This document shows, piece after piece, positions 1 to 64,000 of a stretch of DNA of 64,000 nt (its first letter is position 1; each line of letters starts with the position of its first letter). The translations under genes were made by a program, and so were the position numbers. Where the stretch lies: positions 62,001 to 126,000 of the forward strand of contig NZ_SDMQ01000002.1 of assembly GCF_004324755.1 (NCBI RefSeq). The letters are read 5' to 3'. The DNA is from Propioniciclava sinopodophylli (lineage in GTDB: Bacteria; Actinomycetota; Actinomycetes; Propionibacteriales; Propionibacteriaceae). The notes beneath the pieces were generated by a model. The model saw only the letters and a program-made list of their open reading frames with translations. It searched no databases and was not told where the DNA came from.

Positions 1-896
1 CCTCCCAACGCCGCGGCATCATGCACGCCTGCGGCCACGACGTGCACATGGCGGCGCTGTGGGCGGTCGTCACCGCCGCCCGCGGGCTTGACCTTCCGGT
101 CGCGATGGTGCCCCTGCTTCAGCCCCGTGAGGAGGACAACCCGCCCGGCGCGACCGACGTGGTGGCCTCCGGCGTCCTGGAGGACGTCGACGTGCAGGCC
201 ATGGTGGGCGTCCACGTCCAGCCTCAGGTCGAGAAGGGCGTGGTGTCGACCGGTGCCGGCGCGGTCAACGCGGCGTTTGACTCGTTCGAGATCACCGTAC
301 GCGGACGCGGCGGCCACGGCGCCTACCCGCACACGGCGCTGGACCCGATCACCGTGCTGTCCTCTATCGTCACCGGGCTGGGTGAGCTGCCGATGCGCGT
401 GGTGAACCCGATCCACCCGTCAGTGGTCTCGGTGGGCACGTTCCAGGCCGGCACGGCCGCCAACGTGATCGCCGAGACGGCCACGTGCACCGGCTCCATC
501 CGGACGTTCCACGAGGCCGACCGCGTCGCCCTGCACGAGGCCATCGCGCGGCTCGCCGAGGGCACCGCCCTGGCCCGCGGCGCCACCGCGACGGCGACGT
601 TCGTCCGCGGCGGGCCCGCCCTGGTGAACCACCCGGAGCTGTCCCAACGCGCCGACCTGCTGCTGACCGGTCTGGAGGTGCCGGTGGCGACGGTGCCCTT
701 CCGCTCGTGCGGCTCGGACGACTTCTCCGAGTACGGCCAGGTCGTCCCATCGCTGATGTCGTTCATCGGGGTCGGCTCCGACGGCGGCGTGGGGCTGCAC
801 CACCCCAAGTTCCTCCCCGGACGCGGCGCGCTCCGCCTCGCGGCGGTCGCCCTGGCCGTCAACTACGTAGCCGCCGCGGACCTCCTGCGCGCCTGA
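1..896 (+). CDS. M20 family amidohydrolase (5' truncated by window edge)
   Basis: This is the C-terminal part of an M20/amidohydrolase-type metallopeptidase (aminoacylase, hippurate hydrolase or IAA-amino acid hydrolase class), which cleaves N-acyl amino acids or related amides. The reading frame is open to the left edge, so the true start lies outside. The visible protein begins just before the MHACGHD metal-binding motif, followed by LQPREED (the glutamate-pair region) and a dimerisation lid domain with GGHGAYPH at about residue 95-105. It ends with SCGSDDFSEYG and a late metal-binding histidine in LHHPKF. The substrate cannot be told from sequence. A 22-bp repeat array starts 5 nt after the stop codon. 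A paralogue of the same family lies at 7776-8996. Confidence 0.85.
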   Translation, partial: SQRRGIMHACGHDVHMAALWAVVTAARGLDLPVAMVPLLQPREEDNPPGATDVVASGVLEDVDVQAMVGVHVQPQVEKGVVSTGAGAVNAAFDSFEITVRGRGGHGAYPHTALDPITVLSSIVTGLGELPMRVVNPIHPSVVSVGTFQAGTAANVIAETATCTGSIRTFHEADRVALHEAIARLAEGTALARGATATATFVRGGPALVNHPELSQRADLLLTGLEVPVATVPFRSCGSDDFSEYGQVVPSLMSFIGVGSDGGVGLHHPKFLPGRGALRLAAVALAVNYVAAADLLRA

Positions 897-900
897 CCCT

Positions 901-1030
901 GCGCCGAGAGCCCCGGGTTTCTGCGCCGAGAGCCCCAGTGTTCGGCGCCGAGAGCCCCGACACGTGCGCCGAGGCCTTGGGTTCGTGATCGAACCCAAGC
1001 CCTCGGCGGACTGAACCCAAGCCCTCGGCG
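901..1030. repeat. 22-bp tandem repeat array 1 (three intact and about three degenerate units)
   Basis: Three units with the core GCCGAGAGCCCC begin at 903, 925 and 947, exactly 22 bp apart, in + orientation. A degraded unit follows near 969. After a short centre, two inverted relatives (core AAGCCCTCGGCG, again 22 bp apart) end just before the mmdB stop. The array fills the whole gap between two convergent genes. The inverted tail could fold back on the degraded + unit (CCTTGGGTTCG against CGAACCCAAG). A terminator role is possible for this copy only, because other arrays lie between divergent genes. Confidence 0.85.
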
Positions 1031-2152
1031 TCAGCTGGCACCCATCAGGGCGAGCAGCACACCGCCGGCGACGACGGAGGCGACCTGGCCGGCCGCGTTC
1101 GCTCCCATGGCGTGCATCAGCAGGAAGTTGTCGAAGTTCTCCCGCTGCGCCTCACGCTGGACGACACGCGCCGCCATCGGGAAGGCCGAAATGCCGGCGG
1201 CACCGATCAGCGGGTTGAACTTGCCACCCGAGAACACGTTCATCAGCTTCCCGAACGAGACACCCATGACGGTGTCGAGCACGAACGCGATGAGGCCCAG
1301 CACCAGGATCATGAGGGTCTGCAGGTTGAGGAACTTCTCGCCGATCATCGTCGATCCGATGGCCAGGCCGAGGAACAGCGTGACGACGTTGGCGAGTTCG
1401 TTCGAGGACGCCCCCACCAGCCGCTCGACGACCTTCGACTCGCGCATCAGGTTGCCCAGCATCAGCATGCCGATCAGCGGCGTCGCGAACGGCACCAGCG
1501 TGCCGACGACGATCGTCACGATGATCGGAAACAGGATGCGCGTGCGCTGCGAGATCTCCCGCGACGTGTACGGCATCACGATGGCGCGCTCCTTGGCGGT
1601 CGTCAGCGCCCGCATGATCGGCGGCATGATGATCGGCACCAGGCTCATGTACGAGTAGGCGGCCACCGTGATGGGGGCGACCAGCTCGGGCGCGAGCTTG
1701 TTCGACACGTAGATCGACGTCGGCCCGTCGATGGCGCCGATGATGCCGATCGAGGCGGCCTGGTTGTGGTTGAACCCCAGGAACAGCGCCAGCAGCAACG
1801 TCAGGAAGATGCCGAACTGGCCGGCGGCGCCGAGCAGCACCATCTTCGGGTTCTCCAGCAGCGGCCCGAAGTCGGTCATGGCGCCGATGCCGACGAAGAT
1901 CAGCAGCGGGAACATCTCGTTGCCCACGCCCATGTCGTAGAGCGCCTGGAGCATGCCGTGCTCCCCCACCATCGGCGAGAGCGGCAGGTTCGCCAGGATC
2001 GCGCCCGAGCCGATGGGCAGCAGGAGCAGGGGCTCGTACTCCTTCTTGATCGCCAACCAGATCAGGAGCAGGCCGATGGCGATCATCGTCAGGCTCTGCC
2101 AGGTGACGTTGTTGATCCCCTGCAGCAGGTAGTGCAGTGTGTCCGGACTCAT
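1031..2152 (-). CDS. mmdB: Sodium-translocating decarboxylase beta subunit (methylmalonyl-CoA/oxaloacetate decarboxylase type)
   Basis: Integral membrane beta subunit of the Na+-pumping biotin-dependent decarboxylases (OadB/MmdB/GcdB family). It couples decarboxylation of carboxybiotin to Na+ export. The length of 373 aa is normal and hydrophobic segments run throughout. The family's key motif, GAIDGPTSIYVS, is at about residues 139-150, where the aspartate (D142) corresponds to the essential Na+/proton-binding Asp. A second conserved block reads AYSYMSLVPIIMPPIMRAL. It is the last gene of the mmdA-D-C-B operon, and its ATG follows the mmdC stop by 1 nt. Substrate assignment (methylmalonyl-CoA rather than oxaloacetate or glutaconyl-CoA) rests on the linked MmdA-like carboxyltransferase and is an inference. 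Confidence 0.9.
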   Translation of the reverse strand: MSPDTLHYLLQGINNVTWQSLTMIAIGLLLIWLAIKKEYEPLLLLPIGSGAILANLPLSPMVGEHGMLQALYDMGVGNEMFPLLIFVGIGAMTDFGPLLENPKMVLLGAAGQFGIFLTLLLALFLGFNHNQAASIGIIGAIDGPTSIYVSNKLAPELVAPITVAAYSYMSLVPIIMPPIMRALTTAKERAIVMPYTSREISQRTRILFPIIVTIVVGTLVPFATPLIGMLMLGNLMRESKVVERLVGASSNELANVVTLFLGLAIGSTMIGEKFLNLQTLMILVLGLIAFVLDTVMGVSFGKLMNVFSGGKFNPLIGAAGISAFPMAARVVQREAQRENFDNFLLMHAMGANAAGQVASVVAGGVLLALMGAS

Positions 2153-2153
2153 C

Positions 2154-2681
2154 TCAGGCCTCGAACCTCACCAGGGTCTCACCGAACTTCACCTGCTGGC
2201 CGGCCGCCACGTAGATCTCGGCGACGACACCGTCCTTGGGCGCCTTCAGCTCGTTCTTCATCTTCATGGCCTCGAGCACCATCAGCGAGTCGCCCCGCTT
2301 CACCGACGCCCCGACCGCCGTGTCCACGGTCAGGATCACGCCGGGCATGGGCACGGTCATCTTGTCGCGACCGCCACCACCGGCGGCGGCTGCAGCGCGG
2401 GGCCCCCCACCGGACGCCGCGGGCGCGGCCCCCTGCGCGGTCGCGGACGCCGCCGGGGCGTCCGATGCCAGCGGTGCGGACGCCGTGTGCGCGGCCGGGG
2501 CGGCGGACACGGCGCGCGGGGTCACCGCGGGCGTGATCGCCGAGTGGGCCAGGTCGCGGTGGTCGTCGAGCGTGACGTCGACGAGACGTCCGTCGATCTG
2601 GACGCGGAAGAGGTTGGCGCCGACGGCCTCGACGTCCACCACCTTGGACGTGTTGTTGACGCTGATCGTGTAGCGGCGCAT
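2154..2681 (-). CDS. mmdC: Biotin carboxyl carrier subunit of the decarboxylase
   Basis: A 175-aa biotin/lipoyl-attachment protein that carries CO2 as carboxybiotin from the carboxyltransferase to the membrane beta subunit. It has an N-terminal beta-rich stretch (1-45), a long Ala/Pro/Gly linker (about 46-106) typical of swinging-arm carriers, and a C-terminal biotinyl domain (108-175). The biotinylation motif EAMKM has its acceptor lysine at residue 140. Family comparison: the 1.3S subunit of propionibacterial transcarboxylase is homologous, so this protein could also serve that role, but its membrane partners argue for the decarboxylase. The SD sequence GGAGGT overlaps the stop of the upstream mmdD, which indicates translational coupling. 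Confidence 0.9.
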   Translation of the reverse strand: MRRYTISVNNTSKVVDVEAVGANLFRVQIDGRLVDVTLDDHRDLAHSAITPAVTPRAVSAAPAAHTASAPLASDAPAASATAQGAAPAASGGGPRAAAAAGGGGRDKMTVPMPGVILTVDTAVGASVKRGDSLMVLEAMKMKNELKAPKDGVVAEIYVAAGQQVKFGETLVRFEA

Positions 2682-2684
2682 GGC

Positions 2685-3125
2685 CTACCTCCGGGAGAAC
2701 GGGTTGGTCTGGTAGCCCCGGCCGACGGCGAGCCAGCGGCTCGCGAAGAGCTGGCTGCCGGGCGCGTGGGCGCGGGTCTCGGGGCCGGCGGACCGGCGTC
2801 GGATCTCGGCGTGCTGGATGACGGCGACCGTGATCGCCGCGACCTGGTTCTCGTCCAGTCCGTCGGCAATGATCCGGACGGCGCGGGCTGCGGGCTTGGC
2901 CACGGCGTCCTTCGTCGGGTCGTCCTCACCCGGCATGATCGTGACCAGCTCCCGCTCGGGATCGCCCTTGCGGGCCTTGAGCGTGGGCGCCCCGGTCCCG
3001 TCGAGGCGTCCGATGAGCATCAGGACCGCCATGAGGGCCAGCAGCAGCGCGAAGACCACGCCCATGCCGACGACCATCATCATCAGGCCCCAGGAGATGT
3101 CATCCATCGTGGGGAGACTTGGCAT
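2685..3125 (-). CDS. mmdD: OadG/MmdD-like delta subunit, membrane anchor of the decarboxylase
   Basis: A 146-aa small subunit with one N-terminal transmembrane helix (about residues 10-40, Met/Val/Leu-rich) and a charged cytoplasmic tail. This is the architecture of OadG/MmdD subunits, which hold the complex together at the membrane. The tail contains the VAAITVAVIQ segment often found in this family and ends in a basic stretch. The ATG at 3125 has an SD (AAGGAG) that overlaps the TAA stop of mmdA, so the start is well supported. Assignment is by architecture and operon position, because this family is weakly conserved in sequence. Confidence 0.8.
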   Translation of the reverse strand: MPSLPTMDDISWGLMMMVVGMGVVFALLLALMAVLMLIGRLDGTGAPTLKARKGDPERELVTIMPGEDDPTKDAVAKPAARAVRIIADGLDENQVAAITVAVIQHAEIRRRSAGPETRAHAPGSQLFASRWLAVGRGYQTNPFSRR

Positions 3126-3134
3126 CGGGGCTCC

Positions 3135-4679
3135 TTAAACCGGGAAGAGGCCGTGCTTCTTCGGGATGGTCTGCGTGACCTTGGTCCGCAGCACCTCGAG
3201 GGCACGGATCAGGCGCGGACGGGTCTCGCGAGGCTCGATGACCTCGTCGATCTGGCCCACGTCGGCGGCCTGGTAGGGGTTGAAGAACTTCTTTTTGTAC
3301 TCGGCGATGAACCGGGCCTCCTCGGCCTTCGGGTCCTCGGCTGCCTCGATGCCCCGGCGGTTGAGCAACCGCGCGGCGCCCTCGGCACCCATGACGGCGA
3401 TCTGGGCCGACGGCCACGCGAACGCGACGTCGTTGTTCATTTGCTTCGAGCTCAGCGCCACGTACGAGCCGCCGTACGCCTTGCGCGTGACGATCGAGAT
3501 CTTCGGAACCGTCGCCTGGCAGTAGGCATAGATGATCTTCGCGCCGTGGCGGATCACGCCGTTGTACTCCTGCTCGACACCCGGCAGGTAGCCCGGGCAG
3601 TCGACGAACGTGATGAGCGGGATGTTGAACTGGTCGCACAACGTGATGTGGCGGGCGATCTTGTCGGACGCGTTGATGTCCAGGCAGCCGGACATGACCT
3701 GCGGGTTGTTCGCGATGATGCCGACAGCGTGGCCGTCGAGGCGGGCGAAGCCGACCAGCGCGTTGGCCGCCCAGTCGCTGTGCAGGCCGAACAGGGAGTC
3801 GCGGTCGAAGATGCGGGCCAGCAGGTCGCGCATGTCGTACGGCATGTTGTCGTCGGCCGGGATGAGGGTGTTCAGGCCCTCGTCCATGCGGTCGGCCGGG
3901 TCGTACGGCTCGAGCTGCGGCGGGTCCTCGGTGTAGTTCTGCGGCAGGTAGCTGAGCAACTGCTTGGTCTTGCGCAGCGCGTCCGCCTCGTCGGAGGCCA
4001 TGACCTGCGCGACACCCGAGGTGGCGTTGTGCACCCAGGCGCCACCGAGCTCTTCGGCGGTGACGTCCTCGCCCGTGACGGTCTTGATGATGTCGGGGCC
4101 GGTGAGGAACATGTTCGAGGTCTGGTCGACCATGATCGTGATGTCGGTCAGGGCCGGGCTGTACACCGCGCCGCCGGCGCAGGGGCCCATGATCAGTGAC
4201 AACTGGGGCACCACGCCGGACGCCTTGACGTTGCGGACGAACACCTCGCCGTAGGCGGCCAGCGAGCGGACGCCCTCCTGGACGCGCGCGCCACCGGAGT
4301 CGTTCAGGCCGATGACGGGGATGCCGGCCTGGATGGCAAGGTCGAGGATGCGGGAGATCTTGTTGCTCTGCACCTCGGAGAACGAGCCGCCCAGCACGGT
4401 GAAGTCCTGGGCGTAGACCGCCACGCGACGGCCGCCGATCTTGCCGAAGCCGGTGATGATCCCGTCACCGGGGAAGCGGTTCTTGTCCATCCCGAAGTCG
4501 GTGTTCTGATGGGTGGCGAGGGCGCCAAGCTCCTGGAAGGAGGCCTCGTCGAGGAGGATCGACAACCGCTCGCGCGCGGTGAGCTTGCCCTTGGCATGCT
4601 GGGCCTGGATACGCTGGGTTCCACCACCCTCTAGCGCCTGCTGCCTCTTCTCGCGCAACGTCGCCAGTTGATCTGTCAT
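3135..4679 (-). CDS. mmdA: Methylmalonyl-CoA decarboxylase alpha / acyl-CoA carboxyltransferase subunit
   Basis: A 514-aa carboxyltransferase of the PccB/MmdA/transcarboxylase-12S family. It transfers CO2 between an acyl-CoA (probably methylmalonyl-CoA) and biotin on the carrier protein. The two crotonase-like halves are visible: DFTVLGGSFSE (about 92-102), GLNDSGGARVQEG (124-136) and GPCAGGAVYSPALTD (165-179) in the first, and FVDCPGYLPG with RKAYGGSYVAL in the second. The C-terminus ends KKHGLFPV as in relatives. The frame opens upstream to 4754, but the ATG at 4679 fits the family N-terminus and has a GAGG about 10 nt upstream. It heads a four-gene operon with mmdD, mmdC and mmdB, which points to Na+-pumping decarboxylation rather than propionyl-CoA carboxylation (no biotin carboxylase is linked). 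Confidence 0.85.
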   Translation of the reverse strand: MTDQLATLREKRQQALEGGGTQRIQAQHAKGKLTARERLSILLDEASFQELGALATHQNTDFGMDKNRFPGDGIITGFGKIGGRRVAVYAQDFTVLGGSFSEVQSNKISRILDLAIQAGIPVIGLNDSGGARVQEGVRSLAAYGEVFVRNVKASGVVPQLSLIMGPCAGGAVYSPALTDITIMVDQTSNMFLTGPDIIKTVTGEDVTAEELGGAWVHNATSGVAQVMASDEADALRKTKQLLSYLPQNYTEDPPQLEPYDPADRMDEGLNTLIPADDNMPYDMRDLLARIFDRDSLFGLHSDWAANALVGFARLDGHAVGIIANNPQVMSGCLDINASDKIARHITLCDQFNIPLITFVDCPGYLPGVEQEYNGVIRHGAKIIYAYCQATVPKISIVTRKAYGGSYVALSSKQMNNDVAFAWPSAQIAVMGAEGAARLLNRRGIEAAEDPKAEEARFIAEYKKKFFNPYQAADVGQIDEVIEPRETRPRLIRALEVLRTKVTQTIPKKHGLFPV

Positions 4680-4835
4680 CAGGTACAACCTCGTCCTCGA
4701 GTGCTGGAGTCGCCGATCGACTACTACGCACCGTAGCAACCCGCGTCCGGGCACGTCGTCCCGGGCCCGATCGGCTCACGACCCGGACGAAAAGTGCCCA
4801 ACCCGTGGACTGTTGCGCGACAACTGCGGCAACAC

Positions 4836-4869
4836 GCCGACAGCCCCGGTCGCGTCGGCCGAGGGCCCC
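4836..4869. repeat. Two-unit array of the 22-bp repeat family
   Basis: Two degenerate units have cores GCCGACAGCCCC (4836-4847) and GCCGAGGGCCCC (4858-4869), exactly 22 bp apart and in + orientation. They occupy the gap between the mmdA start and the DUF456 stop at 4874. Register and core match the larger arrays, which supports common origin despite three substitutions in total. With array 1 it brackets the mmd operon. Confidence 0.6.
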
Positions 4870-4873
4870 CGGG

Positions 4874-5368
4874 TCACCCGATGAGGTGGGTGATGATGCC
4901 GACCAGCAGCGTGGCGGCGGCGCACAGCGCGAGGGCGAGTTCCACAAGCATGCCCAGGCCAACCGACTTCAGGGCCGTCCAGGACGTCGACGCGGCCTCC
5001 CGGAGGTTGCGCACACGCGCGTACTCCGAGGCGAGCAGGCCGATGGTGAACCCGATCGGCAGGCCCAGGAAGGGGATCACAAACAGGCCGATCACGCCCG
5101 CGACCAGTCCGATGATCACCGAGCGGTTCGGGATGGCACGCTCCTTGAGCCGACGTCCGGTGATCAGGTACTGCGCGCTCGCGCCCGCCGCGACGAACGT
5201 CGCGCCGATCCCGAACACCAGCCAGCCGAACGGGGAGCCGCCCCAGATCGCCCAGACCAACAACCCGCCGAGGATCGCCAGGCTCCCCGGCAGCACGGGG
5301 ACGACGATCCCGCACACGCCGACGACGACGAGCACGACCGACAGGGCGGCGATCAGTTCCACGGGCAT
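4874..5368 (-). CDS. DUF456 family membrane protein
   Basis: A 164-aa hydrophobic protein of the DUF456 family, whose biochemical function is unknown. It shows about four to five membrane segments and the family's glycine/proline-rich blocks: PVLPGSLAILGG near residue 25-36, and a glycine-rich FLGLPIGFTIGLLASEY block past the middle. The ATG at 5368 is preceded by TAGCCT and a 6-nt gap, so a leaderless transcript is likely and the start is supported. It lies between the mmd operon and a secreted AMIN-like protein, all on the minus strand, but its own promoter separates it from the latter. Confidence 0.8.
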   Translation of the reverse strand: MPVELIAALSVVLVVVGVCGIVVPVLPGSLAILGGLLVWAIWGGSPFGWLVFGIGATFVAAGASAQYLITGRRLKERAIPNRSVIIGLVAGVIGLFVIPFLGLPIGFTIGLLASEYARVRNLREAASTSWTALKSVGLGMLVELALALCAAATLLVGIITHLIG

Positions 5369-5396
5369 CGGGCAAGGCTACCGTCTTGCGCAGGCG

Positions 5397-5434
5397 CCTG
5401 CGGCCCCCGCCCCGGTCGGGGCGGAGGCCGCAGG
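5397..5434 (-). terminator. Strong GC hairpin after the AMIN-like gene
   Basis: A near-perfect inverted repeat (CCTGCGGCC pairing with GGCCGCAGG, plus an inner CCGCCCCG/CGGGGCGG) with a 2-nt apex lies between the stop of the AMIN-like gene and the DUF456 start. No U-tract follows, so it is a hairpin-type terminator candidate as is usual in high-GC genomes. Confidence 0.6.
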
Positions 5435-5474
5435 CCGTGTCACCGTCGTCCGACGCCCGGCGACACACCGAGGC

Positions 5475-6038
5475 TCACCAGCGGTGGGCCACGTCGATCA
5501 CGAGTCGGGCGGAGGATCCGTCGTCGAGCACGAACACCCGGAAGGGGAGGCGCGCCCGCACGCCGAGCCCCAGGGTGCTCTGCCCCTCGAACGAGCCAGC
5601 CCAGGCCACCTGGCGGAAGGTGTCGAAGCCCGTCACGTCGGTCAGGTCCGTCACGCTGGCGGGCCGGTAGGTGGGCCGGCCCCACGCGTCGTACGCCGGG
5701 GCACGCACGATGACCTGCAGCTTCGCACCACCGCGCAACGGCACGCGGTACCCGGAACCGTCCTGGTAGACGTTGTCGACGTACCGCACCGAGTAGCCGG
5801 CCGGCGTGCTGCCCTTGAGGTCGATGACGAGCCGGTCGTAACAGGCGTGGCGGCCGGTCCGGACATGGGTCAGCACCTGGTCCTGGTGCGTGCCGGATGC
5901 CTTGGTGAGGGATCCCCAGGTGATTCCGCAGTAGGGGGTGGCGGCTTCGGCCGCGGGCAGGGACGCCGGCAGGACCAGCGCCAGGAGGCTCGCCGCGAGC
6001 ACGACGGCCAGGCGGCGGAGCATCGTCAGGGTGGACAT
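5475..6038 (-). CDS. Secreted AMIN-like domain protein
   Basis: A 187-aa exported protein. Residues 1-32 form a Sec signal peptide (basic n-region MLRR, hydrophobic core, cleavage around AEA). The mature part has the pattern of the actinobacterial AMIN-like beta-sheet domain: HVRTGRHACYDRLVIDLKG near its start, then PLRGGAKLQVIVRAPAYD, and at the end LPFRVFVLDDGSSARLVIDVAH. Related AMIN domains bind peptidoglycan or help localise envelope proteins, but no function has been shown for this group, so the role is unknown. The start has an SD (GAGGAG) about 8 nt upstream, and a strong hairpin follows the stop. Confidence 0.75.
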   Translation of the reverse strand: MSTLTMLRRLAVVLAASLLALVLPASLPAAEAATPYCGITWGSLTKASGTHQDQVLTHVRTGRHACYDRLVIDLKGSTPAGYSVRYVDNVYQDGSGYRVPLRGGAKLQVIVRAPAYDAWGRPTYRPASVTDLTDVTGFDTFRQVAWAGSFEGQSTLGLGVRARLPFRVFVLDDGSSARLVIDVAHRW

Positions 6039-6116
6039 GGCTGACTCCTCTCGTGGGGCCCGGGGGTCGGGGCCCTCACACCCTGTAGACGCCCGCGCGG
6101 CCGGAAAGGTTACGCC

Positions 6117-7718
<1,602 letters not shown>

Positions 7719-7775
7719 GTGGGCCGAGTCTACCGCTACCGGGGCTTCGCCAAGTTCAGCCGCCCGGGTGGGGGC

Positions 7776-8996
7776 TCAGCCAGCCGCGCGCGACAACTCC
7801 ACCAGCGACTCGTGGGCCAGCGCCGCGTAGACGACCATGGCCTCGGCGATCGGTTCGTCGTCGAACCACGCTGTCGCGGAGTGGTTGTAGGACGTGTCGG
7901 CCATGCTGCTGCCCCGCGGGACGCCCGAGTAGAACAGGAACGCCCCGGGTACGCGGGCCAGCACCTCGGAGAAGTCCTCCGAGCCGCCGAGCGGCTCCTC
8001 GAGCACCGAGTAGCGCTCCCCCACCAGGCCGCCCACGACGCGGCCGACGAAGTCGACGACCTCAGGGTCGTTGACGGTCGGCGAGACGCCCAGGCGGTAG
8101 TCGACCTCGGCGCGGCACCCGTGCGCGGACGCGATCCCCTCGATCAGCTGGGTGATCAGCGGCCGCACGCGCTCGCGCGCACCGGCCGAGAAGGTCCGGA
8201 TGGACATCTCCAGGTGGCACTTCTCCGGAATGATGTTGGCCGCCCCGCCGGCGTTCGCCACCCCCACGTTCACGATGATCGGGTCGGCGTTGCTGAACTT
8301 CTTCGCGATCATGGTCTGAATCGCGAGGATCACCTCCGCCATCACCGGCACCGGGTCGTTGCCCATGAACGGTGCCGAGCCGTGCCCACCGCGTCCGATG
8401 ATGTCGACCGCGACCAGGTCGGACGCCGCCATCAGCGTGCCGGGCCGCGTCGTCCACGTGCCGGGCGCGAAGTTGGCCGAGAAGGTGTGCAGGCCGAACG
8501 CCCGGTCGACGGTGCGGCCGGCGGCCTCGAGGACGCCCTCGGCGAGCATGTGGTTGGCCCCGCTGAGCACCTCCTCCCCCGGCTGGAACATGAACACGAT
8601 GTCTCCGGGCAGCTCGTCGCGGTGCGCGTGGAGCAGCTTGGCGGCCCCCACCAGAGTCGCGGTGTGCACGTCGTGGCCGCAGGCGTGCATGTGCCCGTCG
8701 CGCTCGGACGCGAACGGCATGCCCGTCTCCTCCTGCACCGGCAGGCCGTCCATGTCGCCGCGCAGCAGCACGACCGGCTTGTCGGCGGACGCCCCCGCGC
8801 CACCCCTCAGCACGGCCGTGACCGACGTGGTGGCCTCGCCCGTCGTGACCTCCAGGTCGAGCCCCGCCAGCGCCTCGAGCACCGCCGCCTGGGTGCGCGG
8901 CAGGTCGTTGCCGATCTCCGGCCAGCGGTGCAGCCGGTGGCGCAGGTCGGTGATCTCGGCGGCGAGTCCGGCGGCTTCGGCGAGGTAGTCAGGCAT
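7776..8996 (-). CDS. M20 family amidohydrolase
   Basis: A full-length (406 aa) M20D-type zinc amidohydrolase of the hippurate/N-acyl-amino-acid hydrolase group. The metal and catalytic motifs are present: RGDMDGLPVQEETG, HMHACGHDVHTATL (C and H ligands), FQPGEEVLSGA (Glu pair), the lid-domain GRGGHGSAPF, GGSEDFSEV, and the final Asn/His region SYNHSATAWFDD. The frame extends to 9059, but the ATG at 8996 matches the family N-terminus and lies 7 nt after TAGACT, so the longer start is rejected. It is transcribed divergently from the AI-2E family transporter. It is a paralogue of the truncated gene at the window's left edge. Confidence 0.88.
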   Translation of the reverse strand: MPDYLAEAAGLAAEITDLRHRLHRWPEIGNDLPRTQAAVLEALAGLDLEVTTGEATTSVTAVLRGGAGASADKPVVLLRGDMDGLPVQEETGMPFASERDGHMHACGHDVHTATLVGAAKLLHAHRDELPGDIVFMFQPGEEVLSGANHMLAEGVLEAAGRTVDRAFGLHTFSANFAPGTWTTRPGTLMAASDLVAVDIIGRGGHGSAPFMGNDPVPVMAEVILAIQTMIAKKFSNADPIIVNVGVANAGGAANIIPEKCHLEMSIRTFSAGARERVRPLITQLIEGIASAHGCRAEVDYRLGVSPTVNDPEVVDFVGRVVGGLVGERYSVLEEPLGGSEDFSEVLARVPGAFLFYSGVPRGSSMADTSYNHSATAWFDDEPIAEAMVVYAALAHESLVELSRAAG

Positions 8997-9072
8997 GGCC
9001 CCGAGTCTAGGACGCCGCACCGCCAGTCGTGCGTCCGCCGATCTTGTCCGGTCGACCACCTAGGGTGTGCTC

Positions 9073-10194
9073 ATGGAGCAGACGCAGCGCCCCCCGGTGA
9101 TGCCCAGCATCGCCGTCATCCTGCTCACCGTGACGGCCGGCATCGTGGTCCTGTTCGGCATGCGCCAGTACGCAGACATCCTGGGCCCGTTGCTGCTCAC
9201 GGTGAACCTCTTCATCGCCGCCTACCCCGTCTACACGTGGCTGGTCTCACTGAAGGTGCCGCGGCTCCTGGCCCAGGTCGTCCTCGCCCTGACGGTGTTC
9301 GCGATCCTTGCGCTCTTCGCCTACGCGCTGACGTGGTCGTTCACCGCGCTGGTGCAGGAGCTGCCCCGCTACCAGCCCCAGTTCTGGAAGCTGTACCACG
9401 AGGTCGTCGCCCTGATGGCGCAGTTAGGCATCTCCGAGCAGCAGGTCGTCGACCAGGTCAAGGGCGTCAACCCCAGCAGCCTCGCCGGGCTGCTCTCCAG
9501 CGCGCTGGGCAGCGTCACCAACGTGGTCTCGCTGCTGGCTGTCATCGTGGTGATGGTCTTCATGATGGCCTTCGACTCCGAGACCTTCGGCGACCGCAAC
9601 CACCTGCTGCGGCGCCACCAGCCCCGCGTGTGGCACTCGATCGCCGACTTCATCGCGGGCGTCCGCCGCTACTGGGTCGTGACCTCGATCTTCGGCCTCA
9701 TCGTGGCGGTCATCGACGTCATCGCCCTGGAGTTCCTGGGCGTCCCGCTGGCGATGGTGTGGGGCATCCTCAGCTTCATCACGAACTACATCCCGAACGT
9801 GGGCTTCGTGATCGGCCTCGTGCCGCCGGCCATCATGGCGCTGCTGGCCAACGACCCGCTCACCGCGCTGCTGGTGGTGATCATCTACTCGGTGGCCAAC
9901 TTCGTCATCCAGTCGATCATCCAGCCCAAGTTCAACGGGGACGCCGTGGGCATCACCGCGCTCGTCTCGTTCCTGTCTCTGCTCCTGTGGAGCTCGGTCC
10001 TCGGCGCCCTCGGGGCGCTGCTGGCCCTGCCGATGACGCTGCTGGCCAAGGCGGTGCTCGTCGACCACGACCCGCAGATGCGCTGGGTGAACGCGTTCAT
10101 CTCCAACGAGCCGGCCTCCGCCGACCCCGTGCCGGAACCGGCCCAGCCCGAACTGCCGCTGGACGACCCCGACCCGGGCCCCGCCACGGCTTGA
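9073..10194 (+). CDS. AI-2E family transporter (UPF0118 membrane permease)
   Basis: A 373-aa polytopic membrane protein of the AI-2E exporter family. It has about seven to eight membrane segments, with conserved central stretches DFIAGVRRYWVVTS and GVPLAMVWGILSFITNYIPNVGF, and ends in an acidic Pro-rich tail (about 345-373). Family members export small molecules such as autoinducer-2 or act as Na+/H+ antiporters, and the substrate here is unknown. The ATG at 9073 is exactly 6 nt after a TAGGGT box (9061-9066), which favours it over the in-frame GTG at 9067. A strong bidirectional hairpin follows the stop. Confidence 0.85.
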   Translation: MEQTQRPPVMPSIAVILLTVTAGIVVLFGMRQYADILGPLLLTVNLFIAAYPVYTWLVSLKVPRLLAQVVLALTVFAILALFAYALTWSFTALVQELPRYQPQFWKLYHEVVALMAQLGISEQQVVDQVKGVNPSSLAGLLSSALGSVTNVVSLLAVIVVMVFMMAFDSETFGDRNHLLRRHQPRVWHSIADFIAGVRRYWVVTSIFGLIVAVIDVIALEFLGVPLAMVWGILSFITNYIPNVGFVIGLVPPAIMALLANDPLTALLVVIIYSVANFVIQSIIQPKFNGDAVGITALVSFLSLLLWSSVLGALGALLALPMTLLAKAVLVDHDPQMRWVNAFISNEPASADPVPEPAQPELPLDDPDPGPATA

Positions 10195-10211
10195 CCCCAC
10201 ACGACGCGTCA

Positions 10212-10233
10212 ACGGCGCCCCGAGGGGCGCCGT
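10212..10233. terminator. Bidirectional hairpin between convergent genes
   Basis: A 10-bp inverted repeat, ACGGCGCCCC and GGGGCGCCGT, separated by 2 nt lies midway between the stops of the AI-2E gene (+) and sufT (-). With apex bases unpaired it forms a stable GC stem usable from both sides. Confidence 0.7.
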
Positions 10234-10267
10234 CGTGGTGGTCATCAGGAGCTGCGTCCCGGACGCG

Positions 10268-10660
10268 TCAGAGGTTGTAACCCACCGCGCGCAACTGCTC
10301 GCGGCCCTCGTCGGTGATGTTGTCCAGCGTCCACGGTGGCAGCCAGACCCAGTTGATGGTGGCCGAGTTCACCAGGGGGCCCAGAGCCATTTGGGTGTCG
10401 TACTCGAGCCGGTCGGTGAGCGGGCACGTCGGGGACGTGAGCGTCATGTCGACCGTGGCGTTGTTCTCCTCGTCCAGGTGGATGCCGTAGACCAGGCCGA
10501 GGTCGACGACGTTCACCATGAGCTCGGGGTCGACCACGTCGCGCATGGCCTCCTCGAGGTCCTCGATGCTCGGGCGGTCAGCGAGCGGCGCGGCGGCCGC
10601 GCCCGGGGCGTCCGGGAACGTGTCCTTGACGAGGTCGGACGGGCGGGGTTCGTCGGTCAT
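10268..10660 (-). CDS. sufT: SufT/MIP18-type iron-sulfur cluster assembly factor (DUF59)
   Basis: A 130-aa protein with an N-terminal disordered segment (about 1-27) and a DUF59 domain. It contains EEAMRDVVDPELMVNVVDLGLVYG and, near the middle, TLTSPTCPL with the conserved reactive cysteine. Family members help mature Fe-S proteins. It is the last gene of the suf operon. Its ATG overlaps the sufU stop in an ATGA arrangement, so translation is coupled. Its C-terminal WLPPWTLDNITDEGREQLRAVG is typical of suf-linked members. Confidence 0.88.
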   Translation of the reverse strand: MTDEPRPSDLVKDTFPDAPGAAAAPLADRPSIEDLEEAMRDVVDPELMVNVVDLGLVYGIHLDEENNATVDMTLTSPTCPLTDRLEYDTQMALGPLVNSATINWVWLPPWTLDNITDEGREQLRAVGYNL

Positions 10661-11160
10661 TTTTCCTCCTTGGCTTCGACAGGCTCAGCCATCCGGGTGT
10701 CGTCGGCGGCCGCGGCCGCCGGGGTGGTGGTGAGGGCCTGGGCGACGGCGTCCTTCCACGCCGACCAGCCCAACAGGGCGCACTTCACGCGCGCTGGGAA
10801 CTGGGCGACACCGAGGAACGCGACGCCGTCCTCCAGGACGTCCTCGTCGGGTTCGTGGTTGCCCTGGCTGTGCATCATCGCCTGGAAGGCGCCCATGGTG
10901 GACAGGCCCTCCTCGACCGTGCGGCCGACGACCAGGTCGTGCATGACCGAGGTCGCCGCCTGCGAGATCGAGCAGCCCACCGCGTCGTAGCTGACGTCGG
11001 CGACGGTGTCGCCGTCCAGGTGGACGCGCAGCAGGATCTCGTCGCCGCACGACGGGTTCACGTGGGTGACCTCAGCCTCGTACGGGTCGCGCAGACCGGA
11101 GCCGTGCCTGGCCTTGTAGTGGTCCAGGATGATCTCCTGGTACATCGACTCGACGCTCAT
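10657..11160 (-). CDS. sufU: SufU zinc-dependent sulfurtransferase
   Basis: A 167-aa SufU that receives persulfide sulfur from SufS and passes it to SufB. The zinc ligands of the SufU family are present: C38 in NPSCGDE, with D40 close by, C63 in VGCSIS, and C127 in RVKCALLGW. The C-terminus is a short Ala-rich acidic tail. A longer open frame reaches 12039 but runs antisense through sufS coding sequence, and the ATG at 11160 fits the family. It overlaps the sufS stop by 4 nt and the sufT start by 4 nt. Confidence 0.92.
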   Translation of the reverse strand: MSVESMYQEIILDHYKARHGSGLRDPYEAEVTHVNPSCGDEILLRVHLDGDTVADVSYDAVGCSISQAATSVMHDLVVGRTVEEGLSTMGAFQAMMHSQGNHEPDEDVLEDGVAFLGVAQFPARVKCALLGWSAWKDAVAQALTTTPAAAAADDTRMAEPVEAKEEK

Positions 11161-12485
11161 CGCTTCCCTCCCGAGTGCCCGCTGAAGAACGTGCGCGTGT
11201 GATCCAACGCCTCGACGAGCCGGTCGACCTCGTCCGGGGTCGTGTACAGGTAGGCGGACGCCCGGGACGATGCCTGGATGCCCAGCCGCTGGTGCAGGGG
11301 CCGCGCGCAGTGGTGACCACCGCGCACCGCCACGCCCCGCGAGTCGAGGATCTGCATGACGTCGTGCGGGTGGATGTCGAACCCGTCGTCGCTGGTCAGG
11401 GTGAACGAGATCGCTCCCCCGCGGTCGACGGCCTCGGTCGGCCCGAGGACGCGCAGCCCCTCGACCTGCTGCAACTGCTGCAACGCGTAGGCGGTGATCA
11501 GCTGCTCGTGGGCCGCGACGCGCTCCATGCCGACCATCGTCAGGTACTCGACGGCGGCGCCGAGGCCGACGGCCTCCGCGATCGCGGGCGTCCCGGCCTC
11601 GAAGCGCGCGGGCGGACGGGCGAACGTCGAGCCCTCCATGCGGACGACCTCGATCATCTCGCCGCCGCCCAGGAACGGGGGCAGCTCCTCGAGCAGGTCG
11701 TAGCGCCCCCACAGCACGCCCAGACCCGTGGGCCCGAGCATCTTGTGGCTGGTGAACGCCAGCAGGTCCGCGCCGAGGGTGGTGACGTCGACCGGCATCT
11801 GCGGGACGGCTTGGGAGCCGTCCACGACCATGACGGCGCCCACGGCGTGCGCCCTGGCCGCCAGCTCGGGGATCGGGTTGACGGTGCCGAGCACATTGCT
11901 CACCCACGTGAGGGAGACGACCTTCGTCCGCTCGCTGATCAGCGAGTCCTCCTCGGCCGCGGCCAGGTCCAGGCGTCCGTCGTCGGTGATGTCGAACCAG
12001 CGCAGGGTGGCGCCGGTCCGCTGGCACAGCAGCTGCCAAGGCACGATGTTGGAGTGGTGCTCCATCACCGACACCACGACCTCGTCGCCGGGGCCCAGCC
12101 TCAGGTGGTCGCCGAGGGTGTGGGCGGCCAGGTTGAGCGCCTCCGAGGCGTTCTTGGTGAACACGACCTCCTCGGTCCGCGCACCGATGAACGCGGCCAC
12201 CTTCGCGCGTCCGGCCTCGAAGGCGGCGGACGCCTCGGCGCCGAGCGTGTGCATGGCGCGGGCGACGTTGGCGTTGTGCAGCAGCAGGTGGTCGGACATC
12301 TCCTCCACCACGCTGCGCGGCTTCTGGGACGTGTTCGCCGAGTCGAGGTAGGCCAGCGGGTGGCCGTTGACGTGGCGTCCGAGCACCGGGAAGTCACCCC
12401 GGACGACCCCTGGCAGCGCGAACGCGGCCGGGGGCGCCTCGAACGCCCCCAGCCCGTCGGCCGCCGTGGGGTCGAAATCAGGCAT
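11157..12485 (-). CDS. sufS: SufS cysteine desulfurase
   Basis: A group II PLP-dependent cysteine desulfurase of 442 aa that extracts sulfur from cysteine for Fe-S assembly. The PLP-binding lysine is K248 in TSHKMLGPTG, and the catalytic cysteine is C393 in RGGHHCARPLHQ, on the short loop typical of SufS. MEHHSNIVPW and DGSQAVPQM are further family blocks. The start at 12485 overlaps the sufC stop by 8 nt. The frame open to 12587 upstream is rejected because it runs into sufC. Confidence 0.95.
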   Translation of the reverse strand: MPDFDPTAADGLGAFEAPPAAFALPGVVRGDFPVLGRHVNGHPLAYLDSANTSQKPRSVVEEMSDHLLLHNANVARAMHTLGAEASAAFEAGRAKVAAFIGARTEEVVFTKNASEALNLAAHTLGDHLRLGPGDEVVVSVMEHHSNIVPWQLLCQRTGATLRWFDITDDGRLDLAAAEEDSLISERTKVVSLTWVSNVLGTVNPIPELAARAHAVGAVMVVDGSQAVPQMPVDVTTLGADLLAFTSHKMLGPTGLGVLWGRYDLLEELPPFLGGGEMIEVVRMEGSTFARPPARFEAGTPAIAEAVGLGAAVEYLTMVGMERVAAHEQLITAYALQQLQQVEGLRVLGPTEAVDRGGAISFTLTSDDGFDIHPHDVMQILDSRGVAVRGGHHCARPLHQRLGIQASSRASAYLYTTPDEVDRLVEALDHTRTFFSGHSGGKR

Positions 12486-13242
12486 TCGCCCGCGCCGCCG
12501 CGATGTAGGCGTCGTAGCCGGTCTCCTCGAGCTTGGCGGCCAGCTCGGGCCCGCCCTCGGTGACCACGCGGCCGTCGACGTAGACATGCACGAAGTCGGG
12601 CTTGATGTAGTTCAGGATGCGCGTGTAGTGCGTGATCAGCAGGACGCCGCGGTCACCCTGGCCCGTGTAGCGGTTGACGCCGTCGGCCACGACGCGCAGG
12701 GCGTCGATGTCGAGGCCGGAGTCGGTCTCGTCGAGGATGGCGTACTTGGGGTTGAGCAGCTGCAGCTGGACGATCTCGGCGCGCTTCTTCTCGCCGCCCG
12801 AGAAGCCCTCGTTCAGCGAGCGGCCGGAGAAGGACGAGTCGAGGCCGAGGGCACCCATGGCCTGGTTGACCTCCTTGACCCACGTGCGGACCTTGGGGGC
12901 CTCGCCGTCGATCGCGGTCTTCGCGGTGCGCAGGAAGTTCGACACCGACACGCCTGGCACCTCGACCGGGTACTGCATGGCGAGGAACAGGCCGGCGCGG
13001 GCGCGCTCGTCGACGCTGAGCTCGTTCAGCTCCTTGCCGTCGAGGGTCACCGAGCCCGAGGTCATCTGGTACTTGGGGTGGCCGGCCATGGCGTAGGCCA
13101 GGGTCGACTTGCCCGAGCCGTTAGGCCCCATGATCGCGTGGACCTCACCGGGGTTGATGGTCAGGTTGACGCCCTTGAGGATCTGCTTGGGGCCGTCCTC
13201 GGTGAGGACGTCGACGTGCAGGTCGTTGATGACGAGGGACAT
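12478..13242 (-). CDS. sufC: SufC Fe-S assembly ATPase
   Basis: A 254-aa ABC-type ATPase that drives the SufB-SufD scaffold. It has Walker A GPNGSGKST at residues 39-47, the Q-loop region LAMQYPVEVPG, a signature region FSGGEKKRAEIVQL, Walker B YAILDETDSGLDIDAL, and the switch histidine in LITHYTRIL. The ATG at 13242 is the family start. Upstream open frame to 13368 is discarded. It sits inside the suf operon, 19 nt after the Rieske gene. Confidence 0.95.
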   Translation of the reverse strand: MSLVINDLHVDVLTEDGPKQILKGVNLTINPGEVHAIMGPNGSGKSTLAYAMAGHPKYQMTSGSVTLDGKELNELSVDERARAGLFLAMQYPVEVPGVSVSNFLRTAKTAIDGEAPKVRTWVKEVNQAMGALGLDSSFSGRSLNEGFSGGEKKRAEIVQLQLLNPKYAILDETDSGLDIDALRVVADGVNRYTGQGDRGVLLITHYTRILNYIKPDFVHVYVDGRVVTEGGPELAAKLEETGYDAYIAAARANA

Positions 13243-13261
13243 GGCTTTCGTGGCTCCTGTT

Positions 13262-13588
13262 TCAGTTCGTGGAGATCGGGTTGGCGAGGTCGACGAGCAC
13301 GTCGTCACCCTCGACCTTGACGGGGTAGACCGGCACCGGCTGGGTGGCGGGGAGGTCGAGCGCCTCACCGGTGCGCAGGTCGAAGCGGCTGCCGTGGGCG
13401 AAGCACTCGATGGTGCAATCGACCACCTCGCCGAGGCTCAGCATGACGCGCCCGTGGCTGCACTGATCGCGGATGGCGAACAGCTCGCCCTCGTGCTGGA
13501 CGATCGCCACCAGCTCGTCGCCGACCTCGACGGAGAACGGCTTGTCGTCCTCCAGATCGGAGGCGAAGCAGGCGCGGGCCCAGTTCAC
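13262..13588 (-). CDS. Rieske-type ferredoxin of the suf operon
   Basis: A 108-aa soluble Rieske [2Fe-2S] protein of the non-heme oxygenase ferredoxin type. Its cluster ligands are C43-x-H45 and C62-x-x-H65. Such a gene between sufD and sufC is common in actinobacterial suf operons. It may act as an electron donor during cluster assembly, though this role is not established. The start overlaps the sufD stop by 4 nt. No signal peptide is present. Confidence 0.9.
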   Translation of the reverse strand: MNWARACFASDLEDDKPFSVEVGDELVAIVQHEGELFAIRDQCSHGRVMLSLGEVVDCTIECFAHGSRFDLRTGEALDLPATQPVPVYPVKVEGDDVLVDLANPISTN

Positions 13589-14766
13589 TTGGCGGCTCCC
13601 ACCGACGCAGCCAGCTCGCGCTCGACCTCGGCGACGAGGCGCTCCTCGACGTCGGGGATGCCGATGCGGCGGATGATGTCGACGAAGAAGCCCATCACCA
13701 CCAGGCGCTTGGCCTCGACGGGGTCGATACCGCGGCTGGTCAGGTAGAACAGGTGCTCGTCGTCGAAGCGTCCGGTCGTCGAGCTGTGCCCGGCGCCGGC
13801 GATCTCGCCGGTCTCGATCTCGAGGTTCGGCACCGAGTCGGCGCGGGCGCCCTCGCTCAGGACGAGATTCTTGTTCGACTCGTAGGTCTCGATGCCCTCG
13901 GCCACCTTGCGGATGACCACGTCGCCGATCCAGACGGCGTGGGCGTCCTGCCCCTGGAGCGCGCCGCGGTAGTCGATGTTGCTCTTGGTGTGCGGGGCGT
14001 TGTGGTCGACGAACAGCCGGTGCTCGATGTGCTGTCCGGCGTCGGCGAAGTACAGGCCGAACAGCTCGGCGCTGCCGCCGGGGCCGTCGTAGTACACGTT
14101 GGTGTGCATCCGGACGACGTCGCCGCCGAAGCTCACGTTGACGTGGCGGTAGGTGGCGTCCCGGCCGACGCGAGCGGTGTGCTCGGCGGCGTGCAGGGTG
14201 TCGTCGGCCCAGTCCTGCAGCGACACGAAGGTGAGGTTGGCACCGTCGCGCACGTCGATCTCGATGTTCTCCAGCTGCTGGGTCGACCCGCTGTGCCGGT
14301 AGACGATCGTCGCCTTCGAGTTCGGTTCGGCCACGATGACGTGGACGGCGTTGCTGCGGCGTCCGGCGTCCCGACCCTCGATCTCGAGGCGGATCGGCTC
14401 AGCAACCTCCGTGTTGGCGGGGATGCGCACGTACAGCGCGTCCTCGCAGCCGAGGTCGGCCAGCGCGGCCGGGCGGTCGCCCGGCACGAGCACCGTGCCA
14501 CGCGGGGCCTGCCCGCGGTTCAGGGTGGACGCCTCCACGCCGTCCGGCGCGTTCAGCGTGAACGCGACGGCGGGGTCGCCCTCGCGGTCCTCGTTGGCGC
14601 GCTCCTCCAGCAGCGGGGCGATGCGGCGCATCGGCGTGAAGCGCCACACCTCCTCGCGGCCGTTGGGCGACGGGTGGTCGGCCAGGTCGAAGCTGGGCTG
14701 GGGATGCAGGTGCGACTCGAGGGTCTCGATCGCGCCCGCGACGTTGGGAACTTCGGTGATGGTCAC
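13585..14766 (-). CDS. sufD: SufD scaffold subunit
   Basis: A 393-aa partner of SufB in the SufBC2D scaffold. It carries the right-handed beta-helix core with typical blocks such as GRDATYRHVNVSFGG, HNAPHTKSNIDYRGALQG and SSTTGRFDDEHLFYLTSRG. A conserved histidine in HNAPHTKS corresponds to the residue implicated in cluster formation at the SufB-SufD interface. Starts at GTG 14766, 28 nt after sufB. Ordinary length. Confidence 0.93.
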   Translation of the reverse strand: MTITEVPNVAGAIETLESHLHPQPSFDLADHPSPNGREEVWRFTPMRRIAPLLEERANEDREGDPAVAFTLNAPDGVEASTLNRGQAPRGTVLVPGDRPAALADLGCEDALYVRIPANTEVAEPIRLEIEGRDAGRRSNAVHVIVAEPNSKATIVYRHSGSTQQLENIEIDVRDGANLTFVSLQDWADDTLHAAEHTARVGRDATYRHVNVSFGGDVVRMHTNVYYDGPGGSAELFGLYFADAGQHIEHRLFVDHNAPHTKSNIDYRGALQGQDAHAVWIGDVVIRKVAEGIETYESNKNLVLSEGARADSVPNLEIETGEIAGAGHSSTTGRFDDEHLFYLTSRGIDPVEAKRLVVMGFFVDIIRRIGIPDVEERLVAEVERELAASVGAAK

Positions 14767-14794
14767 AGTCTTCTTGTCCTCTTGTCCGCGGGCG

Positions 14795-16231
14795 TCAGCC
14801 CACGGCTCCTTCCATCTGCAGTTCGATCAGGCGGTTCAACTCGAGGGCGTACTCCATCGGCAGCTCGCGCGCGATGGGCTCCACGAAGCCACGCACGATC
14901 ATCGCCATGGCCTCGTCCTCCTCCATGCCGCGCTGCATCAGATAGAACAACTGGTCATCCGACACCTTCGAGACCGTCGCCTCGTGTGCCATCGACACGT
15001 CGTCGGTCTGCACGTCCACGTAGGGGTACGTGTCGGAGCGCGAGATCGTGTCGACCAGGAGGGCGTCGCACTTGACGCTGGACGCCGAGTGGTGCGCGTT
15101 CGGCTGCACCTCGACCAGGCCGCGGTAGGACGCACGCCCGCCGCCACGGGCCACGGACTTGGAGATGATGGACGAGCTCGTGTGCGGGGCTGCGTGCACC
15201 ATCTTGGAACCGGTGTCCTGGTGCTGGCCCTCGCCCGCGAATGCGATGCTCAGCGTCTCGCCCTTGGCGTGCTCGCCGAGCAGCCACACAGCGGGGTACT
15301 TCATGGTCACCTTGGAGCCGATGTTGCCGTCGATCCACTCCATCGTCGCGCCCTCCTCGCAGGTGGCGCGCTTGGTGACGAGGTTGTACACGTTGTTCGA
15401 CCAGTTCTGGATGGTCGTGTAGCGGACGCGGGCGCCCTTCTTCACGACGATCTCCACGACGGCGCTGTGCAGCGAGTCGGACTTGTAGATCGGGGCGGTG
15501 CAGCCCTCGACGTAGTGGACGTAGGAGCCCTCGTCGGCGATGATCAGCGTCCGCTCGAACTGGCCCATGTTCTCGGTGTTGATCCGGAAGTAGGCCTGAA
15601 GCGGGATCGAGACGTGGACGCCCTTGGGCACGTAGATGAACGAGCCTCCCGACCACGCCGCGGTGTTCAGCGCGGCGAATTTGTTGTCGCCGGTCGGGAT
15701 GACGGTGCCGAAGTACTCCTGGAAGAGCTCGGGGTACTCCTTCAGGCCCGTGTCGGTGTCGAGGAAAACAACGCCTTGGCGCTCAAGCTCCTCGTTGATC
15801 TTGTGGTAGACGACCTCCGACTCGTACTGCGCGGCGACGCCGGCGACGAGGCGCTGCTTCTCGGCGTCCGGGATGCCGAGGCGGTCGTAGGTGTTCTTGA
15901 TGTCCTCGGGCAGGTCCTCCCACGTCTGGGCCTGCTTCTCGGTGGACTTCACGAAGTACTTGATGTTGTCGAAGTCGATGCCGCCGAGGTCCGCACCCCA
16001 GGTGGGCATGGGCTTGCGCTCGAAGAGCCTGAGGCCCTTGAGGCGCCGCTCGAGCATCCACTCAGGCTCACCCTTGCGCGCGGAGATGTCGCGCACGACG
16101 TCATCGTTCAGGCCGCGGCGCGCGGACGCGCCGGCGGTGTCGGCATCGTGCCAGCCGAAGCGGTACTTGCCGAGCGCCTCGAGGTGCTCGTCCTGCGTCG
16201 CACCGAGGCCAGGGGCCTGGGTCTGGGTCAT
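14795..16231 (-). CDS. sufB: SufB scaffold subunit
   Basis: A 478-aa SufB, the subunit that binds the nascent [4Fe-4S] cluster. Recognisable blocks are YFVKSTEKQ (N-terminal), [16 protein letters not shown], and [13 protein letters not shown] with a cysteine. [14 protein letters not shown] contains the conserved C-terminal cysteine. [22 protein letters not shown] is near the end. First structural gene after sufR. Its ATG overlaps the sufR stop (ATGA), so regulator and scaffold are co-translated. Confidence 0.95.
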
Positions 16232-16899
16232 GAGACCTTCTTCCTCTCAACCGGGTGGGGGATGTGCGTGGTGCACACCCCGTCTCCATGGGCAATGGTC
16301 GCGATCCGCTGGACGTGGCTGCCCAACAGCTCGGAGAACAGCCGGGTCTCGGCGGCGCAGAGTTCGGGGAACTCCCGCGCCACGTGCGACACCGGACAGT
16401 GGTACTGGCACAGCTGGGTCCCCGACGCCACCGGTTGCAGGTTGGCGACGTAGCCCTGCTCGTTCAACACATCCGTCAACGCATCGGCGGGGGTGGCGTA
16501 TTCCGCACCTTCGGCGGTGAACCGGCGACGGACCTCGTCCATCGTGTGCTCGGCGAAGGCCGTGACTGCCTGGGCTCCCCCGGCCTCCCGCAGGAACCGC
16601 AGGGCGCGGATGGCCAGGTCGTCGTAGGCGTGGTGGAACGTCTCGCGGCCGGCGTCGGTCAGGACGAACACCTTGGCCGGACGCCCGCGCCCGCGCTGGC
16701 CGTACACGCGCTGCTCGCGGGATTCGAGGTGGCCGGCGTCGGTGAGGACGGTGAGGTGCCGGCGGACGGCCGCGGGCGTCAGGTGCAACCGCTCCGCGAG
16801 GTCGGCCGCCGTGCTCGGACCGTGCTCGAGGATGCTGCGGGCCACGCGGTCACGCGTGGACGCATCGTCGTGTTCGGGCACCACCAGCTGCTCCGTCAT
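16228..16899 (-). CDS. sufR: SufR-like iron-sulfur sensing transcriptional repressor
   Basis: A 223-aa winged-helix regulator that heads the suf operon. A DeoR/MarR-like HTH lies at about residues 28-62 ([20 protein letters not shown]). Four cysteines in the C-terminal half (C164, C168, C181 and C209) fit a [4Fe-4S]-binding sensor as known for cyanobacterial and mycobacterial SufR, which represses suf when its cluster is intact. The ATG at 16899 has a strong SD (GGAGGGG) about 6 nt upstream. A longer frame to 16932 lacks one. Upstream lie an AT-rich promoter region (16917-16940) and then array 2. Confidence 0.92.
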
Positions 16900-16916
16900 A
16901 CTTCCCCTCCTCACAC

Positions 16917-16945
16917 GCGTATTAAGAAACATCCTACTTGCAGAT
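16917..16945 (-). promoter_or_regulatory. Probable suf operon promoter
   Basis: This is the only AT-rich patch upstream of sufR. On the minus strand it reads a TAGGAT box and, further in, TTAATAC, followed by the GGAGGGG SD. It is the most likely promoter and SufR operator region. No clear inverted-repeat operator was recognised. Confidence 0.4.
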
Positions 16946-16979
16946 ATTCACCCTCGTGCAACCGACACCGCGACCGTGG

Positions 16980-17105
16980 ACGCCGAGAGCCCCGGCGTTA
17001 CGCGTCGAGAGCCCCGGTGTTACGCGCCGAGAGCCCCGGCGTTACGCGTCGAGAGCCCCGGTGCTGGGCGTCGAAAGCCCCGGTGTTGGGCGTCGAGAGC
17101 CCTTC
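16980..17105. repeat. 22-bp tandem repeat array 2 (six units, + orientation)
   Basis: Six units occur with CCCC tracts starting at 16990, 17012, 17034, 17056, 17078 and 17100 (last one truncated to CCC). The exact 22-bp spacing is maintained. The core reads GYCGAGAGCCCC, alternating GCCGAG and GTCGAG. The variable part is mostly GGYGTTACGC, changing to GGTGTTGGGC in later units. The array lies between divergent sufR and the nuclease-like gene at 17197. Confidence 0.9.
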
Positions 17106-17196
17106 GTCCACAGGCCGTCTCGGGCCGCGGCGTCCGTTGTGCACAGGGTGGAGAAACAGGTGACATGGATGGGGCTCGACCGCCCACTGTCCGGGC

Positions 17197-18099
17197 ATGC
17201 ACCAGTTGAACAGCTCATCCGACCGTCCGCTCACCAGGATCAAGCTCCGCCCAGGCGTGTTCCTCGACGAACCGCCAGCCGACCCGTACGCCCTCCACCT
17301 CAAGCGCGTCGAGGCCCGGCTCCCCCACCTCCGGCCGGGGAGCTACTTTGCGCGCGCCTCAGCGGCGCTCATCCACGGGCTGCCGATCTTCCATGCCGAC
17401 CTCGACCGGGTGCACGTCGTCCACACCGGCGGCGGGCACGGCCGCATCACCACCTCCGGACACTCCTTCACGACGCCGCTCCGTGACCCGTCCGTGGTCA
17501 AGGTCGACGACCTCCCGGTCACCTCACTCGCACGCACGGCGTCCGACATGATGCGGCGCACGCTGTTCGGGCCGGCGCTCGCGATCGCGGACGCCGCCCT
17601 GCGGCTCGGGTGCGACCGGGCCGAGTTGCTGGACGAGGTACGCGGAGGGCGGGGCTGTCGGCATGCGACCGAGGCCGCTCTGCGCGCGACCCCACTGAGC
17701 GAGTCGGCCTACGAATCACTCGTGCGCGGTCACATCCTGCAGTCGGGCATCCCGATGCCGCTGCTCCAGCACGAGTTCGTGGACGCCTGGGGTCTCCTGC
17801 TGGGGCGCACGGACTTCTTCTGGCGCGAGTTCGGGCTAGTCGGCGAGTTCGATGGCGCGATCAAGTACGACGAGTTGCTGCGTCCCGGCGAGACGGTCGC
17901 CGATGTCCGGAGGCGTGAGTACGAACGGCAGCGGCGCATCGAGGGTCAGAACGTGCGCTTCGTCCGATGGACGGCCGAGGACGTCCACACACCGGGCGCG
18001 ATCCTCGCCTCGCTGCAGCCGTTCATCGGCGACCACCGCGTCGACCACGGCATGTGCCCGGAGGCCCACGACCTCCGGCGCCCGCGTCGGCGCGGCTGA
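17197..18099 (+). CDS. AbiEi/DUF559-like protein with nuclease-type C-terminal domain
   Basis: A 300-aa protein of a type widespread in Actinobacteria. Its N-terminal half resembles the AbiEi-like winged-helix/antitoxin-associated region (RASAALIHGLP, then HVVHTGGGHGR and VTSLARTASDM). Its C-terminal half has the Vsr/DUF559-like pattern GRTDFFWREFGLVGEFDGAIKY, in which the D, E-x-D-G and K positions of a PD-(D/E)xK fold are all kept. It may therefore be an active nuclease, but function is not known and the family is often annotated only as hypothetical. A CACTGT box 6 nt before the ATG suggests a leaderless transcript. It is flanked immediately by array 2 upstream and array 3 downstream, in opposite orientations. 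Confidence 0.7.
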   Translation: MHQLNSSSDRPLTRIKLRPGVFLDEPPADPYALHLKRVEARLPHLRPGSYFARASAALIHGLPIFHADLDRVHVVHTGGGHGRITTSGHSFTTPLRDPSVVKVDDLPVTSLARTASDMMRRTLFGPALAIADAALRLGCDRAELLDEVRGGRGCRHATEAALRATPLSESAYESLVRGHILQSGIPMPLLQHEFVDAWGLLLGRTDFFWREFGLVGEFDGAIKYDELLRPGETVADVRRREYERQRRIEGQNVRFVRWTAEDVHTPGAILASLQPFIGDHRVDHGMCPEAHDLRRPRRRG

Positions 18100-18100
18100 A

Positions 18101-18226
18101 GGGGCTCTCGGCACACGAACCCGGGGCTCTCGACACACGAACCCGGGGCTCTCGACACAGAAACCCGGGGCTCTCGGCACAGAAACCCGGGGCTCTCGGC
18201 ACACGAACCCGGGGCTCTCGGCGGAG
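18101..18226. repeat. 22-bp tandem repeat array 3 (six units, - orientation)
   Basis: Six units start at 18101, 18123, 18145, 18167, 18189 and 18211, exactly 22 bp apart. The + strand shows GGGGCTCTCGGC or GGGGCTCTCGAC followed by a variable stretch (ACACGAACCC or ACAGAAACCC). The variable stretch alternates between the two forms along the array. It begins 1 nt after the stop of the nuclease-like gene and ends about 100 nt before hppA1. Confidence 0.92.
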
Positions 18227-18326
18227 GATGGTGAGACAAGTTGTGGAGTACACCAATGCCTCCACTACAGGGCGTAGTGTTGGTGCCGACGCGCTCCGCG
18301 CCGTACGACGAACGAAGGAATCACCC

Positions 18327-20828
<2,502 letters not shown>

Positions 20829-20965
20829 AAGGCCACAACGTCACGCCAAGTGAAAACTGCTGTCCCAATAGGGGGTTGCCCGTACCCGCGGGCGGCCCTC
20901 TATTGTGCATGTCCAAGCAGCCGGACGCCCGGCTGCGCGCCAACGACGACGCACGAAGGGGTCAC

Positions 20966-23518
<2,553 letters not shown>

Positions 23519-23524
23519 GGGGGC

Positions 23525-23549
23525 GGCGGCCACCGGTAGAGTGGCCGCC
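23525..23549 (+). promoter_or_regulatory. Hairpin with a -10 box in its loop, directly before an ATG
   Basis: A perfect 9-bp inverted repeat (GGCGGCCAC with GTGGCCGCC) ends one base before the ATG of the ABC ATPase gene. Its 7-nt loop and right arm contain TAGAGT (23537-23542), 7 nt before the ATG. It can act as the terminator of hppA copy 2 and at the same time hold the leaderless promoter of the next gene. Confidence 0.5.
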
Positions 23550-24257
23550 ATGCCCGCCGCCGCTGCACTCGCCCTCGACGGGGTCGAGGTCACCCTCGGC
23601 GGGCGCCGCGTGCTGGACGGGCTGACGTTCACCGCGGCCCCGGGCGCGATCACGGCGCTGCTCGGCCCCAACGGTGCCGGCAAGACCACCACGATCCGCG
23701 TGCTGACCGGCCTCGTGCCGGTCGACGGCGGCACCGCGCAGGTGCTCGGCCGCCCGGCCGGCCACCCGGACGCCCTCGCCCGCCTCGGCCTGATGCCCCA
23801 GGCCACCGGCGCGTGGTCGAGCATCCGGCCGCTGGAGCTGCTGCGCTACCTGGCCGGTCTCTACGCCCGCCCGCACGACGTGCACGCCCTCGCCGAGGCC
23901 CTCGGCATCACCTCGTTCGCGAGGACGCCCTACCGGCGGCTGTCCGGCGGCCAGCAGCAGGCGGTCAACCTCGCCGGCGCGCTGGTCGGCCGGCCGGAGT
24001 TCGTCCTCCTCGACGAGCCCACCGCCGGGATGGACCCCCACGCCCGCCGGCGCACCTGGGGTCTGGTCCGGCAGCTCGCCGACGCGGGCGTCGGCGTCCT
24101 GCTCACCACCCACGCGATGGACGAGGCCGCCCAGCTGGCCGACCACGTGTGGATCATGGACGCCGGCCGGATCGCGATCGACGGCACCGTGGCCGAGCTG
24201 ACCGCCACCGAGTCCCTCGAGGACGTCTTCCTCCGGCACACGGGGGCGCAGGCATGA
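23550..24257 (+). CDS. ABC-2 type exporter ATP-binding protein
   Basis: A 235-aa ATPase of the DrrA/CcmA-like ABC-2 exporters. It has Walker A GPNGAGKTT (near residue 35), LSGGQQQAVNLAGAL signature, Walker B FVLLDEPTAGMD, and the switch His in LLTTHAMDEA. The ATG at 23550 is 7 nt after a TAGAGT box, so it is preferred over the GTG at 23541. Its stop overlaps the permease start (ATGA). The position next to ctaA is recurrent in actinobacteria, and a role linked to cytochrome oxidase maturation or heme handling is possible but unproven. Confidence 0.88.
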   Translation: MPAAAALALDGVEVTLGGRRVLDGLTFTAAPGAITALLGPNGAGKTTTIRVLTGLVPVDGGTAQVLGRPAGHPDALARLGLMPQATGAWSSIRPLELLRYLAGLYARPHDVHALAEALGITSFARTPYRRLSGGQQQAVNLAGALVGRPEFVLLDEPTAGMDPHARRRTWGLVRQLADAGVGVLLTTHAMDEAAQLADHVWIMDAGRIAIDGTVAELTATESLEDVFLRHTGAQA

Positions 24258-25018
24258 CCGCACTCGACCTCTCCCCCGCCCCGGCGTCCGCGCCGAGGGC
24301 CCGGCGCATCGTCGGCCACGCCCGCACCGAGGCGTCACTGCTGCTGCGCAACGGCGAGCAGCTGCTGCTGGCGCTGGTGATCCCGATCGGCCTGCTCGTG
24401 GCCGGGGTCCTCGTCGGGGAGCGCGTCGGCCTCGACCCCGCCCTGCTGCCGGCGTCGGTGCTCGCGCTCGCGCTGTGGTCGACGTCGTTCACCTCGCTCG
24501 CGATCAACACCGCCTTCGAGCGGCGCTACGGCGTGCTCGAGCGCCTGGTCGCCACCCCCCTCACCCGCGGTGACCTCATCGCCGGCAAGGCACTCGCCAC
24601 CGCGGGCATCGCCGCCCTCCAGGTCCTCATCATCGCCGCCGTCGCGTTCGCGCTCGGCTGGCGCCCCGTCCTGCACCTGCCCAGCGCGGTCATCGCCGTC
24701 GTCGCCTCCCTGCTCGCGCTCGTCGCGTTCGCCGGGTTCGCCCTCGCCCTCGCGGGGCGGCTGCGCGCCGAGGCGACCCTGGCCGTCGCCAACTTGGTCT
24801 ACCTCGTCGTCGCCGCGGGCGGCGCGCTGGTCCTGCCGGTCGCGGCCTACCCCGACTGGGCCCAGTGGCCGCTGCGGCTCACCCCGTTCGGCGCCCTCGG
24901 CGAGACGCTGCGGCTCGCCTCGGTCGGCGCCGCGGACCCCCTCCCCCTGCTCATCCTGGCCGCGTGGGCGGCCCTCGCCCTGCTCGTCGCGCGAAAGGCC
25001 TTCCGATGGACCTCCTGA
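24254..25018 (+). CDS. ABC-2 type exporter permease
   Basis: A 254-aa membrane protein with about six transmembrane segments and the ABC-2 permease landmark RRYGVLERLVATPLTRGDLIAGK after the second segment. It pairs with the ATPase upstream (4-nt overlap). Its end overlaps the ctaA start by 13 nt, so the three genes form a tightly coupled unit. Substrate unknown. Confidence 0.85.
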   Translation: MTALDLSPAPASAPRARRIVGHARTEASLLLRNGEQLLLALVIPIGLLVAGVLVGERVGLDPALLPASVLALALWSTSFTSLAINTAFERRYGVLERLVATPLTRGDLIAGKALATAGIAALQVLIIAAVAFALGWRPVLHLPSAVIAVVASLLALVAFAGFALALAGRLRAEATLAVANLVYLVVAAGGALVLPVAAYPDWAQWPLRLTPFGALGETLRLASVGAADPLPLLILAAWAALALLVARKAFRWTS

Positions 25019-25941
25019 CCTCCAGCCGCACGCTGCGCCGGCTCACCATCGCCAACCTCGTGGCGAACATGGTGATCATCTGGACCGGCGCGCTGGTGCG
25101 CCTCACCAAGTCCGGCCTCGGCTGCCCGACCTGGCCGCAGTGCGAGCCCGGCAGCTACGTGCCGACCCCCGAGCAGGGCCTGCACGGCGCCATCGAGTTC
25201 GGCAACCGGCTCCTCACCTTCGTGCTGGCCGCCATCGCCCTGGCCACCGCCATCGCCGCCTGGCGGGCCTTCCGCCGCGGCACCGCCCCGCTGCGCCTGT
25301 TCGAGCTGTCGATCGGCGTGGGCCTGGGCATCATCGCGCAGGCCGTGATCGGCGGCGTGTCGGTCCTCACCCAGCTCGACCCGTGGGTGGTCGGCCTGCA
25401 CATGGTGGCGTCCGTGGCCCTGATCCTGATCTGCCTGCGCATGGTCCACCTGGCCCACGACATCGCCCCGGTCGTCGCCTCCGGCACCCTGTACGCCCTC
25501 ACCCGGCTCATCTTCCTGCTGGGCATGGTCGTGGTCGCGCTCGGCGTCGTCGTGACCGGCTCGGGCCCGCACGCCGGCGACGGCGCCGCCACCCGCAACG
25601 GCTTCGACCCCGAGTGGACCTCCAAGATCCACGCCTGGGCGGTGTGGGCCCTCGTGGCACTCACGGTCCTGGCCCTCGTGTTGGCCTGGGGCGACGCCCG
25701 CCTGCGCACCATCTGGCTGGCCGTGCTGGCCACCGAGCTGTTCCAGGGCGTCGTCGGCTACGTGCAGTACTTCACCCACCTGCCCATCGTCCTCGTCCTG
25801 GGCCACATGATCGGCACCACGCTGTTCGTCGTGGCCCTGGGCCACGCCTGGTACAGCACCGCGTACGCCGACGGCCCGGCCGCCACGCGGGCGACCGGGC
25901 CGTCGGAGCGGGATCAGGCCTTGGGGTCCGGGATCCGCTGA
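25006..25941 (+). CDS. ctaA: Heme A synthase (COX15/CtaA family)
   Basis: A 311-aa membrane enzyme that oxidises the C8 methyl group of heme O to make heme A for aa3-type cytochrome oxidase. About eight membrane helices are visible. It has a conserved GALVRLTKSGLGCPTWPQC loop with the cysteine pair, and histidines in GLHGAIEFGNRL, LHMVASV, KIHAWAVWA and LGHMIGTTL that bind the hemes. The ATG at 25006 lies inside the end of the permease gene. The 3' end overlaps the convergent phoX gene by 28 nt. Its pathway partner ctaB lies 4 kb downstream. Confidence 0.92.
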   Translation: MDLLTSSRTLRRLTIANLVANMVIIWTGALVRLTKSGLGCPTWPQCEPGSYVPTPEQGLHGAIEFGNRLLTFVLAAIALATAIAAWRAFRRGTAPLRLFELSIGVGLGIIAQAVIGGVSVLTQLDPWVVGLHMVASVALILICLRMVHLAHDIAPVVASGTLYALTRLIFLLGMVVVALGVVVTGSGPHAGDGAATRNGFDPEWTSKIHAWAVWALVALTVLALVLAWGDARLRTIWLAVLATELFQGVVGYVQYFTHLPIVLVLGHMIGTTLFVVALGHAWYSTAYADGPAATRATGPSERDQALGSGIR

Positions 25942-28022
25942 CCGCGCGGGCCGGCGGGGGCCTTCGGCCCACGCTGGTTGGCCGCCGACTTGCCCTGCTG
26001 CCAGATCGTCACCACCGACGGACGCGGCAGCGAGTCACCACCGTCGGGCCAGTGCGAGGACGGGTCCTCGAACGTCGAGCCGTTCGTCTCGCCCGGGTGC
26101 TGCACGCAGATGTTCACCCGCTCCTCCGTGACCCACGGGCCACAGGTCTCGGCGCCGGTCGGTACCGAGAGGAACTGGCGCACCTCGCCCCGGTGCTCCC
26201 CGGCCAGCGGCACGGCGTACAGGCCGTCGTGCGCGCCCAGCTGGTTGCCGTCGGTGGAGATCCACAGGTTGCCGTGCTCGTCGAACGTGACGTTGTCGGG
26301 GCACGAGATCGGCGAGACCTTGGACCGGTCGGCACCCGCGAAGTAGGTGCTGGGGTCGTTGGGGTCGCCGCACAGCAGGAGGATGTTCCAGCCGAAGGTG
26401 GTGGCGGCCGGGTCCTGGCCCGCCTCGGACATCTCCATGACGTGGCCGTGCTTGTTCGCCGTGCGCGGGTTGGCCTCGTCGACGCCCGCCTTGCCGGCCG
26501 TGCCGCGCTGGGTGTTGTTCGTGAGCGCCATGTAGACCTTGCCGTTGACCGGGTTGGTCTCGACGTCCTCGGGACGGTCCATCTTGGTGGCGCCCACCTT
26601 GTCGGCCGCGAGGCGGGTGAAGACGAGCACCTCCTCCACGGTGAAGCCGTCCACGAACGACTCGGTGTCGGTGCACAGCGGGATCCACTCGCCGGTACCG
26701 TCAAAGGCCCCGTCGGAGGGCAGCGTGCCCTTGCCGTCGATCTCCGCCGCCGGGGAGTCGCCGGTGAAGCGGGCGACGTAGAGCGTGCCGGTGTCGAGCA
26801 GGTCGGCGTTCGCCTTGGCGCCACCGGGCTGCACCTTCTTGGTGGAGACGAACTTGTAGAGGTAGTCGAAGCGCTCGTCGTCACCGGAGTAGACGACCGC
26901 GCGGCCGTCCTTGGCGATGACCGAGGTGCCGGCCTCGTGCTTGGTCCGGCCGAGCATGGAGCGCTTCTTCGGCGTGGAGGTCGGGTCGAACGGGTCGATC
27001 TCGACGACCCAGCCCTGGCGCAGGACCTCGTTGGGCTCGCGCGAGAGGTCGAAGCGGTCGTCGAACCGCTCCCACTTGCGCTCGGACGCCCCAGTCGGGA
27101 TGCCGTAGCGGCTGATGGCCTGCTGCGGGAGCCCACCCTGGACGGCGGCACCGTTGGCGAAGTACTGGTTGAAGTTCTCCTCGCCCGAGAGCACCGTGCC
27201 CCACGGCGTGTTGCCGCCCGCGCAGTTGTTCAGGGTGCCGCGCACCTTGTAGCCGGTCGCGTCGGCGGAGGTCTTCAGGTAGCGCGAGCCGCGGGCCGGG
27301 CCCGTGACCTCGAAGTCGGAGGTCGCGGTGAAGCGACGGTTCAGGCGGTGGCCCACCACGGGGGTCAGCTTGCCGTTGCCCTGGTTCTTCTTCACCACGA
27401 CGACCGACAGGCCGTGCGCGGCCCACGCCACCTCGACCTGCTCGCGGGTGGGGTTCGCGGCGTCGTAGGCCGGGAACATGATGACCTCGTCGGTGTACTC
27501 GTGGTTCACCACCATGATCTCGTGCCGCTTGTCGAGCGGGAAGAAGCCCAGGTAGTCGCAGTTGTAGCCGAACTGGCCGGCCTGCTTGGCCGCCGTCTGC
27601 GCGTACGGGTCGAACTGCGGTGCGCCGGCCAGGATCGGGTCGCCCCAGCGGATCACGATGTCCTGGGCGAAGCCCTGCGGCACCACGACGGCGTCGGCGG
27701 TCGACGGGGCGATCGGCGTCCAGCCGAGGCCGGGCAGGCCACCGCGGGTGTCGAGGGCCGCGGCCCGCGGCGCGTTCACGAAGGCGGAGACGCCCGTGCC
27801 CGCCACGGCGGCAGCGCCGGCGGCGACGACACCCACCTTCATCAGGCCACGACGCGAGATGACCGAGTCGATGATGTCGCCGAGGTACTCGTTCTCGGAG
27901 GTGTTGGGCACCTCGTGGAAGCACGCGTCACCGCACTTGAAGCGGCACGTGAGCGAGCTGCGGTTGCCGTGGACGGGGGCTGGGGCCAGCAGGTTGAGCA
28001 GCCGGCGGCGGGAGTCAGCCAT
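25914..28022 (-). CDS. phoX: PhoX-family alkaline phosphatase (DUF839), Tat-exported
   Basis: A 702-aa secreted Ca/Fe-dependent phosphatase of the PhoX family. The N-terminal block SSLTCRFKCGDACFHEVPNTS is typical of actinobacterial members. A twin-arginine signal SRRGLMKVGVVAAGAAAVAG lies at about residues 57-76. The beta-propeller body contains family motifs such as NHEYTDEVIMFP, GGNTPWGTVLSGEENFNQYF, RPEDVETNPVNGKVYMALTN and CPDNVTFDEHGNLWISTDGNQ. It would release phosphate from organophosphates outside the membrane. The ATG at 28022 has an SD-like AAAGG. The open frame reaching 28271 is rejected. Its last 28 nt are antisense to the end of ctaA. Confidence 0.9.
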   Translation of the reverse strand: MADSRRRLLNLLAPAPVHGNRSSLTCRFKCGDACFHEVPNTSENEYLGDIIDSVISRRGLMKVGVVAAGAAAVAGTGVSAFVNAPRAAALDTRGGLPGLGWTPIAPSTADAVVVPQGFAQDIVIRWGDPILAGAPQFDPYAQTAAKQAGQFGYNCDYLGFFPLDKRHEIMVVNHEYTDEVIMFPAYDAANPTREQVEVAWAAHGLSVVVVKKNQGNGKLTPVVGHRLNRRFTATSDFEVTGPARGSRYLKTSADATGYKVRGTLNNCAGGNTPWGTVLSGEENFNQYFANGAAVQGGLPQQAISRYGIPTGASERKWERFDDRFDLSREPNEVLRQGWVVEIDPFDPTSTPKKRSMLGRTKHEAGTSVIAKDGRAVVYSGDDERFDYLYKFVSTKKVQPGGAKANADLLDTGTLYVARFTGDSPAAEIDGKGTLPSDGAFDGTGEWIPLCTDTESFVDGFTVEEVLVFTRLAADKVGATKMDRPEDVETNPVNGKVYMALTNNTQRGTAGKAGVDEANPRTANKHGHVMEMSEAGQDPAATTFGWNILLLCGDPNDPSTYFAGADRSKVSPISCPDNVTFDEHGNLWISTDGNQLGAHDGLYAVPLAGEHRGEVRQFLSVPTGAETCGPWVTEERVNICVQHPGETNGSTFEDPSSHWPDGGDSLPRPSVVTIWQQGKSAANQRGPKAPAGPRGQRIPDPKA

Positions 28023-28182
28023 GGGGGGAACCTTTCGCGATGGTGCTGAGGACGACCCGGACGCTAGCGACGGCGTCCCACCGGGGCTCGACAAGGGGTT
28101 GAACATCGGGTGAACGTTGCGCGTCCACGGCGTGGGCCGTAGCCGAACGGGCCTTCGGGTGGGGGCCTGCCACAATGGTCGA

Positions 28183-29649
28183 GTGCTCCCCTTTCTCGTG
28201 ACCCCCCTCGTGCTGTGCGCCGCCGTGCTGCTCGTCAGCGGCGTGGCCAAGCTGCGCGAGCCCCAGGCCACGCGCGACGCCTTCGTCGCGCTGAGGCTCC
28301 CGCGCCGGCTCGCGGACTCCCCCGCCCCGGCGCTGCTGCCGTGGGGTGAGCTCGCGCTCGGGGTCCTGCTCCTGGTCGGGGTCGGCTGGGTCCTGCTGCT
28401 GGCGACGGTCGCGACGCTGCTGCTGTTCTTCGGCTACCTGGCCGTGATCGCGCGGGCCCTCGGCTTCCCCGAGAAGGTGTCCTGCAACTGCTTCGGCAAG
28501 CTCGGCGAGCAGGGGGTCACCCGGCGCACGTTGGTGCGCAACGCCGTGCTGGTCGCGACGGCGAGCCTCGCGACGGTGGCTGCGCTGCTGCACGTCTCGG
28601 TCCCCGCGACCCTGGTCGAGGCCACGGGCCCGACGCTCGGCTGGCTGGCCATGGCCGCCCTCACCGGCGCCGTGGCCCTGCTGGTGCTCGGCCACGGCCC
28701 CGCCGACGCCCCCACCGCCGCCGGGCGCCCGACCAAGGGCTCGCGCCTGCCGTGGTTCACCCTGCTGGACGCCACCACGCGCACGCCGGTCCACACCGGT
28801 GACCTGCCCAACGAGCGCACCGTGCTCCTGTTCGTCAGCCTCGGCTGCGGCTCCTGCGTCCGGGTGCTCGAGGACCTCGACACCCTGCGCACCGAGAACC
28901 CCGAGGTCGCCATCCGCCCCGTCCTGGCCGACACGTACGCCGGCGACCCCGAGACCTGGGCGCCTTCCGTGCGCACCGACGGCCTGCTCGACCCCCACGG
29001 CAACGTCTCCCAGACCCTCGTCGAGTGGACGCCCACCGCCGTGCTCGTCGACCGCAGCGGCACGCTGCTGGCCGACCCGGCCGTCGGTGAGGGCGGGGTC
29101 CGCGCGCTGATCGCCTCGGCCGGACCCCAGCCACAGGCCCCGGCCACGCCGGAACCGGCCCCCGAGCCCGAACCGGTCGCCGAGCCGGAGCCCGAACCCG
29201 CGGTCGAGGACCTCGACGACGACGAGTTCGCCTACGAGCGCACCCCCATCCCCACCGCCGCGGTGATCGACGCCGACGGCGAGCCGAAGACGCTGCACGA
29301 GCTCACCGCGCACACCGCCGCCCTGCTGGTGAGCATCAACTGCCTGTGCGGCACCTCACGGGAGGCCGCGGCGTCCGTGAACCGCTGGGCGCAGACCCTG
29401 CCCCAGCTCGAGGTGCGCCTGCTCAGCTCGATGAAGCCGGAGTCGCTGCCCGAGGAGATCCGCCCCGACGGGGCTGTCGCCTACGACCACGCCGGACTGG
29501 CGCAGAAGGCGCTGGAGCTGTCCGGCAGCCCGGTCGCGGTCCTGCTCGGTGCCGACGGCCTGCTGGCGGGCGGGCCGGTGCACGGCGTCGCGGAGATCGA
29601 GCAGTTCGTCGCCGACATCGCCGAGCAGCTCGGCGAGGCGGCGGGCTGA
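28183..29649 (+). CDS. MauE-like membrane protein fused to two thioredoxin-like domains
   Basis: A 488-aa fusion. Residues 1-165 form a MauE/DoxX-type four-helix membrane domain with the VSCNCFG cysteine motif. Residues about 185-310 form a thioredoxin/peroxiredoxin-like domain with a CGSC dithiol (LFVSLGCGSCVRVL). A Pro/Glu-rich hinge (about 312-345) follows. A second thioredoxin-like domain carries a CLCG motif (SINCLCGTS). Such proteins probably move reducing equivalents across the membrane or guide disulfide chemistry, but the partner is unknown. The GTG at 28183 is 6 nt after CACAAT. The frame from 28117 is rejected. Stops 6 nt from the convergent ctaB. Confidence 0.75.
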   Translation: MLPFLVTPLVLCAAVLLVSGVAKLREPQATRDAFVALRLPRRLADSPAPALLPWGELALGVLLLVGVGWVLLLATVATLLLFFGYLAVIARALGFPEKVSCNCFGKLGEQGVTRRTLVRNAVLVATASLATVAALLHVSVPATLVEATGPTLGWLAMAALTGAVALLVLGHGPADAPTAAGRPTKGSRLPWFTLLDATTRTPVHTGDLPNERTVLLFVSLGCGSCVRVLEDLDTLRTENPEVAIRPVLADTYAGDPETWAPSVRTDGLLDPHGNVSQTLVEWTPTAVLVDRSGTLLADPAVGEGGVRALIASAGPQPQAPATPEPAPEPEPVAEPEPEPAVEDLDDDEFAYERTPIPTAAVIDADGEPKTLHELTAHTAALLVSINCLCGTSREAAASVNRWAQTLPQLEVRLLSSMKPESLPEEIRPDGAVAYDHAGLAQKALELSGSPVAVLLGADGLLAGGPVHGVAEIEQFVADIAEQLGEAAG

Positions 29650-29655
29650 GTCCGG

Positions 29656-30588
29656 TCAGCCCCAGGGCAACAGCGGGTCGACCGCCGCCGCGATGAACAC
29701 GATCGCGAGGTAGCTGTTCGACCAGTGGAACAGCCGCATCGGCTTGAGCGCGGCGTCGCGCATCCCGGCGCGGGCGCGGTTGAGCAGCGCGACCGACTCC
29801 CAGACCAGCCACGCGCCGGCGATCCCAGCGACGATCGGGTACATCAGCGTGGTGCCCGCGACCGGCCACAGCGCCAGCGACGTGACCACGGTGAGGACCG
29901 AGTAGACGAGGATCTGCCACGCCACGTGCGGGGCGTCCTTGACGACGGGGAGCATCGGCACGTCCACCGAGGCGTAGTCCTCGCGGTAGCGCAGGCCGAG
30001 CGCCCACGTGTGCGGGGGCGTCCAGAAGAAGACGATGAGGAAGAGGATGATCGGCGGCCACGCGACCGAGCCGGTCACGGCCGTCCAGCCGATGAGCGGC
30101 GGGAAGCAGCCGGCGACGCCGCCCCACACGATGTTCTGGGCCGTGCGGCGCTTGAGCCACACGGTGTAGATGAACACGTAGTAGAGGATCGCCATCACCG
30201 ACAGCGCGGCCGCCAGCCAGTTGGCGCCGAAGCCGAGCATGAGCGTCGAGATGACGCCTAGGACAACGCCGAACGTGTACGCCGAGCGCTGCGACACCTG
30301 CTCGCGCACCATCGGACGCCGCCGCGTGCGTCGCATCTGCTCGTCGATGTCGGCGTCCAGCACGGAGTTGAAGACGTTGGCGGACGCCGCGGACAGGGTT
30401 CCGCCCACGAACGTGACGATCGCCAGCCCCAACGGAGGGAACCCGCCGGCGGCGAGGAACATGGCGGGGAACGTCGTCACGAGCAGCAGCTCGATGATGC
30501 GCGGCTTGGTCAGCCCGACGTACGCCTTGACGGTGCCCAGGGCCCCGGTCTGGGCGGGGGCAGGCGCCTCCGTCCTGGCTGGGTGCAT
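29656..30588 (-). CDS. ctaB: Protoheme IX farnesyltransferase (heme O synthase)
   Basis: A 310-aa UbiA-family prenyltransferase that attaches farnesyl to heme B to give heme O, the substrate of CtaA. The prenyl-diphosphate motif appears as NVFNSVLDADIDEQMRRTRRRP (about residues 71-92). The second Asp-rich motif is near YREDYASVDVPM. Nine membrane helices are expected and the hydrophobic profile agrees. The ATG at 30588 has an SD (GGAGGT) about 8 nt upstream. In many actinobacteria ctaB sits beside tkt and tal. Here tkt is absent and array 4 fills the gap. Confidence 0.93.
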   Translation of the reverse strand: MHPARTEAPAPAQTGALGTVKAYVGLTKPRIIELLLVTTFPAMFLAAGGFPPLGLAIVTFVGGTLSAASANVFNSVLDADIDEQMRRTRRRPMVREQVSQRSAYTFGVVLGVISTLMLGFGANWLAAALSVMAILYYVFIYTVWLKRRTAQNIVWGGVAGCFPPLIGWTAVTGSVAWPPIILFLIVFFWTPPHTWALGLRYREDYASVDVPMLPVVKDAPHVAWQILVYSVLTVVTSLALWPVAGTTLMYPIVAGIAGAWLVWESVALLNRARAGMRDAALKPMRLFHWSNSYLAIVFIAAAVDPLLPWG

Positions 30589-30665
30589 GGTGTGACCTCC
30601 GGCGGAATCGAGGAACCGGCCGCGCGCACGGGGCGCGACCCTCGGCCAGTCTATCCGAAATGCTC

Positions 30666-30792
30666 GGGGCTCTCGGCGCCCACCACCGGGGCTCTCGGCG
30701 GACAGGACCGGGGCTCTCGGCGCCCACCACCGGGGCTCTCGGCGCCCACCACCGGGGCTCTCGGCGGACAGGACCGGGGCTGTCGGCGCAGG
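30666..30792. repeat. 22-bp tandem repeat array 4 (six units, - orientation)
   Basis: Units start at 30666, 30688, 30710, 30732, 30754 and 30776, with exactly 22-bp spacing. The + strand core is GGGGCTCTCGGC, and GGGGCTGTCGGC in the last unit. The spacer-like part has two alternative forms, GCCCACCACC (A) and GGACAGGACC (B), in the order A-B-A-A-B. It occupies most of the 322-bp gene-free stretch between divergent ctaB and tal. The rest of that stretch (30793-30910) holds the tal promoter and leader. Confidence 0.93.
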
Positions 30793-30850
30793 GGTGTCAA
30801 GGCGGGTTGCCGATTCATCGAATGCCCCGCCCTCTGCCGAACCGGCGAAG

Positions 30851-30910
30851 TAGAGTCGGGGGACGTGGGGCGTCGTGCGATGCCTCGGACCCTGAACTCA
30901 GGAGCACTTT
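30851..30910 (+). promoter_or_regulatory. tal promoter and leader
   Basis: TAGAGT at 30851-30856 is the likely -10 box. The transcript would start near 30863 and carry a leader of about 48 nt ending in the SD AGGAG, 7 nt before the ATG. This gene is leadered, unlike zwf downstream. Confidence 0.45.
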
Positions 30911-32017
30911 ATGAACTCTCGTATGAAGGGGCTCGCCGACGCTGGCGTGTCCATCTGGCTCGACGACCTCTCCCGCAGCCGTCTGCAGAGCGGCAACCTT
31001 CAGGGCCTCATCGACGACAAGTCGGTCACCGGCGTGACGACCAACCCGACGATCTTCGCCGCGGCCCTGACCGGTGGCGACCAGTACCACGCTGACATCC
31101 TCGCCCTGCCGAAGGGGACGGGCGTCCCCACCGCGATCAAGCAGCTGTGGGCCAAGGACGTCCAAGACGCCTGCGATCTCTTCAAGGGCATCTACGACGC
31201 CAGCAACGGTTACGACGGCCGCGTCTCCATCGAGGTCGCCCCCGGGCTGGCCTACGACACCCAGGCCACCATCGATGAGGCCCAGGAGCTGTACGACCTG
31301 GTCGACCGCGAGAATGTCCTCATCAAGATCCCCGCGACGATCGAGGGCCTGCCAGCGATCACCGAGACGCTCGGCCGCGGCATCTCGGTCAACGTGACCC
31401 TGATCTTCTCCGAGGATCGCTACCGCGCGGTCATGGACGCCTACCTGGCCGGCCTCGAGCAGGCCGACGCCGCCGGCAAGGACCTCTCCAAGATCCACTC
31501 GGTCGCGTCCTTCTTCATCAGCCGCGTCGATACCGAGATCGACAAGCGCCTGGACGCCATCGGCACCGACGAGGCCAAGGCGCTCAAGGGCAAGGCGGCC
31601 ATCGCCAACGGCCAGGTGGCCCTTGCCGCGTTCGAGGAGGTCTTCTCCTCCGAGCGCTTCGCGAAGCTGGAGGCCAAGGGCGCCAACAAGCAGCGTCCGC
31701 TGTGGGCGTCCACCGGCACCAAGGACCCGTCCTACTCCGACACCCTGTACGTGTCCGAGCTGGTCGCCAAGGGCGTCGTCAACACCATGCCCGAGAAGAC
31801 CCTGCTGGCCTACGCCGACCACGGCGAAATCGGTACCCCGATGGAGGGCACCGGCGCCCAGGGCAGGAAGGTGCTCGACGACATCGCCGCGGTGGGCGTC
31901 GACCTGGCCGACGTCTTCAAGGTGCTCGAGGACGAGGGCGTCCAGAAGTTCATCGCCTCGTGGGACAGCGAGCTGGTCACGGCCGTGGAGAAGGCCATCG
32001 CCTCCGCTGACAACTGA
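30911..32017 (+). CDS. tal: Transaldolase
   Basis: A 368-aa class of transaldolase typical of actinobacteria (TalB-like, longer than the enteric form). It transfers a dihydroxyacetone unit between sugar phosphates in the non-oxidative pentose phosphate pathway. The Schiff-base lysine lies in [29 protein letters not shown] near the N-terminus and [16 protein letters not shown] are family blocks. First gene of a tal-zwf-opcA-pgl run on the plus strand. Confidence 0.95.
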
Positions 32018-32054
32018 CCCTCATGCGCCGGAGGGTGGGCGCTAGGGTGTCTCC

Positions 32055-33593
32055 GTGACGAGTGCTCCCTACACCAACCCCCTGCGCGATCCCCAGGATC
32101 GCCGGTTGCCGCGTGTTGCAGGCCCGTGTGCCCTCGTCATGTTCGGGGTGACCGGCGATCTTGCGCGCAAGAAGCTTCTCCCCGCCGTCTACGACCTCGC
32201 CAACCGCGGCCTGCTGCCCCCCGGGTTCAGCTTCGTCGGGTACGGTCGCCGCGACTGGGACGACGAGGCGTTCACCGACTACTTCCTCGAGTCGGTCAAG
32301 GCGAACGCCCGCACGACCTTCCGCCCCGAGGTGTGGCGCCAGCTCGCCGAGGGCATCCGCTTCGTCAGCGGCGCCTTCAACGACGACGAGGGCTTCGAGA
32401 ACCTCAAGCGCACGATCGCCGAGCTGGACGAGAGCCAGGGCACCGAGGGCAACCACGCCTTCTACCTGTCGATCCCGCCAGTGGGTTTCGACCAGGTGAT
32501 CGAGCAGCTCGACAAGCACGGCCTGGTCGACAAGACCAAGAAGAGCCCCTGGAACCGCGTCGTCATCGAGAAGCCCTTTGGCCACGACCTCGCCAGCGCC
32601 CAGGAGCTCGAGCGCAAGGTCTCCAGCGTCTTCAACACCGACTCGGTGTTCCGCATCGACCACTACCTCGGCAAGGAGACCGTCCAGAACATGCTGGCGC
32701 TCCGGTTCGCCAACCAGCTGTTCGAGCCGATGTGGAACCGCAACTACGTCAGCCACGTCCAGATCACGATGGCCGAGGACATCGGCATCGGCGGCCGCGC
32801 CGGCTACTACGACGGCATCGGGGCCGCCCGCGACGTCATCCAGAACCACCTGCTCCAACTCCTGGCCCTCGTCGCCATGGAGGAACCCGCCTCGTTCGAG
32901 GCCGGCAAGCTGCGCGCCGAGAAGGAGAAGGTCCTCGCCGCCGCCCGTGCCCCGCGCAGCCTGAAGCACCACACCGCCCGCGGCCAGTACACGGCCGGGT
33001 GGGCCGGCGCCCAGAAGGTGAGGGGCTACCTGGAGGAGGACGGCATCGCCCCCGACTCCCAGACCGAGACGTATGCCGCCTTCCGCGTCGACATCGACAA
33101 CCGCCGTTGGGCGGGCGTCCCCTTCTACCTCCGCGCCGCCAAGCGGATGCCGCGCCGCGTCACCGAGATCGCGCTCATGATGCGCCCGGCCCCGCACCTG
33201 CCTTTCCAGATGTCCGACACCGAGCAGCTGGGCGCGAACGCGCTGGTGCTGCGCATCCAGCCCAACGAGGGCATCACGCTGCGGTTCGGCGCGAAGGTGC
33301 CGGCCACCCCGATGGAGATCCGCGACGTGACGATGGACTTCGACTACGGCACCAGCTTCGCCGAGACGAGCCCCGAGGCGTACGAGCGGCTGATCCTCGA
33401 CGTCCTGCTGGGCGACCCGCCGCTGTTCCCGCAGCACCGTGAGGTCGAGCTGTCCTGGATGATCCTCGACCCGATCCTCGACTACTGGGCCGACAAGCAG
33501 CACCAGCCCGAGGCGTACGTGGCGGGCACGTGGGGCCCCCCGTCCGCCGCCGCGATGCTGGAGCGCGACGGCTTCGTGTGGCGGCGTCCGTGA
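32055..33593 (+). CDS. zwf: Glucose-6-phosphate 1-dehydrogenase
   Basis: A 512-aa enzyme that oxidises glucose 6-phosphate to 6-phosphogluconolactone, making NADPH. The nucleotide-binding GVTGDLARKKLLPA lies near residue 35, and the active-site RIDHYLGKETVQN contains the catalytic His and substrate lysine region. The GTG at 32055 follows TAGGGT (32043-32048) by exactly 6 nt, which points to a separate leaderless promoter inside the tal-zwf gap. It is followed 16 nt later by opcA, its usual assembly partner. Confidence 0.95.
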   Translation: MTSAPYTNPLRDPQDRRLPRVAGPCALVMFGVTGDLARKKLLPAVYDLANRGLLPPGFSFVGYGRRDWDDEAFTDYFLESVKANARTTFRPEVWRQLAEGIRFVSGAFNDDEGFENLKRTIAELDESQGTEGNHAFYLSIPPVGFDQVIEQLDKHGLVDKTKKSPWNRVVIEKPFGHDLASAQELERKVSSVFNTDSVFRIDHYLGKETVQNMLALRFANQLFEPMWNRNYVSHVQITMAEDIGIGGRAGYYDGIGAARDVIQNHLLQLLALVAMEEPASFEAGKLRAEKEKVLAAARAPRSLKHHTARGQYTAGWAGAQKVRGYLEEDGIAPDSQTETYAAFRVDIDNRRWAGVPFYLRAAKRMPRRVTEIALMMRPAPHLPFQMSDTEQLGANALVLRIQPNEGITLRFGAKVPATPMEIRDVTMDFDYGTSFAETSPEAYERLILDVLLGDPPLFPQHREVELSWMILDPILDYWADKQHQPEAYVAGTWGPPSAAAMLERDGFVWRRP

Positions 33594-33609
33594 AACCAGG
33601 AGGAGAACG

Positions 33610-34521
33610 ATGATCACGACCCTGAAGGACACGACGTCCGCCCAGATCCAGAACGCCATCACCAAGGCGCGGCAGAGCGTCGGCGCGGCGTCCGGGATGG
33701 TGTTCACCCTGCTGGCCATCCCGACCGCGGACGATTACGACGACGCCTTCGACGCCTGCCTCGCGGCCGGGCGGGAGCACCCCTCCCGCATCATCATCGC
33801 CACGGACGGCTCCACGCGCACCGAGAGGCTGGACGCCGAACTGCACATCGGCGACGAGATCCCCGGCGAGGTCATCGCCCTCAAGTTCCACGGCGAGCTG
33901 ATGCACCACAAGACCTCGGCGATGCTGCCGCTGCTGCTGCCCGACTCCCCCGTCATCGCGTGGTGGCCGGGCCGGGCGCCGGAGGACGCGTCGGCCGACC
34001 GCATCGGAAAGCTGGCCGGCCGCCGGATCACGGACGCCATGGGCACCGACGATCCGCTGGCCACGCTGGTGGCCCGGGCGGGCACCGTCGCCCCCGGCGA
34101 CACCGACCTCACCTGGACGCGCCTCACCCCGTGGCGCGCCCTGCTGGCCTCCGCGCTCGACAACCACCAGAGCCCCGTGGTGAGCGGCCGCGTGACGGCC
34201 GCGAACAACAACGCGGGCGGGCTCCTGCTGGCCGCCTGGCTGCGTTCGCGGCTGGGCGTCCCGGTCGACTTCGAGGCGGACGGCGGCCCCGGCGTGACCG
34301 GCGTGACCCTCTCCACCGAGGACGGCGACATCACCCTCAAGCGCCCCGACGGCAAGATGGCCACGTTCACCGCGCCCCGGACGCCGCCCCGCTCCGTCGC
34401 GCTGCGCCGCCGCGAGGTCAGCGCCCTGCTCAGCGAGGAGCTGCGCCGTCTCGACACCGACAAGGTCTTCCTGGAGTCGATGGCGTGCCTCCCCTCGACC
34501 GTCAACGGGAACGAGGGCTGA
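33610..34521 (+). CDS. opcA: OpcA, glucose-6-phosphate dehydrogenase assembly protein
   Basis: A 303-aa OpcA family protein, an allosteric/assembly factor that stimulates Zwf in cyanobacteria and actinobacteria. Typical blocks: RIIIATDGSTRTERLDAELHIG, ALKFHGELMHHKTSAMLPLLLPDSPV, WWPGRAPEDAS and the C-terminal LRRREVSALLSEELRRLD. The ATG follows an AGGAG SD. It is placed between zwf and pgl with almost no spacing (1 nt to the pgl ATG), so the three gene products are made together. Confidence 0.92.
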   Translation: MITTLKDTTSAQIQNAITKARQSVGAASGMVFTLLAIPTADDYDDAFDACLAAGREHPSRIIIATDGSTRTERLDAELHIGDEIPGEVIALKFHGELMHHKTSAMLPLLLPDSPVIAWWPGRAPEDASADRIGKLAGRRITDAMGTDDPLATLVARAGTVAPGDTDLTWTRLTPWRALLASALDNHQSPVVSGRVTAANNNAGGLLLAAWLRSRLGVPVDFEADGGPGVTGVTLSTEDGDITLKRPDGKMATFTAPRTPPRSVALRRREVSALLSEELRRLDTDKVFLESMACLPSTVNGNEG

Positions 34522-34522
34522 C

Positions 34523-35251
34523 ATGGACGAGATCCAACGCTGGGCCACCGGCACCGACCTCACCGACGGCGTCGCCGAACGGCTGATGGCGCGCCTCGTC
34601 GAGTTGCAAGCCACCACCGACCGCTCGGTGCACCTGTGCCTCACTGGCGGCCGCATCGCCAACCGCATCTACTCGGCATTCGCCGACCTCGTCGAGGGCT
34701 CCGGGCTGGACACGTCCCGCATCGAGCTGTGGTGGGGCGACGAGCGCTTCGTCCCGACCGAGGACCCGGACCGCAACGCCGGCCACACCTTGGCGATCCT
34801 CGCCCGGACGCTGCAGGTCACCCCGGCGCACACGCACGCCATGTCGGCCGCGGACGGGGTCACCGACAACGAAGCCTCGGCGCTCACCTACGCCAAGGAG
34901 CTGGGCGACACGGTGTTCGACATCTGCCTGCTCGGCATGGGCGAGGACGGGCACGTGGCGTCCATCTTCCCGAACCATCCCTCGTTCGAGGAAACGACGC
35001 ACACGGTCATCGGGGTGAACGACTCCCCCAAGCCGCCCAGCTCACGCATCAGCCTCACGGTGCCGACGCTCAGCCGCAGCCGCGAGGTGTGGTTCCTGCT
35101 CAGCGGGGCGGAGAAGGCGGACGCCGTGGCGCGCGCCTACGCCGGCGACCCGACCCTGCCGGGCGGGGTCGTCCGCGGGCGCGAGCGCACGCTGTGGATC
35201 GTGGATCGGGCGGCTGGGGCCGGCCTTCCCCACCACGAGTGCACCTTCTGA
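34523..35251 (+). CDS. pgl: 6-phosphogluconolactonase (DevB type)
   Basis: A 242-aa lactonase that hydrolyses 6-phosphoglucono-lactone to 6-phosphogluconate. It carries the NagB/DevB fold motifs LCLTGGRIANRIYSAF, WWGDERFVPTEDPDRNAG, and LLGMGEDGHVASIFPNH with the catalytic GEDGH. Ends 17 nt from the convergent rbpA. Completes the oxidative branch from glucose 6-phosphate. The 6-phosphogluconate dehydrogenase gene is not in this window. Confidence 0.93.
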   Translation: MDEIQRWATGTDLTDGVAERLMARLVELQATTDRSVHLCLTGGRIANRIYSAFADLVEGSGLDTSRIELWWGDERFVPTEDPDRNAGHTLAILARTLQVTPAHTHAMSAADGVTDNEASALTYAKELGDTVFDICLLGMGEDGHVASIFPNHPSFEETTHTVIGVNDSPKPPSSRISLTVPTLSRSREVWFLLSGAEKADAVARAYAGDPTLPGGVVRGRERTLWIVDRAAGAGLPHHECTF

Positions 35252-35268
35252 GCCTGGCGGCTCCCGGG

Positions 35269-35625
35269 TCAGTAGATGACCTCGCCGGCGGCGCGACGGG
35301 CGCGCAGGCCGGCCAGCGCCTCGGCCAGGATGGCCTCGGCCTCGGCGTCCGTACGGCGCTCCTTCACGTAGGCGAGGTGCGTCTTGTACGGGGTGATCTT
35401 CGGCGGGGGCGGTGGGTTCTCCGAGTCCAGGTTGGCCGGCAACCCGCAGCGGGGGCAGTCCCACTCCTCGGGGAGCACGGCGTCCGCAGCGAAGGCGGGG
35501 CGCGTCTCGTGCCCGTTGCTGCAGTAGAAGGACACGTACAGGCGAGGCGCGGAATCGCCGCGCTCGGCCTCGCCCATGGGACCCGCACCGACGCGGCTGC
35601 CACGGATGGCGCTACCACCGACCAC
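35269..35625 (-). CDS. rbpA: RNA polymerase-binding protein RbpA
   Basis: A 118-aa actinobacterial transcription factor that binds the principal sigma factor and stabilises open complexes. It shows the zinc-binding pattern YCSNGHETRPAF ... WDCPRCGLPA and a C-terminal sigma-interaction helix (EAILAEALAGLRARRA). Starts at GTG 35625 with an SD AAGGAG. The neighbours secG, tpi and pgk on the same strand are the usual actinobacterial order. Confidence 0.93.
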   Translation of the reverse strand: MVGGSAIRGSRVGAGPMGEAERGDSAPRLYVSFYCSNGHETRPAFAADAVLPEEWDCPRCGLPANLDSENPPPPPKITPYKTHLAYVKERRTDAEAEAILAEALAGLRARRAAGEVIY

Positions 35626-35673
35626 TGTTGAGAACTCCTTGGCTCGTTGCTGAGTAGAGGGTTGCCGCCGGCC

Positions 35674-35955
35674 TCAGCCGAGGACGCCCACGTCGGGGAA
35701 CCAGCGGTAGAGGGCGAGCAACAAAAGGATGCTCGCCAGCCAGACCAGGCCGATGACGATCGTCAACCGGTCCAGGTTCCGCTCGGCGACCGAGGAGCCC
35801 CCCATGGTGGTGGACATGCCGCCACCGAAGAGGTCGGACATGCCGCCGCCCCGGTTCTTGTGGAGCAGCACGAACATGGCCAGGGCCAGGGAGGTCACGA
35901 CGAGGAGGATCGAGACAGTCAAGATCGGCCAGGTCATGAGGGGAGCGATGGTCAC
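35674..35955 (-). CDS. secG: SecG preprotein translocase subunit
   Basis: A 93-aa SecG with two transmembrane helices (about 10-30 and 60-82) joined by the Gly/Ser-rich loop HKNRGGGMSDLFGGG, which is diagnostic for the family. The GTG at 35955 lies 6 nt after TAGAAT (rc of 35962-35967). This supports it as a leaderless start over the ATG 18 nt downstream. Separated from tpiA by a hairpin. Confidence 0.9.
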   Translation of the reverse strand: MTIAPLMTWPILTVSILLVVTSLALAMFVLLHKNRGGGMSDLFGGGMSTTMGGSSVAERNLDRLTIVIGLVWLASILLLLALYRWFPDVGVLG

Positions 35956-35977
35956 CGCACGATTCTAACCCACGCAC

Positions 35978-36011
35978 AAGGGGCCGATGACCATGTGGTC
36001 ACCGGCCCCTT
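35978..36011 (-). terminator. Hairpin between tpiA and secG
   Basis: A 9-bp stem (AAGGGGCCG with CGGCCCCTT) continues, after one mismatch, into a 5-bp inner stem with a 4-nt loop. It lies 20 nt after the tpiA stop and just upstream of the secG promoter, so it probably ends the gap-pgk-tpiA transcript. No U-tract. Confidence 0.65.
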
Positions 36012-36031
36012 GGCTCGTGCTGAGAGGTGTC

Positions 36032-36814
36032 TCAGTTCTGATAGAAGAGGACGATCTTGGCGAACTCCTCCGGGTCGAGGCTCGCCCCGCCGACCAGAGC
36101 GCCGTCGACGTCGGTCTGGGCCATGATGTCGACGATGTTGCCGGACTTCACCGATCCGCCGTACTGGATGCGGACGGCGTCCGCGGCCTCCTGGCCAACG
36201 AGCTCGGCCACGCGGGCACGGATCGCTCCACAGACCTCCTGCGCGTCGTCGGGGGTCGCGACCTCGCCGGTGCCGATGGCCCAGACGGGCTCGTAGGCGA
36301 TGACGAGGGAGCCGACCTGCTCACCCGACAGGTCCGCAAGGACCTTGTCGACCTGGGCGAGCACGAACGGGACCTGCTCGCCGGCCTTGCGGACGTCGAG
36401 CTTCTCCCCCACGCAGATGATCGGCGTCATCCCCGCCGCGAGGACGACCTTCGCCTTCTCGTTGATCAGCTCGTCGCTCTCCGCGTGGTAGTCGCGACGC
36501 TCGGAGTGGCCGACGACCACGTACGAACAGTTGAGCTTGGCCAGCATCTCGGCCGAGATCTCACCGGTGTAGGCGCCCGACGCGTGCACCGAGACGTCCT
36601 GCGCGCCGTAGGTGAGCGGCAGCTTGTCGCCCTCCACCAGCGTCTGGACGGTGCGCAGGTCGGTGAACGGCACGATGACCGCGGCCTGGGCCTGCTCGGG
36701 GTCGTACTTCGCGTCCTTCAAGGACCACGCCAGCTTCTGGACGACGCCAGCCGCCTCGACGTGGTTGAGGTTCATCTTCCAGTTGCCCGCCATGAGCGGG
36801 GTGCGATTCGACAC
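36032..36814 (-). CDS. tpiA: Triosephosphate isomerase
   Basis: A 260-aa TIM that interconverts dihydroxyacetone phosphate and glyceraldehyde 3-phosphate. Landmarks are AGNWKMN near the start (lysine), [12 protein letters not shown] with the catalytic His, and [11 protein letters not shown] with the catalytic Glu. The phosphate-binding GGSVK lies near the C-terminus. Starts at GTG 36814, 6 nt after pgk, with an SD GAAGGGA. Confidence 0.96.
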
Positions 36815-36820
36815 CGTTGA

Positions 36821-38023
36821 TCAGTTCCCTTCGAGGACGTCGAGGCCCGGGAGCGTCTTGCCCTCCAGGTACTCCAGCGACGCGCCGCCGCCGGTCGAGA
36901 TGTGGCCGAACGCGTCATCGGGGAAGCCGAGCTGGCGGACGGCCGCGGCGGAGTCACCGCCACCGACGACGGTGAACGCGTCGGTGTCGGCCAGCGCCTG
37001 GGCGACGGCCTTGGTGCCGGCGGCGAAGTCATCGACCTCGAACACGCCCATCGGGCCGTTCCAGAAGACGGTCTTCGCGCCCATGATTGCGTCGGCGTAC
37101 GCCTTGGCGGTCTCGGGGCCGATGTCGAGGCCCATCTGATCGGCCGGCATCGAGTCGGACGCCACGGTGGTCTTCTCGAAGGGGCCGTCCCCGGACGGGA
37201 AGCTCGGCGACACGACGGCATCGGACGGGATGAGGAGCCCCTTGCCTGCAGCCTCGGCATCCTTCATGTAGCCGGTGACGGTGTCGATCTTCTCGGCGTC
37301 CAGCAGCGAGGTGCCGACCTCGTAGCCCTTGGCCTTCAGGAAGGTGTAGCCCATCCCGCCACCGATGATCAGGGTGTCGGCGACCTTGAGCAGGTTGTCG
37401 ATGACCGACAGCTTGTCGGCGACCTTGGCGCCGCCGAGGACGACGACGTAGGGGCGCTGGGGGGTCTCGGTGAGCTTCTTCAGCACCTCGACCTCCTTGG
37501 CGACGAGGTGGCCGGCCGCGTTCGGCAGCAGCTTGGCGACGTCGTAGACCGAGGCCTGCTTGCGGTGCACGACGCCGAAGCCGTCGGAGACGAACACGTC
37601 GCCGAACTCGGCGTACTTGGCCGCGAGGGCCTCGCGCTCGGCGTCCACCTTGGACTCCTCGGCGGGCTCGTAGCGGACGTTCTCGAGCATGACGATGTCG
37701 CCTTCGGCCATGCCGGCGACGGCCCCCTTGGCGGACTCGCCGACGACGTCACCGGCGAGGGTGACCTTGGCGTCGATGAGCTCCCCCAGCCGCTTGGCGG
37801 CCGGGGCGAGCGAGTACTTCGGGTTGACCTCACCCTTGGGGCGACCCAGGTGAGCCATCACGACGACCTTCGCGCCGGCCTCCGTGAGCTGCTTGAGCGT
37901 CGGGAGGGCCGCCTTGATCCGGCCGTCGTCGGTGATGGTCTCGCCGTCCAGCGGGACATTGAAATCGCAGCGGATCAGGACGCGCTTGCCCTTGAGATCC
38001 CCGAGATCGTTGATGGACTTCAC
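36821..38023 (-). CDS. pgk: Phosphoglycerate kinase
   Basis: A 400-aa glycolytic kinase that makes ATP and 3-phosphoglycerate from 1,3-bisphosphoglycerate. It has [29 protein letters not shown], the hinge and nucleotide region [19 protein letters not shown], and [16 protein letters not shown] with DHIS-like [17 protein letters not shown] at the C-terminus. Starts at GTG 38023 with SD AAAGG. Middle gene of gap-pgk-tpiA. Confidence 0.96.
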
Positions 38024-38062
38024 CTGGGTTCGCCTTTCAGGATGCGGTTGGGTTGAGGACGA

Positions 38063-40218
<2,156 letters not shown>

Positions 40219-40228
40219 GCGGGCCAGC

Positions 40229-41185
40229 CTAACGTCCCATCAAATCGGCATAGACGCCGGCGAGACGGTTGACGTCGTGCCGGGGCCTGCCGTCGGTGGC
40301 CCGGACGGGCGTGACCACCAGCTCGGCCCCGAGCGAGGCGGCGTAGGTGGCCAGGTGCTTGTCGCCTCGGGCGTAGGTGGGGTCGCAGACGATGGTGTCC
40401 AGGCGCAGCCGGGGCGCGTGGTCGGCCAAGGCCTCCAGGTGGGTGGACGCCGTGAAGCCGGCCGTCTCGTCGGCCGCCACGAGGTTCAGGGTGAGGATGC
40501 GGCGGGCGTTCGTGGTGACGATGGCCTCGCCCAGTTCGGGGACCAGCAGGTGCACCAGCACGGACGTGAACCACGAGCCGGGCCCGAGCACCACGAAGTC
40601 GGCGGCGTGGATGGCCTCGACCGTCTCCGGGCAGGCGGGCGGGGCCGAGGGCAGCAGCCGCACCTCGCGGACGACGCCCGGGCACTTCGCCACCCGCGCT
40701 TGCCCGCGGATGTGGGTGACCTCGTCGGGGCGCTCCGGGTCGACGCCGATCACGTCCGCCTCGATCTCCAGCGGGACAGCCGCCATCGGCAGCACGCGGC
40801 CCTGGACGCCCAACAGCTTGGCCACCATGTCCAGCCCGGAGACGGGGTCACCGAGGCGCTCCCAGATGCCGGCGATCAGCAGGTTGCCGATGGCGTGGCC
40901 GGCCAGTGGGCCCTCGCCGCCGAACCGGGACTGCAGCACGTCGGCCCACATGCGGCCCTCGCGGTCGTCGCCGCAGAGGGCGGCCAGGGCCATCCGCAGA
41001 TCGCCGGGCGGCAGGATGTCGAACTGGGCGCGCAGGCGTCCGGACGACCCCCCGTCGTCTGCGACCGTCACGACGGCGGTGAGGTCACTGGTGACGCGCC
41101 GCAGCGCGCGCAGGGACGCGGCCAGGCCGTGCCCTCCCCCCATCGCGACGACGGCGGGCAACCCCGGGTCGAGCGTCGGGGTCAT
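40229..41185 (-). CDS. yvcK: YvcK/CofD-like UDP-GlcNAc-binding protein
   Basis: A 318-aa protein of the YvcK (GlmR) family, CofD-like fold. Relatives bind UDP-GlcNAc and influence peptidoglycan precursor supply and gluconeogenic growth. It has the N-terminal [29 protein letters not shown] and [20 protein letters not shown] blocks. The ATG overlaps the rapZ stop (ATGA), as in other rapZ-yvcK-whiA clusters. Confidence 0.93.
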
Positions 41186-42045
41186 TCCAGCCCCAGGTCC
41201 CTGTGCAGCACATGGACGCCGTAGCCCGCCTCCCGCAGGCGTCGGGACAGCTCCTCCGACATCGCCGTCGAACGGTGCTTGCCGCCCGTGCAGCCCACCG
41301 CGACCGTGGCCAACCGCTTGCCCTCACGCTCGTAGCCGGGCATGACCGTGCGCAGCATCGCCTCGACCGAGTCGAGCCAGGGACCGGCGGCGTCCTGCCC
41401 GAGCACGTACGAGGACACCGACTTGGACAGGCCGGTCTGCGGGCGCAGTTCCGGCACCCAGTGCGGGTTCGGCAGGAAGCGTACGTCGAGCACCATGTCG
41501 GCGTCGATCGGGATGCCGTTCTTGAAGCCGAACGACATGACGGTGAGGCGCAACTCCCGGTCGTCCGAGGTGTTGAAGGCGTACGCAACTCGGTTGGCCA
41601 GCTGGTGCACGTTGATGTCGGAGGTGTCGATCACCAGGTCGGCAGCGCCGCGCAGGGTGGCCAGCAGGTGGCGCTCGCGGCGGATACCGTCCAGCAGCCG
41701 TCCGTCGCCCTGCAGTGGGTGCGGACGCCGGACGTGCTCCTGGCGCTTCACGATGACCTGGTCGGACGCCTCCAGGAACAGGATCTGCGGCCACACGCCG
41801 TGGGCGTTCAAGGCGTCGAAGGCGGCCGGGATCTGGTCGAACTCAGAGCGGGTACGCACGTCGAGGACGACCGCGACCTTGTCGAAGCCGGAGTCTGTGA
41901 CGGTCTGGACGAGCTCGTCCAGCAGGGTGGGCGGCAGGTTGTCGACGACGTACCAGCCGAGGTCCTCCAGGGCGTGGGCCGCAGTGCGGCGTCCGGCGCC
42001 CGACATTCCGGTGATGGCGACGAAGCGGGTGGAGGGAACGCTCAT
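41182..42045 (-). CDS. rapZ: RapZ-family nucleotide-binding protein
   Basis: A 287-aa RapZ/YvcJ family P-loop protein. The Walker A reads GMSGAGRRTAA, with Arg in place of the usual Lys, as is common in actinobacterial homologues. The C-terminal half contains HKSTAMSEELSRRL-like CTGGKHRSTAM. In E. coli RapZ guides RNase to GlmZ sRNA. The actinobacterial role is not known to involve that RNA. Starts 7 nt after the uvrC stop, so it may be cotranscribed with uvrC. Confidence 0.92.
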   Translation of the reverse strand: MSVPSTRFVAITGMSGAGRRTAAHALEDLGWYVVDNLPPTLLDELVQTVTDSGFDKVAVVLDVRTRSEFDQIPAAFDALNAHGVWPQILFLEASDQVIVKRQEHVRRPHPLQGDGRLLDGIRRERHLLATLRGAADLVIDTSDINVHQLANRVAYAFNTSDDRELRLTVMSFGFKNGIPIDADMVLDVRFLPNPHWVPELRPQTGLSKSVSSYVLGQDAAGPWLDSVEAMLRTVMPGYEREGKRLATVAVGCTGGKHRSTAMSEELSRRLREAGYGVHVLHRDLGLE

Positions 42046-42052
42046 GCCGCCA

Positions 42053-44011
42053 TCATGTCAGTTCGACCTCGCCGGTGGCCGTGTTCAGCGCCTCTCCCGG
42101 CTGCTGCTGGTCGAGGGCGGCCTTGACGGCCTCGGCGGTCTTGCGGCCGAAGCCCGGGACGAGCGCGATCTCCTCGACGTCGGCGGCACGCAGCTTCTTG
42201 AGGCTGCCGAAGTGCTTGATGAGGGCCTTGCGGCGCAGCTCCCCCAGCCCGGGCACGGCGTCGAGCAGCGAGTCGACCATCGACTTGCTACGGCGTCCGC
42301 GGTGGTGGGTGATCGCGAAGCGGTGCGCCTCGTCGCGGGCACGCTGGAGCAGGTACAGGCCCTCGGACGCCCGGGGCAGGATCAGCGGGAACTCGTCGTC
42401 GGGCAGCCAGACCTCCTCCAGGCGCTTGGCCAGCCCGACCAGGGGTACGTCGGTGATGCCGAGGGCGTCCATCGCGGCCTTGGCGGCGGCGACCTGGGGG
42501 GCGCCGCCGTCGACGACGACCAGGCTCGGTTTGTAGGCGAACTTGCGGGCCGCGCCCGTGGTGGCGTCGACGAGCATGGCGTCGGAGCCGGTCAAGGACT
42601 CCTGGTCCTCCAGGTAGCGGCGGAAGCGGCGGGTGATCACCTCGTGGATGCTGCCCACGTCGTCGGAGCCCTCGACGGTGCGGATGATGAAGCGGCGGTA
42701 CTCGGCCTTGCGGGCCAGGCCGTCCTCGAAGACGACCATCGACCCGACCACCTCGGTGCCCTGCAGGTGGGAGATGTCGTAGCACTCGATGCGCAGCGGC
42801 GGGGCGTCCAGGCCGAGGGCATCCTGCAGTTCCTCCAGCGCGCGGTTGCGGGTGGAGAGGTCGGAGGCCCGCTTGGTCTTGTGCAGAACCAGTGCCTCGC
42901 CGGCGTTGCGTGCGACGGTGTCCATGAGGACGCGCTTGTCGCCGCGCTGGGGGACGTGCACGGTGACGCGGCTGCCCCGGACGTCGCTGAGCAGGCCGGA
43001 CAGGGCCGTGCCGGACGCCGGTTTCACCGGCACCAGCACTTCACGCGGGATGCCCCCGGAGATGCCGGCGAGGTCGGGGTCGGCATACAGCTGGAGGCAG
43101 AAGTTCTCGACCAGCTCCTCCAGTGTGGAGTCGTCGGCGCGGTCGGCGACCCAGCCGCGCTCGCCCTGGACGCGGCCGTGGCGGACGTGGAACACCTGGA
43201 TGGCGACCTCGAGCTCGTCGGCGGCCAGGGCAATGACGTCGGCGTCCGTCGCGTCGCCCAGCACGATGGCGTTGCGCTCCGTGGCGGACGTGAGCGCGGC
43301 GAGCTTGTCGCGCAGGACGGCGGCGCGCTCGAACTCCAGCTCGTCGGAGGCCTGCATCATCGCCTGCCGGACGCGGCGGATGAGGTGGTTGGTGTTGCCG
43401 GCCAGGAAGTCGCAGACGTCGCTGACGAGCTCGCGGTGGGCGTCCGGGTCGATCCAGTTGACGCACGGGGCCGAGCACTTGCCGATGTGGGCCAGCAGGC
43501 AGGGGCGTCCGGACGCCTTGGCGTTGCGGAAGACGCCGTTGGTGCACGAGCGCATCGGGAAGACGCGCAGCAGGGAGTCGATGGTCTCGCGGATCGCCCA
43601 CGCCTGCGCGTAGGGGCCGTAGTAGCGGTTGCCCTTGCGCTTGGCGCCCCGGCCCACGAACACGCGCGGGAACTCGTCGCCCCACGTGACGCACACCCAC
43701 GGGTAGGACTTGTCGTCGCGGTACTTGATGTTGAACCGCGGGTCGAACTGCTTGATCCACGTGTACTCGAGCTGCAGGGACTCCAACTCGTTCTGCACGA
43801 CGGTCCACTCCACCTTGGACGCGGTGCGCACCATCGTCTGCGTCCGGAAGTGCAGCGAGTGCGGATCGGCGAAGTAGGAGTTGAGCCGCTGGCGGAGGTT
43901 CTTGGCCTTGCCGACGTAGATCACGGTGCCCGAGGGGTCGCTGAACCGGTAGACGCCGGGCTGGGTCGGGATCGTGCCGGGCGCCGGTCGGTAGGACGCC
44001 GGGTCAGCCAT
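42053..44011 (-). CDS. uvrC: UvrC, excinuclease subunit C
   Basis: A 652-aa nuclease that makes both incisions in nucleotide excision repair. It has an N-terminal GIY-YIG domain ([26 protein letters not shown], about 19-44), a Cys-rich segment ([21 protein letters not shown]), a UvrB-interacting UVR motif region ([19 protein letters not shown]), an RNase H-like C-terminal domain ([14 protein letters not shown]) and tandem helix-hairpin-helix motifs ([22 protein letters not shown]). The ATG at 44011 follows TAAGCT by 7 nt. The frame continues to 45106 through array 5, which is rejected. Confidence 0.95.
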
Positions 44012-44032
44012 GCGCGCCAGCTTAGGTCCCCC

Positions 44033-44137
44033 TGCCGACAGCCCCGGGCTTGGCCGCCGAGAGCCCCGGCCCTGTGCGCCGACAGCCCCGGTGTTGTGCG
44101 CCGACAGCCCCGGTGTTGTGCGCCGAGAGCCCCGTTC
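44033..44137. repeat. 22-bp tandem repeat array 5 (five units, + orientation)
   Basis: CCCC tracts start at 44042, 44064, 44086, 44108 and 44130, spaced exactly 22 bp. Core GCCGAGAGCCCC alternates with GCCGACAGCCCC. The variable part is GGTGTTGTGC in the central units. The array begins about 10 nt upstream of the uvrC -10 box, where the -35 region of that promoter would lie. Confidence 0.9.
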
Positions 44138-44174
44138 CCAAGCACTCCCGGTGGGCGGGCGACACCGTGGTGGT

Positions 44175-44300
44175 GTGGCCGGACAGCCCGGCGGTGCAGC
44201 GGAATGGGGGTCGGGCATCGGCGACCACGGCACCCCCGGCGATCCCTCAGCCAGCTCCCCGGTGAACCCGGAGGAGCGACCCGTGGTGGTGCTGCGATGA
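44175..44300 (+). CDS. Putative 41-aa small protein, coupled to the downstream lipoprotein
   Basis: An ORF beginning at GTG 44175, exactly 6 nt after CACCGT (44163-44168), the same leaderless layout used by neighbours. It encodes 41 residues rich in Gly, Pro and Ser (starting with [13 protein letters not shown] after the initiator, ending in RPVVVLR). Its TGA overlaps the ATG of the lipoprotein gene as ATGA, and that ATG has no SD at normal distance. This suggests translational coupling. No family recognised. The evidence is positional only, so it is a prediction. Confidence 0.4.
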
Positions 44301-44743
44301 GGCGGCCCCTGACCCTGGGGCTGGGCTTCCTGCTCGCAACCGGCGCAGTAGCCGGCTGCTCGGCGTCCGCCCCGTTCGACCCCTGCCCCGCCAACGTGGT
44401 GCGGGTGGAGGTGTTCAACACCTACGCCGACCACCCGATCGCGGACCGGCACGAGGTCTCCATCGACGACGCGGCTGACGCCTGCGCGACGGCTTTCCCT
44501 TATGACAGGGCGCGCCAGAAGACCTTCTCCGAGGCAGAGCTCGGCCAACGCCGCCTCACCGTGTACCGCTTCACCGGCTCGGACGGTTCGGTCCGGACGG
44601 TTCGGGTCCACGGCCTGGCCGGTGTGGGCGCGGGGGCGGCGATCCTGATGGACGACGGGCGCTCCTTCCACATCGACAGCGCCGGACCCGAGCCCTACCT
44701 CCCAGCGGACGCCGAGGTTGTCCCGCGCGAGGCGATTCCCTAG
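44297..44743 (+). CDS. Small secreted lipoprotein of unknown function
   Basis: A 148-aa protein with a lipoprotein signal peptide: basic MRR, hydrophobic core, and lipobox VAGC with Cys at residue 21. The mature part has two more cysteines (in DPCPAN and DACATAF) that could form a disulfide, and mixed alpha/beta character. No family was recognised. It would be anchored on the outer face of the membrane. Start chosen at ATG 44297 from the signal peptide. Only a distant GGAGGAG is upstream, and coupling to the preceding small ORF may supply ribosomes. Confidence 0.65.
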
Positions 44744-44803
44744 CCACCCCGGCCACGGACAGCCGCGCCGGACAGCCCTGCGCCCGCGTACTAGGGTTGT
44801 CGC

Positions 44804-45217
44804 ATGACTCCCGACCGACGTTCCTTCCTGACCAGCGCCGGCCTGGCGGCACTCGCAGTGGGAACCGGCGCCCTCGCGGGATGCAGCGCCCCCGCCCGCA
44901 CGTCGCCCGGCGCTCCCCCGGCCGGCAACACGCTGTCGGTCCCGGCGAGCCGCATCCCCGTCGGCGGCGGCGTGATCCTCGACGAGGCCAACTTCGTGGT
45001 GACCCAACCGACCGCGGGCGAGTTCAAGGCGTTCAACAAGATGTGCACGCACCAGGGCTGCCCGGTCTCCGACATCCAGGGCACCGACATCCACTGCCGC
45101 TGCCACGGTGCGAAGTTCTCGATCGCCGACGGGTCCGTCACCAACGGCCCCGCCACCAAGCCGCTCAAGGCCGCCAAGGCCGAGCTGGACGGCGACCAGG
45201 TCAAGATCTCCGCCTGA
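44804..45217 (+). CDS. Tat-exported lipoprotein with Rieske [2Fe-2S] domain
   Basis: A 137-aa Rieske protein. The N-terminus combines a twin-arginine motif ([10 protein letters not shown], residues 4-13) with a lipobox LAGC at residues 24-27. The Fe-S ligands are in CTHQGCPV and CRCHGAKF. It is probably folded with its cluster in the cytoplasm, exported by Tat and tethered outside. Likely an electron carrier of unknown partner. TAGGGT lies exactly 6 nt before the ATG. Convergent with yidD, 72 nt apart. Confidence 0.88.
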
Positions 45218-45289
45218 CCCGCCCGGGCTTTCGGCGGCGTAGAGGCTGCTGAGGTGTGAGCGTCCACGAGCCTCGAGGGGACCGGGACG

Positions 45290-45583
45290 TCAGAAGCGGA
45301 ACGGGATCGGGATGGGGCCGCAGCAGCACACGCCGCGTACCTCGCCCGGGAACAGCTTCAGCAGCGTCGCCGCCTGGTGGCACGCCACGAATCTCATCAC
45401 CGACGGCCGGATGCCACGAATCACCCCGCGCTCGCGGATGATCCCCCGCACCGCTGCCGAGCAGGTCTGGTCGCCGTGCAGGGCCCCGCGGGCGCACCGG
45501 TAGCCCTTGCGCGGGCTGATGTGCCGCTGGTACCCCGTGATCGCTGCGTCGACGACGCGGCGGGGCGTGTCCGTGACCTTCAT
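45290..45583 (-). CDS. yidD: YidD-like membrane protein insertion efficiency factor
   Basis: A 97-aa protein resembling YidD: GYQRHISPRKGYRCARGA matches the family's YQ-ISP--G--C stretch, TCSAA the second Cys motif, and a late CCCGPIPIPF is an odd Cys-rich tail. YidD helps membrane protein insertion. The gene usually lies between rnpA and yidC near the origin. Here it is alone, so it may be an extra, diverged copy. The ATG at 45583 lies 6 nt after TAGGGT. Confidence 0.65.
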   Translation of the reverse strand: MKVTDTPRRVVDAAITGYQRHISPRKGYRCARGALHGDQTCSAAVRGIIRERGVIRGIRPSVMRFVACHQAATLLKLFPGEVRGVCCCGPIPIPFRF

Positions 45584-45660
45584 GCGAACACCCTAGTCGC
45601 CACGTCTTTCAGTGCGCCACAGGCCCCTCGAGGCCACTGCGCTCGCACCTCAGGGACCTC

Positions 45661-48498
<2,838 letters not shown>

Positions 48499-48580
48499 CC
48501 GCACCATGTTAGGCGCGGCCCCTGACAGTTTCCGTACCGCCCTCCACGGCGATGAGCCAGGTAAGGCTAGGGTGACCTTC

Positions 48581-49294
48581 ATGCTCGCGATCCTGAACCA
48601 AGGACAGGTGGAGCCTGCCCTCCGTCGCATCGCGACCGCGACCCAGGCGCTGCTGCGCCAGACCCTCGACCTCGAGGAGGACGACTGGCGCGCCCCGTCC
48701 CTCCTCCCGGGCTGGTCGCGCGCCCACGTCGCGTCGCACATCAGCCGCAACGCGGACGCCCTACGTCGCGTCATCGCGGCCGCCCGCGACGGCGAACCGG
48801 CGCCTCTCTACCCCTCGTCGGCGGCGAAGTTCAACGACATCGAGCGCGGCTCGGAACGCAGCGGCCTGGAGCTCCACGTCGACCTCGACACCTCGGCCGG
48901 AGAACTGGCCAACCTCTGCGAGCGCGTCGAGGACTGGCTCGTCCCCGTCCGCCTCATCGGCGGCGAGTTTCCCCTGTCGGTGGTCACGCTGATCCGCCTC
49001 CACGAGCTGACGCTGCACCACCTCGACCTCGACACCGGCTTCACCTGGGAAGACGTCGACCTCATCCCCGCCCGCTGGATGCTGGAGTGGATGCTCATCC
49101 TCCTCCGCGACGACCAGTCCCTGCCCGCCGTCGACATCGAGTCGGACGCCGGCGTCGCGGCCTCGCTGGGGGGCGTCGGAGAGCGCCGAACGGTGACCGG
49201 CCCGGACGCCGCGCTCTGGGCCTGGGTGACCGGCCGCACGAAGGGTGAGGGCCTCACGGACGCCGAGGGCATCAGCTTCCCCCTCGCCGGCTGA
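48581..49294 (+). CDS. Mycothiol-dependent maleylpyruvate isomerase-type (DinB superfamily) enzyme
   Basis: A 237-aa member of the MDMPI family. The N-terminal DinB-like four-helix domain has the metal-binding histidine block [19 protein letters not shown] and the later [11 protein letters not shown]. Family members use mycothiol or bind metal, and the substrate is often unknown. ATG 48581 follows TAGGGT by 7 nt (an in-frame GTG lies 9 nt upstream, inside the box). Divergent from uvrA. Confidence 0.8.
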
Positions 49295-49333
49295 TGGTGG
49301 GAGGCACGACCAGGACTCGTCTAGGGTCTGGTC

Positions 49334-49933
49334 ATGGAGATCAGGAGCGCCGTCGTCGGCAAGATGACCAACAACGCCTACCTGCTCGTCGACGCGGGTG
49401 AGGGCCTGCTGATCGACGCGGCGGACGACCCCGTGGCGCTGCTCGCCCTGATCGGCGACACGCCCGTCCACACCATCGTCACGACCCACCGCCACCCCGA
49501 CCACGTCCAGGCGCTGGCCGCGATGGCCGCCCACACGGGCGCCCGCCTGGTTGCCGGGACGCCGGACGCCGACGCCATCGAATCCGCCACCGGGGTCACC
49601 ATCGACCAACGCGTCTGGGACGGCGACACCCTCCGCGTCGGCAACACCGGGCTCACCGTCGTCGGCCTGGTCGGCCACACGCCCGGGTCGATCGCGCTCA
49701 TCCACTCCCCCGACGAGGGCCACGCCCACGTGTTCAGCGGCGACTCCCTCTTCCCCGGCGGGGTCGGCAAGACACACACACCTGAGGAGTTCGACTCCCT
49801 GTTCGAGGGCGTCACCAGCAAGCTCTTCGCCCAACTGCCCGACGACACCGTCGTCCACCCCGGCCACGGTGACCCGACGACGCTGGGCCACGAGCGACCA
49901 CACCTGCCCACGTGGCGTGAGCGTGGTTGGTGA
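49334..49933 (+). CDS. Metallo-beta-lactamase fold hydrolase (glyoxalase II-like)
   Basis: A 199-aa MBL-fold metallohydrolase. Metal ligands: THRHPDHVQAL (H-x-H-x-D-H), the His in GHTPGSIAL, the Asp in FSGDSLFPGG and the His in HPGHGDPTT. Short glyoxalase II-like hydrolases of this type cleave thioesters such as S-lactoylglutathione or its mycothiol equivalent. That it acts with mycothiol is suggested by its neighbour at 48581 but is not shown. TAGGGT is 6 nt before the ATG. Confidence 0.85.
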   Translation: MEIRSAVVGKMTNNAYLLVDAGEGLLIDAADDPVALLALIGDTPVHTIVTTHRHPDHVQALAAMAAHTGARLVAGTPDADAIESATGVTIDQRVWDGDTLRVGNTGLTVVGLVGHTPGSIALIHSPDEGHAHVFSGDSLFPGGVGKTHTPEEFDSLFEGVTSKLFAQLPDDTVVHPGHGDPTTLGHERPHLPTWRERGW

Positions 49934-49950
49934 CTCGGCACACTGACGGT

Positions 49951-50286
49951 GTGACGACCCTCCCCGACCTGAACCCGCTCGGCGACCCGGTCGCCTTCCA
50001 GCTCAACGTCAACGGCGGCCTCGCGCGTCCCTCAGTCGTCCAACTGGCCCCCGATGGCCCTGACGCGGGCTCACCCAACCGTGTCCTGAACCTCGCCCGC
50101 CTGGTCGTGCTCGTCGAGGACGGCACGTGGCTCAGCAAGCAGGCAGGCGCCCAGACCCTCGTCGACCACCACCCCGAGTTCGCGGACGCCGTCGCCGAGG
50201 CCCTGCGCGCACGCACCGAAAGGCGCTGGATGGACCCGCGCCTGGCGGACCCACTCAGCGCCCTCCTGCTCGATCGGCTGGGCTGA
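49951..50286 (+). CDS. Conserved-looking hypothetical protein, 111 aa
   Basis: A small soluble protein with no family recognised. The N-terminal VAFQLNVNGG is followed by a segment LARLVVLVEDGTWLSKQAGAQTLVDHHPEFADAVAEAL, probably two helices, and a C-terminal Leu-rich stretch. The GTG at 49951 lies 6 nt after CACACT, so the start is favoured over the in-frame GTG at 49927, which overlaps the MBL gene. Codon use and GC match neighbours. Confidence 0.55.
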   Translation: MTTLPDLNPLGDPVAFQLNVNGGLARPSVVQLAPDGPDAGSPNRVLNLARLVVLVEDGTWLSKQAGAQTLVDHHPEFADAVAEALRARTERRWMDPRLADPLSALLLDRLG

Positions 50287-50361
50287 GCCCAGCCACCAGC
50301 CTCAGACGCCCGTGACCTCGCCGGGATCCTGCGGCTCGGCGGGATCGACGCGCTCGGAGGT

Positions 50362-51816
50362 CTACCGCTGAACACCGACCCCCACGTTGCGGCGTCCGGC
50401 GTCGGAGGTCCACACCTCCCCCGGGATCCCGGAGACGTGGGGATTGTCGGTGAGGTCGAAGACGCGCTCCATGACCGGGGTGTCCTTCTGTGCCTGGAAG
50501 TCGCGCAGCGCACCGACGGCCTTCTTGCCCAGCAGGAGCAGGGCGATGAGGTTGATCACGGCCATCACCGACATGAACACATCAGCGATCGCGAACAGCA
50601 ACTCGAGGCCCTGTAGCGCGCCCCACGCGGTGGAGCCCACGACCAGCAGCCGGACCAGCATGTTGCCGATACGGCCGCCGCCCAGGAAGTCCTGGTTCAC
50701 CTCGGCGTAGGAGTAGTTGCCCAGGATCGTGGAGTAGGCGAACACGAAGATCAGGATCGCCATGACGGGGGCCGTCCACGCGCCCAACTCACCGGCCAGC
50801 GACTGCTGGGTGAGGGTGGCCGCGGCGTCCGCGCTGGTCACGCCGGGGGTGTAGACCTCGGGCGAGGAGAGCAGGATCACGATCGCGGTCGCCGTGCAGA
50901 CGATCATGGTGTCGACGAACACGCCCGCCGACTGGATGAGCCCCTGGTGCACCGGGTGCGAGGTCGTCGCGGTCGCGGCCGCGTTGGGCGCTGAGCCCAT
51001 GCCCGCCTCGTTGGAGTACATGCCGCGCTTCACGCCGTTCAGCATCGACGCCAGGATGCCACCCGCTGTCCCGGACAGCGCCGGGTTCAACCCGAACGCG
51101 CCCGCGAAGATGGACCCGATGATGCCGGGCACCGCGGGCAGGTTCGTCACGATCACGACCAGGGCGAGCAGCACGTAGACCAGAGCCATGCCGGGCGCGA
51201 GGATCTCCGACACCCGGGCCACCGACTTGATCCCGCCGAAGACGATGAGCGCGGTCAGCACACCCAGTCCGATGGCCGTCCAGATCGGGTCGATGCCCCA
51301 CGTGGACTGGAACACACTGGCGATGGTGCCGGCCTGGATCATCTCGAACGCGAAGCCGAAGGTGAAGATCAGCGCGCAGGCGAACACGATGCCGAAGGCC
51401 CGCGAGCCGAGCCCGCGTTGGATGTAGTACGCCGGGCCGCCGCGGAAGGTGCCGTCCTCGTGCGGGATCTTGTACACCTGCGCCAGCGTCGCCTCGACGA
51501 ACGCGGTCGCCATGCCCAGCAGGGCCATCAGCCACATCCAGAAGATGGCGCCCGGTCCGCCCAGGGTCAACGCGACCGCGACACCGACGATGTTGCCGAC
51601 GCCCACCCGCGAGGCCAGCGAGATCGCGAACGCCTGGAACGACGAGATCCCCCCGCTCACGTGGCCGCGGGAGTTGAAGATGACCTTCCACATCGTGCCG
51701 AACAGACGGAACTGGACGCCCCTCGTCATCACCGTGAAGGCGACACCGGCGGCGATCAGGAAGAAGATCAACACCCACGTGAGGTTGTCGTTGAGGAAGG
51801 CGATGACGGCGTCCAT
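50362..51816 (-). CDS. Sodium:alanine/glycine symporter (AGCS family)
   Basis: A 484-aa symporter that imports alanine or glycine with Na+. About eleven membrane helices. AGCS hallmarks are visible: SSFQAFAISLASRVGVGNIVGVAVAL near residue 58-83, GGPGAIFWMWLMALLGMATAFVEATLAQ, and NGVKRGMYSNEAGMGSAPNAAA in the middle. The ATG has an SD GGAGAG. A TAGTGT box about 30 nt upstream gives a normal leader. It could use the Na+ gradient built by the Mmd decarboxylase. Confidence 0.92.
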   Translation of the reverse strand: MDAVIAFLNDNLTWVLIFFLIAAGVAFTVMTRGVQFRLFGTMWKVIFNSRGHVSGGISSFQAFAISLASRVGVGNIVGVAVALTLGGPGAIFWMWLMALLGMATAFVEATLAQVYKIPHEDGTFRGGPAYYIQRGLGSRAFGIVFACALIFTFGFAFEMIQAGTIASVFQSTWGIDPIWTAIGLGVLTALIVFGGIKSVARVSEILAPGMALVYVLLALVVIVTNLPAVPGIIGSIFAGAFGLNPALSGTAGGILASMLNGVKRGMYSNEAGMGSAPNAAATATTSHPVHQGLIQSAGVFVDTMIVCTATAIVILLSSPEVYTPGVTSADAAATLTQQSLAGELGAWTAPVMAILIFVFAYSTILGNYSYAEVNQDFLGGGRIGNMLVRLLVVGSTAWGALQGLELLFAIADVFMSVMAVINLIALLLLGKKAVGALRDFQAQKDTPVMERVFDLTDNPHVSGIPGEVWTSDAGRRNVGVGVQR

Positions 51817-51887
51817 GCGTTCTCTCCGTTCGGTTCGGATGGCAGAACACTAGGGCACACACCCCCGGACGCCGCCGCGCCGCCCCG

Positions 51888-53963
<2,076 letters not shown>

Positions 53964-54019
53964 GTGTGCAAGCGTAGGTGCCGCCGCAGACAATCCGTCG
54001 CCGAGGTGAGTCAGCTTGT

Positions 54020-54065
54020 TAGGCTGCCCACAGCTCATGATCCCTGACCCCAAGGAGCCCCGCCC
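54020..54065 (+). promoter_or_regulatory. Promoter and SD of the OmpA-domain lipoprotein
   Basis: TAGGCT at 54020-54025 as -10, a predicted leader of about 34 nt, and AAGGAG about 8 nt before the ATG at 54066. This is a leadered contrast to uvrB, which starts divergently from the same gap. Confidence 0.4.
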
Positions 54066-55970
54066 ATGCGCCGCACGTTGTCGACGGTGATCGTCGCCCT
54101 CACTCTCGCCCTGATCGGATGCACCGACGGTGGCGACCTCCCGAAGATGCCCCAGCTGCCCGGCGGCGGGGGTGGCCCCAAGCTGGTCGTCTCCGAGGAC
54201 CGAGCGCCGTCCGCGACCGGGTCGGACGGATCCCTGCGCGTCGACCAGGTCGTGCGCAGCGGCAAGAACATTGCGATCGGCCTGACACTCGCCACCGCGG
54301 GAGGCTCCGCGAAGCTCGGCCGCTACAGCATGGAATTGACCACCAACACGGGGGTGAAACTGGAGACCGACAAGGGCACCGATCGCGAGGTGCCTGCCGC
54401 GTCCGTCGCGACGCTCACCGTCCAGGCGACCCTGCCGGAGGAGGAGGCCAAGGAGGTGAGGGTCGAGCTGTGGGGCGACCTGTCGGTCACCGTTCCGGTT
54501 CCCGCCGAGGACGGCGCGACCGTGTGGCGCCCCGCCGCGCTGCGCCAGGTCGGCCTGGCCCAGGAGCCCAGGCAGACGGCCACGGCCCGCGTCGTCTTCG
54601 ACACGATCCGCAGCGACGGGCTGGTCACCGAGGTGACCTACCGCGCCACGGTGCCCGACGGCGAACGCATCGACGTGTGCTCGTACAACTTCCAGGACGA
54701 CAAGTGCCGGCTGGTCGAGCCAGACGGCACCGTGCACCCCCTGCTCGGTCGCACCGAGCAATCTGCCGACCGCGGCGGCCGGACCCAGGGCACGCTCCGG
54801 TTCCTCGGCGAGCTCGATCCCAACAACACGCGCCTCACCCTCAACGTCAGCGCCGCCACGTCCGGCAAGGACCTCGACCCCATCGACGTGACGCTGCCCA
54901 CCCACGCGGACTCCCCCACGCAGGCCGCCGCCGGCGACCTCACGCGCACCACGATGCCCTTGGCGACCCCCGTGACCGCGACCGCCACCGATGGCCAGGC
55001 GTCCATCACCGTGAGCCAGGTGGACGTCCTGGCCGACCGGGTGCAGCTGACCACGCGCCTGGCTGCCGGCGACAAGGCCATCCAGTTCCGCAGGATGCCT
55101 GGCAACAGCAGCCTCGACAGCCCCACGGGTGATGTGTTCCCCATGCTGGGCGGAACCACCGAAACCACGATCGAGCCCAACACCGCTGCCGACGTCGTGA
55201 TGGTGTTCCAGGGCGCCGTGCCGGCCGCCGTCACCGAACTTCGCGCCCACCTGGGCGGCTTCTACCTGATTGACACGGCCATGACCTTCAGCGTGCCGGT
55301 TGGGCCCGCGGACGCGGCGCCCCCGAAGCCGGAGGCCACCCTGGGCGAGGTGGAGACCGAGCAGGCGGCCCCCGAACTGCGGGTCACCCCGGCCCCGGCG
55401 GCACCGACCCCCGAGGGCACGGCCTCCCCGACCCCCGAGCCTGTTCGGGTCGGGGTCAGCGACATCAAGCCGCTGCCGGTCAGCACGTCGACCCGCCTCG
55501 CGAACCCCGGGTCGTGGCTCGTCCGCGAGGGCGCCACGCCCCCGCCCGCCGAGGACCCCAACGCCGAGGCCAAGGCCCAACAGTCGTTGAAGGACCTGGG
55601 TGCCCAGCGCACCCCTGACGGCTGGGTGCTGACCCTGCCCGAGACGGTGCTGTTCGAGTACAACAAGTACGACATCCTGCCCGGTGCCGACGCCAAGCTC
55701 ACCGAGGTCGGGGCGTTGCTCGCGCACTTCGCCGACGCCGAGATCCGGGTGCAGGGGCACACAGACAGCACGGGCAGCGCCGACGGCAATGCCACGCTGT
55801 CGAAGAACCGCGCCGACGCGGTGGCCAAGGCGCTGTCGGGCAAGGGTGTGTCGGCGTCCCGGATGACCGTCGAGGGCTTCGCCGCCGAGCGACCCGTCGC
55901 CAGCAATGCGACCGACGAAGGGCGAGCCAAGAACCGCCGCGTCGAGATCGTGCTGCGCGAGAAGGCGTGA
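54066..55970 (+). CDS. Large lipoprotein with C-terminal OmpA-like peptidoglycan-binding domain
   Basis: A 634-aa envelope protein. Lipobox LIGC with Cys at residue 19. The long middle region (about 45-450) is Thr/Val-rich with repeating beta-strand patterns and no recognised family. A Pro/Glu/Thr-rich hinge (about 420-470) precedes the OmpA domain (about 520-634), which starts [17 protein letters not shown] and contains [28 protein letters not shown] and [12 protein letters not shown]. The Asp and Arg that bind diaminopimelate in OmpA domains are present (GHTDS, NRRVEI). It probably links the membrane to peptidoglycan. An ECF sigma factor gene follows 61 nt downstream. Confidence 0.82.
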
Positions 55971-56031
55971 AGATGGACGTGGTCCGTGTCAACCGAGGGG
56001 GGCACTCGGGCGTGTAGGGGGTGTGACAACC

Positions 56032-56589
56032 ATGGCATCGGAGGTGCAGATGTCCTCCGCGGTCGGATTCCCCGGCGGACGGGCGGCCGACGAGGCTTGG
56101 CTGCGCGCCGTGTACGACGCGCAGTGGGCCCCGCTGGTCCGACTCGCCGGCCTGCTGCTCGGTGACACCGAGCGAGCCGACGAGATCGCCCAGGACGCGA
56201 TCGTGGCCACCTACCAGCGTCGGGCCCGGCTCGGCGACGAGGTGCCGGTGGCCTACCTGCGCCAGTGCGTGGTCAACGCCTGCCGCTCGGTGCAGCGCCA
56301 CCGGTCGGTGCAGCGACGCAAGCTCGTCCCGCTCTTCCAGGAGCGCGTCGAGCCCGAGCGACCCGACCACGTGAGCGAACGCGACGACGAGCGGACGCGC
56401 ATGATGGCGGCCCTCCGCAGCCTGCCCCAGCGGCAGCAGGAGGTGCTCGTGCTGCGGTTCAACGGCCAGCTGTCCGAGGCCGAGATCGCGGACGCCCTGG
56501 GCGTCAGCCGGGGAGCCGTCAAGTCCCACGCCCATCGCGGCCTCGCCGCCCTCCGGGCCCGCCTCGACGACGAAGGAGACCTCCGATGA
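56032..56589 (+). CDS. ECF RNA polymerase sigma factor (SigE-like family)
   Basis: A 185-aa sigma-70 family factor of the small actinobacterial ECF type. Region 2 spans about residues 15-80 (LLGDTERADEIAQDAIVATYQR) and region 4 about 120-175 (QRQQEVLVLRFNGQLSEAEIADALGVSRGAVKSHAHRGLAALRA). ATG 56032 is chosen, with GTG 56023 as an alternative. Its stop overlaps the start of the next gene (ATGA), so a single-pass membrane protein is co-translated with it. That is the usual arrangement for a sigma factor with its membrane partner. Confidence 0.85.
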   Translation: MASEVQMSSAVGFPGGRAADEAWLRAVYDAQWAPLVRLAGLLLGDTERADEIAQDAIVATYQRRARLGDEVPVAYLRQCVVNACRSVQRHRSVQRRKLVPLFQERVEPERPDHVSERDDERTRMMAALRSLPQRQQEVLVLRFNGQLSEAEIADALGVSRGAVKSHAHRGLAALRARLDDEGDLR

Positions 56590-57488
56590 GCACCTGGTTC
56601 GAACCCGACGACGAGATCGCTCGTCGCCTGGAGCAGACCCTGCGACAGGAGGCTGACGCCATGTCCATCCCCGAGAATTTCGACCAGGTCGCCGACGCCG
56701 CCCGCGCCGCGCGTCGCCAGCACAGCACCGGCATCGTCGCAGGGGTCGCCGCCGGCCTCGCCGTCGTCGCCCTCGGCGGTGGCTTCCTCATGATGCAGGG
56801 CAACCAGCCCACCACCCCTGCCGCTCCTGCCCCCGCCCCGGCGACCAGTCCGACCAGTCCGGACGCCTCTCCCACCCCGGCGTCCACCCCCGACACCACG
56901 CCGAGCAGCACCCCCAGCCCGGACCCCGTCGAGACCCCACAGCCGAGCGAGACGCCCAAGCCCTCCGACACCCCGAAGCCGCCAGCCTCGCCGGAGCCGA
57001 AGGACGTCCGGGTCACCGGCGACCAGCTCGGGTTCGCCTCCCCCACCGGCAACCTGGTGTGCACCATGGACGTGACCAACGGCGTCCGGTGCCACGCGAT
57101 GACGGCGAACTGGACCGGCAAGGACGTCCCGCCCGAGAAGCTCGAGAACTGCGGTCCGGAGTTCGGCGACTTCGGCCCCGGCCAGGACGTCGTCCTGAAC
57201 CGCGACGGCTCGTTCGGCAGCTGCGTCAGCGAGATCTCGGTCTTCGAGGCCGTCGAGACCAACGAGGGCCAGCCCAACACCTACGGCACCGAGTACCGCA
57301 GCTGGGCGGGCAAGGGCACCGAGCTGGTCGAGTTCCTGCCCGGCATGAAGGCCTACGTGCTGCCCTACGGCACCACCGCGGTCACGGGCCGGTTCTCCTG
57401 CGAGATGGCCACCACCGGCATCACCTGCGACGACAGCCGCAGCGACGCCGGCTTCCACCTCTCCCGCAACGACCTCACCCTGAGGTGA
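56586..57488 (+). CDS. Single-pass membrane protein with extracytoplasmic Cys-rich domain, coupled to the sigma factor
   Basis: A 300-aa type II membrane protein. The cytoplasmic N-terminus (1-48) is acidic, with helices of the kind seen in anti-sigma partners. A transmembrane helix (about 49-70) follows, then a very Pro/Thr/Ser-rich spacer (73-137) that could span the cell wall. The outer domain (140-300) carries about six cysteines. No zinc-finger anti-sigma motif (HxxxCxxC) is present. Role as an anti-sigma or envelope sensor is inferred only from the ATGA coupling. Ends 21 nt from convergent modB. Confidence 0.6.
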   Translation: MSTWFEPDDEIARRLEQTLRQEADAMSIPENFDQVADAARAARRQHSTGIVAGVAAGLAVVALGGGFLMMQGNQPTTPAAPAPAPATSPTSPDASPTPASTPDTTPSSTPSPDPVETPQPSETPKPSDTPKPPASPEPKDVRVTGDQLGFASPTGNLVCTMDVTNGVRCHAMTANWTGKDVPPEKLENCGPEFGDFGPGQDVVLNRDGSFGSCVSEISVFEAVETNEGQPNTYGTEYRSWAGKGTELVEFLPGMKAYVLPYGTTAVTGRFSCEMATTGITCDDSRSDAGFHLSRNDLTLR

Positions 57489-57509
57489 CCCGCAGGGTTG
57501 CTCGGCGAC

Positions 57510-58298
57510 CTACAGCTCCACCCGGTCGCCGAGCAGCCACGCGAACAGCAGCACCGCGATGCTGGCGACGAGCAGCACGAACGACAGGCCGACGGCGAGC
57601 GCCATGTTGGACTCGAACCCGATGAAGATCGCCAGCAGCATCGTCTGGGTCACGCCCTCGCGGTTCCCCGCGAAGAAGATCGTCGCCCCGAACTCGCCCA
57701 GCGCCCTGGCCCACGCGAGCACCAGCCCGCTCAGCAGGGCCCGCTTGGCGACCGGCACCATGATGTGGCGGAACAACTGCCCCTCCGAGGCCCCGTCGAC
57801 GTGCGCCGCCTCGGGCACGGCGACGTCGATCGACGCGAACCCCACCCGGGCCGCGCGCACGTAGAACGGGCCCGCCACGAACACCTGCGACAGCACGACG
57901 GCGGCCGTGGTGAACGGCAACGAGATGCCCAGGAAGGCGAGCGGCTCGCCCAGCCAGCCCCGGCGTCCGAACACCTCGAGCAGGGCGATGCCAGCCACCA
58001 TGGGCGGCAGCACGATCGGCAGGTCGACCAGCAGCTGCACCAGCGTCCGCCCCGGGAACCGCCAGCGGGCCAGCGCATAGGCCAGCGGCGTCCCGGTGGC
58101 GATGATCACCAGGGCGCTGAACGCCGACGTGCCCAGCGACAGCTTCACCGCCGCGTGCACCGCGGGGTCGGCCAGGTAGGTTGCGAGGTCGCTGCTCAGG
58201 GCGAGCCAGACCAGGCCCGCGACCGGCACGGCGAGCAGCCCCACGAGGCTGCTGGCCGGGACCGCGAAGCCGAGGACGTCGCGCGCCCGAGTCCTCAC
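57510..58298 (-). CDS. modB: Molybdate-type ABC transporter permease
   Basis: A 262-aa binding-protein-dependent permease of the ModB/CysTW type. It has six or so membrane segments and the EAA loop VPEAAHVDGASEGQLFRHIMVPVAKRALLSG followed by ARALGEFGATIFFAGN, which is diagnostic for molybdate/sulfate permeases. The GTG at 58298 overlaps the original modA stop in a GTGA arrangement. Because the ISL3 element now sits in modA, its expression depends on readthrough or on a promoter in the element. No modC follows, so the ATPase must be encoded elsewhere or lost. Confidence 0.85.
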   Translation of the reverse strand: MRTRARDVLGFAVPASSLVGLLAVPVAGLVWLALSSDLATYLADPAVHAAVKLSLGTSAFSALVIIATGTPLAYALARWRFPGRTLVQLLVDLPIVLPPMVAGIALLEVFGRRGWLGEPLAFLGISLPFTTAAVVLSQVFVAGPFYVRAARVGFASIDVAVPEAAHVDGASEGQLFRHIMVPVAKRALLSGLVLAWARALGEFGATIFFAGNREGVTQTMLLAIFIGFESNMALAVGLSFVLLVASIAVLLFAWLLGDRVEL

Positions 58299-58352
58299 GC
58301 GGCGGGCGGCAGGTAGCCGGCCTTCGTGAGGATCTCCTTGCCCTCACCCGCG

Positions 58353-58360
58353 GTCATGAA
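58353..58360. repeat. Target site duplication, left copy (GTCATGAA)
   Basis: An 8-bp direct repeat identical to 59795-59802, flanking the ISL3 element. An 8-bp duplication is the usual size for this family. Removing the element and one copy restores the modA frame exactly. Confidence 0.95.
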
Positions 58361-59794
58361 GGCTCATCCCAATCCACGGTGTAGTCGCGGTTTGAATCCG
58401 CCGGTCTCGAGGAGGGATCTGGCGATGTAGTTGGTGAGGTTCCGGAAGCCGAGCGCACTACCCCGGAGGTGTTCCAGCCGGCCGTTCAGGGCCTCGGTCG
58501 GGCCATTGGACGTTCCGGGCAGGTCGAAGTAGGCGAGGATGTCGGCGGCCCGCTTCTTAAGCGTGCGGCCCAGCACGGCGAGCTCGGTCAACGCGGCGGG
58601 GACACCGCTGCTGAGGGCGTCGATGACGGCCTGCATGCGGGCCTTCCCTTCAGCGGGCTTGGGTTCGCGGTAGGCGGCGATCATCCGTTGGTAGACCGCC
58701 CAGGTAGCTTCGACTTCGACGTGGTCGTCGCCGGCGAACAAGGCTTCGAGCCGTGTCTTCTGCCTGGGGGTGAGTAGGTCCAGGCCGGTGTGCAGCATCC
58801 GTCGTGCCCGGTACAGCGGATCAGCTGCGCGACCGCGATGACCGTGCAGGGTCTGCTGAACCCGGCGCCGGCACTGGTCGAGCGCATCGCCGGCCAGCCG
58901 GACGACGTGGAACGGATCCAACACGGGGGTGGCGTCGGGGAGTTCTTCGGTGGTGGCGGTCTTGAACCCGGTGAAGCCGTCCATGGCGACCACCTCCACG
59001 CCGTCACGCCACGCCTTGGGGCGGGCGGCGAGCCAGGTCTTGAAGGCTTGTTTGGAGCGGCCCTCGACCATGTCCAACAGGCGGGCCGGCCCGGTGTCGT
59101 CCCTGATCGGAGTGAGGTCGATGACCACGGTCACGTACTTGTCGCCCTTGCGGGTGTGTCGCCACACGTGCTCGTCGACGCCGATCACCTGGACGCCGTC
59201 GAATCGCTTGGGGTCATCGATCAGGGCGCGCTTGCCTTCGGCGAGGACAGCATCGTTGGCGGTGTTCCAGGACACCGCGAGGCCTTCGGCGATCCGGGCG
59301 ACGGTCAGGTGGGCGACCACGATGCTTTCCAACGCCCACCGCAACGCCCGCCGAGACAGCTTGGCCCGCGGTTCGGCGGCCTTGCTCATGTCCTGGCGCC
59401 ACACATGGCCGCACTCCCCACACCGGTAGCGGCGCACGGTGACCACCAGGAGGGTGGGGCGCCACCCGAACGGCTCATGGGCCAGGCGACGGACCACGGT
59501 GCCACGCGGGATACCCTCACCGCCACACCGACGGCACCACTGGTCGGGGTCGACGACCCTGCACGCGAGCACCGCGCGTTTCGGCTCGACGTACTGGCCG
59601 ATGACCTCCAGGCCGAGCTCGTCAAGGCGGGTGAACGTCGTCAGGTTGGGGCGCGTGAAGGTAGCGTGGGGCACGTCGAGGTCTTCCAGATGGGCAGTGT
59701 GAGAACTTCCATCTTCGGGAGGCCTCGACCCTCCTCCCCGCATCGACGCGCCGCCAAGATCAACCCGCCGCTACACCCTCAACTGTGATGAGCC
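58361..59794 (-). mobile_element. ISL3-family insertion sequence, 1434 bp
   Basis: The element is bounded by imperfect inverted repeats beginning GGCTCATC at both ends (26 of the first 34 bases match), as in ISL3 elements, which start with GGCTCTTC-like termini. It contains one transposase gene and is flanked by the perfect 8-bp duplication GTCATGAA. It is inserted in modA in the same orientation as that gene. The perfect duplication and the intact transposase suggest recent insertion. Confidence 0.95.
58364..59674 (-). CDS. ISL3-family DDE transposase
   Basis: A 436-aa transposase. An N-terminal zinc-finger region contains CRRCGGEG and CGECGHVW (zf-ISL3). It is followed by a helix-turn-helix (VARIAEGLAVSWNTANDAV) and the DDE core: VIGVDEHVWR (first Asp), VVAMDGFTGF (second Asp) and the Glu in NGPTEALNGRLEHLRG with the family's GFRNLTNYIARSLL tail. 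GTG 59674 fits the family start (the frame opens to 59743). No internal stops, so it is probably active. Confidence 0.93.
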   Translation of the reverse strand: MPHATFTRPNLTTFTRLDELGLEVIGQYVEPKRAVLACRVVDPDQWCRRCGGEGIPRGTVVRRLAHEPFGWRPTLLVVTVRRYRCGECGHVWRQDMSKAAEPRAKLSRRALRWALESIVVAHLTVARIAEGLAVSWNTANDAVLAEGKRALIDDPKRFDGVQVIGVDEHVWRHTRKGDKYVTVVIDLTPIRDDTGPARLLDMVEGRSKQAFKTWLAARPKAWRDGVEVVAMDGFTGFKTATTEELPDATPVLDPFHVVRLAGDALDQCRRRVQQTLHGHRGRAADPLYRARRMLHTGLDLLTPRQKTRLEALFAGDDHVEVEATWAVYQRMIAAYREPKPAEGKARMQAVIDALSSGVPAALTELAVLGRTLKKRAADILAYFDLPGTSNGPTEALNGRLEHLRGSALGFRNLTNYIARSLLETGGFKPRLHRGLG

Positions 59795-59802
59795 GTCATG
59801 AA
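59795..59802. repeat. Target site duplication, right copy (GTCATGAA)
   Basis: Right-hand copy of the 8-bp repeat. It still belongs to the remaining modA coding sequence (AFMT codons). Confidence 0.95.
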
Positions 59803-60590
59803 CGCGATGAACGCCGCAGCGCCCGCCGGGTTCTTCCCGGCCGTGACCGGCGCGATCGACAGCGGCAGCTCGGCGTTGAACGCGTCCGGCACCTGGACGA
59901 TCTCGGCGTCGGCCGGCACGTCGGTGACGAACACCACTCCGGCGTCGGCCTCGCCCTTGGTGACCTTGGTCACGATCGGCTGGACGCCCATCTCCCGGCT
60001 CACCGTGTTGGCCGTGACGGCCGCGGTGAAGCCCGGGTGGGCCGCCTCGACCTTGGTGAACCCGCGCTCGGTCACCTTCCAGATCGGCAGCGTCTCGGCG
60101 CCGAGGAGCACCTTCACGCCGGGTTTGGCGAGGTCCTCGATGCCGGTGATACCGGCCGGGTTGCCGGGAGCGACCACGACGACCAGCTTGGTCCGCGCGA
60201 GCTGCTGCACCCGGTCGGCGACCACGAGGCCGGCCTCGGCGGCCGAGGTGATGTCGGCGGGGTTGGCGGCGATCCACACGTCCGGCGTGGCGCCCTTGGC
60301 CAACTGCTCGCGCTGGATCGGCGTGTGCCCCACCTCGACCACCGTGTGCGCCCCGCCCACGTCGAAGGCGGCCGCCAGCTCTTTCGCGTGCGCGGCCATC
60401 GCGCCGGGCACGAAGACCGTGACCTCTGACGCCGCGGGTGCGGCCGGGGTGGTTCCGGTGGCGTGGCGGACGCCGCGGGCGCCGGTGCCGCGGGGGTGGG
60501 GCCGGCGCACGCCGCCAGCGGGACGAGGGCGAGCGCGGCGAGGACGCGACGACGGGACAGGGACACGGGACTCCTCCTTGTTCACCTCAG

Positions 60591-60619
60591 GAGTCGTCCC
60601 GGGGCGCCCGATAGTTCCC
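60591..60619 (-). promoter_or_regulatory. Candidate ECF sigma promoter upstream of modA
   Basis: On the minus strand GGGAAC (60614-60619), a 17-nt spacer and CGACTC (60591-60596) match the general shape of ECF promoters (GGAAC-like -35, CGWC-like -10). The predicted start lies about 20 nt upstream of the GTG at 60566 and includes its SD. The ECF sigma gene lies immediately upstream. Confidence 0.5.
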
Positions 60620-60648
60620 GGCGATTCCAGCCGGATCAGGAGGCCGGG

Positions 60649-61221
60649 TCAGCCGGCCAGGCGCAAGGCGTCCAGTTCGGCGGCTGCGTCGGACCACCGG
60701 GCAAGCAGGTCCGCGCGGGCGCGGGCGACCCGCGAGCGGATCGTGCCGACCGCCACCCCGGCGATCGTGGCGGCCTCGGCGTAGGAGTAGCCGAACACCT
60801 GGGTGAGGACGAGCGCCTCCCGGCGGTCGGCGTCCAACCAGGCCAGCATGGCGGCGATCTCGACCCGTTGCGTGTCGTCGCGCACGGCGTCCGACCCGCA
60901 GTCGCCGGGGGGACACGGAACGGCAGGACGCGCAACCCCGTAACGCACCCGGTCGGCCGCAGCGCGGCGCGCGATCGTCAGCAGCCAGGAGCGGGCGGGC
61001 GCCTCACCGCGAAAGCCCGGGAGGGCGTCCAGGGCGCGCAAATAGGTCTCCTGGGCGAGGTCGTCAGCGGTGTCCGCGTCGGTCAGGTGGGCGAGGAAGC
61101 GCCACACGTCGGCCTGGGTGCGGGCGATGAACTCCCCCAGCGCCACGCGGTCCCCCAGACCGGCCGCCAGCGCGAGGCGGGTGACCTCGGCGTCGAGGGC
61201 GGTGCGGGGTGACGTGAGCAC
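60649..61221 (-). CDS. ECF RNA polymerase sigma factor
   Basis: A 190-aa ECF sigma. Region 2 (DADTADDLAQETYLRALDALPGF) and region 4 (VLTQVFGYSYAEAATIAGVAVGTIRSRVARARADL) are clear. The linker between them has a CPPGDC pair, which could bind metal. The start at GTG 61221 is chosen because TAGGGT ends 7 nt upstream. The open frame to 61410 runs through the divergent gene and is rejected. It faces away from a zinc-finger protein gene across only 29 bp and is followed by modA, whose promoter looks ECF-dependent. Confidence 0.85.
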   Translation of the reverse strand: MLTSPRTALDAEVTRLALAAGLGDRVALGEFIARTQADVWRFLAHLTDADTADDLAQETYLRALDALPGFRGEAPARSWLLTIARRAAADRVRYGVARPAVPCPPGDCGSDAVRDDTQRVEIAAMLAWLDADRREALVLTQVFGYSYAEAATIAGVAVGTIRSRVARARADLLARWSDAAAELDALRLAG

Positions 61222-61228
61222 GCCCAGC

Positions 61229-61244
61229 ACCCTAACGCTAGGCT
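61229..61244. promoter_or_regulatory. Back-to-back leaderless promoters of sigma and anti-sigma genes
   Basis: TAGGGT on the minus strand (61229-61234) and TAGGCT on the plus strand (61239-61244) sit 4 bp apart in a 29-bp gap. They are 7 nt and 6 nt from the two start codons. Each -35 region must lie across the gap, within or near the opposite start, so the two promoters are likely to compete. Confidence 0.6.
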
Positions 61245-61250
61245 CGACCC

Positions 61251-61562
61251 GTGCCCCAGCCGACCTGCCCGCAGCCGCGCCGTTGGCGCTTGGCCGCGTC
61301 GGCACTGCTGGATGGCGAGCCGCTGCCTGTCCCCCGCGAGAAGCTGGACGCCCACCTCGCGGCCTGCCCGGACTGCCGGGCCTGGCTGGCCCAGGCCCGC
61401 CGCCTGTCACCCGAACTGCGCCGCGACAGCCTGCGCCCGCCGGACCTCACCACGATGCTCATCAACGCCAGCGAGGCGCACATCTGCGGCTGCCACACAG
61501 GCGGCGAGTGCGAGTGCCGCGACTGCCAGTGCCCGACCTGCACCTGCAAGCCGGTCGCCTGA
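61251..61562 (+). CDS. Zinc-finger anti-sigma-like protein with metallothionein-like Cys tail
   Basis: A 103-aa soluble protein. Residues 31-45 contain the ZAS/zf-HC2 motif H35-x3-C39-x2-C42 (AHLAACPDC) of anti-sigma factors. The C-terminus (79-99) packs eight cysteines and one histidine into 21 residues, as repeated CxC and CxxC pairs. That looks like a thiol- or soft-metal-binding tail (copper, zinc or similar). It is divergent from the ECF sigma at 60649, its probable target. Metal or redox sensing is an inference. GTG start 6 nt after TAGGCT. Confidence 0.75.
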   Translation: MPQPTCPQPRRWRLAASALLDGEPLPVPREKLDAHLAACPDCRAWLAQARRLSPELRRDSLRPPDLTTMLINASEAHICGCHTGGECECRDCQCPTCTCKPVA

Positions 61563-61620
61563 GGCCGGCTCAACCGGGTCGCACCCGTTCGGCGGCAGAG
61601 CGAGAAGGCCTGACCCGGGC

Positions 61621-62211
61621 TCAGCCGAGGCGCAGGGCGTCCCAGAGCCGGTCGACCTGCTCGGCCAGGGCGTCAGGGTCACCGCTGTTGTCGATGACGT
61701 GGTCGGCCACGGCCAGTCGGTCCTCGCGTGAGGCCTGGGCGGCCAGGCGCCACATCGCCTCGTCCCGGGTGAACCCGTCGCGGCGGCGCAGGCGCTCGAC
61801 CTGCACCTCCACGGGCACGTCGACGACGATGACCACGTCGAAACGCCCGGACAGGTCGCCCTCGACCAGCAGCGGGATCACGTCGATCACGACCGCGCCG
61901 GCCGGCGCCTCGGCGCGCAGCTCGCCTGCCCGGGCGCGGATGCGGGGGTGCGTGATGGCCTCGAGGTCGGCGCGGGCGTCCGGGTCGGCGAAGACGATGG
62001 CGCCCAGCGCTGGGCGATCGAGCGCTCCGTCGGGTCGCAGGATTCCCTCACCGAACCGCTGTACGACGGCAGCCAGCCCGGGGGTGCCGGGGGCGACCAC
62101 CTCGCGGGCGAGCACGTCGGAGTCGACGAGCACCGCACCCTTCGCGGCGAGCAGGTCGGCCACGGCGGACTTTCCCGAGGCGATGCCGCCGGTGAGTGCG
62201 ATGTGTGTCAT
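61621..62211 (-). CDS. coaE: Dephospho-CoA kinase
   Basis: A 196-aa P-loop kinase for the last step of coenzyme A synthesis. It has Walker A LTGGIASGKSAVADLL at residues 5-20, the DSDVLAREVV substrate motif, ITHPRIRARAGEL, and VIDVIPLLVEGDLSGRFDVVIVV. ATG 62211 lies 6 nt after CAGGAT. Convergent with the zinc-finger gene. Confidence 0.95.
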   Translation of the reverse strand: MTHIALTGGIASGKSAVADLLAAKGAVLVDSDVLAREVVAPGTPGLAAVVQRFGEGILRPDGALDRPALGAIVFADPDARADLEAITHPRIRARAGELRAEAPAGAVVIDVIPLLVEGDLSGRFDVVIVVDVPVEVQVERLRRRDGFTRDEAMWRLAAQASREDRLAVADHVIDNSGDPDALAEQVDRLWDALRLG

Positions 62212-62365
62212 CCCACCATCCTGTCACCGCAGGGGCTGGGCCGCATGGAGCGAGAGGTGGGTCGCCACGGCGTCCGCAGCCCCGTGGCCATGGGCGCAGT
62301 TCACCCTCCCACGGTGAGAAGGCGATGAAAGGGGATGACGCCCTGTTCGGGCCGCAGGTATCTTG

Positions 62366-63604
62366 ATGTCGAGACAGACGGGGGGTGTGTGGGTGTACCG
62401 GTTGATCTTCTGGCCTGTCCTCGCGCCGTCCTTCCTGCTCGGGGTGGCGATGGGCGCCATGGCCCCCGTGCTGGTGCTCGCCGCGCTCGAGCTGGGCGCC
62501 TCGCAGGCGCTGGCGTCCGCCATCGTCGGCATCATCGGCGCCACCGCGCTGGCGTTCACGGTGCCGGTGGGGCTGTTCATCGACAGGGTGGGCGACCGCA
62601 CGGCCATGGCCTTGGCCACGGGGGCGGCCGTGCTGACGATCTCGCTGGGCATCGTGGCCCTGGCGTCCGGGCAGCCGTGGTCGCTGGCCCTGTTCATCGG
62701 GTCGGTGGTGCTGCGCGCCCCCGTGATGACGGCCTGGAACCTCGCCCGGCAGGCGGTTGTGGCCGAGACCGTCCCCGCGCACCAGCGCGGCCAGGCGATG
62801 ACGGCGCTGGGCGGCACGATGCGAGCCGGCAACCTCGTCGGCCCGCTCTGCGGCGCCGCCCTGCTGCTGGCGTGGCCCCTGTGGTCCGTGTTCGCGTTCG
62901 CCGCCCTCTGCGCCCTGGCCGCGACCGGACTGCTCTTCGTCAAGCGACTCAACAGCGCCTTCGACGCCCAGACCGCGCGCAACCTGGCGGCCCGCACCGA
63001 GGAGGAACTGGCCCAGGGCGTCCGCTGGCGGGCGGTCGGGCTGGCCGGCGTGGCCATCATCACGCTCGCCACGGCGCGGGTCGGCCAGCCGATCCTCGTC
63101 GCGCTGTGGGGCGTCCACCTCGGCTGGACCGCCGCCCAGATCTCCCTGCTCGTGGCCGTCGGCGCCGCCATCGAGCTGGTCATGATGGTGCCCGGCGGAT
63201 ACCTGAAGGACGCGCTGGGCCGCACCCCCACGCTCGTGCTGTGCCTGGCGGTCTACGGCGCGGGCTTCCTCGTCGCGCCGCTGTGGCCGACCCCCGCCGG
63301 GCTTGTCGTGGCCATGGGCGTCATGAGCATCGGCAACGGGTTGGGCGCCGGCATCAACATGACGATCGGCGCCGACCTGTCGCCGGCGCGCGGTCGGGCT
63401 CGGTTCCTGTCGATCTGGGCGATGTTCACCCAGGCCGGACAGCTCGGGGGGCCGCTGGCGATCTCCGCGCTGCTGGTCGTGGCGTCCCTGCCTGCCGCGA
63501 TCACCGTCGTGGGTGGCGCCGCACTGGCCGGGGCCGCCTGGGCATTGGCCGTCGCCCCGGTGACGCGGCTGCCGGGCCGGGCCGCCCGCGCGGGTAGCGT
63601 GTGA
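62366..63604 (+). CDS. Major facilitator superfamily transporter
   Basis: A 412-aa MFS permease with twelve predicted membrane helices and a central loop (about residues 195-215). The A-like motif DRVGDRTAMALA follows helix 2 and its repeat GYLKDALGRTPTLVL follows helix 8. Substrate unknown, drug or metabolite efflux is typical. The ATG at 62366 is the most likely start, with a TTG just upstream and GTGs at 62387 and 62393 as alternatives. Its 3' end contains the -10 box of the next gene. Confidence 0.85.
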   Translation: MSRQTGGVWVYRLIFWPVLAPSFLLGVAMGAMAPVLVLAALELGASQALASAIVGIIGATALAFTVPVGLFIDRVGDRTAMALATGAAVLTISLGIVALASGQPWSLALFIGSVVLRAPVMTAWNLARQAVVAETVPAHQRGQAMTALGGTMRAGNLVGPLCGAALLLAWPLWSVFAFAALCALAATGLLFVKRLNSAFDAQTARNLAARTEEELAQGVRWRAVGLAGVAIITLATARVGQPILVALWGVHLGWTAAQISLLVAVGAAIELVMMVPGGYLKDALGRTPTLVLCLAVYGAGFLVAPLWPTPAGLVVAMGVMSIGNGLGAGINMTIGADLSPARGRARFLSIWAMFTQAGQLGGPLAISALLVVASLPAAITVVGGAALAGAAWALAVAPVTRLPGRAARAGSV

Positions 63605-63606
63605 GG

Positions 63607-64000
63607 ATGCACCCGTCGCCACGCCATCCGCGCCTCCGCCTCGTGGCCGCGTCGGCGCTCGTCGCCCTCGCGCTGGCCGGGTGCGGACGCGCCGCCCCGG
63701 CGCCGGCTGCCGCGTCGGCATCCACCGCGCCCCGGCCGACCACCGCCGACACCACCGCCCCGGCACCGGCGCCCACGGCTTCCGGCCCCAGGCACGTGGT
63801 GGGGCTGGGCGACTCGATCATGGCCGGCACCAACTGCTCGTGCACGGGCCCGCTGGCCGCCTACGCCGACGCGGTGGATCGCGCCGGCGGCGCGCGCCCG
63901 GAGGTCACCAACCTCGGCGTGGCGGGCTGGACCACCCAAGACCTGCGCGAGTTCCTGACCACGGACGCCGACGCCCGGTCCGCCCTGGCCGCGGCCGACA
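63607..64000 (+). CDS. SGNH/GDSL hydrolase lipoprotein (3' truncated by window edge)
   Basis: The first 131 residues of a secreted lipoprotein. The signal peptide has a lipobox LAGC with Cys at residue 26 and is followed by an Ala/Pro/Thr-rich spacer (27-60). Block I of SGNH esterases is GLGDSIMAGTNCSCTG (catalytic Ser), and NLGVAGWTT carries the block II glycine. It would be an extracytoplasmic esterase or deacetylase. TAGCGT, inside the end of the MFS gene, is 6 nt before the ATG. Confidence 0.85.
   Translation, partial: MHPSPRHPRLRLVAASALVALALAGCGRAAPAPAAASASTAPRPTTADTTAPAPAPTASGPRHVVGLGDSIMAGTNCSCTGPLAAYADAVDRAGGARPEVTNLGVAGWTTQDLREFLTTDADARSALAAAD

Follow-up and report, generated by a model that had tools for sequence, protein, structure and literature searches.

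The 64-kb window analysed here (64,000 nucleotides of one Propioniciclava sinopodophylli contig) carries several blocks of a directly repeated 22-bp unit. The unit of the A family consists of GCCGASAGCCCC plus a 10-bp spacer, and it is not palindromic in itself. Near the left end, a block of three A units on the plus strand (903..958; cores at 903, 925, and 947) has its head 6 bp past the stop of ORF 21-896. A single B-like core (968..979, plus strand) follows at a distance of 21 bp from the final A core. Next comes a B block of two inverted units (996..1029, minus strand; cores at 996 and 1018), whose head and the stop of ORF 1031-2152 are 1 bp apart. The paired B arms (968-1007) form a strong hairpin when folded alone. 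Two imperfect A units lie at 4836..4869 (plus strand), 4 bp from the stop of a DUF456 gene. The metagenome-assembled genome (MAG) G008 has an A-type block in the matching gap, in identical orientation. Six A units at 16982..17103 (plus) and six at 18101..18222 (minus) form the left and right flanks of a gene for an AbiEi-like protein of 300 amino acids (17197..18099, plus). Another six-unit A block (30666..30787, minus) lies between two divergent genes, one of the UbiA family and one of the transaldolase family. Finally, five A units lie at 44034..44133 (plus), 22 bp ahead of the start predicted for uvrC.

With at most one mismatch allowed, the window contains 27 copies of the 12-bp core where 2.17 would be expected, and none of 100 shuffles reached 27. 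The core scan and TRF together recover all six array sites of a preliminary description of this DNA. TRF gives period 22 at five of them. It does not list the two-unit site 4836-4869, where the core scan finds two cores spaced 22 bp apart. The rigid period described earlier is borne out by a spacing of 22 in 201 of 203 neighbouring cores within 120 bp. The three six-unit arrays are also there, with the last two units weak at 16982-17103. A 12-bp core common to every array had been proposed, and it applies to most sites; 901-1030 is mixed, with A units first and then B-like and B units. The spacers had been described as differing between arrays. They are not free to vary, since GG..TT.TGC is conserved in most A spacers (62-97% at each position). 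Nothing in the window scores at or above the gathering threshold of an Rfam family. A literature search, mostly of sources outside the subscription journals, found neither this 22-bp family nor a similar nuclease-linked repeat, in line with the earlier view that no described element matches.

The core is far from rare elsewhere. Genome-wide, the A core forms 152 strict pairs with a 22-bp step, in dispersed blocks. The A family coexists with another 22-bp family, B (106 strict pairs), and with a small third family, C. Blocks contain 2-9 units. There are 73 blocks in 1.15 Mb and none in a reversed-sequence control; genome G000 has 97 in 1.45 Mb. Period 22 accounts for 24 of the 30 TRF rows in the intergenic DNA of one 374-kb contig. 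Three fully read contigs hold 49 sites, with 24 in tandem gaps, 11 in convergent gaps, 11 in divergent gaps, and 3 inside predicted genes. This agrees with the earlier statement that the arrays lie in all gap types and are not simply terminators. A repeat peptide, already discounted in the preliminary description, is rejected because 22 is not divisible by three and intergenic DNA holds 46 of the 49 sites.

The blocks are polar. Neighbours in G000 are oriented head-out in 28 of 33 pairs within 1.5 kb and in 3 of 13 pairs at 1.5-5 kb, a count in which one head-out row (C2 85911/87304) passes over a weaker inverted block, at 86016, seen by a second detector. That detector gave head-out orientation in 11 of 12 pairs within 200 bp. 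In the MAG, 7 of 8 neighbouring pairs within 1.5 kb are head-out. In 17 of 61 cases the head is no more than 12 bp from a sense stop, where 6.35 such cases would be expected. Single hairpins were counted at 5 places in G000 against 1 in the control, and other genomes were at the control level.

The gene at 17197-18099, missed in the preliminary description, sits exactly between two inverted six-unit A blocks. The gene caller favours an alternative GTG start at 17257. Similarity of the product to AbiEi is weak (best E 5.1e-6), with a profile match over residues 45-148. Its C-terminal part carries a restriction-nuclease-like motif, SESxxE...DF.W...GEFDGxxKY. The pattern SESxxE..DF..GEFDGxxK is kept in all seven array-clade rows that reach the motif. 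It may be the acidic-acidic-xK motif of PD-(D/E)XK nucleases. One relative gives a sub-threshold Pfam match to DUF559/MTES_1575. The array-clade proteins share an MCPEAHD-like tail, and the alignment shows that they lack the N-terminal wHTH stretch of their relatives. AbiEi_4 was found at E below 1e-4 or close in five of seven distant relatives scanned, and distant relatives also carry AbiEi_1. Four array-clade proteins gave no AbiEi_4 match at E up to 10. For the window protein, Pfam, NCBIfam, and PDB returned nothing useful, and its profile had one match in PDB, at chance level. With a pLDDT of 40.9, the AlphaFold model is of no use. A search for viral relatives gave nothing useful, plasmids gave two weak matches, and a first scan of genome contigs with the protein had no match. 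This 300-aa protein is a candidate for the cognate protein of the A family.

We read 30 homolog loci in Propioniciclava. Eight of them, including the window gene, are close homologs (at least 49% identity), and 22-bp units adjoin all eight on at least one side. Six were found by pattern; two have variant cores and were recognised on reading and by a lag test. Head-out blocks bracket five of the six close homologs with both flanks readable, against a background of 6 in 810 genes, window gene counted. Beside the C gene of G000, units stand on a single side. No A or B block lies within about 1.5 kb of the 22 more distant loci, which were covered by the A/B pattern and the lag test, variant cores being sought by eye beside close homologs only. 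The distant homologs L290 and L296 show lag-22 similarity of another sequence with no inverted partner, which we take as chance.

The eight close homologs form one clade (support 100/99). Subclades B (99/99) and C+D (97/93) match the core type; A and A' do not resolve. Among the B genes, dN/dS values of 0.08-0.16 show that the gene is under purifying selection. Close homologs occur in 4 of 13 genus genomes, and these hold 316, 65, 70, and 5 core pairs. G001, a single contig, presents A'-type blocks, and no A-type gene was found in it. G012 has three B-type pairs and no close homolog.

In one case, a single species carries the whole unit and its sisters lack it at that position. The matching gap is without the block-gene-block unit in all eight sister species in which both flanking genes were found. 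The distance from sufR to its neighbour is 1395 bp here and 229-376 bp in sister species without gene or blocks. A 57-aa, 33% protein match in G003 overlaps sufR on the opposite strand and was taken as noise.

The family is limited to one clade of Propioniciclava among 96 genomes searched, and the A core sequence varies among species. A multi-unit block stands at the G001 counterpart of 2 of 22 compared sites. When blocks of G001 or the MAG were mapped, 8 of 20 fell in a gap that also has a block in G000. The A-type pattern appears in 45 genome-contig stretches, 15 of them outside Propioniciclava (from 14 genomes). Some of these 15 turned out to be unrelated tandem repeats of short length, and for none of them does the DNA examined contain a homolog of the protein. 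Nothing points to carriage by phage or plasmid: no viral contig has the strict A-type pattern and no plasmid matches the window unit. The Y1 transposase domain PF01797 is missing from all 13 genus genomes (5 of 14 control genomes were positive), and a RAYT/Y1 protein was rejected as the spreading agent. G000 has six DDE transposases (PF00665). No target-site duplication is readable at the blocks.

We propose a mobile repeat family with its own gene, with a probability of about 0.6. We infer that a dedicated AbiEi-like protein, acting as a nuclease, binds the units and drives their spread. The founder unit would be a block with head outward, the AbiEi-like gene, and an inverted block, again with head outward. 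The protein of each subfamily (A, B, C, or D) would recognise the corresponding 22-bp unit. Cleavage or strand transfer, together with host repair, would copy blocks to other gaps, often just past stop codons. The dispersed blocks would be non-autonomous members of the family that owns the gene. Afterwards, the unit number may shift locally via slippage or unequal recombination. Many bracketed genes, judged from their translations, resemble ordinary housekeeping genes. This counts against the proposal, as it is not what a gene-plus-repeat mobile unit predicts. The 8 shared gaps also count against it, since a purely mobile family would not require sharing. So do the A'-type blocks of G001 and the B-type pairs of G012, in genomes where no matching gene was found, the one-sided units of the C gene, the missing target-site duplications, and the lack of useful database matches or a usable model for the protein.

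The block-gene-block arrangement matches the layout of REP/RAYT elements, but the protein is unrelated. According to the available sections of PMC2817692 and PMC3116915, REP, BIME, and REPIN sequences are dispersed, mostly intergenic repeats that form inverted head-out pairs. The RAYT (TnpA-REP) gene is flanked by two inverted repeat copies, subtypes of protein and repeat match, and co-occurrence is usual (PMC2817692, PMC3116915, same sections). Here, the gene likewise lies between two inverted repeats of its own type, and subtypes co-vary in the B and C+D clades. Unlike REP/RAYT, the genus genomes have no Y1 (HUH) transposase, and the encoded protein resembles AbiEi and bears a nuclease-like motif. 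Moreover, the REP repeat is palindromic with a GT(A/G)G head, whereas these are non-palindromic direct repeats. The protein resembles AbiEi, the type IV antitoxin regulators, in its weak profile similarity and in the domains of its distant relatives. It differs in lacking a recognisable wHTH and in its C-terminal motif and tail. Tn7/Mu-type transposon ends have several direct transposase sites of about 22 bp per end, the outermost best conserved, and the ends are inverted. The blocks here share these traits. However, this unit has no transposase, blocks are also found beside ordinary genes or singly, and terminal bases outside the core are not strongly conserved.

The AbiEi-like protein might instead be a regulator and the blocks its operators, for autoregulation and a dispersed regulon. 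Binding would be cooperative as in BldC, slippage would enlarge the blocks, and the nuclease-like motif would be irrelevant to spread. The AbiEi matches, the AbiEi_4 regulator domain of several distant relatives, and the shared block positions agree with this. BldC also binds direct repeats head-to-tail in variable number, although its operators are 9-bp AT-rich sites in the available sections of PMC5859096 and the units here are 22-bp and GC-rich. Nevertheless, the array clade lacks the wHTH stretch in the alignment and preserves the catalytic-like residues. Gaps of all types contain blocks, as do three predicted genes, and G000 has 97 blocks but counterparts in G001 are few. We consider a regulator unlikely. 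Bidirectional terminators would explain why heads concentrate just past stops and why the B arms fold so well. However, divergent gaps hold 11 of the 49 sites (0.30 sites per kb of gap, compared with 0.40 and 0.45 in the other types), so the sites are not confined to gene 3' ends. Many blocks also want a close inverted partner. A terminator-only reading is rejected, and terminator function is most improbable.

Neutral minisatellites gathering in gaps, with the gene linked by chance or hitchhiking and no dedicated protein, would account for the likeness within blocks, the varying unit number, and the preference for intergenic DNA. They fit poorly with units at all close and no distant homolog loci, with the low bracketing background, and with the head-out polarity, and we regard them as very unlikely. 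The preliminary description favoured a bound nucleoid or domain-boundary factor. Its bound protein survives, as a dedicated protein for the blocks is likely; nothing specific supports the factor. The two-turn phase is rigid, and G001 has a 0.97-Mb stretch opposite the origin free of blocks. However, G000 does not repeat this stretch, as B blocks occur on its contig C41, whose position on G001 is 1.90 Mb (G000 contigs are only partly ordered, which limits this chromosome-scale comparison). A nucleoid-domain layout common to both genomes is thus rejected, and neither density relative to origin and terminus nor syntenic gaps in relatives uphold it. The family's restriction to one clade, the A core differing by species, and several core types following one gene clade also disagree with sites of such a protein beside an incidental gene. 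This reading is very improbable. The protein encoded in the window between two blocks is a better candidate for the partner.

Returning to the mobile family with its own gene, it may represent a class of mobile repeats kept and spread by AbiEi-derived, restriction-nuclease-like proteins and no transposase. The REP/RAYT layout would have been reached independently, and each paralog would own and rewrite its 22-bp unit while diverging. We hold this wider view tentatively, at somewhat short of an even chance. A dispersed repeat family gains a candidate gene, which makes it possible to test what agent disperses such repeats and keeps them uniform. Should the protein act on the units, a function would be assigned to a family of actinobacterial proteins that has hardly been characterised. 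In that case, the matched genes and repeats from four species would be a ready code between protein and recognition sequence.

A dispersed 12-bp core and a 22-bp period had been proposed from the sequence, and both hold. At ≤1 mismatch the window contains 27 copies of the core (GCCGAGAGCCCC), against 2.17 expected, and 0 of 100 shuffles match that. TRF assigns a 22-bp period to five of the six sites initially noted. The first of the six is mixed: three of its cores are of type A, one is B-like and two are B cores in inverted orientation. Here A, B, C, D and A' denote subfamilies of the unit (core plus 10-bp spacer) and of the matching genes. The genome-wide count and spacing histogram likewise agree. 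The 3.07-Mb draft genome of Propioniciclava sinopodophylli (G000) has many pairs of cores, and in 1.15 Mb of it 201 of 203 nearest neighbours (≤120 bp) lie at 22 bp.

Strict pairs, two cores at the repeat step, number 152 for A in G000 (reversed control, 0) and 106 for B. Tandem runs of units, or blocks, number 73 in 1.15 Mb of this genome, with 2-9 units each (reversed control, 0). On contig C22, which holds the window at 62001-126000, period 22 is found in 24 of 30 intergenic TRF rows. The relaxed pattern was scanned in 96 genomes, G000 included. G000 has 316 pairs, its congener G001 65, an uncultured Propioniciclava MAG (G008) 70, G007 5 and G012 3. G002, G026, G030 and G063 have a single pair apiece and the remaining genomes zero; the reversed control also gives single matches in 3 genomes. 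Among named genomes, 30 of the 45 stretches matching A-type pairs fall in the uncultured MAG. A contig of the unrelated Streptomyces neyagawaensis (L150) bears four 22-bp units with core GCCGACAGCCCG; no homolog of the AbiEi-like protein considered below was found in its examined DNA.

The longest run without a core pair in G001 (C1:1509527-2482285, 0.97 Mb) lies across the chromosome from the parS sites (3.426 Mb). It has no counterpart in G000, where contig C41 (mapping to 1.90 Mb of G001) bears B blocks.

A block opens with a strong core, its head, with C just before it, and the cores tend to be weaker toward the tail. Most A spacers retain GG..TT.TGC, so the units of different A blocks are related over the full 22 bp. 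At the end of several blocks stands an inverted core, set off by exactly 5 bp. Among neighbouring blocks no more than 1.5 kb apart, 28 of 33 pairs in G000 and 7 of 8 in the MAG are inverted with their heads outward; for G000 the figure at 1.5-5 kb is 3 of 13. With a second detector the count is 11 of 12 at ≤200 bp. The DNA between head-out blocks can be as short as 5 bp or as long as a single complete gene.

On three fully read G000 contigs, with genes predicted in this analysis (coding fraction 0.87), 46 of 49 sites are intergenic and 3 lie within predicted genes. Tandem gaps hold 0.45 sites per kb, convergent 0.40 and divergent 0.30. Of 61 heads, 17 lie ≤12 bp from the stop codon of a gene that runs into the block there; random placement and orientation within these gaps would give 6.35. 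For tails the count is 8, against 6.27 expected. At C22:230603-230690, A units lie within a predicted gene (ThiF-like by reading), and G001 is without them.

The ORF at 17197-18099 lies between six-unit blocks at 16982 and 18101. A search with its protein in 13 genus genomes listed 35 matches, of which 30 have loci. Eight loci, the window gene counted, reach at least 49% identity. By pattern, A- or B-type blocks adjoin six of these eight close homologs and none of the remaining 22 loci. Variant units flank the G000 homolog on contig C11 on one side (GCCGAGGACTCG) and the G007 homolog on contig C132 on both sides (GCCGAGGACCGG). Head-out blocks bracket five of the six close homologs with both flanks readable; the other two are cut by contig ends. 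As background, 6 of 810 genes are bracketed, counting the window gene, and a block of any kind lies ≤300 bp from 79 of the 810. The third paralog's core also forms a small dispersed family of its own: 1.45 Mb of G000 contain 3 pairs and 16 single copies of it (control, 0 and 0). Across the 13 genomes, gene and blocks are associated (Fisher P 0.0014; 0.0070 if G012 is taken as a counterexample), a rough test that treats related genomes as independent.

Pfam and NCBIfam have no fitting family for the window protein, and the PADLOC AbiEi profiles match it weakly. Its distant relatives bear AbiEi_4 and AbiEi_1, and one also a sub-threshold MTES_1575/DUF559. A 28-homolog tree unites the eight close ones in one clade (100/99). 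In the alignment, this clade is without the N-terminal wHTH stretch, and its members share a tail near MCPEAHD. The motif SESxxE...DF.W...GEFDGxxK is retained in 7 of 7 rows reaching that region and may be a PD-(D/E)XK site. An AlphaFold model from two sequences had a pLDDT of 40.9, too low for use. Within the clade, the four B genes form a subclade (99/99), as do C and D (97/93); A and A' are unresolved. Flanks, by reading, place the B genes beside the enolase start, and the C, D and A' genes at a common, distinct locus. Among the B genes dN/dS is 0.08-0.16; it is 0.34 for A vs B and 0.36 for C vs D.

From sufR to the next gene (tblastn ends), G000 has 1395 bp and its sisters 229-376 bp. No gene of AbiEi-like kind and no blocks occur in 8 of 8 sister loci (of 11) where both flanking genes were found. 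On the simplest reading, the block-gene-block unit would have arrived whole. An ancestral unit lost in all sisters would also be compatible with the sufR comparison taken alone.

In a comparison of 22 C22 sites or site pieces with a 400-kb stretch of G001, G001 has multi-unit blocks at two, both beside 341.5-342.2 kb, and a 14-bp palindrome at one other, 293768; its whole 400-kb stretch holds only 4 multi-unit clusters. Several counterparts are not clean empty sites because the G001 gap is long or a single flank mapped. At C22:293768-293941, G000 carries two inverted arms with eight B units in all, and G001 has only GCCGAGGGCTCGGC there (flanks 96% identical), possibly a seed or remnant. At C22:332280-332892, 613 bp in G000 comprise two inverted A blocks around 457 bp without a clear gene; G001 has 13 bp.

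Among G001 and MAG blocks whose flanks map to the G000 DNA examined, 8 of 20 share a gap with a G000 block, against about 8% of gaps with a block (46 sites, 553 gaps). In these eight gaps the type differs (A vs B) in two and, by reading, the orientation in one. G000 has GCCGASAGCCCC as its A core, whereas in G001 and G008 it is mostly GCCGASAGCCYG, which suggests homogenisation within a genome. G000 C4:66471 and G001 260963 carry the same G000-type A block, and their flanks are 98-99% identical, more than at the other sites mapped; the block may have been transferred recently.

RAYTs were linked to REPs by three features: inverted copies of the repeat on either side of the gene, matched subtypes and joint presence (PMC2817692). 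REPINs are defined by inverted doublets (PMC3116915). The 22-bp family shares the first three features. It is not a REP/RAYT member, because none of the 13 genus genomes has a Y1 transposase and its 22-bp unit is directly repeated. G001 has A'-type blocks and no A-type gene, and G012 a few B units and no close gene; these count against strict dependence of blocks on the gene. It looks as if the 22-bp family and its candidate cognate protein work like REP/RAYT.
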